Shown one piece after another: positions 1-44,733 of a stretch of DNA of 44,733 nt (position 1 is its first letter; each line of letters starts with the position of its first letter). This stretch comes from an uncultured Clostridia bacterium (GTDB taxonomy: Bacteria; Bacillota; Clostridia; Christensenellales; Borkfalkiaceae). The translations under genes and the position numbers were made by a program. The notes beneath the pieces are model-generated. The model did no database searches, was not told the DNA's origin, and saw only the letters and a list, made by a program, of their open reading frames with translations. Location of the stretch: assembly GCA_904373255.1 (NCBI GenBank), contig CAJFFD010000040.1:1-44733 (forward strand). The letters are read 5' to 3'.

Positions 1-1
1 G

Positions 2-1099
2 GAGCAGAACGCGCACGCGAGCCGCGACTACCTCGATTTTATGGCGAAACAGCAGAACGGGAACCTGAAAGGCATCGCCGAAAAGCTGGAAACGCTCAAC
101 GCCTCGACGGAGCGGCGGCTCTCCGAAATTCAGCGGGTCGTGGCGGGCGAAATCAAGTACATGACCGAGCAGAACGCGCACAACCTAGAACAGATCCGCC
201 AGACGGTGGACGAAAAACTCTCCTCCACCCTCGAAAACAGGCTGAACAAGAGCTATTCCATCATCAACGAGCGGCTGGAGGCGGTGTACAAGGGCATCGG
301 CGAAGTGGCGCAGCTGGCGGGGAGCGTGGCGGACATCAAAAAGGTGTTCACCAACGTGAAGCTGCGCGGGACATGGGGCGAGGTGCAGCTTTCCGCCCTG
401 CTCGAACAGATGCTCTCCCCCGCGCAATACCGCGCGAACGTGCGCATCGATCCCCTCTCGAACGACGTGGTCGAGTACGCCGTCCTGCTCCCCTCGGGCG
501 GGGAGACGGTGTACCTGCCCATCGACAGCAAGTTCCCCATCGAGGAATACCGCCGCCTCATCGACGCGGGGGATTCGGGGGACAAGGAGGCGGCGGAGCG
601 CGCGCAGAAAAACCTCGAACGGGCGCTGAAATTGCAGGCGGACACCATCGCCAAAAAGTACATCCGCCCGCCGCTGACCGCCGACTTTGCGGTGATGTTT
701 CTGCCCCTGGAAGGCCTGTACGCGGAGAGCGTGAAGATGCCGGGGCTTTCCGAATACTTCGCACAGCGGCGCATCATGGCGTGCGGGCCGACCAACCTCG
801 GCGCCCTGCTCACCACATTGCAGATCGGCTACAAGACCGCAGCCATCGAAAAGCGTTCGGGCGAGCTGTGGGAACTTTTATCCGCCTTCCGCCACGAGTT
901 CAAAAACTTCGTGCAGATCCTCGAAAAGGCGCAGAAAAAACTGCAGGAGGCGCAGGACACCATCGACAGCGCCGCCCGAAAGACGCGCACCATCGACAAA
1001 AAACTCAAGAACGTATCCGAAATTTCGGACGCGCGCGCCAATCTTTTGCTCTCCGACGAGGGCGAAGAGGACGGCGCGAACGGCGGCGAAGCAGGCTGA
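2..1099 (+). CDS. rmuC: DNA recombination protein RmuC (5' end outside window)
   Basis: The frame is already open at base 2, so the ATG at 41 is internal and the true start lies upstream of the window. About 365 residues are visible. RmuC proteins are membrane-tethered coiled-coil proteins with a PD-(D/E)XK nuclease-like core that limit DNA inversions at repeats. Seen here: an N-terminal charged coiled coil (roughly the first 95 visible residues), then the family core with LRGTWGEVQL, the nuclease-like stretch around LPIDSKFP and EEYRRL, and a basic C-terminal helix. The tail is Glu/Gly-rich. It ends at a strong terminator. The family assignment is firm; the membrane anchor expected at the N-terminus is not visible because of the truncation. 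Confidence 0.9.
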   Translation, partial: EQNAHASRDYLDFMAKQQNGNLKGIAEKLETLNASTERRLSEIQRVVAGEIKYMTEQNAHNLEQIRQTVDEKLSSTLENRLNKSYSIINERLEAVYKGIGEVAQLAGSVADIKKVFTNVKLRGTWGEVQLSALLEQMLSPAQYRANVRIDPLSNDVVEYAVLLPSGGETVYLPIDSKFPIEEYRRLIDAGDSGDKEAAERAQKNLERALKLQADTIAKKYIRPPLTADFAVMFLPLEGLYAESVKMPGLSEYFAQRRIMACGPTNLGALLTTLQIGYKTAAIEKRSGELWELLSAFRHEFKNFVQILEKAQKKLQEAQDTIDSAARKTRTIDKKLKNVSEISDARANLLLSDEGEEDGANGGEAG

Positions 1100-1118
1100 A
1101 CGCCGCGCGGATGCGGAT

Positions 1119-1148
1119 GCCTGCCCCTTTGCGGGGCAGGCTTTTTTT
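1119..1148 (+). terminator. Rho-independent terminator after rmuC
   Basis: A 9-bp stem (GCCTGCCCC pairing with GGGGCAGGC, 1119-1127 and 1133-1141) has a 5-nt loop and is followed by seven T. Confidence 0.9.
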
Positions 1149-1203
1149 GCCTTGCCTGGCAGAATGTTTTGCGCCGCGGCGACAAATTCCCGTAGCGTAA
1201 TTA

Positions 1204-1232
1204 TTGCATTTCGCGCCGTTTTATATTATAAT
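1204..1232 (+). promoter_or_regulatory. Promoter with start codon at the expected +1
   Basis: TTGCAT (1204-1209), 17-bp spacer, TATAAT (1227-1232). Only six bases separate the -10 box from the ATG at 1239, so the transcript should begin at or next to the start codon (leaderless). Confidence 0.8.
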
Positions 1233-1238
1233 AGGGAT

Positions 1239-1541
1239 ATGAATATTACGCGTATCGTGCAGGCGGGCGAGCTGCCCGCCGCGGAAGAATTTGAATTTTC
1301 AGACAAGACCGTGCAGGGCGCAAAGCTCGGCAAACGGGAAAATATGCTGTACGTCGTTTCCCCCCGCCGCTTCAAGCTGTTTGCGGACAAGGCGGACACG
1401 CTCACCTTTCTTGCCGGGAGCGGGCATTTCAAGTGGGCGCGCGGGGAGAAAGACTTTGCCGCGGGAGAAACGTTCCGCATCGAGGGCGAGGGCGAGTACG
1501 AGGTGAACGGAAACTGCACCTTTATCGCCGTGCGCGAATAG
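1239..1541 (+). CDS. Small conserved-looking protein, function unknown (100 aa)
   Basis: I do not recognise the family. The start is placed at ATG 1239 because the promoter -10 box ends at 1232; a longer in-frame reading from 1152 would overlap the promoter. The protein is beta-rich and soluble, with no signal peptide or membrane segment. Its middle and end (FLAGSGHFKW, AAGETFRIEG, YEVNGNC) have the spacing of a small cupin-like or beta-sandwich domain, but this is only an impression. It lies 20 nt upstream of the large membrane protein gene, with no terminator between, so the two are probably co-transcribed. Confidence 0.7.
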   Translation: MNITRIVQAGELPAAEEFEFSDKTVQGAKLGKRENMLYVVSPRRFKLFADKADTLTFLAGSGHFKWARGEKDFAAGETFRIEGEGEYEVNGNCTFIAVRE

Positions 1542-1561
1542 GAAATGAATGAGGTAAAATT

Positions 1562-4501
1562 ATGGTAAAAGCGAATTTCAGCTTCGGCGGAAAACTGCTG
1601 TTGGTGCTGGTGACCGTGATTGTGTACACATTTGTGCTCATCGCGGGCGCGATCGGCGGCGGGCTGTACGCCTACAACAACGTAAAGGTGGGCGACCTGC
1701 TCAACCTCGTGCAGCAATCGCAGTGGATTTCGGAGGAATATGCCCAAAAAACGATACAGCAATTTATCGCCGATCTGCAAAAAGACCTTTCTGCCGAGGG
1801 ACTGACCCTGCAGACGGTTATCGACATCTCCCCCAAGACGGGCGAAATGCTGGACGGAGTTATTGACAATCTCAACGAAAACGGCATCGTGACCATCGAC
1901 CGCGAAACTCTGTACAACACGCCCGTAGATCAGCTTTCCTCGTCACTCATGGACGTGGCGGTCGTGACCGCGACGCTCGGATCCATGCAGGATACGATGG
2001 GCATTACCCTGCCCGACATGCCCATTTTCAAGGGCGACGGCGAGGAAAACGGCGGCGACTTGTACGTTGCGGCGAACAGCACGGACGACGGCTCACTGGA
2101 CAAGGCGTACAGCTTCGGCAGTTATACCTATTACACGAAATCGACCGTGTACGCCGAAGCGACAGAACCGGAAACGCTGCTGCTGTACAGACCGCAGGAA
2201 ACCGTTGCCGAAGAGAGCGAGGGCGGATACCTGACGGCGGACGGACGCTATATCTACCGGAACACCGGCACGGAGGAAGAGCCCGAATACACGCGCATCC
2301 GGCTTACGAGTTCCGCCGTGTATCAGGATGAAAACGGCGCGATCCTGTTTAAAACGAACGAGCTGTACACCCGCACCGCGCCCGGAGACAGCGGCTATTC
2401 TCCCCTGCAATTTGTGAGCGACACGCCGGAAGAACTGCAGGTGACTTCGGTTCAATCGGAGTACCTGTATCAGCCGCTGTACGCGGACAGCGAGGGCAAA
2501 ACGCTCGCCACCGATGAAGCCGACGCAACGACAGGGCGCTACCCGATCAAAGCGGAATTCGAGGGAAAAACCCTGTATGCGGCGACGGACGTATATTCGG
2601 AGCTTACGGAAGAGAACCTCGAAGGCGGCGTTCCGACGGACGAGTTTTTGAGCGGCAATACCGTATACGTCCGCTCGGACGGGTTGAGCGACCTGCCGCT
2701 GATCAGCGCGGTGAACGCGCTCGCGGGCATCTTTGACATGGAATCCCTTTCGCTGCGCAAGGCGGCGGAGTACTTCGGTATTTCGCTGGAGAGCGACCTG
2801 CTGACGGACATTCTCGACGTGCCGCTGGCATACCTGGGCGGCGGACTGGACGAGGCGGTGCAGAACTTTACGCTCGATTCCGTCATCGAACTGAACGAGA
2901 GCAACTACGAGGAAAACGAACTGCTTTTCTACCTCGCCTACGGCGAACGCGAAAATTATACCTTTGACGAGAACGGCAGCGTAGTGATGAATCCGGGCGC
3001 GGAAAAGAATACCGTTGCGGATATTTCCGGACTGATCAACAACATCACGATCGGCAATATCGTCGGAGACAGCGATCACCCGCTGATGCAGAGCATCGCC
3101 GACTGGCCGATCAGCGATTTTTCCGACACCGACAAAATCAACAGCCTGACCATCGGCGACATCATCGAAATCGACGAAAGTTCGGAAGATACCGCAAAGA
3201 TCATGCTCGCCCTGCGCGACATCCCCATCGGCGAGATCTCCACCGCGATCGACGATCTGACCATCGAGCAGATGGTCGGCACGATCGATGAATCGAATAC
3301 CATTCTCTACGCGCTGCGGAACTGCACGCTGGGCAATATGGGCGCGGTGATGCAGTCGCTCTCGCTGCAAGACCTGTTCGCCGACGATCTGTACGAATAT
3401 GTGTATATCGGCACGGCACAGGAGGTGAAGGACACCGACGGCTCCGTGATTTCAAGTCAATACGACAGCCGCTACGAACAGCTTTTCGTTTGGGAAAACC
3501 TCGCCTATACCGAAAAGACGGCGGATGAGATCAAGAGCCTTCCCGCCGGCACGAAGATCTATGCCCGCTACATCCTCGCCTACGACGGCTCGGACTACAC
3601 CGCGGACGCATACAAAGGGATTCCGCTCTACGCTTACAACCCCGCCGCGGCGGACGGCGAGGCGGAATATGTGCTTGCGACCTATGTTTCCGCATGGAAG
3701 ATGCCGGACGGATACGACGATACGCTTACCTATTACACCTATTCCGAAGCGGACGACACATATACCGCCGTTCCCGCAGAGCAGCTCGGCGGCACCCTTA
3801 CAGTCGATACTCTCTACTACATCGACGAAAACGACGACATCGGAGAGCTTTCGCTCGTCCCCGCCGAACTCTCCATCGCCGACGGATATGAAGATGCTAT
3901 ACTGTACAGCATGTACCGCGCCGCGCAAAAGGCGGTCGTCGGAGAGACGGAGCAGGAATATTATACACAGGCAAACCTGTACTATTTCGATTTTGACAGC
4001 CAGGCGTTCGAGCGGATTCCCGTATCCGAAAATCCGGACGGGACGCTGAACACTCCCTATCTGGAAGCCGTAACCGACGGCGAAGGGAGCGTCGTCGGGT
4101 ACATCGTTCACAACGTAAGCGGCACCGTCTACACGCACGGCGGCACGCAGGGGCTTTGGAAGTACATGCTTACCAATGAGAACGGGGCGGAAGAAATTGC
4201 CTCGCTCAACGACATCGGCTCGCTGATGTCGAACATCTCGTACAACATCAACCACAAGACGCTGCGCGAAATGCGCGACGACGGCGTGCTGAACGTTTCC
4301 GCCGCGGCGGACGGGTCTGACCCGCTGGCAACGGAAATCCCCGATATTCTGCTCGACGAAGCCGACCGCCCCGCGGAAGGCGAAACCCGCCCCACTTTGG
4401 GGGATATGTCGATCAGCGAGCTGCTCGACCTGACCGTCCGCGCGCTCGAAACCATTCAGAAGATCGAAAACAGCGGCTTCGATTGGGGGAATATTTCTTA
4501 A
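1562..4501 (+). CDS. Large membrane-anchored extracytoplasmic protein with internal repeats (979 aa)
   Basis: Not recognised as a named family. A GAGGT ribosome site precedes ATG 1562. Residues about 10-35 form one hydrophobic segment without a clear cleavage site, suggesting an N-terminal anchor with the rest outside the cell. The exterior part is acidic and rich in Tyr, Asp, Glu and Thr. A middle region (about residues 490-620) holds at least four diverged units of about 35 residues, marked by TIGNIVGD, TIGDIIEID, TIEQMVGT and SLQDLF, each preceded by a Leu-rich helix; a related TLGDMSISELL occurs near the C-terminus. This pattern suggests a solenoid or stacked-helix scaffold. Tyr-rich beta segments flank it. 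It is probably co-transcribed with the small gene upstream and ends at a strong terminator. A surface or cell-envelope role is inference. Confidence 0.8.
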   Translation: MVKANFSFGGKLLLVLVTVIVYTFVLIAGAIGGGLYAYNNVKVGDLLNLVQQSQWISEEYAQKTIQQFIADLQKDLSAEGLTLQTVIDISPKTGEMLDGVIDNLNENGIVTIDRETLYNTPVDQLSSSLMDVAVVTATLGSMQDTMGITLPDMPIFKGDGEENGGDLYVAANSTDDGSLDKAYSFGSYTYYTKSTVYAEATEPETLLLYRPQETVAEESEGGYLTADGRYIYRNTGTEEEPEYTRIRLTSSAVYQDENGAILFKTNELYTRTAPGDSGYSPLQFVSDTPEELQVTSVQSEYLYQPLYADSEGKTLATDEADATTGRYPIKAEFEGKTLYAATDVYSELTEENLEGGVPTDEFLSGNTVYVRSDGLSDLPLISAVNALAGIFDMESLSLRKAAEYFGISLESDLLTDILDVPLAYLGGGLDEAVQNFTLDSVIELNESNYEENELLFYLAYGERENYTFDENGSVVMNPGAEKNTVADISGLINNITIGNIVGDSDHPLMQSIADWPISDFSDTDKINSLTIGDIIEIDESSEDTAKIMLALRDIPIGEISTAIDDLTIEQMVGTIDESNTILYALRNCTLGNMGAVMQSLSLQDLFADDLYEYVYIGTAQEVKDTDGSVISSQYDSRYEQLFVWENLAYTEKTADEIKSLPAGTKIYARYILAYDGSDYTADAYKGIPLYAYNPAAADGEAEYVLATYVSAWKMPDGYDDTLTYYTYSEADDTYTAVPAEQLGGTLTVDTLYYIDENDDIGELSLVPAELSIADGYEDAILYSMYRAAQKAVVGETEQEYYTQANLYYFDFDSQAFERIPVSENPDGTLNTPYLEAVTDGEGSVVGYIVHNVSGTVYTHGGTQGLWKYMLTNENGAEEIASLNDIGSLMSNISYNINHKTLREMRDDGVLNVSAAADGSDPLATEIPDILLDEADRPAEGETRPTLGDMSISELLDLTVRALETIQKIENSGFDWGNIS

Positions 4502-4520
4502 AACCTTATCCGTCTTTTCT

Positions 4521-4557
4521 GCGCCGCGCGGGAAAAACCGCGCGGCGCTTTCTTTTT
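4521..4557 (+). terminator. Rho-independent terminator
   Basis: An 11-bp GC-rich stem (4521-4531 with 4538-4548), loop GAAAAA, then a T-rich tail. It separates the 979-residue gene from the rpsF promoter. Confidence 0.88.
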
Positions 4558-4604
4558 GGGGAGGCAAAGCGATGAAAAAGAGAGATTTGCCGAGGCAAAA
4601 AGCG

Positions 4605-4633
4605 TTGACGAATAAATTTTTTTGCGGTATAAT
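4605..4633 (+). promoter_or_regulatory. Promoter of the rpsF-ssb-rpsR operon
   Basis: TTGACG (4605-4610), 17-bp spacer, TATAAT (4628-4633), followed by a leader of about 70 nt before rpsF. Confidence 0.88.
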
Positions 4634-4637
4634 AGAA

Positions 4638-4701
4638 AATGCGCTTGAAAGGGCGCAAACCCTTGCGCATCCAAAAGGTGCGCCGAATAAGACCGGGAGG
4701 T
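4638..4701 (+). promoter_or_regulatory. Structured rpsF leader, candidate S6:S18 binding site
   Basis: The leader can fold as ATGCGC / GCGCAT enclosing AAGGG / CCCTT with an asymmetric bulge. It is followed by GCGCCGAATAAGACCGGG, which contains two CCG triplets just before the ribosome site. Known S6:S18 autoregulatory leaders present a bulged CCG to S18. Whether this leader matches that fold is inference; a covariance model would decide. Confidence 0.45.
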
Positions 4702-4708
4702 GAAAAAT

Positions 4709-4961
4709 ATGAAATACGAGATGCTTTATCTGATCGACTCGTCCGTTGCCGAAGAAGCGCGCGACGCGTTGGTTGCCAAATTCGAAGACATCGTGAAGAA
4801 TTTGGGCGAAGAAGCTCGCTTATCCCATCGATTACAAGAGCGAAGCTTTTTATGTTCTGATGACCTTCGAAGCGAACGGCGATTCCGTGAAAGAGCTCGA
4901 CCGCGTCGCGGGAATTACCGACGGCGTGATCCGCAGAATGATCACAAAAGCACAGGCTTAA
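4709..4961 (+). pseudogene. rpsF: 30S ribosomal protein S6, internally deleted and out of frame
   Basis: Ribosome site GGGAGG lies 8 nt before ATG 4709. The first 34 codons read as a normal S6 N-terminus (KYEMLYLIDSS... to NLGE). From 4812 the S6 C-terminal half continues in another frame (KLAYPIDYKSEAFYVLMTFE and on to ITKAQA, stop at 4959-4961). About ten residues that normally join the halves, including the conserved Trp-Gly segment, are absent, and one base is left over. As written the gene makes a chimeric 89-residue product. It heads the classic rpsF-ssb-rpsR operon. S6 is conserved and the flanking operon is intact, so an assembly error is at least as likely as a true deletion. Confidence 0.85.
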
Positions 4962-4974
4962 GGGAGCATACGGG

Positions 4975-5388
4975 ATGAACAAAGTATTTTTGATCGGAAA
5001 CCTGACGCGCGATCCGGAGCTTTCGGAAACGAACAGCGGTGTTTCGGTATGCCGCTTCGGTCTTGCCGTGAACAGGCGCAGGGCGCAGGGCGACGGCGAA
5101 CCGCAGGTAGACTTTTTTAACGTTACCGCCTGGCGCAACCTCGCGGAGACGGTGAACCGCTTTGTAAAGAAGGGAAACAAGGTCGCCGTTACGGGAAGCA
5201 TTCAGATCCGCAACTACGAGGACAATTCCGGCCAGAAGCGCACGTTCGTAGACATCGTTGCCGACGACGTGGAGTTCCTGACGCCGAAGGGTTCGGGCAG
5301 CGGCGCGGAGGACGATTTTATCCCCGCGGCGCCCAAAAAGAAGCCCTCGCTCGAAGCGATCGACGACGATTCGGATATACCGTTTTAA
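4975..5388 (+). CDS. ssb: Single-stranded DNA-binding protein
   Basis: 137 residues with a full OB fold (1-105: MNKVFLIGNLTRDPEL, FFNVTAWRNLAE, GKNKVAVTGS-like strand) and the acidic C-terminal tip DDDSDIPF that recruits replication and repair partners. The linker is short (about 25 residues). It starts 13 nt after the rpsF stop with a GGGAGC-type ribosome site and lies in the conserved order rpsF-ssb-rpsR. It is then separated from rpsR by 692 bp containing a structured repeat, where this operon usually has short gaps. Confidence 0.97.
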   Translation: MNKVFLIGNLTRDPELSETNSGVSVCRFGLAVNRRRAQGDGEPQVDFFNVTAWRNLAETVNRFVKKGNKVAVTGSIQIRNYEDNSGQKRTFVDIVADDVEFLTPKGSGSGAEDDFIPAAPKKKPSLEAIDDDSDIPF

Positions 5389-5407
5389 TTGATTCTCGCA
5401 TTATTGG

Positions 5408-6060
5408 TTCTCGCATTTTGTTTTGAGCTGACAAAACAAAACGCCGAGATGTTCGGGAGACACCGCCGCACGGCGCACTGCGCCTGACGGCATTTTCTCC
5501 CTCGTTGCGCCCGATTCGGGGCACACCAACCAATATGGGCGCAACTTCACCCTCTTCCCGCAAGCCGTATGTATGCGGCAATTTGGGGGCGCTTTTAGCG
5601 GCTACGCACGAGGTCGGTTTCTCGCAATACCCTGACGGGCATTGCTTGCTTCCGTCTCGGCTCCGCCGCCTTGTTCACGAAAATCTCGCTGCGCTGCGAT
5701 TTTCCGTGAGATATTCGGATATTATTTTAAAATAATATCTCGCGCGAGCAAAACGACGCATAGCGATAACTTTGTTATCGCGCAACATTGTCAATTTTGC
5801 ATGAATGCCCGCAAGCGGGCGCTCCGCAAAATTGACTGCGTTAGGTGCGCTGCGCACCCCTATTTGGCAATCCTTTGCCTTATGCAGGAAAGGTGAAATT
5901 GCGGCATTAATAATATGCGTGCCCTTAAAAATGCCGCAATGAGGAAAATGCCGCAATGAGGAAAACTCCGAACGCTTGAACGGCTTGCAAAGCGGCAAGC
6001 GTTGGGGTGTTCCTTCAATCTTGGAAATTTGTTTTGTCAGCTCAAAACAAATTTCAAGAA
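5408..6060. repeat. Structured intergenic repeat, copy A (653 bp)
   Basis: It fills the ssb-rpsR gap and has no convincing gene. Terminal hairpins are inverted copies of each other: TTTTGTTTTG / CAAAACAAAA around AGCTGA at 5416-5441, and GAAATTTGTTTTG / CAAAACAAATTTC around TCAGCT at 6024-6055. Inner hairpins include GTTGCGCCC / GGGCGCAAC (5504-5545), CACGAAAATC with GATTTTCCGTG (5676-5708), GCGATAAC / GTTATCGC (near 5762-5780) and ATTGCGGCATT / AATGCCGCAAT (5898-5940). The segment at about 5540-5675 closely matches 19925-20060 in copy C. Both ends carry a TTCT(C/T)(G/A) terminal motif. Confidence 0.85.
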
Positions 6061-6080
6061 TTTTTTAAGGAGAATTTATC

Positions 6081-6329
6081 ATGGAAGAGAATAAACCCGT
6101 CCGCAAGCCCATGAAACGGGCTCCCCGCAGGAAGGTTTGCGCCTTCTGCCAGGAAAAAGTCGAATATATCGACTATAAAGATGTGAACCGCCTGAAAAAG
6201 TACATCACCGAAGGCGGAAAAATCCTGCCCCGCCGCATGACCGGTACCTGCGCCATGCACCAGAGGGAACTTTCCAACGCCATCAAAAAGGCGCGCATCG
6301 TTGCTCTTCTCCCCTTCAAAGGAGAGTAA
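6081..6329 (+). CDS. rpsR: 30S ribosomal protein S18
   Basis: 82 residues, full length. S18 partners with S6 on the 30S platform. The zinc-ligand type (C+) is present: Cys20, Cys23, Cys57 and His60. Conserved [22 protein letters not shown] and [20 protein letters not shown] are present. A strong AAGGAGA site sits 8 nt before ATG 6081, just outside the right end of repeat copy A, so its translation start is kept free of the element. Confidence 0.97.
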
Positions 6330-6368
6330 AAGGCACCGCGCTCATTTTGCGGGCAACACAAAAAAAGA

Positions 6369-6400
6369 AGCGGACGGCTTTTTTGCCGTCCGCATTTTTT
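6369..6400 (+). terminator. Terminator of the rpsF-ssb-rpsR operon
   Basis: Stem GCGGACGGC / GCCGTCCGC (about 6370-6378 and 6385-6393) with a T-rich loop, followed by ATTTTTTATT. Confidence 0.88.
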
Positions 6401-6560
6401 ATTGAATTTTCCGCTGCTTCCGCACCCCCGCAAAGGGAGTTCTTGCGCGGAGCAGTTCGCGCCGGACTCCGCTTCGCCGCGCCGCCGCACCCTGCAACAA
6501 GTCAAATCGGCGGGCGCAGTTTTTCTGCGCCCGCCTTCGCTTTCCGTTGCGATAGTTTTC

Positions 6561-7718
6561 CTATACGATGAGCGCGTTCAGGTACCCGACGCCGATGAGC
6601 ACGGCGAGGAAGGAAAAGTTGAACGCCAAAAATTTGAGCACATATTTCCTCGTTTCGCCGGGGCAGACGCGGCGGAAAGTGTTGAGGGTGATGAGGCTTG
6701 CGAGCGAGGCGATGGGCGTACCCAACCCGCCGATGTTCACCGCGACGAGCAGGTTCGCGTAATCGGAAGTGAACTTCGAAAGCAGCACCGCCGAGGGAAC
6801 GTTGGAGATGACCTGGCAGGAGAGGGTGCCGAACGCGAGCGGGTCGAGCGCGACCAGCCCGCCCAGAAATTCCTCCACCGCGGGGATGCGCGCCAGATTC
6901 CCCGAAAACACGAAGAAGGCGCAGAATGTAAGCAGCAGCGAATAATCGACGCGCAGAAGCGCGCGGAAATCGAGGATGAGGAGGGCGACCACCACCGCGA
7001 GCAGTCCCCAATAATAGGGAAATACGCGGAAGACGATGAGAATGGAGAGCACGAACAGCGCCGCATAGGCGGCAGAGCGCCACGCGGACGGGCGGTTTTT
7101 GGGGCGGGATTGCACCTGCGCCGGTTCCGGCTTGACGAACAGGCACACGCCGAGGATGAGTACGAACGCCGCCGCGAACGGGAGCGCCATGATCTTGAAA
7201 AAATCGCCCGTCGGAATGGAATAATAGGAATACAGGTACAGGTTCTGCGGGTTGCCGAAGGGTGTGAGCATGCCGCCGAGGTTCGCGGCGATGTTCTGCA
7301 TGATGAACACGAAGGCGGTGAGCTTTTTGTTCCCGCACGATTCGAGCACGAAAAACCCGAGGGGCAGAAAGGTGACGAGCGCCATGTCGTTCGCCATGAC
7401 CATCGAGCCGAAATAGGTGACGAACACGAGCGCAAGCACGACGTTGCGCATATTTTTGAACCGCCGCACGATGATATCCGCCAGCCACTCGAAAAATTTG
7501 ATGTTCTTGAACGCCGCCACTACCGCCAGCGTGCAGAACAGGCAGGCGAGCGTATCCAGATCGAAATAGCCGAGGTATTCCCCGTCGAAGGGCACAAAAA
7601 AGCAGGTTATTCCCGCCGCGGCGAGCGCCACGATGAGCACGACGCTGCTCTTGGCGGCATGCCCGAGTGCCCAAAGCGCCCTGCGCCCGCGCGACGGCGT
7701 TTCCGTTTGTTCTTCCAT
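6561..7718 (-). CDS. SLC13/ArsB-type anion permease
   Basis: 385 residues and about ten hydrophobic segments. It belongs to the ion-transporter superfamily of dicarboxylate, arsenite and Na+/H+ carriers. Family marks include the re-entrant signatures NIAANLGGMLTPFGNPQN (about 145-162) and, in the second half, QVISNVPSAVLLSKF and GGLGTPIASLASLI, the twin Asn-Pro/Thr-Pro loops of this fold. The substrate cannot be read from sequence; anion such as a dicarboxylate, or arsenite, are options, and no ars neighbours are present. ATG 7718 has a GAGGAA site. It is a single-gene unit with its own promoter. Confidence 0.85.
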   Translation of the reverse strand: MEEQTETPSRGRRALWALGHAAKSSVVLIVALAAAGITCFFVPFDGEYLGYFDLDTLACLFCTLAVVAAFKNIKFFEWLADIIVRRFKNMRNVVLALVFVTYFGSMVMANDMALVTFLPLGFFVLESCGNKKLTAFVFIMQNIAANLGGMLTPFGNPQNLYLYSYYSIPTGDFFKIMALPFAAAFVLILGVCLFVKPEPAQVQSRPKNRPSAWRSAAYAALFVLSILIVFRVFPYYWGLLAVVVALLILDFRALLRVDYSLLLTFCAFFVFSGNLARIPAVEEFLGGLVALDPLAFGTLSCQVISNVPSAVLLSKFTSDYANLLVAVNIGGLGTPIASLASLITLNTFRRVCPGETRKYVLKFLAFNFSFLAVLIGVGYLNALIV

Positions 7719-7744
7719 AGCTTTTATTCCTCACAAACGGCACC

Positions 7745-7773
7745 ATTATACACCCGAACCGCTTTTTTTACAA
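7745..7773 (-). promoter_or_regulatory. Promoter of the SLC13-type permease
   Basis: On the minus strand: TTGTAA (7768-7773), 17-bp spacer, TATAAT (7745-7750). Confidence 0.75.
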
Positions 7774-7828
7774 CCGAAAAAGCAACAAAAAACGCACTTT
7801 TGCGCACCGGCTGTCTGTCCCGAAACGC

Positions 7829-7866
7829 TTGCTTGTTGTAACTATATTTATTACAATATGGTTGTA
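7829..7866 (+). promoter_or_regulatory. Promoter with overlapping inverted repeats upstream of the Sir2 remnant
   Basis: TTGCTT (7829-7834), 17 bp, TACAAT (7852-7857). Overlapping it are TTGTAA / TTACAA arms (about 7837-7857) and TACAA / TTGTA arms spaced by 5 bp (about 7852-7866), which look like an operator for a dimeric repressor. The regulator is not in the window. Confidence 0.55.
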
Positions 7867-7882
7867 TGGGAGGCGATCTTAT

Positions 7883-8227
7883 ATGGAAAAGGAAAAGCGC
7901 CCCGCCGCGGGCGGGGAAAACGGGGAAAACGAAAAAATCGAAACCCTGCGCGCATGGCTGGACGGCGCGGAATCCGTTATAATCGGCGCTGGTGCAGGGC
8001 TTTCGACCGCCGCGTCACCTACGGCGGCGAGCAGACGGTACGAGGCGTTTCTGCGGGAAAACGAGGGCAAAAAGGTGCTGTTTCTGGAGCTGGGCGTGGG
8101 CATGAACACCCCGGGCATCATCAAGTACCCCTTCTGGCAGATGACCTACCGCAACAAAAACGCGCGGTACGCCTGCATCAATCTGGAGACATCCGATTTG
8201 AATATCCTTTCGCGGCTGCACGGCTGA
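7883..8227 (+). pseudogene. Sir2-family NAD-dependent deacylase remnant
   Basis: A GGGAGG site precedes ATG 7883. Residues 35-44 (GAGAGLSTAA) are the Sir2 NAD-binding loop. The next expected segment (VTYGGE) is present only in another frame at about 8007-8030. The remaining frame then jumps to the C-terminal Sir2 part (RRYEAFLRENEGKK, LFLELGVGMNTPGIIKYPFW, YACINLETS). Roughly 170 residues are missing, including the catalytic His and the zinc Cys pairs. Intact members are about 280-300 residues. Promoter, ribosome site and terminator are intact, so the loss looks recent or is an assembly collapse. Confidence 0.8.
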
Positions 8228-8280
8228 AAGCAGCGGGAACAACCCGACCGCGCGGACGATACCGCTGTGCGCACGCGATC

Positions 8281-8320
8281 TGCCCGCCCTGCCGAAATTC
8301 GGCAGGGCGGGCAATTTTTT
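8281..8320 (+). terminator. Rho-independent terminator after the Sir2 remnant
   Basis: A 16-bp perfect stem (8281-8296 with 8298-8313) followed by ATTTTTTC. Confidence 0.88.
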
Positions 8321-8364
8321 CTGCTGCGGAAGCAATGAAAAATGCCGATTCGGCAGCCGCGCGG

Positions 8365-8394
8365 TTGCCAGCGGGGCGAGGCGTATGGTATAAT
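8365..8394 (+). promoter_or_regulatory. Promoter of the FHA-ABC operon
   Basis: TTGCCA (8365-8370), 18-bp spacer, TATAAT (8389-8394). Confidence 0.75.
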
Positions 8395-8417
8395 AGCGGG
8401 GAAAAAGGAGAACGCCC

Positions 8418-10046
8418 GTGAAAAACCTGATACTGAAAACGGAGGAAGGCGACCTGTTCCGCTTTACGGACAGCGAAGAGCGCACGGAGCTGACCATCGG
8501 CTCCAAGCGCACGGCGGATATCGTCGTAAAATCGCAGTATGTGGAGCCGGTTCAGGTGCGCTTGCTCCTGAAAAACAATATATGGTACGCGGAGGACATG
8601 ACGCCCGAAAACGCCAGGAGCGTGGTGTTGCTCGACGGGCGCCGCTTCAAGCGCCCGATGGTCAAGTTCGACGGCGTACTCTCCATCCGCCGCGCGGGGA
8701 AGAAGGAGAAGGCGGACATCGTGCGCATCTCCGCGGTGAAGCAGTTCAGCCGCAAAAAACCGAAAAACAACTTCGATCTGACCGCAAAGACGGTGACGAC
8801 GGTGGGCAGCGGCGAGGGATGCGACATCCGCGTGGATAACCCGCTCGTATCCGAAAAGCACTTTTTTATCGTGTTTGACGGGCAGAACTGCTACGTTGAG
8901 GACGCGCACAGCGTGAGCGGCACCTATGTGAACAACAAAAAGGTCAAGCGGCAGAAGCTGAACGACTACGACCGCCTGTCCATCCCCTCGGCGGCGTACA
9001 TATTCTACCGCAACGCCCTGCTCTTTTCCACGGCGGAGGGCGGAATCCGCATCGACGCGGTGGACGTGTGCAAGCGGGTGCAGGACAGGAACGCGCACGG
9101 GAAGATCTCCCTCGTGACGAACGTGACATTCCGCATCGAAGCGGGCGCGTTCGTGGCGGTGGTCGGCGGGAGCGGCGCGGGCAAATCCACCCTGCTCGAC
9201 TGCATCAACGGCATGCGCCCCGCGACGGACGGAAAAATCTACTACGACACCAACGACTACTATGAGAATATGAACACCTACAAGGGCGTCGTGGGGTACG
9301 TTCCCCAGCGGGACATCATGCACGACGATCTGACCCTTTGGGACGCGCTGCGCTACACGGCGCTGCTGCGCACGCGCGCAGACCTCTCCAAGGAGGAGCT
9401 TGCGGCGCGCGTGAACGCCGCGATCGCGGACGTGCATTTGCAGGGAAAGGAGCGCCTGCGCATCTCCTCCCTGTCGGGCGGGCAGAAAAAGCGGGTTTCC
9501 ATCGCCATGGAGCTGCTCTCCGACCCGAAGGTCATCTTTTTGGACGAGCCGACGAGCGGGCTTTCGCCCGACCTGGACATGGAGATGATGGAGCTTTTGA
9601 AAGATCTCTCCAAAAAGGGGCGCACCATCGTTGTCATCACGCACGCGATGGAGAACATCGACAAGTGCGACCGCGTGGCGTTTTTGGGGCGGGGCGGCAG
9701 GCTGTGCTATTACGGCCCCGCGCAGGAGGCATTCCGCTGGTTCAACCGCCGCAGCTATTCGCGCATCTTCGCGGCGCTGGCGGACGAGGAGACGAGCGAG
9801 GCGTTCGCAAAGAAATACCGCCGCTCCCCCTATTATAAGGAATTGTACGGTCAGCTCGTCGAGGAATACGGCAAGGGATGCTGCCTGCCGCCCGAAGCGG
9901 AAACGGAAAACGAGGCGGCATGGGAAAAGGCGCCCAGGCGCCTGCCGCGGCGGGTACGCACGGCGCATGCGGCGGCAGGCAGCAGCGCCGCCCGGGAAGA
10001 AGCCGCCGCGACGGATACGCGGGAGAGCGGGGAGGAAGATAAATGA
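8418..10046 (+). CDS. ABCG-like ATPase with two N-terminal FHA domains
   Basis: 542 residues starting at GTG 8418 (AAGGAG site). Residues 1-110 form a weak FHA-like domain. About 117-205 form a clear FHA domain (VGSGEGCDIRV, SEKHFF, SGTYVNNKKV), which reads phosphothreonine. About 215-440 form an ABC ATPase: Walker A GGSGAGKSTL near 250, signature LSGGQKKR near 351, Walker B VIFLDEPTSGL near 372, and an ITHAMENIDKCDRV switch. The last 100 residues are a charged linker. The FHA-ABC layout recalls mycobacterial Rv1747-type exporters, whose FHA domains are bound by a phosphorylated partner. It overlaps its permease by ATGA. No Ser/Thr kinase is in view. The substrate is unknown. Confidence 0.9.
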   Translation: MKNLILKTEEGDLFRFTDSEERTELTIGSKRTADIVVKSQYVEPVQVRLLLKNNIWYAEDMTPENARSVVLLDGRRFKRPMVKFDGVLSIRRAGKKEKADIVRISAVKQFSRKKPKNNFDLTAKTVTTVGSGEGCDIRVDNPLVSEKHFFIVFDGQNCYVEDAHSVSGTYVNNKKVKRQKLNDYDRLSIPSAAYIFYRNALLFSTAEGGIRIDAVDVCKRVQDRNAHGKISLVTNVTFRIEAGAFVAVVGGSGAGKSTLLDCINGMRPATDGKIYYDTNDYYENMNTYKGVVGYVPQRDIMHDDLTLWDALRYTALLRTRADLSKEELAARVNAAIADVHLQGKERLRISSLSGGQKKRVSIAMELLSDPKVIFLDEPTSGLSPDLDMEMMELLKDLSKKGRTIVVITHAMENIDKCDRVAFLGRGGRLCYYGPAQEAFRWFNRRSYSRIFAALADEETSEAFAKKYRRSPYYKELYGQLVEEYGKGCCLPPEAETENEAAWEKAPRRLPRRVRTAHAAAGSSAAREEAAATDTRESGEEDK

Positions 10047-10867
10047 AAAAGTTTAAACGCCGCTCCGCGCGCATGAACCGGATGCACTTCCGCGTGCTGG
10101 TGCGCCGCTATTTCAAACAGATCTTTACCAGCCTCGGCACCTTTCTTCCCCTCCTGCTGCAGGCGCCCGTGATGCTCGCGATCGTCTATATCGTCTGCGT
10201 AAAGGACGCGTTCATCCACAAAACGGCGGAATACCTGACGAGCGCGAACGTGGTGCTGTTCGTTTTGGTGGTGATGTGCGCGCTGATGGGGATCCTCAAC
10301 AGCTACCGCGAGATCTGCAAGGAGCGCGACGTGCTCTCCCGCGAAGTATTCGGAGGGTTGGATATTCCGGCGTACGTCCTCTCGAAATTTACCGTCCTTT
10401 CGGTCATCGGCATCGTGCAATGCGCGATTCTGTTTTTCGGGACGCTGCCCGCCATCGACTTTGCATTCCCCAACCCCGCCACGGGCTACCTGTGCGCGTA
10501 CGGCGCGATGGCGCTGACGAATATCTCCACCATGGCGATCGGGCTGTTCATTTCGGCTCTTTTGAAAAAATCGGAGAGCGCGATCCTGCCCGTGCTGTTC
10601 ATCATCATCGAACAGGTGGTGTTCTGCGACTGCCTGTTCACCCTCGAGGGCGGGGCGGGGTGGCTGCGCTACATCACCCCCAGCGCCTGGGGCATCGCCG
10701 TGTTCGGCAACGCGGCGGGGCTGAACGACTGGGCGCCGCCCCTCTTCCACAAAGACCTGTTCGCGCTGAACCCGCTCATCGGTTTGGGCGTGATGGCGGC
10801 GATCACCCTGCTGTTCGTCTTTTTGACGACGCTCCGGCTCAAACGGGCATACCGGCAGAAGGATTGA
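10043..10867 (+). CDS. ABC-2 type permease partner of the FHA ATPase
   Basis: 274 residues with a basic N-terminus followed by six predicted membrane helices, matching the transmembrane half of ABCG-type half transporters. The start overlaps the ATPase stop (ATGA), indicating translational coupling and a fixed stoichiometry. Conserved-looking features are the first-helix FLPLLLQAPVMLAIVY, the coupling region KERDVLSREVFGGLDIPAYVLSKF between helices 2 and 3, and the long extracellular segment before the last helix (about 200-240). In ABCG exporters ATPase and permease are usually fused; here they are split. It ends before a strong terminator at 10944-10982. Confidence 0.87.
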   Translation: MKKFKRRSARMNRMHFRVLVRRYFKQIFTSLGTFLPLLLQAPVMLAIVYIVCVKDAFIHKTAEYLTSANVVLFVLVVMCALMGILNSYREICKERDVLSREVFGGLDIPAYVLSKFTVLSVIGIVQCAILFFGTLPAIDFAFPNPATGYLCAYGAMALTNISTMAIGLFISALLKKSESAILPVLFIIIEQVVFCDCLFTLEGGAGWLRYITPSAWGIAVFGNAAGLNDWAPPLFHKDLFALNPLIGLGVMAAITLLFVFLTTLRLKRAYRQKD

Positions 10868-10943
10868 CCGCCCGCTTCGCTCACCGCTCTTTCGCTTTTG
10901 TGCGGAACGGCGCATTCATTTTTGAACGACAACCTGTGCGAAA

Positions 10944-10982
10944 AGCCGCGCCCGTTTGCTGCGGGCGCGGCTCTGTTTTTTA
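10944..10982 (+). terminator. Terminator after the ABC operon
   Basis: An 11-bp stem AGCCGCGCCCG / CGGGCGCGGCT (10944-10954, 10962-10972) followed by CTGTTTTTTATT. Confidence 0.87.
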
Positions 10983-11020
10983 TTGAACGTATTCTGTTTT
11001 TCGAGATATTTTGCGCCTTT

Positions 11021-11857
11021 CTATTTTTCGGCGCTCTCCGCCGCATCCCCTTCGAGCGGGGCATAGCGCTCCGCCGCCTCTTCCTCTTCGGCGATCTCCT
11101 CGGCGAGGTCGAACTCGTTCGGCTTTTCCTCCCTGCCGTACAGCAGGGTATGCACCGGCTTTTTCAGAAAGCGCATGATCGGCTTCATCACCACGCCGAC
11201 GAACACCGCGATGACGACGGTGCCGATGCCCACGCCGCGCAGCATGCCGCTCGTGCCGTCCAAAGACCAGAATACCTCGCTGTCCCAAAAGAAGGCGATG
11301 GACAACAGCGACGCGATTAAAATGACGGACACGTCGAAGATGATCTTGCAGGTAGAGAGGTGCAGCTTGGTGCGCTTGGAAAGCGCGAGCGTGACGCCCT
11401 CCCCCGGCATGCTCATGATGTTCGCTTCCAGATATAAAAATATACCGAAGGCAATGACGACCGTACTGACGATTATCAGGATCGCCTTCAGCCAGATTTG
11501 CTGATTTTCGGGCAAAAATAAGCCGTAGAGCGCGTCGGTGCCGTCCACCAGAAAGCCGAACAGCGTGGAGCTTGCCAGCTGCAGAACGCTGTACCATTTG
11601 AACTGCTTCCACAAAATGAGCGCCTGGATAATGAGGAAGCAGGTGAACACGATGATGATCCATGTGCCCATCGAAAGCTGCGTAAACTTTAAGCTCAACA
11701 CGTTCGGAATGGAGTTGACGGGCGAAATGCCCCAATTCGTCGAGCGCGAGAGCGATACGCCGCTCGCGATGAAAAACATGCCGACGACGTACGCAACGAG
11801 GCGGCGCCCCCATTCAAACACTTTCGCCTTCGTCGGCTTTGCGATTTGTACTTTCAC
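11021..11857 (-). CDS. YczE/YitT-like integral membrane protein (DUF6198 type)
   Basis: 278 residues from GTG 11857. This start is chosen because AGGAGAGGGG lies 5-8 nt before it; the ATG 18 nt upstream would include that site in the coding sequence. Six hydrophobic segments are visible. Typical family motifs are SGVSLSRSTNWGISPVNSIP (residues about 35-55) and ANIMSMPGEG (about 145-154). The C-terminal 45 residues are an acidic cytoplasmic tail (DLAEEIAEEEEAAE). Function in this family is unknown. It has a consensus promoter of its own. Confidence 0.82.
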   Translation of the reverse strand: MKVQIAKPTKAKVFEWGRRLVAYVVGMFFIASGVSLSRSTNWGISPVNSIPNVLSLKFTQLSMGTWIIIVFTCFLIIQALILWKQFKWYSVLQLASSTLFGFLVDGTDALYGLFLPENQQIWLKAILIIVSTVVIAFGIFLYLEANIMSMPGEGVTLALSKRTKLHLSTCKIIFDVSVILIASLLSIAFFWDSEVFWSLDGTSGMLRGVGIGTVVIAVFVGVVMKPIMRFLKKPVHTLLYGREEKPNEFDLAEEIAEEEEAAERYAPLEGDAAESAEK

Positions 11858-11909
11858 GTTTCCCCTCTCCTGCATAAATATGAATAATTATGCAAAATAG
11901 TTTATAAAT

Positions 11910-11938
11910 ATTATACAGGAGCGGGGCATATTTGTCAA
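11910..11938 (-). promoter_or_regulatory. Consensus promoter of the YczE-like gene
   Basis: Minus strand: TTGACA (11933-11938), 17-bp spacer, TATAAT (11910-11915), a perfect match to the vegetative consensus. Confidence 0.92.
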
Positions 11939-11956
11939 CCGCAATTGCGAAAATAG

Positions 11957-11985
11957 TTGCCAAACGCAGAAAAAAGCGGTATACT
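11957..11985 (+). promoter_or_regulatory. Promoter of the DUF4250 gene
   Basis: TTGCCA (11957-11962), 17 bp, TATACT (11980-11985). It is divergent from the YczE promoter, and the leader is only about 10 nt. Confidence 0.8.
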
Positions 11986-12002
11986 GGCAACGAGGTGAAA
12001 TT

Positions 12003-12179
12003 ATGCAGCTGCCGAAAGACCCTGTGATTTTATTGAGCTTTATCAATATGAAACTGCGCGATTATTACCCTTCCCTCGCCGCCCTGTGCGACGATTTGGG
12101 CGCGGACGAAGAGGAAATTCGCAAAGCGCTCGCTCAAATCGGGTACGAATACGCGGCGGATAAGAACGCGTTCGTTTGA
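12003..12179 (+). CDS. DUF4250 domain protein (58 aa)
   Basis: A short gene with a GAGGTG site before ATG 12003. The translated sequence opens MQLPKDPVILLSFINMKLRD and continues with YYPSLAALCDDLGADEEEI and a YEYAADKNAFV end, matching the small Clostridia/Lachnospiraceae DUF4250 family in length and pattern. It reads as a tiny helix-turn-helix-like fold of unknown role. It is 23 nt from the next gene on the same strand, so probably in one unit with it. Confidence 0.85.
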   Translation: MQLPKDPVILLSFINMKLRDYYPSLAALCDDLGADEEEIRKALAQIGYEYAADKNAFV

Positions 12180-12202
12180 GAAAATAGACAGGAGATTCTG
12201 CC

Positions 12203-12632
12203 ATGTTTGCCCGCGTTTACGACAGGGAACGAAACCGCTATTATAAATCGATCGTCTATGCGATATTGGACATAGGGTATCATTCAAAAGCCATCCGTAT
12301 ACGATTCTGCCGCCGATTGCTTTGCCCTCGTGGATTATTTCGATAAAAAGGCGAACGATCTGCTCCCGCAATATGAGATTATAAACGACACGGATAAAGA
12401 CAGCCGGGTCTACAAGGAGAAAGCATTCCTCCTGAAGCTGAAAAAATATTGCCGTGAACAGGGATACGACGCCGCCGCCCTTCAATGTTTTTACGGCTAT
12501 AAGGACGAGTGCATTTTATGGGCGGACGACAACCTATACGAAAAGGATTTTGCCGAGGACGAAAACGGGCACCTGAACTATCGCGGTTCGTATATCAAGG
12601 CGCTGAATTTAAAGTGGCGCAAGGTCGATTGA
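12203..12632 (+). pseudogene. Conserved small soluble protein with a one-base frameshift, function unknown
   Basis: An AGGAGA site precedes ATG 12203. The first 31 codons (MFARVYDRERNRYYKSIVYA and on to YHSKAI) run into a second frame from about 12296 that continues VYDSAADCFALVDYF, LLPQYEIINDTDKDSRVYKE and ends LNLKWRKVD at 12632. One extra base near 12295 separates the frames. Joined, the protein would be about 142 residues, soluble and rich in Tyr, Asp and Lys. I cannot name the family. The frame break is either an indel error or a real lesion. Confidence 0.65.
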
Positions 12633-12645
12633 AATTTGTTTCGGC

Positions 12646-12677
12646 AAAAGGCTCTGCAAGTTGCAGAGCCTTTTTTG
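12646..12677 (+). terminator. Rho-independent terminator
   Basis: Stem AAGGCTCTGCAA with TTGCAGAGCCTT and a T6 tail. It may also serve the convergent protease gene. Confidence 0.85.
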
Positions 12678-12685
12678 ACGGTTAT

Positions 12686-13641
12686 CTATTGTTTTTTCTT
12701 TTCGATAGGGGTGCCGGCGCACGGGTCTTCCCCTTCGGGAACTCTCGGCTCGCCTTCCATCGTTTCCGCTTCGGTGTTCGTTTGCCCGCTGCCCGTATTT
12801 CCATCCGCGCCCGTTTGCGCGTTTACGCCCGCACTACCGCTTGTTTTCGGCGGATATACTGCAAACGCTTCGGCATAATCGGGTTTGCCGTTTTTGAGCG
12901 CAAAGAAGAAAAACACCCCCGCCGCGACGGCGACAACTGCCGTCAGATGTCCCAGAACGCCCCTTCCCCCAGTTCAAACACGACATTGCCGCAGAAGTTA
13001 TAGACGGCGTGGATGAAGGCGCACACGAACACGCCCCCGCCGCAGAACATGACGACGGAGAGCATGCAGCCGATGAGGAAGGAATACCCCACCTGCAAAA
13101 ACACGCCGCCCGAAAACCCGCCGAGCAGGTTGACAAGATGCAACAGCCCGAATGCCGCACTGGATGCGAGCACGGCGATAAACCGACCCTTTTTGCCAGT
13201 ACCCGTCTTTCCGAGCACGAAGGGGAAAATGACGCCGCGGAACGCCAATTCCTCAAACAGCCCCACACCGATGCACTGCAGCGCAAAGGCGGCAATTTCG
13301 CCCGCACTGCCGGTAACGGCTGCCGTGCCCTGCGCAAGCGCCACGACGGGCAAATTGTTGACGGCGACGACGAGCGCGGGCAGGGCGACAAGGAGCGCCC
13401 TCCACCCCCCGCGCACGGCGAGCGTCTTGCGGATGCCCATGTGGAAGGCGAGCAGCAGCATGACGCCGGAAAAGAGGATGCGCAGGATGCCCAGCCCCAG
13501 AAAACCTGCGGTCTGTTCGTCCTGCGTGAACAGATTGCCCAGCCATTGGTACGGGAACATGACCAGCCCCGCCGCGAGCAGGTAGAGTATGAGCGCGCTT
13601 TCGATGGGCGTTTTGCGCATATAGAGCATTTTCGGCTGCAT
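12686..13641 (-). pseudogene. CPBP-family intramembrane metalloprotease, frameshifted near the C-terminus
   Basis: Start ATG 13641 is preceded by AAGGAGG. The protein has about seven membrane helices and the CPBP motifs EELAFRG (EExxxR, near residue 130), FGLLHLVN and FIHAVYN. These belong to the glutamic-type membrane proteases (CaaX protease/bacteriocin-processing). In the given frame it stops at 12943, but the minus strand continues in another frame with VLGHLTAVVAVAAGVFFFFA, an expected final membrane helix, and an acidic Pro/Gly/Thr-rich tail ending at 12686. Adding one G in the run at about 12960 restores a single reading frame. The function is probably intact if this is a sequence error. 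Confidence 0.8.
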
Positions 13642-13786
13642 TTTTCCTCCTTCTCCTGCCCCACCGCGCGCGGCGGGGCAGCGCACAGCGATCCGCAGAA
13701 AAGTCCTTCCGGCAAATTTGCGGCTGGTGCTTTTTTAACACACCCGCCCGACGTACGCGGGCGCGATGACAAAACGCAACTTGTTC

Positions 13787-13815
13787 AAAAAAAGCGCGCC
13801 CGTGCGCGCTTTTTT
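13787..13815. terminator. Bidirectional terminator downstream of degV
   Basis: AGCGCGC / GCGCGCT stem flanked by A7 on the left and T6 on the right, so it can terminate in both directions. It ends the fab-acc-degV operon. Confidence 0.82.
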
Positions 13816-13832
13816 CGCCCCGATCGGGGAAA

Positions 13833-14648
13833 TCAATTATTCGTGACATACGCCGCGCCGAACGCGCCCACGCCCGTATGGATGCTCAACACAGGCCCGA
13901 GCACGCGCTGGTGGATGTACACCTGCGGGAAGCGGCTTTTCAGCATAGCGGTAAAGTCGTTCACGTCCGTCTCCGCCCCGCAGCGCCCGACGATGAGGCG
14001 GCGGACGTTATCGGGCACGAGACTGCACAGCATTTCCAGCTTTTCGCGGCTGCCGCGCGCGTTCGCTTTGAAGAGGATTTTGCCCTTCAGCTCGAATACG
14101 GGGCGCAGATTCAACGTCGCTTTCGCCTTGGCGTTGTTCAGCCTCCCGCCGTACAGGAGCCTGTCCAGCGATTCGACGGAGAACACGATGCCGATCTTCT
14201 TTTTCAGCTCCTCCAGATGCGCGGCGATCTCCTCGAAGGACAGCCCGCACTTGACCATGTTGACCGCCTCGTCCGCCAGAAGGTGAAGCCCGGGGCCGAT
14301 GGTCGCCGAGTCGATGACGCGGATGTTGCCGCCCACCTGATCCGCCGCGAAGCATGCCGACGAATAGGTGCCCGACAGTGCGGAGGAGAGGACGATGCAG
14401 ATGACGTCGCAACCCTTATCGGTGAGCGACTGGAAGGTGCGGATAAAGTTGTTGAGCGCAGGCTGTGCCGTTTTGCAGGGGCTGAGCCGCGCCATGAGCG
14501 GCAGAAAGTCGCCGTTTTTATCCGACGCGTTTTCCTCGTAAAAGTAGCCGCCCAGCTGGTAATTGAGCGGAACGACGCTCAATATGCCGCGGCTGGTGAT
14601 CTCCGCGGTCGAATAGCCGACGGACGAATCGGTGACGATAGCGACCAT
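13833..14648 (-). CDS. DegV family fatty-acid-binding protein (FakB-like)
   Basis: 271 residues, full length. DegV/FakB proteins bind a fatty acid and present it to the kinase FakA for acyl-phosphate formation. Seen: N-terminal IVTDSSVGY, the loop VLSSALSGTYSSA (about 85-97) that holds the carboxylate, and the C-terminal LGPVLSIHTGVGAFG (about 250-264). The ribosome site is GGGAGGG. It lies 41 nt after accA with no terminator between, so it is the last gene of the fatty acid operon. That placement argues for a role in recycling or importing fatty acids. FakA is not in the window. Confidence 0.9.
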   Translation of the reverse strand: MVAIVTDSSVGYSTAEITSRGILSVVPLNYQLGGYFYEENASDKNGDFLPLMARLSPCKTAQPALNNFIRTFQSLTDKGCDVICIVLSSALSGTYSSACFAADQVGGNIRVIDSATIGPGLHLLADEAVNMVKCGLSFEEIAAHLEELKKKIGIVFSVESLDRLLYGGRLNNAKAKATLNLRPVFELKGKILFKANARGSREKLEMLCSLVPDNVRRLIVGRCGAETDVNDFTAMLKSRFPQVYIHQRVLGPVLSIHTGVGAFGAAYVTNN

Positions 14649-14689
14649 ATTTCCCTCCCTTTGTAGCCCTGTTTAATTCTCTTTGCCCC

Positions 14690-15454
14690 TCAAAACTTCC
14701 GGAAGCGCTCGTACCGCGCCTCGATGAGCGTTTCGGCGGGAACTTTGCACTTTTCGGCGAAGAATGCGGAAATATCCTCTTTGAGCTTGGAGAAAAACTC
14801 CTCGTTAAACTCGTTTTCGGGCAAAACGCGCTCCACCGCGCCGAGTTTTTGCAGGTTGTCGGCGGTGAGCTTCAAGCACTCCGCCGCCTCGGCGACCTTG
14901 GCGCTGTCCTTCCACAGGATGGACGCGCAGCCCTCGGGCGAAATGACCGAATAGGTCGCGTTTTCGTCGATCCACACCTCGTCCGCCGCGCACAGCCCGA
15001 GCGCGCCGCCGCTGCCGCCCTCGCCGATGATGACGGAAAGGGTGGGCGTTTTCAGGCGGATCATCTCCAGAATGGAAGAGGCGATCGCCTCGCTCTGACC
15101 CCGCTCTTCGGCGCCGATGCCGCAATATGCGCCCGACGTATCCACAAAACAGAGCACGGGGCGGTGAAATTTTTCCGCCTGCTTCATCAGTCGCACCGCC
15201 TTGCGGTAACCCTCGGGGTGCGCGCAGCCGAAGTTGTGCTCGATGCGCCCGTTGGTATCCGCGCCCTTTTCAATGCCGATGACGGTGACGGGTCTGCCGC
15301 CGATCGTGCCGATGCCGCCGATGACGGCGCGGTCGTCCGCATAGCGGCGGTCGCCGTGCAGCTCGATAAAATTCTCCACGATTTCGGAGATATAGCGCAC
15401 CGCGGTGGGTCTGCCCTTCTCGCGGCTCTTTAAAACGATTTCGTATGCGTTCAT
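14690..15454 (-). CDS. accA: Acetyl-CoA carboxylase carboxyltransferase subunit alpha
   Basis: 254 residues. With AccD it moves the carboxyl group from biotin to acetyl-CoA, giving malonyl-CoA. ATG 15454 is chosen because GGGGAGG lies 9 nt upstream and the accD stop is one base away (TGACATG). Crotonase-fold marks include the oxyanion-hole glycine stretch GEGGSGGALG and PEGCASILWKD. It lacks about 60 N-terminal residues found in E. coli AccA, as is common in short clostridial forms. Confidence 0.95.
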   Translation of the reverse strand: MNAYEIVLKSREKGRPTAVRYISEIVENFIELHGDRRYADDRAVIGGIGTIGGRPVTVIGIEKGADTNGRIEHNFGCAHPEGYRKAVRLMKQAEKFHRPVLCFVDTSGAYCGIGAEERGQSEAIASSILEMIRLKTPTLSVIIGEGGSGGALGLCAADEVWIDENATYSVISPEGCASILWKDSAKVAEAAECLKLTADNLQKLGAVERVLPENEFNEEFFSKLKEDISAFFAEKCKVPAETLIEARYERFRKF

Positions 15455-15455
15455 G

Positions 15456-16334
15456 TCAGTTCGCCTCCCCGCAGTGCAGCTGCAGCAGCTGCGCAAGTTT
15501 TTCCTTCATCTCCTTGCGCTCGACGATGAGGTCGGCAAACCCCTTCTGCTGCTGGAATTCCGCGCGCTGGAAGCCCTCGGGGAGCTTCTGCCGGATGGTC
15601 TGCTCGATGACGCGCGGCCCCGCAAAGCCGATGAGCGCGCCCTTTTCCGCCATGATGATGTCCGCCTCGAACGCGAAGGATGCGGAAACGCCGCCCGTGG
15701 TCGGGTCGGTGAGAACGGAGATGTACAACAGCCCCGCCTCGCTGTGTTTTGCGACCGCGGCGCTGGTCTTTGCCATCTGCATGAGGGAGATGATGCCCTC
15801 GTGCATGCGCGCGCCGCCGCTGAGGGCAAACCCTACGACGGGCAAGCCGTGCTCTGTGGCATACTCGAACGTTTTCGTGATCTTTTCGCCGACGGCGTGA
15901 CCCATGCTGCCCATGATGAAGCGATAGTCCATGGAGAACACCGCGCAACGAACGCCGCCGATCTCGGCGGTGCCGCACACAACGCCCTCGTTTTCGCCCG
16001 TCTTTTCGCGAAGCGCGGCGAGCTTTTCGTCGTACCCGGGGAAGTCGAGTACGTTTTTGCCGACTTCATCCGCGAACAGCTCCTCGAAATTTTCCGCGCA
16101 CATAGCGATGCGCGCGCGGGGCGGCATCTTCTTATAGTGACCGCACTTGGGGCAGACGCCGAAGTTCTCCTCCATTTCGTCGGAGAGGACGATCTGCCCG
16201 CATTTTTCGCACTTGACGGCGAGTTTTTCGGGGATCGCGCCCTCCTGTGCGGGCTTTGCGGCGGGGTCTTCCGATCCCTCCAAAGCGTTTTTCGGTTTTC
16301 TGAAAAAAAACTTTTTAAAGTCTTCGAACTTCAA
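15456..16334 (-). CDS. accD: Acetyl-CoA carboxylase carboxyltransferase subunit beta
   Basis: 292 residues. The N-terminal zinc ribbon has Cys42, Cys45, Cys61 and Cys64, followed by the crotonase-like carboxyltransferase domain (SMDYRFIMGSMG, SGGARMHEGIISLMQMAKT, DPTTGGVSASFA). An AAGGAG site precedes ATG 16334. It is tightly coupled to accA and separated from accC by 169 bp. Confidence 0.96.
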   Translation of the reverse strand: MKFEDFKKFFFRKPKNALEGSEDPAAKPAQEGAIPEKLAVKCEKCGQIVLSDEMEENFGVCPKCGHYKKMPPRARIAMCAENFEELFADEVGKNVLDFPGYDEKLAALREKTGENEGVVCGTAEIGGVRCAVFSMDYRFIMGSMGHAVGEKITKTFEYATEHGLPVVGFALSGGARMHEGIISLMQMAKTSAAVAKHSEAGLLYISVLTDPTTGGVSASFAFEADIIMAEKGALIGFAGPRVIEQTIRQKLPEGFQRAEFQQQKGFADLIVERKEMKEKLAQLLQLHCGEAN

Positions 16335-16503
16335 TTTAATATCTCCTTCGAATATCCCGCTCGGGGCATGGGATGTATGCTCTTCTTTTTTCTTCCTTTT
16401 TCGGCGGCACGGCCGCGCTTGACGCCGCGCGCCGACTTTTTATCGCGTACGATTGTCTTGTTCACGTTTATCCCGCGCGCACCTTTGCGCGCGCTCCCTT
16501 ACC
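16335..16503. other. accC-accD spacer, no clear gene
   Basis: The spacer holds a GC-rich inverted repeat (GCGCGC arms near 16475-16495) just after accC on the transcribed strand. A basic open frame of about 50 codons from a GTG near 16463 overlaps accD; it lacks a good ribosome site and is not called. Confidence 0.4.
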
Positions 16504-17850
16504 TCAATGATAGTTTTTTAAGAATTTATCCAAAAAATTGGTGCAGTAGCTTCCGTCTTTGAACTCCGGCTGGGCGAGTATATCCCCCGACAGCTCGGCA
16601 TTGGTATGCACGCCCTCGATGACCAGCTCGCACAGCGCCGCCTGCATCTTGCGGATCGCTTCGGTGCGGTCGCGCGCGTAGACGATGAGTTTGCCGATCA
16701 TGCTGTCGTAATAGGGCGGGATCCGATAATCCTGATAGATCGCCGTATCGAAGCGCACCCACGGCCCGCCCGGGATATGCAGGAGGGATATCCTGCCGCA
16801 GCTGGGGCGGAAGTTGTTGCGCGCGTCCTCCGAATTGATGCGGCACTCGATGGCGCAGCCGCGCAGGCGGACGTCTTCCTGCTTATACAAAAATTCGATG
16901 CCCGCCGCGATGCGGATCTGCCATTTGACCACGTCGATGCCCGTGACGTATTCGGTGACGGGGTGCTCGACCTGCAGGCGGGTGTTCATCTCCATGAAAT
17001 AGAAGTTGTTCTGCCTGTCCAGCAAAAACTCGATGGTGCCGAGGTTGGTGTAGTTGACCGTTTTGGCGGCGAGAACAGCCGCCTCCATCATCTTTTTGCG
17101 CACGTCCGGCTTTAACGTGACGCACGGGCTCTCCTCGATGAGCTTCTGGTTCTTGCGCTGCATGGAGCAGTCGCGCTCGCCCAGGCAAACGACGTTGCCC
17201 TGCTCGTCCGCGACGATCTGCATTTCGACGTGCTTGACGTCCGTCAGGAATTTTTCGAGGTACACCTTGCCGTTGCCGAAGGCGCTCTTCGCCTCCGCCG
17301 ACGCGGTGAGGACGGCGTTTTCGAAGTCCTCTTCCTTCTGCACGATGCGGATGCCCCTGCCGCCGCCGCCCGCGCTCGCCTTGACGATGACGGGGTAGCC
17401 GATTTCGGCGGCGAACTTTTTCGCCTCGGCGATGTCGGTGATTTCGTCCAGCCCGGGCACGACGGGAACGCCCGCCGCCTTCATGGTGCGGCGCGCTTCG
17501 TCCTTGTCGCCCATCTTGGCGATGACCGACCAGTGCGGGCCGATGAACTTGATGTTGCACTTTTCGCACAGCTCGGCAAAGCGCGGATTTTCGGACAGAA
17601 GGCCGTAGCCGGGGTGGATCGCCTGGCAGCCCGTCGCGATGGCGACATCGATGATGGCGGTCATGTTGAGGTAGCTGTCCTTTAAGAGCGCGGGGCCGAT
17701 GCAGTAGCTCTCGTCCGCGAGGTTGACGTGCAGCGCCTCCGCGTCCGCCTCCGAATACACGGCGACGGTGTGGATGCCCATTTCGTTGCAGGCGCGGATG
17801 ATACGAACGGCGATTTCGCCGCGGTTGGCTATCAATATTTTACTGAACAT
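16504..17850 (-). CDS. accC: Acetyl-CoA carboxylase biotin carboxylase subunit
   Basis: 448 residues, full length. An ATP-grasp enzyme that carboxylates the biotin on AccB using bicarbonate. N-terminal FSKILIANRGEIAVRIIRA, the glycine-rich lid KASAGGGGRGIRIV, metal and substrate residues in MEMNTRLQVEHPVTE, and the C-terminal GGPWVRFDTAIYQDY are all present. It lies downstream of accB but is separated from it by repeat copy B. Confidence 0.97.
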   Translation of the reverse strand: MFSKILIANRGEIAVRIIRACNEMGIHTVAVYSEADAEALHVNLADESYCIGPALLKDSYLNMTAIIDVAIATGCQAIHPGYGLLSENPRFAELCEKCNIKFIGPHWSVIAKMGDKDEARRTMKAAGVPVVPGLDEITDIAEAKKFAAEIGYPVIVKASAGGGGRGIRIVQKEEDFENAVLTASAEAKSAFGNGKVYLEKFLTDVKHVEMQIVADEQGNVVCLGERDCSMQRKNQKLIEESPCVTLKPDVRKKMMEAAVLAAKTVNYTNLGTIEFLLDRQNNFYFMEMNTRLQVEHPVTEYVTGIDVVKWQIRIAAGIEFLYKQEDVRLRGCAIECRINSEDARNNFRPSCGRISLLHIPGGPWVRFDTAIYQDYRIPPYYDSMIGKLIVYARDRTEAIRKMQAALCELVIEGVHTNAELSGDILAQPEFKDGSYCTNFLDKFLKNYH

Positions 17851-17857
17851 AAAAACT

Positions 17858-17999
17858 CCTCACACTTTTTGTTTTGAGCTGTCAAAACAAAAAGTCGTGA
17901 TTTTCGGAAAACTCCGATTGTACCGAGCGTAGCGAGGGCAATGGGGTTGTCCTCAAATCTCGGAAATTTGTTTTGTCAGCTCAAAACAAATTTCGAGAA
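17858..17999. repeat. Structured intergenic repeat, short copy B (142 bp)
   Basis: It lies between accB and accC. It is essentially two terminal hairpins with about 60 bp between: ACTTTTTGTTTTG / CAAAACAAAAAGT around AGCTGT (17864-17895), and GAAATTTGTTTTG / CAAAACAAATTTC around TCAGCT (17963-17994), the latter with an outer TCTC / GAGA extension and a bulged G. The right hairpin is nearly identical to that of copy A. It looks like an internally deleted form of the longer copies. Confidence 0.85.
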
Positions 18000-18003
18000 C
18001 CTC

Positions 18004-18462
<459 letters not shown>

Positions 18463-18486
18463 TCCCGATTACTCCCGAATGTCTAT

Positions 18487-18526
18487 AAAAAATGCGTCTA
18501 TTGCAATTTTCATGAAATAAACGCAT
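18487..18526 (-). terminator. Terminator-like hairpin between fabF and accB
   Basis: On the minus strand, ATGCGTTTAT pairs with ATAGACGCAT (one mismatch or wobble) across a 15-nt loop and is followed by TTTTTT. It sits inside the operon and could reduce transcription of the acc genes relative to fab. Confidence 0.65.
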
Positions 18527-18536
18527 AATTCAGTGT

Positions 18537-19769
18537 TCAGATTTTCCGAAAGGCGAGGCAGCCGTTGTGCCCGCCGAACCCGAGCGACGTGGAAAGCGCG
18601 AATTTGAGATCCGCCTTGACCGCCTCGTTGGGGGTGATGTCGAGGTCGCACTCCTCGTCCTTTACGCGGTAATTGACGGTGGGAGGCACGATGCCCTCGT
18701 CGAGCGCGAGGATGGAAGCGATCGCCTCGATGCCGCCCGCCGCGCCGAGCATATGGCCCGTCATCGACTTGGTAGAGGACACGCGCAGTTCATACGCGCC
18801 CTGCCCGAACGCGCGCTTTAAGGCGAGCGTTTCCGTTTTATCGTTGAGCGGGGTACCCGTGCCGTGCGCATTGACGTACACGTTCCTGCCCGCGGCGATG
18901 CCGCCCTCCTTTGCCGCGAGCTCGACCGCCCTTGCGGAAGCGATCGCCTCGGGGTTGGGCGCCGTCATGTGATAGGCGTCGTTGGTGCAGCCGTAGCCGA
19001 CCACTTCGGCGTAGATCTTCGCGCCGCGCGCCTTGGCGTGCTCGTATTCCTCGAGCATGACGACCGCGCCGCCCTCGCCCATGACAAAGCCGGCGCGCTC
19101 CTTGTCGAACGGAATGGACGCACGGTTCTTATCCTCCGCCTGCGAGAGAGCCTGACAGCTGATGAAGCCCGCAAAGCACAGCGGGGTGATCGCCGCCTCG
19201 CTGCCGCCGGCGAGCATCGCATCCGCATAGCCGTGCTTGATGGCGCGGTACGCTTCGCCGATGCTGTTGGTAGAAGTTGCGCAGGCCGTGACGACGGCAA
19301 TGTTCGGGCCCTGCGCATTATATTTGATTGCCACCGTGCCCGACGCGATATTGGAGATCATCATCGGGACAAAATAGGGAGAAACCCTGCCGGGGCCCTT
19401 TTCGACTAATTTGGAATGTTCGGTTACCAGCGTATGAATGCCGCCGATGCCCGAACCGATATACACGCCGAACCGCTCCGGTTCGATGCTTTCGGCGGTC
19501 ATGCCGCTGTCCTCATACGCCTGCGTAGCCGCCGCGACGGCGTACTGGCAGTAGAGGTCGGTCTTGCGGACGTCCCCCTTCGGCATATAGAGGGTGGGGT
19601 CGAAACCGCGGACTTCGCCCGCGAATTTGCACTTATAGTCCGTGATATCGAACTTGGTAACGGTATCGATGCCGCAGACGCCCTTTTTCATATTTTCCCA
19701 GGTCGTTTTTGCGTCATTGCCGAGCGGGGAAACCGCGCCCAGCCCTGTTACGACGACTCTTTTTTCCAT
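18537..19769 (-). CDS. fabF: 3-oxoacyl-ACP synthase II (FabF)
   Basis: 410 residues, full length. It elongates acyl-ACP by condensing it with malonyl-ACP. The Cys-His-His catalytic triad is Cys163 (VTACATSTNS), His302 (NAHGTGTPLND) and His339 (SMTGHMLGAAGG). ATG 19769 is chosen for the AAGGAG site 8 nt upstream; the longer in-frame reading would extend into repeat copy C. It lies downstream of fabG across copy C. Confidence 0.96.
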   Translation of the reverse strand: MEKRVVVTGLGAVSPLGNDAKTTWENMKKGVCGIDTVTKFDITDYKCKFAGEVRGFDPTLYMPKGDVRKTDLYCQYAVAAATQAYEDSGMTAESIEPERFGVYIGSGIGGIHTLVTEHSKLVEKGPGRVSPYFVPMMISNIASGTVAIKYNAQGPNIAVVTACATSTNSIGEAYRAIKHGYADAMLAGGSEAAITPLCFAGFISCQALSQAEDKNRASIPFDKERAGFVMGEGGAVVMLEEYEHAKARGAKIYAEVVGYGCTNDAYHMTAPNPEAIASARAVELAAKEGGIAAGRNVYVNAHGTGTPLNDKTETLALKRAFGQGAYELRVSSTKSMTGHMLGAAGGIEAIASILALDEGIVPPTVNYRVKDEECDLDITPNEAVKADLKFALSTSLGFGGHNGCLAFRKI

Positions 19770-19782
19770 AAAAAAACTCCTT

Positions 19783-20280
19783 TTCTCACGAAAACCTCGG
19801 CGAGCTGACGCCTGCGGTTTTCCGTGATTTGAGGGCGACACCGCCGTTTAAACGCTTTCGCGTTTTCTGCGCGTTTTCTCCCTCTTTGCGCCCTTTTTTA
19901 GGGCTCTCATACCTTTATGCGCGCAAATTCACCCTCTTCCCATAAGCCGTATGTATGCGGCTACTTGGGGGCGCTTTTAGCGGCTACGCACGAGGCCGGT
20001 TTCTCACAATGCCCTGTCGGGCATTGCTCGCTTCCGCCTCGGCTCCGCCGCCTTATTTATAATAATCTCTCGCGCAAGGAAAATCACTATTTTGATAATT
20101 TCTCGAAAAAGGCAAAACCACGCTTTTGCCTTTTTCACTCCATTTGCCGATACCTCGGCTCACGGAAAGGGTGAAGTTGCGCGATTTTGTAATATGCGTG
20201 CCTTTAAATATCGCGCAACGAGGGCAGAGCCCTCAATCTCTCGACTTTTTGTTTCGTCAGCTCGAAACAAAAAGTGAGAA
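19783..20280. repeat. Structured intergenic repeat, copy C (498 bp)
   Basis: It fills the fabG-fabF gap. Left hairpin 19787-19826: CACGAAAACC with GGTTTTCCGTG enclosing GGCG / CGCC around AGCTGA. Right hairpin 20244-20275: ACTTTTTGTTTCG / CGAAACAAAAAGT around TCAGCT with a bulged G and CTC / GAG outside. Inner hairpins: TTTGCGC / GCGCAAA (19885-19927), AAAAAGGCAAAA / TTTTGCCTTTTT with a 6-nt loop (20106-20135), GTTGCGCGAT / ATCGCGCAAC (20176-20219), then GAGGGC / GCCCTC (20220-20234). About 135 bp (19925-20060) closely match copy A. Confidence 0.87.
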
Positions 20281-20285
20281 AGAAA

Positions 20286-21023
20286 TCACATATCCATTCC
20301 CCCGTCGACCCGCAGAACGACGCCCGTGATGTAGCGCGCCGCGTCGGAGACGAGGAATTTGACCGCCTGCGCGATGTCCTCCGTTTCGCCCAGAGCGCCG
20401 AGGGGAATGAGCTTGTACATCGCCTGTTTCTGCTCCTCGGTGAGGGCGTCGGTCATCGCCGTTTTGATGAACCCGGGTGCGACGGCGTTCGCCGTGATGT
20501 TCCGCGAGCCGAGCTCCTTGGCGACCGATTTGGTCAGCCCGACGATGCCCGCCTTGGACGCGGCGTAATTCGCCTGCCCCGCGTTGCCCATAAGCCCGAC
20601 GACCGAGCTGATGGAGACGATGCGCCCGTAACGCTTGCGCATCATGTACGGGGTGACGTGCTTGACCATGTTGAAGCAGCCCTTGAGATTGATGCCGAGC
20701 ACCCTGTCCCAATCCGCTTCGTCCATGCGCATGATGAGCTTATCCGCCGTGATGCCCGCGTTGTTGACGAGGATATCGATTTTGCCGAAATCCTTGACGA
20801 TCTGGTCGACGACCGCCTTTGTTGCCGAAAAATCGGATACGTCGCAACGATAATAGCGCGCGGTGACGCCCGCTGCTGCGAGCGCGTCCATCGTATCCTT
20901 AGCGGCGGATTCGTCGCTGTAATCGACGACGGCGATGTCGGTATTGTCCTGGGCGAGGGTGAGCGCGATCTTCGCGCCGATTCCCCTGCCCGCGCCCGTG
21001 ATAAGGGCGACTCTGTTTTCCAT
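20286..21023 (-). CDS. fabG: 3-oxoacyl-ACP reductase (FabG)
   Basis: 245 residues, a short-chain dehydrogenase using NADPH. The Rossmann motif TGAGRGIG is at 9-16 and the catalytic Ser140, Tyr153 and Lys157 are in SISSVVGLMGNAGQANYAASK. NNAG is at 87-90. ATG 21023 is chosen because GGAAGG precedes it by 7 nt and MENRVALITG is the usual start; the longer frame would run into repeat copy D. Repeat elements flank the gene on both sides. Confidence 0.95.
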   Translation of the reverse strand: MENRVALITGAGRGIGAKIALTLAQDNTDIAVVDYSDESAAKDTMDALAAAGVTARYYRCDVSDFSATKAVVDQIVKDFGKIDILVNNAGITADKLIMRMDEADWDRVLGINLKGCFNMVKHVTPYMMRKRYGRIVSISSVVGLMGNAGQANYAASKAGIVGLTKSVAKELGSRNITANAVAPGFIKTAMTDALTEEQKQAMYKLIPLGALGETEDIAQAVKFLVSDAARYITGVVLRVDGGMDM

Positions 21024-21036
21024 AAAAAAACCTTCC

Positions 21037-21545
21037 TTCGCGCGAATCTCGCAAAAGAGATGCTGCGATTCGCTTGATTCCAAAGAAAACCCGCGGGCGC
21101 GCGGCTTTGCCGCTGACCGCCTGTTTTCTCTCTTTGCGCGCTTTTTTAGGGCTCTCATACCTTTATGCGCGCAAATTCACTCTTTCCGCGTATGCCCTTC
21201 GGCATATCGGGGGCAAAAGCAAAAAGCGTCGTTTTTGCTTTTGCAAATAATTGTTTCTGCTCACGAAAATCTCGGCGCGCTGTCGCCTGCGGTTTTCCGT
21301 GATTTGGGTGCAAAAACGAAAATTACGATTTCCGTTTTTGCAAATAATTATTTTAATAATCAACTGCGCGTTCCAAAATCACAATTTTGGATTAGCGCAC
21401 TCAATTTGTCGCATACTTGCGACCTGAGCGGGTGAAGTTGCGCGATTTTATAATATGTGTGCCCTTAATTATCGCGCAACGAGGGCAGAGCCCTCAAAAT
21501 CGCAAAAAATCGCAGGCGTCAGCTCGCCGAGATTTTCGCGAGCAA
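21037..21545. repeat. Structured intergenic repeat, copy D (509 bp)
   Basis: It fills the fabD-fabG gap. Hairpins: left 21040-21073 (GCGAATC / GATTCGC), TTTGCGCGC / GCGCGCAAA (21133-21175), GCAAAAGCAAAAA / TTTTTGCTTTTGC with a 6-nt loop (about 21212-21243), middle 21262-21301 (CACGAAAATC with GGTTTTCCGTG), a TGCAAAAACG / CGTTTTTGCA stem (about 21308-21343), GTTGCGCGAT / ATCGCGCAAC (21437-21480), GAGGGC / GCCCTC (21481-21495) and right 21503-21540 with loop TCAGCT (21519-21524). Stretches at 21127-21180 and 21430-21500 are near-identical to copy C. Confidence 0.87.
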
Positions 21546-21550
21546 TTTTT

Positions 21551-22387
21551 TTACCCTCTCTGCACCAGCCCCGTAAGCACTTTGCCCGGGCCGACCTCGA
21601 CGAACTCCTCCACGCCGCGCGCCTTCATGTTCGCGACCGTTTCGGTGAACCGAACGGGCGAGCACATCTGCTTTGCGAGCGTAGCCGCGAAGTCCCCTTC
21701 GTACGGCTTTGCCGTAAGATTAGCGTATACATCCATGCGCGGCTCGTTCATCGCCAGCGTGCGCAGAAATTTTTCAAACTCCTGCGACTCGGGCTGCAAT
21801 TCGGGGCAGTGGAACATGCCCGAAACGCGCAGCTTCATCGCGCGGCCGCCCGCTTCCTTGACTTTTGCGGAGAACTCCTCCTCCGCCTCCGCGCGGCAGG
21901 CGACGACCGTCTGCAATGCGCCGTTGTAGTTGGCGGGGTGGGTGTTCACGCCGTCGCACAGCGCTTCGACCTTGTCTGCCGTGAGTTTGACGGCGGCGAT
22001 CATGCAGCCTCTGACCCGCTCGGTGTACGCGTCCATCAGCTCCGCGCGCCGGATAATGGCGCGGAACGCGTCCTCCTCGGACAATACGCCCGCAAAACAG
22101 AGCGCGGGCACTTCGCCCACCGAAAAGCCGCACACGCAGTCGGGAGCGCCAATTTCCTCTTCCTTCGCGTACGCGTACGCGAGGTCTGCAAGGAACATGG
22201 TCGGCTGGGTGAGGAGCGTCCTGTTCAGCTCCTCCTGCGTGCCATTGAGCATTTTATCGACGACGCCCGGCTGAATGCCCTCGGCGAGGTCGAAGAGTTT
22301 TTTGACTTTGGGAAGGTCTTTGACGTCCCCCGCCATGCCGGGAACCTGCGCTCCCTGCCCGGCGAATAAGAAGGCTACACGTCCCAT
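21551..22387 (-). CDS. fabD: Malonyl-CoA:ACP transacylase (FabD)
   Basis: 278 residues, at the short end of the usual 280-320. It loads malonate on ACP. N-terminal FLFAGQGAQVPGMAG, nucleophile Ser89 in GFSVGE, Arg in the IIRRAELM helix, and His193 in SGMFHCPE are present. The nucleophile elbow normally reads GHSxG; here Phe replaces the His before Ser. The start overlaps the end of fabK by 13 bp, indicating translational coupling. Confidence 0.93.
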   Translation of the reverse strand: MGRVAFLFAGQGAQVPGMAGDVKDLPKVKKLFDLAEGIQPGVVDKMLNGTQEELNRTLLTQPTMFLADLAYAYAKEEEIGAPDCVCGFSVGEVPALCFAGVLSEEDAFRAIIRRAELMDAYTERVRGCMIAAVKLTADKVEALCDGVNTHPANYNGALQTVVACRAEAEEEFSAKVKEAGGRAMKLRVSGMFHCPELQPESQEFEKFLRTLAMNEPRMDVYANLTAKPYEGDFAATLAKQMCSPVRFTETVANMKARGVEEFVEVGPGKVLTGLVQRG

Positions 22388-23179
22388 CTGACGCCCTCCA
22401 TCACCTTGGCGGGCTGCGCCTTTTTGACCATGCCGGCGATCTGCCCCGCGAGGAAGCAGCCTTCCTCGGCGTTGCCGTCCTTGGCGGCCTTGCGCAGCGA
22501 ACCGACGCCGAACTGCTCGAGCTGCTCGTCGGGGATGTTGGAATCCGCCTCCAGCTTCGCATAGGCGTTCATGTAGGTATTTTTGATGGCGCGGACGGGA
22601 TGACCCAGCCGCTTGCCCGTGACCATGGTGGAAATATCCTTGGCGGCGAGCACCTTCTTTTTATATTCCGCGCTGACCGTGCATTCGTCGGCGACCAGAA
22701 AGCGGGTACCCATCTGCACGCCGCACGCGCCCAAAGCGAACGCCGCGACAAGCCCGCGTCCGTCGCCGATGCCGCCCGCCGCTACGACGGGGATGCTCAC
22801 CGCGTCGACGACCTGCGGAACGAGCGCCATCGTCGTAAGATCGCCGACGTGCCCGCCGCTCTCGCCGCCCTCGGCGATGACCGCGTCTACGCCCGCGCGC
22901 TCGACCATTTTCGCGAGAGCCGTGGATGCCACGACGGGCAGGATCTTCACGCCCGCCTCCTTCCACAGTTTGACGAAGCGGGAAGGATTGCCCGCGCCCG
23001 TGGTGACGACGGGAACCTTTTCCTCGGCGACCATCTGCGCCACTTCCTCGACGTGCGGGCTCATCAGCATGATGTTCACGCCGAAGCGCGCTCGCCAGCG
23101 ACGCGTCGGCAATCCACGCCATGCCGCCCTGAATGATGGGGTGGCGGATGCCCAAAAGTTTTGTTAATTTCGTCTGCAT
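22375..23179 (-). pseudogene. fabK: Enoyl-ACP reductase FabK, internally deleted and out of frame
   Basis: The N-terminus from ATG 23179 reads MQTKLTKLLGIRHPIIQGGM then AWIADASLASA. At about 23087 the frame breaks, and the normal FabK sequence resumes in another frame (FGVNIMLMSPHVEEVAQMV, VVTTGAGNPSRF, GADAVIAEG-type GGHVGDLTTMALVPQV, GVQMGTRFL, GHPVRAIKNTYMN). About 34 residues including the glycine-rich FMN-binding loop are missing, with one base left over. FabK is the FMN-dependent enoyl reductase of many Firmicutes and is the only ENR in this operon, so a true null would be surprising. Start and neighbours are otherwise normal. Confidence 0.88.
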
Positions 23180-23189
23180 CGCTCTGAAA

Positions 23190-23417
23190 TTACTTGTTGG
23201 CGACCGCCTCTTCGATCTTCGCGATCAGCTCGCCCACGGTGGAGAGCTGCATGTTGTCGCCCAAAGAAATGTCGAACGCTTCCTCGATCTGCATGACGAT
23301 GTCGACTTTGTCGAGGGAGTCGAACTCCAGCTCGTCGAAGGTGGTTTCGGGGGTGATGGTGAGATCTTCGCCCTTGCACTCGCTCAGAATTTCCTGCAAC
23401 TTTTCCAAAATGTTCAT
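23190..23417 (-). CDS. acpP: Acyl carrier protein
   Basis: 75 residues and acidic. The phosphopantetheine attachment site is Ser34 in FDSLDKVD. It carries growing acyl chains between the Fab enzymes encoded around it. It lies between fabH (11 nt) and fabK (10 nt) in the same direction. Confidence 0.97.
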   Translation of the reverse strand: MNILEKLQEILSECKGEDLTITPETTFDELEFDSLDKVDIVMQIEEAFDISLGDNMQLSTVGELIAKIEEAVANK

Positions 23418-23428
23418 AACTTTTCTCC

Positions 23429-24391
23429 TTACTCTTTATTCCAATTTATAATGACTGCACCGCTCGTGAGCCCGCCGCCGAAGGCGACGAAGAGCAGTTT
23501 GTCTCCCTTTTTGAAGGTGCCTTTTTTCGCGTATTCGTCCAACAGCACCATAACGGACGTCGCGCTCATATTCCCGCATTCGGAAATATTCAAAAGAACT
23601 TTGCTCTTGTCGATCTTATATTTTTTCAGGCTCGCGTCGATGATGCGAACGTTCGCCTGATGGGGAAGATACCAATCGATATCCGCGGGCGAAAGGTTTG
23701 CGCGGGCGCACACCTCTTCGATACGGTGCCCCATCGCGTTGACCGCGAACTTGTACACCTCTCCCCCGTCCATGTACATGGCGAGCTTTTCCTGCTCAAT
23801 TTGGTTGTACGGGCTGTTCAGCCCCTCGATGTTGGGCATGCGGATGACGTGCGAATCGGGGTCGGACGTCAGAACTCCCGCGAGCCTGCCTTCCCCCTTT
23901 TTGACGACCATCGCGCCCGAGCCGTCGCCGAACAGCACGCAGGTGGAGCGGTCTGTCCAATCGACCAGCTTGCTCATCGCCTCCGCGGAGACGATGAGGA
24001 CGGTTTCCGCCTTGCCCGTTCCGATGAAGGAATCGGCAATCTCCATGGCGTACAGCACGCCTACGCAGGCGGCGTTCAGGTCGAACGCGGGCGCGTGCGA
24101 ACCGATCGCCTCGGCGACGGTACACGCGAGCGAGGGGGTGAAAGTATCCCCGCGCATGGTGGCGCACAAAATCAGATCGACGTCCTTGCCCTCCGTGTGC
24201 GCGTCTTCGAGCGCGCGCCTGGCGGAGAGGATTGCCAGATCGTCCAGCCGCTCGTGGGTGAGCACATGGCGGCGGTGAATGCCCGTACGGGTAAAAATCC
24301 ACTCGTCCGACGTATCCAGAAACTGCGCCAGATCGTCGTTGGAAACAACTTTTTCGGGAAGGGCGCTGCCCGTCCCCGCGATATAAAACAT
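23429..24391 (-). CDS. fabH: 3-oxoacyl-ACP synthase III (FabH)
   Basis: 320 residues, full length. It starts chain synthesis from acetyl- or branched acyl-CoA and malonyl-ACP. Catalytic Cys109 (NAACVGVL), His244 (LPHQANVRI) and Asn274 (ECGNMSATS) are present. It is the first gene of the fab-acc-degV operon. A consensus promoter lies about 80-110 nt upstream, giving a leader of roughly 75 nt. Confidence 0.96.
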   Translation of the reverse strand: MFYIAGTGSALPEKVVSNDDLAQFLDTSDEWIFTRTGIHRRHVLTHERLDDLAILSARRALEDAHTEGKDVDLILCATMRGDTFTPSLACTVAEAIGSHAPAFDLNAACVGVLYAMEIADSFIGTGKAETVLIVSAEAMSKLVDWTDRSTCVLFGDGSGAMVVKKGEGRLAGVLTSDPDSHVIRMPNIEGLNSPYNQIEQEKLAMYMDGGEVYKFAVNAMGHRIEEVCARANLSPADIDWYLPHQANVRIIDASLKKYKIDKSKVLLNISECGNMSATSVMVLLDEYAKKGTFKKGDKLLFVAFGGGLTSGAVIINWNKE

Positions 24392-24472
24392 ACTTTCGTA
24401 TACCTCGAATCATGCCCCGCCGAAACAAAAAAAGCACCGCAAACGGGGCGGAAAATTCTGCTCTCTCCGACA

Positions 24473-24501
24473 ATTATAGTAAATTTGCGGGCGCAAGTCA
24501 A
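24473..24501 (-). promoter_or_regulatory. Main promoter of the fab-acc-degV operon
   Basis: Minus strand: TTGACT (24496-24501), 17 bp, TATAAT (24473-24478). The leader contains a GCCCCG / CGGGGC hairpin and, next to the start codon, a short TTCG / CGAA inverted repeat. No obvious FapR or FabT box was found. Confidence 0.87.
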
Positions 24502-24574
24502 GCATATCGCCCGCCGGGGGCGAAAATGCGAACCCCGCACACGCCAAAACGCGCCGCCGGGCGGCGCGGCGGCG

Positions 24575-24997
24575 CTATTTGCGGTTTTTCGGAACGAGGG
24601 CAAAGGAGAACTCGGCGCTGGTACACAGCTTGCCGTTCGCCTCCAATTTTCCCTTCGCAAAATAAAAGATGCCCTTGTGCGCGGTGAGCGAGACGGTCAT
24701 GACCGCCGTGTCGCCGGGCAGGAGCGGGTTTTTGAATTTGACGTTGTTCAGCCCCGTATACATGGGGGTGGCGTCCTTCGCGTCGGAAATGAGCAGCACC
24801 GCCGCCTGCGCGATCATCTCGCACTGGATGACGCCGGGAACGATGGGGTTGCCGGGGAAATGCCCCTGCAGAAAAAATTCGTCCCCTTTGACGGTGTATT
24901 TGCCGACCGATTCGCCCGCCTCGTTGAGTTCCGCCTCGTCCAACAGGAGCATGGGTTCGCGGTGGGGCAGGATGTTTTTAATCTCCTCTCTGTTCAT
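24575..24997 (-). CDS. fabZ: 3-hydroxyacyl-ACP dehydratase (FabZ)
   Basis: 140 residues, hot-dog fold. Catalytic His46 in QGHFPGNPIVPG and Glu60 in GVIQCEMIAQAA; the N-terminal LPHREPMLLLD is typical. It is encoded 10 nt after the SecB-like gene and upstream of the fabH promoter, so it belongs to a separate two-gene unit. Confidence 0.95.
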   Translation of the reverse strand: MNREEIKNILPHREPMLLLDEAELNEAGESVGKYTVKGDEFFLQGHFPGNPIVPGVIQCEMIAQAAVLLISDAKDATPMYTGLNNVKFKNPLLPGDTAVMTVSLTAHKGIFYFAKGKLEANGKLCTSAEFSFALVPKNRK

Positions 24998-25006
24998 ATT
25001 GCCTCC

Positions 25007-25435
25007 TTACGACACCGTCTTATCCGCCTTTTCCCGATCCTCGGGGAAGAGGGCGCCGTTCATGACGGGCAGAACGATGGGCGCTGCGAGCGCCGTGGTG
25101 GTGAGGTTGGTAATCGCCGAACGCAGGTAGGGATACAGCAGCGACGTGGCGCGCACGACCGCTTCCTTGCGGGTATCGTCGTCGGCGGCGTCCGTTTCGA
25201 AGATGCCCGTCATCGTTACGAGCAGGTCGATGGGCTTGGGCGCTTCGGGCGTGTTTTCGATTTTTACGGTGAGGGACACGAAGAACAGCTTATCGTTCTC
25301 CGCGGCGTGACGGACGCGGCGGGAAAAGGTGGGAGCAAGGCTGACCTTGCCTCCGTTTTGCAGGCGCACGCCGTTGAGTTTGAAGCTCATTTCGTCTGCG
25401 CGGATCCCTTTGAGTATGAGATTGACGTTTTGCAT
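25007..25435 (-). CDS. SecB-like chaperone
   Basis: 142 residues. ATG 25435 is chosen for the AGGAG site 9 nt upstream; a longer frame exists but overlaps the promoter. The C-terminal helix region ITNLTTTALAAPIVLPVMN and the preceding LYPYLRSA match the SecB fold (equivalent of the arm with PP-type residues before the last helix). Classical SecB is mainly proteobacterial; SecB-like proteins in Gram-positives act as general or toxin-antitoxin chaperones. Here it is paired with fabZ, not with a toxin. A role in protein export is inference. Confidence 0.72.
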   Translation of the reverse strand: MQNVNLILKGIRADEMSFKLNGVRLQNGGKVSLAPTFSRRVRHAAENDKLFFVSLTVKIENTPEAPKPIDLLVTMTGIFETDAADDDTRKEAVVRATSLLYPYLRSAITNLTTTALAAPIVLPVMNGALFPEDREKADKTVS

Positions 25436-25503
25436 AAAATTTAACTCCTGCGCCGATTTCCGCTTTCCGCCGCGAAGGACGGCTTGCGGTTGCGCTATAT
25501 ACA

Positions 25504-25532
25504 ATTATACATTTTTACGGAAAATTTGTCAA
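25504..25532 (-). promoter_or_regulatory. Consensus promoter of secB-like-fabZ
   Basis: Minus strand: TTGACA (25527-25532), 17 bp, TATAAT (25504-25509). Confidence 0.92.
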
Positions 25533-25542
25533 TATCCGTTTG

Positions 25543-25580
25543 CAAAAAAGAAAGGGGACGGCTGAAAAAACCTCCCCTTT
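25543..25580 (-). terminator. Terminator of the ABC-2 exporter operon
   Basis: Minus strand stem AAAGGGGA / TCCCCTTT with a T-rich loop, followed by CTTTTTTG. Confidence 0.75.
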
Positions 25581-25658
25581 CCGGCGGATTTTGCCGCGCC
25601 GTGAACTTTATGCGGGCGCGGAGCCGCGCTGCCGCATCGTTTTGCCGCGCCGCGCGGT

Positions 25659-26567
25659 TCAGCCGCCGTACCGCCGCCGGAGATATGCAGCCACGGCGAA
25701 CGCCGCGGCAAACAGCACCGTACAGGCGGCAAGCACGAGCGCCATGGCGGGCATGCCCAGTTCCGCGCCGAAAAAGTCGAACGTGAGCGAAAATTCTGCG
25801 CGGAGGGATTCCGCAAATACAGGCGAAAGGGTTTCGGCAATGTTATCGAGCGCGCCGCCCATCATAAAATTGCGGAAAAGCCCCGCCGTATAACTGCCCG
25901 GAATAAACAGCGTGAAATACTGCACGCCCTGCGGGAAATAGGAAATGGGCATATACGCGCCGATCAAAAATCCGACGACCGTGCCGAATATGATGTTCAG
26001 ACCCGTAAAGGCGCCCTGCGAACGGATAAATCCGACGACGAACACGAGCAGAGCCGACGAGGACAGGACGGACAGCAGAAGAGTGCCGATACAGCCGAAT
26101 ACGTCCGCCGCCGTCAGGAACCACGCGCCCGCCGCAGCGAGCCAGACAAAGCAGACGGCAAGGACGATTGCGCCGATCGCCAGCCCCGCCGCCACGACGG
26201 AGAGGAAGTATGCGGCGGGCGGCACCCAACCGGAAAGGGGTGCGATGCGCAGGTCTGCGGAGATGCCGCGGGTGCGGTCTGTGACCATGATGCCGCAGGC
26301 GCACAGCGGCACGGTGATGCAGGCGCAGGAAACGCTGCCCGCGAGCATCCAGCTGTCGCAGAAGGCGCGCACGGCGCTTTCCCCGCCCGTTACGCCCGCC
26401 TCCGCCAGCGCCGCCAGAATCCCGTCCGTCTGCACCCTGCCCAAAAACAGGGCGTAGAGGGCGAGCACGATGAGCGGAGCCAGGAGGGAAAAGAAGACGT
26501 TCGCCTTATCCTTTAAAAAGACCTTTATGTTGCGCCGCGCCAGCGCGAACAGGGCGTATGCGTTCAT
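25659..26567 (-). CDS. ABC-2 type transporter permease
   Basis: 302 residues and six membrane helices: one at the N-terminus (VFFSLLAPLIVLALYALFLG) and five in the C-terminal half. A large external loop with acidic and small residues lies between helices 1 and 2. The segment YFPQGVQYFTLFIPGSYTAGLFRN before the last helix is typical of DrrB/ABC-2 permeases. ATG 26567 overlaps the ATPase stop (ATGA). The substrate is unknown; drug or lipid export is the usual role. Confidence 0.88.
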   Translation of the reverse strand: MNAYALFALARRNIKVFLKDKANVFFSLLAPLIVLALYALFLGRVQTDGILAALAEAGVTGGESAVRAFCDSWMLAGSVSCACITVPLCACGIMVTDRTRGISADLRIAPLSGWVPPAAYFLSVVAAGLAIGAIVLAVCFVWLAAAGAWFLTAADVFGCIGTLLLSVLSSSALLVFVVGFIRSQGAFTGLNIIFGTVVGFLIGAYMPISYFPQGVQYFTLFIPGSYTAGLFRNFMMGGALDNIAETLSPVFAESLRAEFSLTFDFFGAELGMPAMALVLAACTVLFAAAFAVAAYLRRRYGG

Positions 26568-27481
26568 ACGGCGCCTCCTTCCTGCAATTGTTTGCCCGTA
26601 ACGGCGAGAAATACGTCGTCCATGTCCCCTTTTACAAACTCGAAATCGGCACAGAGCGCGGGGTATTTTTGCAGGAACCCGCGCGCCGCCTCCGCGCTTT
26701 CCATGGCGACCCGCGCCCCCGCAGGCTCCTGTTCGAAGGGAATGCCCTCCGCCTCCAGCCCGGCGGCGACGTCGCCGTACAGATGCAGATAACTGCGCGA
26801 ATAGCTGTTTTTGAGGGATACGGGCGTCCCTTCGGCGGCGACCTTTCCCCCGTCCAGGATTACGACGCGGTCTGAACCGTTCGCCTCCTCCATATAATGG
26901 GTGGTCAGGAACACCGTCATACCCGTTTCCTCGCGCAGGCTGCGCACGGAATCCCACACGGCGCGGCGGGTCTGCGGATCCAGACCGGTGGTCGGCTCGT
27001 CGAGGATCAGGATCTGCGGCTCGTTGACCAATCCGCGCGCAATGTCCGCGCGGCGGCGCTGCCCGCCCGATAGTTTTCCGAACGGACGATTTAAGATATC
27101 GTTCAGCCCCAAAAGCTCCGTGAGTTCGGCGAGCCGTTTTTTCCACGCCCCGCCCCGTACGCCGCAGCAGGCGGCGCGCACGGCGAGATTTTCGCGCACG
27201 GTGAGCAGATCGTCGAGTACGCTGTGCTGAAACACGACCCCGAGCAGGGGGCGTATTTTTTCCGGCTCCGCATCGAGGTCGAATCCCGCGATGCGCACTC
27301 TGCCCGCGTCCTTCTTCAGAAGGGTGCAGAGGATGTTGATGGCGGTGCTTTTCCCCGCGCCGTTCACGCCGAGAAAGGAGAACAGGCTCCCCCGCCCGAC
27401 GGCAAAGGAGATCCCCTGCACCGCGCGCACCTGCCCGTAAGATTTTTCGAGGTTTTCCACCTCAATGATGTTTTCCGGCAT
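26564..27481 (-). CDS. ABC transporter ATP-binding protein (DrrA/CcmA type)
   Basis: 305 residues. Walker A GVNGAGKST (38-46), Q-loop VFQHSVLD, signature LSGGQRRR (near 138), Walker B ILILDEPT and switch His in FLTTHYMEEA are all present. The C-terminal 80 residues are the extra domain of DrrA-like ATPases (VKGDMDDVFLAVTGK end). It is coupled to the downstream permease by a 4-nt overlap. It follows the flavodoxin gene by 34 nt, so the three may be one unit. Confidence 0.92.
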   Translation of the reverse strand: MPENIIEVENLEKSYGQVRAVQGISFAVGRGSLFSFLGVNGAGKSTAINILCTLLKKDAGRVRIAGFDLDAEPEKIRPLLGVVFQHSVLDDLLTVRENLAVRAACCGVRGGAWKKRLAELTELLGLNDILNRPFGKLSGGQRRRADIARGLVNEPQILILDEPTTGLDPQTRRAVWDSVRSLREETGMTVFLTTHYMEEANGSDRVVILDGGKVAAEGTPVSLKNSYSRSYLHLYGDVAAGLEAEGIPFEQEPAGARVAMESAEAARGFLQKYPALCADFEFVKGDMDDVFLAVTGKQLQEGGAV

Positions 27482-27515
27482 AGCAGCTCCGTTTTTCTGT
27501 TTTTGAATTATATAT

Positions 27516-28055
27516 TCAGTTTAACATAATTTTCGCCGCCGCGCAATCCGCAATCGCATCCAACGCAGAAAAATCGGTAAAATCGACCGCTTTTCCGTAC
27601 GTTTCGACGATCGCGCGCGCCTCCGCACCGCGCTTTTCGGGCGGGGTGCGCTTTTCGGCGGAATACATCAGCTTCATCAGAAAGCGATGCGGGGCAGACA
27701 GTTCGGCATAGTCGATGCCGCCGCGCAGGTGGAACAGGCGCAGCTTTTGCCGCAGCGGCGCAGGCACAGCCGCCAGAACGGCGCGGCGAAGATCCTGCGC
27801 CGTTTTTTCGTCCGACGGGTCGGAAAGCCCCACCGTTGCGACGAGGAAAAGGGATACCTTAGCCGCGTTCAGCCGCCTGACGACGCGCGCCAGACCCTTT
27901 ATTCCGCCCGCATACACCCCGCCGAAACAGACCACGGTTTCCTCTTCGGCGGAGCGAAGCTCTTTGTACGAAACCGCCTCCCCGCCCGTGCGCCGCGCGA
28001 ATTCCTCCGCATAGCGCTTTGCGTGACCGTACTTGCTGCCGTAAACGATAAGCAT
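27516..28055 (-). CDS. Flavodoxin-domain protein (HemG-like)
   Basis: 179 residues. The flavodoxin fold opens with the FMN phosphate loop YGSKYGHAKRYAEE (4-17), then FGGVYAGGIKG and the VATVGLSDP strand. A long C-terminal part (KLRLFHLRGGIDYAELSAPHRFLMKLM) resembles the menaquinone-dependent protoporphyrinogen oxidase/HemG branch more than electron-carrier flavodoxins. Such stand-alone proteins in anaerobes have no assigned role. The upstream region has a TATAAT with an ATACA / TGTAT inverted repeat next to it (about 28113-28124). Confidence 0.85.
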   Translation of the reverse strand: MLIVYGSKYGHAKRYAEEFARRTGGEAVSYKELRSAEEETVVCFGGVYAGGIKGLARVVRRLNAAKVSLFLVATVGLSDPSDEKTAQDLRRAVLAAVPAPLRQKLRLFHLRGGIDYAELSAPHRFLMKLMYSAEKRTPPEKRGAEARAIVETYGKAVDFTDFSALDAIADCAAAKIMLN

Positions 28056-28175
28056 ACTTTCCTCCCTCTGCCTCGCGGCACTCCCGGGGTTGCCCCTTTT
28101 TTCCGATTATACCATACAGTTGTATAAAAATTGTCTTTTGCGCGGCACCTTCCCCCTGCAGGGCATAGCAAATTC

Positions 28176-28246
28176 CCCTCCGTTTGCGGAGGGGGCGGTA
28201 AAACCTGTTTGCGGCGTTCCCGCCGCGGGGCTCCGCGGCGGGAGGC
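28176..28246 (-). terminator. Hairpins between the SPOCS/LysM gene and the flavodoxin gene
   Basis: CCCCTCCG / CGGAGGGG (28176-28195) and CCGCCGCGG / CCGCGGCGG (about 28220-28242) follow the SPOCS/LysM stop. Neither has a good T-tract on the minus strand, so termination is only possible. Confidence 0.45.
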
Positions 28247-28249
28247 GAT

Positions 28250-29761
28250 TTACTCCCGTATTTCTTTGCGGCGGTAGACGACGATGCGCTCGCCGCCCGT
28301 GAGAGGGAAGGACAGTTCCGGGTTCGCGCTCTGTACTTCTTCGGGCGTTTTGCCGAGCTTTTTTGCCGTTTCCCACAGCGAATCGCCCGCGGCGGGCATA
28401 TATACGGAGATGGCTCCCGTCCTTTTTTCCTCCTCTTCGCCCGGCTCGATGCGGGACACATAATCCCCCCTTTCGGAGGAGAACAGCACGACGAACAGCT
28501 TGAGCGCACCCTCCGCCTCCAGCTCCCCCTCCGTTTTCTGGCGTACCGATACGCCGCAGACGGTAGCCGTTATTGCGGCGCGCATGCCCGCCTTGGCGCG
28601 GTCGGAACGGACGGGAAACGCGAAGGGCAGGCTGATGCGCACGCAGTCGGCTTCACCTTCGCCGTTCTTCATGAACACGGCGGCGTTGAGTACCCCTTCG
28701 ACGGAGATCTCGCCGTCGGACGCTTCGGCGAATACCTGCGCGCCGCAAAGGGCGGACGCCTGCAGATTGCAGGTAAAATCCACGGCTCCGTCCGCTGCGG
28801 CGGTGCCGCTTACCCGTTCAGAAGCGGTGAAGGCGCACACCGGTTCCTCGCACAGTACTTCCCCGCGCGATATTTCGCTCTTAAACCCGGGGCAGAAGGC
28901 ATCCTGCGGAAGCAGCACCTCGTCGCTGCGGTAGACCCTTCCGCGAATGCCGACGACGATCTGCGCCGAAATGCGGCAGCGGTTTTTATCCTCGTCGCAT
29001 GCGGCGGACAGGTTTACGGAGGAAACGCTCACGCACGCATCGCACGCGGAACCGGAAACCGCCTCGTCGCAGGGGATTTCCGCGCGGAAGGGTATCAGCC
29101 GTTCGTAGGACACGAGGTCGCTTTCCCCTTCCCGCTTTGCCAGTACGCACAGGTTGATCTCGCCCGAAACGTCGAGGCAGCCGGCAGCCGCAACGACGCG
29201 CGTCAGATACGCCTGCTCGCTGTGCAAAAGTACGTCGCCCACATAATCGGTATCGAATTCCTCCTCGATTTCGGCGGAGCCGCCGCAGAGGAACGTACGC
29301 CCGACGCGCACGGGTCTGAAGTCGCATACGACCCCTTCCCCGCCCGACAGATACTCCAGCCGCGCGGGAACGTACAGCGCGATCTGCGCCGTTACGATGG
29401 CGGAGAGGATGACGCCCTTGCCGTCCGGACGGATTTCCACCTTTTCCACGGCGAGGGACACGTCTGCCGTCTGTGCGGGGGCAGCGCTTTCGCATTCGGC
29501 GCGGTGAGAAAATTCCGCGCCGCGCTCCGCGCCGACGATCTCTCCGCCGGGCGCGCGCGCAATGACGGAAAAATACAGTTTTCCCCCGTAGCGAACCTCG
29601 CCCGAAAGCACCTCCGCCCCGTCTGCCACGACGGTCGGGCTTACCGCGAGAATTTTATTTTGCGACCAGTCGGACAGGCGGCACTCCACGATGGATTGCG
29701 AACGGATGCGCGCGCCGCGCGCCGTATATTCGTAATTTTCGTATTTCGGCGAAATATTCAT
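28250..29761 (-). CDS. SPOCS (DUF3794) and LysM protein, SipL-like spore morphogenesis protein
   Basis: 503 residues. At least two SPOCS/DUF3794-type beta domains occupy about 30-430. A C-terminal LysM domain (about 450-497: AAGDSLWETAKKLGKTPEEV, then ANPELSFPLTGGERIVVY) follows. This is the architecture of C. difficile SipL, which binds SpoIVA through LysM at the forespore surface during coat assembly. ATG 29761 follows a GGAGG site. Upstream is a near-perfect sigma-E promoter. Together these make a sporulation role likely. The spoIVA gene is not in the window. SipL orthology versus another DUF3794-LysM paralogue is not settled. Confidence 0.85.
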   Translation of the reverse strand: MNISPKYENYEYTARGARIRSQSIVECRLSDWSQNKILAVSPTVVADGAEVLSGEVRYGGKLYFSVIARAPGGEIVGAERGAEFSHRAECESAAPAQTADVSLAVEKVEIRPDGKGVILSAIVTAQIALYVPARLEYLSGGEGVVCDFRPVRVGRTFLCGGSAEIEEEFDTDYVGDVLLHSEQAYLTRVVAAAGCLDVSGEINLCVLAKREGESDLVSYERLIPFRAEIPCDEAVSGSACDACVSVSSVNLSAACDEDKNRCRISAQIVVGIRGRVYRSDEVLLPQDAFCPGFKSEISRGEVLCEEPVCAFTASERVSGTAAADGAVDFTCNLQASALCGAQVFAEASDGEISVEGVLNAAVFMKNGEGEADCVRISLPFAFPVRSDRAKAGMRAAITATVCGVSVRQKTEGELEAEGALKLFVVLFSSERGDYVSRIEPGEEEEKRTGAISVYMPAAGDSLWETAKKLGKTPEEVQSANPELSFPLTGGERIVVYRRKEIRE

Positions 29762-29788
29762 AACTCTACCTCCGGTGATGTCACTTTC

Positions 29789-29818
29789 ATTGTATGAACG
29801 AGGCGGTTGAGATATGAC
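29789..29818 (-). promoter_or_regulatory. Sigma-E type sporulation promoter
   Basis: Minus strand: TCATATC (29811-29817), 14-bp spacer, CATACAAT (29789-29796). The known mother-cell sigma-E consensus is KMATATT, 14-15 bp, CATACAMT; this matches at all but one position. Confidence 0.82.
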
Positions 29819-29963
29819 CGGAATCGGCGCGCGGATTCTGTATTTTTTTGTCGGAAGGGTATAAACCGCGCCGCCCGCGGGAAAAATAAGAGTACGCGCC
29901 GCCGGGCGCGCACGGCGCCTTCGCGGGCGGCAGCGTTTTCCGCGTGGGCGAAAGGAGACCGAA

Positions 29964-30218
29964 ATGATCAAAGCGCCGAAAAATATTTCCCTCATCAAGG
30001 AGGAGATCAAAAACTTTTACGACAAGGAGGTACGCGTACATGTGAACCTCGGGCGGAACAAGACCGCCGACTTTACGGGGCGGCTGACGGGCGTTTACCC
30101 CGCTTTGTTTACCGTTCTGCCCGACGATAAAAATTACCGCGGCAAGACCGCCTATTCTTACACCGAGGTGCTGTGCGGGAACGTACAGATCAGCGGAAAA
30201 GCGACGCAGACCGTATAG
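29964..30218 (+). CDS. veg: Veg protein
   Basis: 84 residues, the full family length (DUF1021). Veg is a small Firmicutes protein tied to biofilm formation in B. subtilis and close to sporulation genes in many genomes. Residues such as IKEEIKNFYDKEVRVHVNLG, TGRLTGVYPALFTV and YSYTEVLCGNVQI follow the family pattern. A GAAAGGAGA site precedes the ATG. It is divergent from the SipL-like gene, sharing a 200-bp region. Confidence 0.93.
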   Translation: MIKAPKNISLIKEEIKNFYDKEVRVHVNLGRNKTADFTGRLTGVYPALFTVLPDDKNYRGKTAYSYTEVLCGNVQISGKATQTV

Positions 30219-30284
30219 CGCCGCACCGCTGCCGCGCAAAAATCACCTGCCGCCGCCCGCAAACCTGCCTTTGCCGAAGTCAAA

Positions 30285-30475
30285 AACACCGGTTGAACCG
30301 ATGGTTTGCATATACCCTAAAAGGGTAAACTGCGGGTCAACCCGTCAACGGGTATCGCTTTTGCTGTAGCGCCCTGTCGCACGGCACACCTGTAAAACAG
30401 GTTCCTTGTACTATAAAGGGGCAAAACCGCATCAGCAATATGGTAAACTTATATAAATATAAAATTTGCTGAAGT
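30285..30475. other. Hairpin-rich intergenic stretch after veg
   Basis: No gene. Short hairpins follow one another: CGGTTGAACCG (about 30290), ACCCT / AGGGT (30314-30326), ACCCG / CGGGT (about 30340-30352), ACCTGT / ACAGGT (30388-30402) and CAGCAA / TTGCTG (30433-30471). It may be the veg 3' region or an unrecognised small RNA. Confidence 0.5.
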
Positions 30476-30528
30476 AATTTTTAATCTTCCCCCGGCAGAA
30501 CCAGGGGCAAGCGAAAGCGCCAAAAAAA

Positions 30529-30568
30529 GCGACTCCGCACTGTTCCCGTGCGGAGCCGCTTTTTATGC
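30529..30568. terminator. Bidirectional terminator between veg and the acidic zinc-ribbon gene
   Basis: Stem AGCGACTCCGCAC with GTGCGGAGCCGCT, A7 to its left and T5 to its right. The tail is stronger on the minus strand. Confidence 0.82.
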
Positions 30569-30578
30569 GGAGACGGCA

Positions 30579-31079
30579 TTAAAAATCGTCGTCCTCATCC
30601 TCTTCGTCATCTTCGTCTTCCTCGTCGTCGAAGTCGCCCAAATCATCTGCCGTATAATCGAAATCGTCTTCGGGCGCGGTTTCCGTTTCCCCGTCTTCGA
30701 CGTAATCGTCGGCGAACTCCTCATCGTCAAACCCGTCGGCAAAATCTTCGCCGATGTCGATGCCGTCGCTCTCCAGCGTGAGATCGTCGGTATCCTCGTC
30801 GAGATAGTTGCGCCATTCTTCGTCCTTTTCGGGGTCGATGTCCTCCTCTTCCTCGTACTCGGAATTCTTTTTACACTCGTCGCACATCTTTTCGCCGGGG
30901 CGCATATAGTTTTCGCCGCAGACGGGGCAAAGTTCCGTCTTTTCCGATTCTTCGTCCTCGTCCAGATCGGCAAATTTCAGCTTTGCGCCCTGCATTTCGG
31001 CAAGGCACACGTCACAGTAATCCTTATCCTCTTCGATATAGTTGAGTTCGCATCGCGGACATTTTTTGTATTTCGGCAT
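30579..31079 (-). CDS. Acidic protein with two zinc ribbons, function unknown
   Basis: 166 residues. Two C4 zinc ribbons: Cys7, 10, 22, 25 and Cys51, 54, 66, 69. From about 75 to the end the protein is extremely acidic (Asp/Glu runs), finishing EDEDDDF. ATG 31079 has a GAGGTGG site. The acidic tail resembles those of RNA polymerase delta (RpoE) or nucleic-acid mimics, but there is no HARE domain. The role is unknown; interaction with RNA polymerase or ribosomes is a guess. Confidence 0.75.
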   Translation of the reverse strand: MPKYKKCPRCELNYIEEDKDYCDVCLAEMQGAKLKFADLDEDEESEKTELCPVCGENYMRPGEKMCDECKKNSEYEEEEDIDPEKDEEWRNYLDEDTDDLTLESDGIDIGEDFADGFDDEEFADDYVEDGETETAPEDDFDYTADDLGDFDDEEDEDDEEDEDDDF

Positions 31080-31326
31080 ATTCCACCTCTGTTTTACTCG
31101 CTCGCGCGGGCGCTGCACTATGATTCTATTCCCGAGCCGAAGTACTATGTGCATTCTTCCGGAAAAATAGTCCTGCAAACCCCGGTATCGCCGCAAGCGC
31201 CTTCGCTCCCCGCCTTTTTCTGTGAGATATTATACTGATTCGACGGCCGACGGCCGTTTGTAAAGGATTTTTTTCGGAAAAATACAGTTTTTTTTCGATT
31301 TTTTATCCCTCTCCGCCCAAATCTGT

Positions 31327-31360
31327 AAAAAAAGAGGGCGGAAACGCTCCGTCCTCTTTT
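31327..31360 (-). terminator. Terminator of the lipoprotein gene
   Basis: Minus strand stem AGAGGACGGA / TCCGCCCTCT with a short loop and a T-rich tail. Confidence 0.8.
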
Positions 31361-31370
31361 CGTTTGTCCT

Positions 31371-33487
31371 TTATTTTCTCTTTTTTCTGCGCACGAGCAC
31401 GACCGCAACAACCGCGCCCGCGATCAACACGACGCCGACAGGCACGAAGATCGCCGCCCACTGCCACGTCCAGGCATCGCTCGTCTCCTCCTCCGCCTCG
31501 CTCAGAACGAGGTTGGAGATGAGGTTGTCCTCGATGGTTTCCGCATCGTCGTCGCTGACTTTGCCGAGAAGTTTATAGAACGCGTTGCGCGTGTTGTATA
31601 CCGCCTCGGCGTCGCCCGACGCGGACGCGGACTTCATGACGCTGAAATCGAACCCGTGCGTGTTGTACCCCTCTTCCCCGGGTGCGGCACAGGCGATGAA
31701 TGCGTCGAGAACCTCGAAGTCCTCCGCCTGATACTGCTCAAAGTGGTCGCCCTCTTCGTCGCGGACGGGGGAAAGGTCGCCGCCGTAATAATAGTAGCGC
31801 GCGAGGTTTGCCGCATCGCCGAAGTCGGTATCCATTTCGGTAAACAGATCGTTGACCGTTTCGTACTGTTCGTTGATCGTTTCCAGCTCCTCGTTCGTAG
31901 CGGGGTCTGCCATCGCGAACACATAGTTTTCGCTGTAGCTCTCCGCGCTGGCGAAGAACAGATAGCCGCCGACCGATTCGGGCTTGTACCAGGAGCTGTT
32001 ATAGTCGATTGCGAGATATTGCGTCGGGCGGAAATCCGCGTTTTCGTACGCCGCGCCCAACGGGTTATAGTCGTCCGCTGCGCCGTTATACTGAATGCGA
32101 TAGAGGCTGTTGCCGTTCGTTCCGGACATGGAGTAATACAGGAACGCCTTTTCGCTTCCGACGATCGGTTCGACGAAGACTACCGCCGCACCCGACTGCG
32201 CATACGCGAGGGTCGTAAACTCTTCCACATACCCTTCCGCAGCCGTCGCGCCGACTTTAACGCGGCAGATATTGCCGCTTTCGTCGACATAGATGTAGTA
32301 CTGCGCACCGTCGGCATCTTTATAGAAGAAGGTGGAGGAAGTGATGTTCGTCGTCGTGCGGGCAATGGCGGAAAGCTCGCCCGATGCCCCGTCGAATTCC
32401 GGGTTCGCGGCGATGGAATCCCACTCGGAGGCTTCCGCCACGGTGCTGTCCTCCAACGCATATGCCTGCGTTTCGACGCCGTCTGCGATGGACAGAATTA
32501 CCTGACCGTTCGCGTAGCGGAGAATGGCGTAGGTGAAACCGCGAATCGGAATAATGTCATCGATCGTCACTTTTTCAAAATCGAGGTTGAAAGGCGTGAT
32601 GAACGAAGGCTGCACCGCGCTGTATTTGCCGATACCGTCGAGCACGAGTTCGCCGAGGTTGATATATTCCATCGTGCGGTTTTCGTCGTTCTCGTCCGCC
32701 CTATCGTCGGTATACGCGGCGATAAACGCTTCGCTCTGCTCGATATCCGCGAGCGGCCCGGTCGTTGCGGAAGCCGTTACGCGGTAGAGCTGGTTGTACG
32801 GGGCATCGTATAGTATACGACGGGGTTTTCGGGATCGGAATCGTCGAATTCCGCGCTCGTATATCCCTTGGCAAGCACCGTATTTACGCCCGTCTGCGTA
32901 TTATAAGAGTGAATCTCGGTGTTCGTCGAATCGAGATACAGCAGATAAACGACCCCGTCTTCCTCCACAAAGCGGTACTCGGTAGTGTTCGAGGAAACCT
33001 GAACATAGTAATCGGTCATCGCGGAACCGTCGAGATTGGCGCTGCGGAAGTTGAGATAACCGCTTTCCACCTCGCCGTCGAGGTTGCGGATGGTGTTGGG
33101 CGTCGCATAATAGACGGAATCGCCGTAGATGTACACGCCCGCGGTATAATCGCCCGCGACAAACAGTTCGGGTACGACGGTCTCTGCGTTTTCGTAGCTG
33201 CCGCTTTTCATATTGCCCGCGGAAATGCGCATGAGCGAGCCTTTGACGACGTCACCGTAGGTATTGTCGGCAGAGCTGTCCTGCACGCCGTTGATGAAGT
33301 AGAACCAGGCGTTATCCCCCTCGCCCTTCTGCACAACGAATCCGCCGTTGGAGGAAACCGTGCCGCCTTTGCCGCCGTTCGATTCGTCGTATTTTACCTG
33401 CGTACCCGTCCAGCCGCCGCTGCAGCCCGCGAGCATTGCGGCGAACGCGAGTATGAGCAGCAGTACTTTTTTGCCCTTTTTCAGCAT
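31371..33487 (-). pseudogene. Large lipoprotein with C-terminal membrane helix, frameshifted
   Basis: ATG 33487 follows AAGGAG. Residues 1-22 are a lipoprotein signal peptide with lipobox LAGC. The first 230 residues read cleanly to NPVVYYTMP, then a frame change at about 32799 leads to YNQLYRVTASATTGPLADIE and on to MEYINLGELVLDG and the rest. The combined protein is about 705 residues: Tyr-rich beta strands reminiscent of propeller repeats, a helical part near DAANLARYYYYGG, and a final membrane helix (about 25 residues from the end) with RRKKRK. It is not a known family. Adding one base or removing two in a C-run restores one frame. Confidence 0.78.
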
Positions 33488-33586
33488 AGATTTATAGACT
33501 CCTTTCGGTCTGTATTTGGTGATAAACTGCTTTGCGGCGCGGGATAATCCTGCACCTTTCCCCTGTTTTGACCAGTATACTTTTCT

Positions 33587-33615
33587 ATTATATACCAAAA
33601 CAGCCGTTTACGCAA
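33587..33615 (-). promoter_or_regulatory. Promoter of the lipoprotein gene
   Basis: Minus strand: TTGCGT (33610-33615), 17 bp, TATAAT (33587-33592). Confidence 0.72.
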
Positions 33616-33667
33616 TTAAAAACTATTAAAAATCGATGAAATTTTTCATTCGGGGAGTTAATTTTTC

Positions 33668-33874
33668 ATGGAAAAATTCGGTATTTTCAACCTGCTGTCC
33701 GCACTGTCTTCCCTTGCGGCAAAGCCCGCGGAGGGGGAGGAACCGCCCGCACCGCCGCCGGACGCGGAAACCGCGCCTGCCGCGGGGGTGTTCACCGCCG
33801 AGGAGCGCAAAACGCGCGCCGCCGCAATGCTCGAGCGGCACGAACAAATCTCCCGCCGCATCCGCAGGAGGTAA
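33668..33874 (+). CDS. Small Pro/Glu-rich protein, function unknown (68 aa)
   Basis: A GGGGAG-type site lies about 10 nt before ATG 33668. The N-terminus (EKFGIFNLLSALSSLAA) is a short amphipathic helix. It is followed by a Pro/Glu-rich linker and a basic helical C-terminus ending RRIRRR. The layout suggests a small DNA-, RNA- or membrane-associated peptide, without a family match I know. It ends at a terminator. It could also be spurious. Confidence 0.55.
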   Translation: MEKFGIFNLLSALSSLAAKPAEGEEPPAPPPDAETAPAAGVFTAEERKTRAAAMLERHEQISRRIRRR

Positions 33875-33890
33875 AGCGCCGCGCGGAATG

Positions 33891-33937
33891 AAAAACCGCC
33901 GAACGGCGCGCTTTCGCGCGGAGGTCGGCGGTTTTTT
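33891..33937. terminator. Bidirectional terminator between the small gene and rpsI
   Basis: Nested stem AAAACCGCCGA / TCGGCGGTTTT around GCGCGC / GCGCGC. A-run and T-run flanks serve both directions. Confidence 0.83.
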
Positions 33938-33964
33938 CCGATCGTCCGCAATAGCGGGCGAAAA

Positions 33965-34378
33965 TTATCTCTTCGAGAATTGAGGCGCGCGGCGAGCCTT
34001 CTTCAAGCCGTATTTCTTTCTTTCCTTGCTCCTCGGGTCGCGCGTGAGGAACCCCTCTTTTTTCAGCGCGGGGCGAAGATCGGGCTGCGCCTGCACGAGC
34101 GCACGGGCGATGCCGTGGCGGATAGCGCCCGCCTGACCGGTATAGCCGCCGCCGCAGACGTTGACCATAATATCGTACGCCGTTTCCGTCTGCGTAAGCA
34201 CGACGGGCTGCTTGACGATGTACTGAAGAGTGCCCTGCGGGAAGTAATCTTCCAGCGCGCGGTCGTTGATAACGATGGCGCCTGTGCCGCCGGGAATGAG
34301 GCGGACGCGGGCGATCGCCTTTTTACGCCTGCCCGTACCCCAGAACTGCAACTTTTTTTTCAGATTCACTTTTGCCAT
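33965..34378 (-). CDS. rpsI: 30S ribosomal protein S9
   Basis: 137 residues. Typical opening [17 protein letters not shown], the [19 protein letters not shown] helix, and the basic C-terminus [17 protein letters not shown] that reaches the P site. It is 12 nt after rplM in the conserved rplM-rpsI operon. Confidence 0.97.
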
Positions 34379-34390
34379 GTCCGTACCTCA

Positions 34391-34822
34391 CTAAAATAAT
34401 TTGAGTTCTTCGGGCTTTTGTGCCTCGTGACTGTGTTCGGCGCCCTTGTACACGCGCAGCTTTTTGATCATCTTGCGACCGAGCGAATTTTTGGGGAGCA
34501 TGCCGCGCACCGCCTCGTAGACGGCAACGTCGCTCTTCTCCGCGAGAAGTTTGCGGTAGGAAACTTCCTTCAATCCGCCGATGTAACCCGTGTGGTACCT
34601 GTAAAACTTGTCGTCCAGCTTTTTGCCCGTCAAAAGGACTTTATCGCTGTTGATGACGATGACGAAATCGCCCGTGTCGACGTTCGGAGTGAACGTGGGC
34701 TTGTTTTTGCCGCGCAAAACGGCCGCGACCTTGGAAGCCAGCCTCCCCAAAGGCACGCCGGCGGCGTCCACAACATACCACTTTCTCTCTACCGTTTGGG
34801 CGTTGGCCATGTAGGTCTTCAT
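34391..34822 (-). CDS. rplM: 50S ribosomal protein L13
   Basis: 143 residues, full length, early-assembling 50S protein. [46 protein letters not shown] and the basic C-terminus are present. An AAGGAG site precedes ATG 34822. It heads the rplM-rpsI operon behind a consensus promoter and a short structured leader. Confidence 0.97.
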
Positions 34823-34851
34823 GTTGTTGTTCTCCTTTTTTCGTTATTTAT

Positions 34852-34882
34852 AAAGAGGAAAAAGCGTGCCATAGACGCTTTC
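34852..34882 (-). promoter_or_regulatory. Leader hairpin of rplM (candidate L13 autoregulatory leader)
   Basis: On the minus strand GAAAGCGT pairs with ACGCTTTT-side bases around CTATGGC, in the leader between promoter and rplM. L13 leaders with short hairpins are known in Firmicutes; identity is inferred from position. Confidence 0.45.
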
Positions 34883-34899
34883 CGTTGTTTACTCAATAA

Positions 34900-34928
34900 A
34901 TTTTATCTTATATCCCGACACCTGTCAA
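34900..34928 (-). promoter_or_regulatory. Promoter of rplM-rpsI
   Basis: Minus strand: TTGACA (34923-34928), 17 bp, TAAAAT (34900-34905). Confidence 0.87.
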
Positions 34929-35233
34929 GCGGTTTTGCTTTCGGTTTTGCCACTTTTTTTAAAAAACTTTTTCCTTTCGGGCGGAAAAGGAAATATTTGC
35001 CGCCCGCGGACGTTTTTTCCTCCCTCCGCCCCTTTTAACATTATTATAAAAAAACCGGGCGGCATTAAAAAACGACGGGGCGCACCCGCCGGGGCGCGGG
35101 CGCGCTGCCGCACGCCGCAGGCGCCGTTACGGAAAAACGGAACGTTTGCGCCTATTCTGCTGTTTTGCCGCGCCTTCCGCCCCGAAAAACGGCGGGCGCG
35201 CCGCGGGCAGCCTGTGCGGCGGAACCGCACTTC

Positions 35234-35285
35234 CCGGCAGGCAGAGCGGCGCGCCTGAAATCGGGCGCGCCGCTCTGCCTGCCGG
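35234..35285. repeat. Perfect 22-bp inverted repeat
   Basis: Arms 35234-35255 and 35264-35285 pair without mismatch around an 8-nt loop. No T-run follows on either strand, so it is not a standard terminator; it closes the unit described next. Confidence 0.85.
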
Positions 35286-35286
35286 A

Positions 35287-35970
35287 TCAATTCCCTTGTC
35301 CTGCAACTATAACGGAGGCTCCCGCGCGTTTTCCCGCGTTGGTTTTTACGTTCTTGCCATCGGTTATTCCAAAAAGTTTTCCGGCAGAACCGCTACTTAC
35401 GCTTTTTAACCCTTTTGTGACCTGTATGTCGGTTAAATATTGCAGCTCCTTGGAAAAGATTTCTTTTTCTTTACCGCCTCGCCATTTTCTCCCCTTCATC
35501 AACCCGGAAGCCTTACGGACGCCTGACCTTTTTTGTACAATATCTCGACTTTCTCAAAACGATTGCGCAAAATAAGCGCCGATTCGGCCCAAAGCGCTTT
35601 CACGCTTTCGGAGTTTGTGAGTAAAAACCATCATCCGTGAAGACCCGACGGCCCGCGGTTCCGCTTTGATTCCTTTTTTCGCTTCGGCGTTACAGCTGGT
35701 TTCCGCTTCCGCAGAAAAAATTCCTCTCCGCTTTGCCTCGCCGTGCGTTCCCTCCGCTCCGTCTGAAAATTTGCGCTTTTCCTTGCCGAAAAAGTTCTCC
35801 CCTTGCGACCCGTTTTGCCGTTTCGTTGTACACCCGACGTTCAAAACTCTGCGCAGATTCGATCGCGAGGGTTTCCCTCTTTCCGCTCGGTTCGGCGTTC
35901 CTTTCCGAACAAAACTTTGTTCGCGTACAGGTTCGGCCAACTCCTTCCGTGTGGGATCTTCCCTGTCTGT
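35287..35970 (-). ncRNA. Candidate large non-coding RNA (about 0.7 kb)
   Basis: A strong promoter at 35977-36004 fires into this stretch on the minus strand, and the 22-bp inverted repeat marks its far end. The transcript would be purine-rich. It holds many short hairpins (GAACAAA / TTTGTTC, GAGGG / CCCTC, GCGC-rich pairs). Two open frames on the minus strand (35554-35940, a TTG start; 35287-35502) have no convincing start sites or protein-like composition. I do not recognise it as RNase P RNA, tmRNA or another named class. A divergent protein gene remains possible. Confidence 0.45.
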
Positions 35971-35976
35971 GTTTAT

Positions 35977-36004
35977 ATTATAGCACGTTTTTTTGATTTG
36001 TCAA
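35977..36004 (-). promoter_or_regulatory. Strong promoter of the 0.7 kb unit
   Basis: Minus strand: TTGACA (35999-36004), 16-bp spacer, TATAAT (35977-35982). It fires into a region with no recognisable protein gene. Confidence 0.85.
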
Positions 36005-36048
36005 TACCTTTTTTGAAAATTTTTTTAATTTTTTGTGATTTAATTTCA

Positions 36049-36791
36049 TCAGAAAGATTTCGCACAGTATGTTTCCAAAAAACGGTTGATGAGCGGGAAG
36101 TCGGACGGGGTGATGAGCAGCAGCGCCTTTTCGCCCAAAATGCCGTTTTCGGTGACGATGACGGCGTAAATCCCCTTATGCGTTTCGAACGCCTCGAACC
36201 CTCGAACACGTCGAACACCGTCGCCTCGCGACTCATGACGAGGTATTTTTGCAGAACCTTTTCGTCGAGGATGTTGCCGCAGAGGGTGTTCCGCAAAAAT
36301 TCCGTAACGTTTTCGCCCGCCGAAGCGCGCCGGGCGATCTCCTCATACAGGCAGTAGCAGTTGATGACGCCCGCCATTTTGCCGTGGTCGTACACCAGCA
36401 GCGTTTTCTGCTTTTCCCGCGCGAATGTTTCCGCCGCCTCCAGCAGCGGCTTATCCGCGAACACGGACGCGAGCTTTTTGACTTTGAGCGCGTCGGTGAT
36501 GCGGGGCGGGTCGCAGATCTGCTTTTCGATCGATTCGATGGTATCCACCACCTCGTCGCACGGGTTGGCAATGAACAGCTCGCCGCCCGCCGTGCGGTGC
36601 ACGATGGCGTTGCGCAGCTTTCCATAATCGACGAGCTCGTTTTCGTAGCGGCGAACCGTGATGTTCAGGTCGGTACAGCGTTTGACCAGATCGGTAAAGT
36701 TCTGCGTCGGTCGGGCGCTGTATAAGATTTTCAGCCGGCTCTCGATGTTGTTATAACTCTTCAAAAACCTTGCCGCGTTTCCATACTCCAT
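36049..36791 (-). pseudogene. CBS-like domain protein with helical N-terminus, frameshifted near the end
   Basis: About 247 residues once repaired. Residues 1-75 are helical and contain LRNAIVHR, an R-x4-H pattern like that of HEPN domains. The rest resembles a CBS pair (ITDALKVKKLASVFADKPLL, TLLVYDHGKMAGVINCYCLYEEIAR, and after the break GIYAVIVTENGILGEKALLLIT). CBS pairs usually sense adenine nucleotides. At about 36199 a missing base shifts the frame after DVFEG; the proper end ITPSDFPLINRFLETYCAKSF stops at 36049. As written the protein ends with an unrelated basic tail reaching 35973. It is the only gene in its unit. Confidence 0.72.
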
Positions 36792-36909
36792 TGGCTGTTT
36801 TCCTCCTTATCGGATAATGCAATTATCCCTTACGCCCGCATTATACCACACAATTTGCCGTTCGGCAATACCCCCGGCACAAAATATTGTATATTTTTTT
36901 GCGGCGGCG

Positions 36910-36938
36910 TTGCCAAACGGAGCCGTTTATGATATACT
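36910..36938 (+). promoter_or_regulatory. Promoter of the HNH gene with start codon at expected +1
   Basis: TTGCCA (36910-36915), 17 bp, TATACT (36933-36938), then six bases and ATG 36945. Same geometry as the promoter at 1204-1232. Confidence 0.78.
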
Positions 36939-36944
36939 GTTTCT

Positions 36945-37385
36945 ATGACGGACAAAATTTACAGGCTGAATTTTCAGCTCGTTCCCGACGGATGCTGGTA
37001 CACCAACCTGCGCAGCGCCCTGCCCAAAGAAGTTTGGGACAAACTTCGCCGCGCCGCCTACGCGCGCGCGGGCGGACGCTGCATGATTTGCGGCGCGGGC
37101 GGGCGGCTGGAAGCGCACGAAGTGTGGAGCTACGATGACGAAAAACATATTCAGAAACTGGAAGACATCGTCGCCGTATGCCGCGCCTGCCACGAAGTCA
37201 TCCACATCGGGCGCACGGCGCTCATGGGGCGGGAAGCGGAGGCGCAGGCGCACTTTTGCAAAGTGAACGGAGCCACGCAGAGCGAATACCACGCCGCCCT
37301 CGGCGAAGCCAACCGCGTACACGCCGAGCGCAGCCGCCACGAATGGGTGACGGACATCTCCAAACTGAAAGACTTGCTGCGCTGA
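36945..37385 (+). CDS. HNH-motif nuclease-like protein
   Basis: 146 residues. Two CxxC knuckles (Cys46/Cys49 and Cys79/Cys82), EAHEVW with His58, and CHEVIHIGR with His83 and His87 form a treble-clef HNH-type finger. The flanks (CWYTNLRSALPKEVWDKLRR; ERSRHEWVTDIS) match a widespread chromosomal HNH family of about 140 residues, whose role is unknown. There is no methylase or restriction partner nearby. The start codon is placed by the promoter; the transcript is probably leaderless. Confidence 0.85.
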   Translation: MTDKIYRLNFQLVPDGCWYTNLRSALPKEVWDKLRRAAYARAGGRCMICGAGGRLEAHEVWSYDDEKHIQKLEDIVAVCRACHEVIHIGRTALMGREAEAQAHFCKVNGATQSEYHAALGEANRVHAERSRHEWVTDISKLKDLLR

Positions 37386-37470
37386 ATACCGCCCCGCCTG
37401 CGAATTTCCGTGAACACAGGGGGAAACCGCCGCACGGCGTTAATAAACCTTTCGGAGGATACTCTGTACT

Positions 37471-37815
37471 ATGAAAAAAGTGAAGATAACCGTTCTGAGG
37501 AAAACCTTGCAGGAGGACTTGGCAAGGGAATACGGCGTCGAGGGGCTGACCGCCTGCCCGATGCTGCGCGAGGGGCAGGTGTTCTACGCCGACTACGCCA
37601 AACCGGAGGGGTTGTGCGACGAGGCATGGAAAGCCATTTACCAATATGTGTTCGCCCTCGCGCACGGGAGCGGCGGGGATTTGTTCTATTACGGCGACTG
37701 GATCCGCACGCCGGGCGTCGCCGTCTGTTCGTGCAACGACGGGCTGCGCCCCGTCATCTTCAAGCTGGAAGCGACGGACATCGAGGCGGAAATCGGCTAC
37801 ACGCCCGTCAAATGA
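37471..37815 (+). CDS. TIGR04076 family protein
   Basis: 114 residues. MKKVKITVLRK, a central Cys-containing ACPMLREGQVF, and CSCNDGLRPVIFKLE near the end are typical of this small, Cys-containing family common in anaerobes. The function is unknown; redox or metal binding has been suggested by the conserved Cys residues, which is inference. A GGAGG site lies about 12 nt before the ATG. It is 15 nt upstream of the CDF gene. Confidence 0.82.
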   Translation: MKKVKITVLRKTLQEDLAREYGVEGLTACPMLREGQVFYADYAKPEGLCDEAWKAIYQYVFALAHGSGGDLFYYGDWIRTPGVAVCSCNDGLRPVIFKLEATDIEAEIGYTPVK

Positions 37816-37830
37816 GGCATAAGTCAGGCT

Positions 37831-38914
37831 ATGGTCGCAAAATTTTTGATAAAAGAGGGCGAAAAGCCCACATCGCCCGCCGCCCGCGAGCGCATCGGAA
37901 AATTTTCGGGGATCCTGGGCATCGCGCTCAATACCCTGCTCGCCGCGGGAAAAATCGCCGTCGGGGCGCTGTTCGGCATGATCTCCGTGCTCGCCGACGG
38001 CATGAACAACCTGACCGACTGCGGGAGCAACGTCGTTTCCGTCATCGGTTTTAAGATGAGCGGCAAACCCGCCGACAAGGAACACCCCTTCGGGCATCAG
38101 CGCGCCGAGGCCATCTCCGCGCTCGTCATCGCGCTCATCGTGCTCGTCGTCGCCGTCGAGCTGGCGATACAATCGGTCGAAAAGATCATCTCGCCGGCGG
38201 AGAGCGAATTTTCCTACTGGCTGGTGGCGGTGCTTGCCGCTTCGGTGCTCGTTAAATTGTTTATGTTTTTCCTGAACCGAAACTTCGCCAAGGCGATCGG
38301 TTCGGAAGCGCTCAAAGCGACCGCCGCCGACAGCGTTTCGGACGCGGTCGCGACCGCCGCGGTGCTCCTCTCCCTGCTCATCTCGCAGTGGACGGGGTTC
38401 AGCCTCGACGGGTACATGGGCGCGGCGGTGGCGGTGTTCATCGCCTTTACGGGCGGTTCCATTTTAAAGGAAACGGTGTCGCGTTTATTGGGCAAAGCGC
38501 CCGACGCGGAAGTCGTAAAAGAGATCGAGAGAAAGGTGCTCTCCTTTGACGGAGTACGCGGGCTGCACGATCTGACGGTGCATTCCTACGGCAAAAACAA
38601 GCTGTACGCGACGGTGCACGTCGAAGTGGATTCGCGCATGCCGATCATGGACGCGACCCGCTCGTATTCGACGACCCGAAAATAAACCGCTACCGCGAAG
38701 AGGCGGAGCGCATCGTTGCGAACATCGACCCGTGGTTCAGAATGCACGATTTCCGCGTGGTGGGCGGCACGACGCACTCCAACCTGGTGTTCGACGTTGC
38801 CGTGCCGTTCGATTGTACTTTGAGCGAAGCGGAGATCCTCTCAAAGACGGCGTATCTCTCCTCGGCGAAAACCTCGACGCCGTGGTGACGGTGGAACGGC
38901 AGAATGTGGAGTAA
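37831..38914 (+). pseudogene. Cation diffusion facilitator transporter with two lesions
   Basis: The N-terminal six-helix CDF domain is intact (LADGMNNLTDCGSNVVSV with metal-site Asp residues in helix 2; ATAADSVSDAVATAAV in helix 5; HPFGHQRAEAI loop). The cytoplasmic domain breaks after HVEVDSRMPIMDA: about 20-25 residues, including the conserved His-Asp segment, are missing and the frame changes. Sequence resumes with DPLVFDDPKINRYREEAERI and HDFRVVGGTTHSNLVFDVAV. A second break at about 38840 (an extra CT) precedes the end LLGENLDAVVTVERQNVE. Intact CDF proteins of this type are about 380-400 residues. They export Zn, Mn, Fe or similar ions. Confidence 0.85.
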
Positions 38915-38940
38915 GTACTACGATTTTCAACGCTCCATGC

Positions 38941-38976
38941 AAAAAAGAAGCCTTGCAAAGCAAGGCTTCTTTTTTG
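38941..38976. terminator. Bidirectional terminator after the CDF gene
   Basis: AAGAAGCCTTG / CAAGGCTTCTT with a 5-nt loop, A-run and T-run flanks. It marks the boundary to the AT-rich island. Confidence 0.87.
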
Positions 38977-39081
38977 CATGCCGCACTCCAAAACAATTTG
39001 TTATGTTTTAAAAATTTATTTTGCGCAATACTAACAGAAAAAGATTTTTGAAACGTCCAATTCAATCCATGCGAACAAACA

Positions 39082-39110
39082 TTGACGGTTACTGCAAGAT
39101 ATGTTATAAT
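39082..39110 (+). promoter_or_regulatory. Promoter of the glycosyltransferase island
   Basis: TTGACG (39082-39087), 17 bp, TATAAT (39105-39110). The following leader is AT-rich and lacks a clear Shine-Dalgarno site. Confidence 0.78.
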
Positions 39111-39164
39111 TATTTCAATTATTTTATGACAAATATATAAATAATATATTATTGACATATTATC

Positions 39165-41441
39165 ATGAGAAATTTTACAATGCCCACAAAAGAAAATATT
39201 ACTGTTAAAGTTTCTATCGTTATCCCCGTATATAACGTAGAAAAGAATCTTCGCAATTGTTTAAATTGTCTAATTGATCAAACATTGCGGGAAATAGAAA
39301 TCATCTGTATAGACGACGCCTCTACCGATAATAGCGGCGCTATTCTGCAAGAATACGAAAAACTTGATCCTCGAATCACCGTTATAAGTCATAAAACAAA
39401 TCTATCCGCAAGCATAGCACGAAAAGAGGGCGCGCTTGCAGCCAATGGCGAATATACGCTTTTTCTTGACCCCGATGACACTTTGGAAAAAGCAGCAACG
39501 GAAATTTTATATCGTACCGCTACGGAAAAAAATATAGAAATTCTCCACTTCGGCACAAACGTAATCAATCGGGGTGTTACGGAAAAACAAGTTGAATGGT
39601 ACAAAACTTTTGCGAAACCATATACTGATTTTCTGTACGGTGAAGATGTATTTACTCGCTGTTTCGATACACAAGAATACCGCTTCAATATTTGGAATAA
39701 ACTGATTAAAACCACCCTTTGTAAAAAAGCGATGTCTTATTGCGTCGACGTACCCCTGCCTAAGGCACAAGACTTATATGCCTATTTTTTAATCGCTTAC
39801 TTCGCCAAGTCGTATTATGGCATTGAAGACAAATTTTACAATTATGCCTTTGGCGGAGGCATCAGCGGCGGCAAAGATTTTACGGAAGAAAAATTCCGCC
39901 GTCATTGTTCCCAAGCGAACGTTGCCTATTACATCGTTCAATTTATGCTTGACCACGGTGGGCTCGAAAAGCATTACCGCGCAGTTCTGCATATAATTAG
40001 CAATTTAATTAATGACAATATATCTAGCCTTCGCTCATGCGGCAAAGCGAAAGTTAAATTTAGTGCGGAAAATATCTTTGCTGAAGCATGGGGCGAAGGG
40101 ATGCTTTGGCAAAAACTTTCAGAGCATATATTTCAGGGGGATGATCAATGCTGTGCTCGGTTATTATTTGAAATTGAATTTAAAATCTTAAAAAACGTAT
40201 CTATACGGACGCGCAAAGTCATCTTTGATCATTTCCTTTCGATCTTATCCGTTTATCCGGATATCCTGGATGAGCTTGTCGCTGAACACGATATCCAAAG
40301 CAAAGATTACATGTTTTTACAAACGGTTTCTGCCGCTATAAAGGCCAAAAAATACGCCGGGCGGTATATTCCTGTTTTTATGGCGACAAATGACAACTAC
40401 GCCCCCTTTTTAGGCGTTACATTAAATTCATTGCTGCTCAATGCCGATCGATATTATTTCTATGACATTTATATCTTCCATTCCGGGATCAAGGAATATT
40501 ATATCTCGAAATTGGACAGCATACAAGAAAAAGACGCAAACGTCCGATGCGTCAATGTAAAATCAATCATCACTTCGCAAAATTTGTATTCCAACCGACA
40601 TTATTCAGTTGAAATGTATCATCGTTTCCTGATTCCCGAATTATTCTTTTTCCTGCCGAAAGCAGTCTATATCGATTGTGACACAATCGTATTGGACAGC
40701 ATTCATAAATTATACAATATTAATATCGGAAACAATGTGTTAGGCGCCGCCCGTAATCTGCTACACAGAGAAATGTATGAATACGTTGTTAATAAACTGC
40801 ATTTTGATCCCGAAAAATATATCAATTCCGGCGTTTTGCTCATTAATTGCGAACAGTTTATCCTGCAAGGTATAAAAAATAAATGTTATGCATTTCTGCA
40901 AAATCATCTTTCGTTGGAATGCCCCGATCAGGATGCATTGAACGTTTGTTGCAAAGATATTCAAATTATCAATGCCGAATGGAATGTGCAATGGCATCAC
41001 TTGCTTAATAAAAGCACCCCGCGCTATTCGCTTGTCCCGAACGATGCTGAAATTTTTTCCGATGCTTTGGCTGATATACGACTTCTGCATTTTACTTCCA
41101 ATAAAAAGCCTTGGAATTATCTTGCCTCTGAATACAGCGAACTCTTTTGGGAATATGCCGCTACTTCAATCTTTGCTGCGGAAACTAAATTTAAATATCA
41201 CGATTTACAAGACCCGATCAACGATAAAATTAAAGATTTATACGTTAAAATAGGAAAGCTGACGAAGCAACTTGAATCTTCGAAAAGGGAGTCGAATGCG
41301 CACTCCAACCGTAAAGTATCTCTGTTCGGAAAAGTTTTTAATTATTGGCGCAAATATGGACTTCTTTGTACAATAGTTCGAATTTTTGGCGGACGGGAGC
41401 GAGCAGAAACGTACTATACTAAAAATAAAAAGACTCGGTAA
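39165..41441 (+). CDS. GT2-GT8 bifunctional glycosyltransferase
   Basis: 758 residues. The N-terminal family 2 domain (about 15-250): VSIVIPVYNVEKNLRN, IDDASTDNSG, FLDPDDTLEKA (DxD). A helical linker (about 250-395) follows, then a family 8 domain (about 400-655): MATNDNYAPFLGVTLNSLL, YIDCDTIVLD (DxD near 503), NSGVLLINCEQF, PDQDALNVCC, HFTSNKKPWNY. The tail is a basic coiled stretch. Two transferases in one chain suggest successive sugar additions to one glycan. There is no membrane segment. The start is uncertain: ATG 39165 or 39180, neither with a good ribosome site. The low-GC composition differs from genes before 38.9 kb, indicating transfer. Confidence 0.9.
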   Translation: MRNFTMPTKENITVKVSIVIPVYNVEKNLRNCLNCLIDQTLREIEIICIDDASTDNSGAILQEYEKLDPRITVISHKTNLSASIARKEGALAANGEYTLFLDPDDTLEKAATEILYRTATEKNIEILHFGTNVINRGVTEKQVEWYKTFAKPYTDFLYGEDVFTRCFDTQEYRFNIWNKLIKTTLCKKAMSYCVDVPLPKAQDLYAYFLIAYFAKSYYGIEDKFYNYAFGGGISGGKDFTEEKFRRHCSQANVAYYIVQFMLDHGGLEKHYRAVLHIISNLINDNISSLRSCGKAKVKFSAENIFAEAWGEGMLWQKLSEHIFQGDDQCCARLLFEIEFKILKNVSIRTRKVIFDHFLSILSVYPDILDELVAEHDIQSKDYMFLQTVSAAIKAKKYAGRYIPVFMATNDNYAPFLGVTLNSLLLNADRYYFYDIYIFHSGIKEYYISKLDSIQEKDANVRCVNVKSIITSQNLYSNRHYSVEMYHRFLIPELFFFLPKAVYIDCDTIVLDSIHKLYNINIGNNVLGAARNLLHREMYEYVVNKLHFDPEKYINSGVLLINCEQFILQGIKNKCYAFLQNHLSLECPDQDALNVCCKDIQIINAEWNVQWHHLLNKSTPRYSLVPNDAEIFSDALADIRLLHFTSNKKPWNYLASEYSELFWEYAATSIFAAETKFKYHDLQDPINDKIKDLYVKIGKLTKQLESSKRESNAHSNRKVSLFGKVFNYWRKYGLLCTIVRIFGGRERAETYYTKNKKTR

Positions 41442-41448
41442 AATAACA

Positions 41449-44400
41449 ATGAAAACTACAGCTGAAAAATTTTGGGAAAAAGGTCTTTATAAACGCGGCT
41501 TTGTGATTGCGACCGAAAGGGCACTCTTTGTAGGAAAGTTGCCGAAATATTGGCAAATCATAGATCTGCCCAATCAAAGCTGCATCGCTTATGACCCTGA
41601 AAATACGCTCGTGTTCTCTGAAAAAAAGGATGTTTGGGTTTGCTTATGCGGCAGCTATTGTATGGATACGACTGCCGGACATATGGATATGCAACTGATT
41701 GTCGATAATCTTGCGAAAGCCCTGTTTGTATCCGATGAATCGTTCTATGATTATCTTGATGAGTTAAACGGTCGATTTGTATGTATTTTCTCGAAAAAAG
41801 GAAGCGTAAGCGTTTTGAACGATGCTACGGCCTCGCGCAGCGTTTATTATGCCACCGATCGTGAAGTGATTGCATCCCATTATAATCTTGTTCACGATAT
41901 CGTTGCAACCCAAGAAGACCCCTTTTGGGAAAAGTATTGCGAATGGGTCGACGATAAAAAGAAGGAACGCAAACCCTGGCCCTGGGTAATGCCGGGGGAT
42001 CGTACCCCTTGGGCGAACATAAAAATTCTGCCTCCCAATCATAAAATCATTTTACCCGCCATGCAATCGGTACGGTTCTATCCGCGCTGCCCAATGCCTG
42101 AAACGAATATCGAAGCTGCTACGTCTTTAATAGCAAATACTTTATCCAAAGAGACGGAAACGCTGACGCAATATTTTTCAGTTTACCAAAGCCTGACCGC
42201 AGGCAGCGATACGCGCATAACCCTTGCCGCGATGAGAAATGTAGCCAAAAAAGCTGTCTTCTTTACCTATCATGATGCGCGCACGCGAAAGGGCGAATAC
42301 ATCGTCTACAAAATTTTGAAAAAGCAAAAGAGATTTGCGAAAGGGAAAATTTGTGTTTCCGTGAAATTGTAATTCCGGAAACGCCCATCGATCCGGCTTT
42401 AAAAGATGTTTTGAACAGAAACCATTATCATAAAAGTATATCGTTATTGTTGGACGCCTATGCTGACCTTTTTCATAACGGATCAATCCATTTGCGCTCC
42501 AATTTAATCGAAATAATACGCGGAAACGAACACGCACCGCTTAATACGGTCGATCCGAATAAAACAGACATCGGAGAATATTTTGCATCTCTGAACGGTT
42601 ATAATAGAAGCTACAAGTATGCTCCAGAAGCAGCTTCTATCTTTTCCGATTATTACAGCGCCAGCGCCTTGGATAATTTATATGATTATCCTATGTCGCA
42701 AATATTCTATTGGGAATATCGTATAGGCTCTTGGTTGAGCGGCGCCATTCTTATGGAAAATGACCTCGTCTGTGATACTTTCCAATTATTCAATTGCCGA
42801 AAAATTCTCAATGTTGGTCTGGCTCTTCCTTCTCATTACAGAAATCGCTCTATTTTATATGACACGCTAATAAAAAAACTTTGGCCGGAATTGTTAAATT
42901 ACGGCCTACCGAATCAAAAAGTACCTCTTTTTGATTTATTGAACCGCAACGAAATTAAGGGCGGACAAGTTGCCTTTGATAATAAAATCGAATACTTTTC
43001 CGGAAACGTTTATGACAAAGAACGTCGAGTTTCTGCAATTTTCGAACCGTATGCGCAAGGTCTTAATTTCGGCTTTGCGGCAAATAAATTAAACCGCGGA
43101 GACTTTTGTTCCTTTCGAACGACTCACCGAACGGAAAAAGATTTAAATTATTTTTATCAACTGGAAGTCAAAAATACTTGGGTGCAAGGAGCCGGGGGCG
43201 GTATCGTCTATGAGCTGCTTATAAACAAACAACCTGTCTACAAATTGTCAACAATATCGTGTTATTATGTAAATCAAATACGTTATTCGTTCAAAGCGTC
43301 TGAAACGCGCACAAATACTATTGAATTTAGATTAAGAGCAGAACGAGATATCGGAGCCATTCATAATGGCAATATCGACGTACGTTGCTTAGAATTAAAA
43401 CGCGATTTCGGAAACGAATACGATTATAAGCCATCTTTGATCGATACCATACACGCTGTAAAAGAGCAAGACACGCGGCTTAAAATAGAAAAACTTACAA
43501 AATCTTCCTTATCTAATCTGCCCACAGCGCATCGACCGTCGGAAAAAGTGCCGGATAATGAAACACCTACAAAATACAGCGCCTTGTTTGAATTGCAGCA
43601 AGTCGTAAATTCCCAAGTTGACATAAATAATTTAGGAAAGACCCGTTCGGAATTGATCTATGGCGCAGATAAATCCTATTTAGAGGATCGCGCCATTTTT
43701 ATAGATCTCGAAAATATTACTATGCTGCCTAACGGTCGTTTTCGAACAAAATTACACGGAGTCGAGTTCGACTGTCTTTTCCATCTAAAAAAAGGAAAGC
43801 CCCTTTATGTAATTTTTAGCGGATCCAAAACCTCCACTCCTCCCGTTTTCAAACGTTGGTCTTGGTACAATATTTTTGGCGGAAGCGTATTAAATATTGC
43901 AGACCCTTCCTACGCATTAAACGAAAAACTTTATTTGGGCTGGTACTATGGAACAGCAACGCAGAATTACCGGGATTTTATTGCCGAAATGGTTTGCAAA
44001 ATAGCTTCGTTTTTAAATGTGCGAAACGAAGATATTTATTTTTATGCTTCTTCCGGCGGAGGCCCCGCAGCTATTCAATGCGCGTCCATCATTGAAGGAA
44101 GTACCGCAATGGTTATAAATCCGCAAATATTTTTGGAATTATATCATTATGCCCCTACTTTTCGGCAGCTTACAGGAATCGATTTATCGAAAGAAGATCC
44201 TTCGCATCGACAAGATGTATCTTATTATCTATTGAATAGTCCAAAATCAAATTTTCTTTTAATAGAAAATTTGCAAAGTGAGGACGACACCCTTCAATTT
44301 TATGCGTTGGAAAAGAAATTAGGGACTTCCTTTAAATATGGAATAACACGCCTTAATAATCTGGGAATTTGGCTATACGATGCAAACACAAAAAATTCTC

Positions 44401-44585
44401 CCACACACAATGCACAGGAAGACCAAACGCTCTATTTTGCAATCGACTATTTGGCAAAAAGCATGAAAACATGCACAGATTGGGATCATTTAGAAGAATT
44501 ATATCTCGTCATTTCTGAACTGTGGCGCACCCAATGGCAATTACGTGACTCCCTCGCCTTGCAAAAAAAGAATATTCAAAGTTAA
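41449..44585 (+). pseudogene. Asparagine-synthetase-like / alpha-beta hydrolase fusion, frame change at 42319
   Basis: Once joined it is about 1045 residues. Part 1 (from ATG 41449): a glutaminase-like fold without the N-terminal Cys (LNGRFVCIFSKKGSVSVLND), then an ATP-binding PP-loop-like site LTAGSDTRITLAAMR as in asparagine-synthetase relatives. At a run of five A (42319-42323) the frame changes by -1; the other frame reads KAKEICERENLCFREIVIPE and continues to 44585. Part 2: a beta-sandwich-like middle (FGFAANKLNRGDFCSFRTTH) and a C-terminal hydrolase fold (YVIFSGSKTS, then YFYASSGGGPAAIQ with the likely Ser nucleophile). The last domain recalls Asp2-like proteins of accessory Sec/glycan loci. 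It follows the glycosyltransferase by 7 nt. Glycan amidation or acyl editing is inference. Confidence 0.75.
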
Positions 44586-44591
44586 AATAAA

Positions 44592-44632
44592 AAAGCCAAC
44601 GGAAAACAATTTGTGCTCCGCTGGCTTTTTTT
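44592..44632 (+). terminator. Terminator of the glycosyltransferase island
   Basis: AGCCAACGGA / TCCGCTGGCT stem (one mismatch) followed by T7. Confidence 0.83.
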
Positions 44633-44664
44633 ACAAAAAAGACGTCCGAATTTTATCGGACGTC
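44633..44664 (-). terminator. Terminator of the rRNA operon
   Basis: GACGTCCGA / TCGGACGTC stem; on the minus strand it is followed by TTTTTTGTAAA. It lies just after the 5S gene. Confidence 0.85.
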
Positions 44665-44673
44665 TCAAAATTG

Positions 44674-44733
44674 GATGCGGCAACTACCTATCCTCCCGGA
44701 GGGTGATCCTCGAGTACTTTCGGCGTAAGAGAG
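44674..44733 (-). rRNA. rrf: 5S ribosomal RNA, 3' part (truncated by window end)
   Basis: Read on the minus strand, the last 60 bases match the 5S 3' half: GTACTCGAGGATCACCCTCC, then the GGGAGGATAGGTAGTTGCCG block that pairs back to the 5' end. The exact 3' end is set at about 44674. The rest of 5S, and presumably 23S and 16S, lie beyond the window. Confidence 0.9.

Follow-up and report, generated by a model that had tools for sequence, protein, structure and literature searches.

MITEs are short, non-coding elements with inverted ends and a patchy occupation of sites. REPs, as described in the sections of the literature cited here, are located near gene 3' ends, between unidirectional or convergent genes, and REP ends near gene 3' ends often supply the stop codon (PMC3733652); the words Firmicutes and Clostridi are absent from the main text of the REP survey. 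The repeats described below form a real and abundant family that lies outside the catalogues searched (Rfam) and represents a modular type that is new to the wider REP-like class, the anatomy and distribution of which were observed directly.

The window, i.e., the whole stretch of 44,733 nucleotides that was analysed, belongs to G000, a draft genome of 1.92 Mb in 165 contigs that is 73% complete, while its close Borkfalkia relative G013 exhibits 88-90% identity to G000 across the fab genes. A preliminary description had placed four copies of a mosaic repeat between 5408 and 21545 and ascribed to them shared ends and near-identical blocks. The four copies were located at those places (BLAST intervals against G013 elements: 5406-6059, 17860-18001, 19785-20280 and 21035-21542), and the shared sequence was confirmed as direct blocks (D1, 169 nt at 86%, and D5, 68 nt at 94%) and as inverted ends common to the copies (I1-I7). 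RNA folding z values against dinucleotide shuffles were -16.5 (20 shuffles) for element 1 and -6.9, -11.4 and -11.2 for elements 2, 3 and 4, respectively, and DNA folding of element 4 (the fourth copy) returned -10.6 against dinucleotide shuffles.

The unit of the family is an arm of ~200 nt which, read in mRNA sense, comprises five hairpins (A-E), and a full element consists of an arm, an AT-rich centre and an inverted arm, i.e., two arms head-on. Hairpin A is terminal, with a frame such as TTCACG..CGTGA and the loop AGCTGA; hairpin B is GC-rich and occurs in short and long forms; hairpin C carries the loop GGGCACRCATATTA; hairpin D is small and is followed by CAAATNGRGTGCGC; and the stem of hairpin E is mostly A/T. 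In element 2, a B-type middle is enclosed by hairpin A on one side and by its inverted counterpart on the other, and G013 possesses a 691-bp gap at this site. The model R1 was built from hairpin C and detects this hairpin alone, so that diverged arms are missed. The features of the window are as follows (coordinates, strand, feature, evidence).

5391..5406, plus: GATTCTCGCATTATTG, directly before element 1, possibly left over from the end of an older element (sequence)
5407..6060, plus: element 1, two arms, ssb/rpsR gap (repeats, fold, BLAST)
5407..5450, plus: element 1 hairpin A, loop AGCTGA (sequence, fold)
5504..5545, plus: element 1 hairpin C, 5' arm (sequence, fold)
5878..5951, minus: element 1 hairpin C, inverted arm (R1 match)
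6019..6060, minus: element 1 inverted terminal hairpin A (inverted repeat I1)
17858..18001, minus: element 2, short form, accB/accC gap (repeats, fold, BLAST)
19783..20280, minus: element 3, two arms, fabG/fabF gap (repeats, fold, BLAST)
19785..19828, plus: element 3 inverted terminal hairpin A, adjoining the fabF ribosome site (I2)
20156..20230, minus: element 3 hairpin C, 5' arm (R1 match)
20239..20279, minus: element 3 hairpin A, adjoining the fabG stop codon (I7)
21037..21545, minus: element 4, two arms, fabD/fabG gap (repeats, RNA and DNA fold, BLAST)
21039..21078, plus: element 4 3'-end terminal hairpin, of a different type (sequence)
21258..21305, no strand given: element 4 internal extra A-type hairpin (I3, D9)
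21417..21491, minus: element 4 hairpin C, 5' arm (R1 match)
21497..21544, minus: element 4 hairpin A, adjoining the fabD stop codon (I2, I3)

The genes flanking element 1 we take, from their translations, to be ssb and rpsR. A short tandem duplication, AATGCCGCAATGAGGAA, is present in element 1 at window 5925-5955 and absent from the same site in G013. Elsewhere in the window, a gene at 22375-23179 (minus strand), presumably fabK-like, is split over two frames near 23.09 kb, and the G013 stretch at this gene is 99 bp longer than the window.

The four copies are far from being the only ones, and the proposal of a multi-copy family is upheld: copy 3 returned 115 blastn matches within its own draft genome. 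When up to one mismatch was allowed, the loop pattern TAATATGYGTGCCYTTAA was placed at 35 positions in G000 and at 40 in G013, the reversed control being found in neither; the pattern was detected in 11 of 61 relatives, all belonging to the same genus. Copy density was derived from an unbiased 394.5-kb sample of G013, self-comparison of which yielded 40 intervals of at least 60 bp that make up 15.6 kb, or 4% of the DNA, which extrapolates to ~200 intervals per genome. Elements are found at or near contig ends in G000 (C11, C51, C58, C62, C116, C122 and others); the repeat therefore probably breaks assemblies, and copy numbers would be underestimated. R1 returned 65 matches in the G013 stretches, reduced to 57 arms in 38 regions by removal of four overlap duplicates and four matches with E >0.02; 24 regions are single-arm and 14 multi-arm, the latter including seven plain head-on pairs and four more with both orientations. 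R1 matches were present in 36 of 40 Borkfalkia genomes and in nine of 200 genomes of the order (G000, five of a sister genus and three of another family), per-genome counts representing lower bounds because just 121 or 24 candidates were scored. The arm layout was recognisable by eye at the fetched sister-genus and other-family loci. Exact loop matches in unrelated taxa (10 of 28 stretches) were dismissed as chance level, since simple arithmetic predicts ~15 in 257 billion bases.

The absence of a catalogued counterpart was borne out for Rfam, whose covariance models returned no match at gathering scores in the window; with the limit relaxed to E = 1, one sister-genus arm still had no match and element 3 gave two sub-threshold matches of 18.5 and 16.7 bits against cut-offs of 90 and 41. 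Among the titles and abstract openings listed, a body of literature to which most subscription journals are external, these repeats are undescribed.

Placement relative to genes, determined with a hexamer gene caller, is highly uneven. The 40 G013 intervals comprise 32 between unidirectional genes, seven between convergent genes and one between divergent genes, the last overlapping a called gene; in terms of gaps, 0 of 38 element-bearing G013 gaps are divergent versus 28 of 96 element-free gaps >150 bp (p=3e-5). The 55 G000 elements include 40 unidirectional and seven convergent cases, eight with a missing neighbour and none called divergent. In G013, 22 of 39 elements have an end 12 nt or less from a stop codon, as do 37 of 52 in G000, overlapping cases being counted and the gap-weighted null being 0.22; when all gene 3' ends are considered, 59 of 105 are within 12 nt of an element end and 30 are >50 nt away. 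Hairpin A faces the stop codon in 18 and the start codon in six of the 24 G013 single arms. Placement is looser in the sister genus and the other family, where the A end of 22 arms faces the stop codon in 12 cases and the start codon in nine, with one unknown, and where one of the 22 arms lies between divergent genes. At two loci of the sister-genus genome G232 (L188 8420-8470 and L192 6780-6830), the stop codon called for the upstream gene falls within hairpin A, and the element may therefore supply the gene end.

Elements inside operons and after stop codons are what would be expected if the hairpin chains were host-beneficial RNAs that, as operon spacers or 3' ends, protect mRNA or tune neighbouring genes, with selection on RNA keeping the stems paired. 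Against this, arms are found in either orientation to genes (A at the start in 6 of 24 in Borkfalkia and 9 of 22 in other genera), and the orthologous operons of related species occur without elements. A role as terminators was also considered and rejected: the region 17800-21600 holds 11 terminator-like sites versus 5.7 when shuffled, and terminators are an insufficient account because four of the 11 sites are in elements and seven in genes.

The stems vary greatly while pairing is retained. In a set of 83 hairpin C sequences, picked by their loop (at most two mismatches), 13 of which lack a perfect 8-bp stem, pairing extends to 91.4% of cells, both sides change in nine of ten pairs, and the covariation score is 0.682 versus 0.177 for shuffled and at most 0.181 for slid alignments. 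For hairpin A, inner stem positions are paired in 55-80% of rows versus 28-39% when shuffled, over 124 sites that were picked by A loop and outer frame and that include chance genomic sites. The 130 kb of G232 examined contain the word TATTCTGC at 29 separate positions (permuted words: mean 4.8, maximum 23), 14 of them flanked by TCAC and GTGA with differing stems; GAGCTGAC is found twice in the same 130 kb, against 78 occurrences in Borkfalkia stretches that total 583 kb and were partly chosen for elements. Stem variation is thus seen within a single genome, and a difference in the A loop between the two genera.

Comparison of orthologous hairpins corroborates the matched nature of these changes. 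In the 25 G000/G013 hairpins that could be aligned at 75% or above, 231 pairs are the same in both genomes and 20 have changed on both sides and still pair, versus 0.7 such double changes expected by chance, while five pairs changed on one side and one broke. Some of the double changes represent exchanges of hairpin alleles found elsewhere, and where a hairpin is repeated within one element both copies have changed in the same way. The strong stem covariation would suit a host-beneficial RNA, as would the mismatches in mRNA sense (G-U 45 versus A-C 26, others 95; p=0.03, both genomes, copies not being independent), a weak G-U excess that leaves room for some selection on RNA. The preponderance of double (20) over single (5) changes, in turn, is unlike stepwise compensation, and overall we regard a host-beneficial RNA as a tentative explanation with a minor share of the probability. 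Template switching has been published as a source of paired hairpin changes, in the portion of that study cited here (PMC8794818).

Patchy presence at orthologous sites was checked between species, and both fab sites differ in occupancy. Of 21 genomes compared at the fabD-fabG site, 16 exhibit gaps of 27-99 bp without an element and five possess elements; at the fabG-fabF site, elements were seen by eye in 10 of 20 genomes, G035 (128 bp, doubtful) being counted as without. When placed on a FabD+FabF tree, fabG-fabF occupancy is not clustered and requires at least eight changes, or five on well-supported branches alone. Some element-free genomes at the compared sites carry unrelated sequence or a gene instead; L118 (G014) and L127 (G020) hold an open reading frame, presumably sugar-phosphate isomerase-like, between fabG and fabF. 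A second repeat type, with the motifs TGTCATTTCGAGCGGAGC / TGTCATCCTGAGCGGAGC, was observed beside or inside elements at L178 (G013:C10, ~72285-72536) and in the G030 fabG-fabF gap.

Between G000 and G013, 14 of 15 compared sites are occupied in both genomes and whole hairpins differ, which substantiates the mosaic, modular layout proposed in the preliminary description in that entire hairpins are exchanged at shared sites. The comparison covered the 15 G000 sites whose two flanks could both be located in the sampled G013 DNA, L068 and L089 being left out as contig-edge loci, and the fifteenth site is represented in G013 by an open reading frame. With 14 of 15 sites shared, recent movement is rare at that distance. 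Such stability of sites with differing modules would be consistent with old, immobile repeats remodelled by gene conversion and template switching alone, their patchiness reflecting loss. The matched double changes, the identical changes in both copies of a repeated hairpin and the precedent for template switching (PMC8794818, as far as cited here) agree with this, while the 16 of 21 element-free fabD-fabG gaps (27-99 bp) and the fabG-fabF changes (at least eight, or five) mean that gains or many clean losses are needed, and immobility is accordingly considered unlikely.

Remodelling appears to focus on hairpin apices. All 17 matches of cassette G are located immediately 5' of the C loop, in C hairpins with several stems, and all four matches of module X directly follow the CTGA of the A loop, with four stems, the closing stem coming directly next in two of these four; matches covering under half the query were dropped in both cases, and some are orthologous G000/G013 pairs and hence not independent. 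At L096 the start of the G000 element falls within a hairpin A, intact in G013, and short remnants similar to that at L096 precede a few other elements, including element 1 of the window. Furthermore, in two G013 composites (C10 60235-61113 and C7 6323-7134) a second element follows, by eye, the ATTATT of the other's centre. Taken further, these junctions could reflect recursive, hairpin-on-hairpin mobile DNA, in which modules or elements insert or exchange at apices through a loop-recognising activity, the loop, which is AGCTGA for Borkfalkia and TATTCTGC for the sister genus, serving as a family address and the stems drifting freely while pairing; we view this as possible but rather doubtful.

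Candidate mobilising activities were also sought. Of 40 genomes, 23 possess Y1_Tnp, the presence of which does not track the elements: the drafts G001, G003, G026, G028 and G035 lack it and contain 24-96 R1 matches, and six fetched Y1 loci, among the ~60 Y1 matches listed, had no R1 match, which speaks against RAYT mobilisation. Retro-mobilisation was rejected, RVT_1 being present in four of 40 genomes and in neither G000 nor G013, as were mobile carriers, the loop having no exact match in viral contigs and copy 3 no match in phages and plasmids. For 25 elements, the right ends of which were called crudely, flank matches indicative of target duplication were the same as in shuffles, as is expected of REP-type movement. 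No autonomous or parent copy was seen by eye in the G013 sample, multi-arm regions included.

These results weigh on a MITE of a conventional DDE-type transposon whose interior has been scrambled by recombination. Inverted ends, the lack of coding content, intergenic location and patchy occupation would all fit such an origin; the 25 elements without target duplication above chance (right ends crude), the lack of a parent in what was searched and hairpins along the whole element rather than just at its ends do not, rendering it the least probable of the readings and quite improbable in itself.

The reading we favour, to which we attach an even chance, is that of a high-copy, non-autonomous family that is REP/REPIN-like in its working, has a larger, five-hairpin arm as its unit and is remodelled at the apices. 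Mobilisation in trans of a REP/REPIN-like element is compatible with the placement, the head-on pairs, the lack of target duplication and the patchy sites; the junctions at apices and the matched changes in stems are compatible with hairpins that break or undergo template switching. Copies would reach new sites via a putative enzyme, supplied in trans, that reads a hairpin plus its loop; insertion just after a stop codon would survive because it leaves intact both the reading frame and the ribosome site that follows. Hairpins that form in single-stranded DNA may undergo breakage or stalling close to the apex, where rejoining to other copies, or template switching with them, would swap stems and cassettes while self-complementarity is kept; both the spreading enzyme and the apex mechanism are inferred. 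Counting against this reading are the failure to find a mobilising enzyme in the drafts searched, the sharing of 14 of 15 compared sites, the looser placement in the other genera and the weak G-U excess. SbcCD cuts hairpins near the loop; SbcD was found in four of five genomes searched, above cut-off in two, which shows the availability of a hairpin nuclease and nothing more.

The family adds a large structured repeat, outside the catalogues searched (Rfam), to a gut lineage, and makes testable the long-standing question of how palindromic repeats keep paired stems while their sequence turns over, the candidate answers being selection on folding, template switching and exchange at hairpin apices. 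Loops that differ between two genera provide a handle for finding the spreading factor, and constant loops combined with stems that change in matched pairs offer a good system in which to study how structured repeats spread and are remodelled.

The preliminary description regarded these repeats as unlike the named classes, a view that holds in part. They resemble MITEs in being short, non-coding and patchy and in possessing terminal inverted repeats (I1-I7, head-on arms), but differ in having hairpins throughout, no target duplication above chance and no parent transposon found. BOX elements, compared by description and in the sections cited, are composite, modular and non-coding, with a variable middle, a predicted fold and a length of up to several hundred bases, all of which is reminiscent of the present family; in BOX, however, the number of tandem boxB units between boxA and boxC varies (PMC3049150), whereas Borkfalkia arms are inverted copies in which single hairpins are swapped. 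Differences from REPs concern the unit (~200 nt and five hairpins versus 20-40 nt), the tag (GTAG or CGTC adjoins just two of 36 left ends), the Y1 transposase, which does not track the elements, and the cassettes nested at hairpin apices. REP tag and unit size thus fail and no linked tyrosine transposase was found, and given the features that failed when tested we do not assign the family to REP, REPIN or MITE in the strict sense. The view is less well supported as regards placement, pairing and modularity, which resemble those of REPs, REPINs and BOX, respectively, within the cited sections of those sources. As with REP/BIME/REPIN sequences, the family is high-copy, intergenic, palindromic and near gene 3' ends (PMC3733652), and the REP-type location (intergenic, near gene 3' ends, away from divergent pairs) is found in Borkfalkia and more loosely in other genera; the stop codon supplied by a REP end has a parallel in the sister-genus copies with a called stop within hairpin A, and the pairing of REPIN units in inverted orientation (PMC3116915) is matched by the head-on arms of Borkfalkia.
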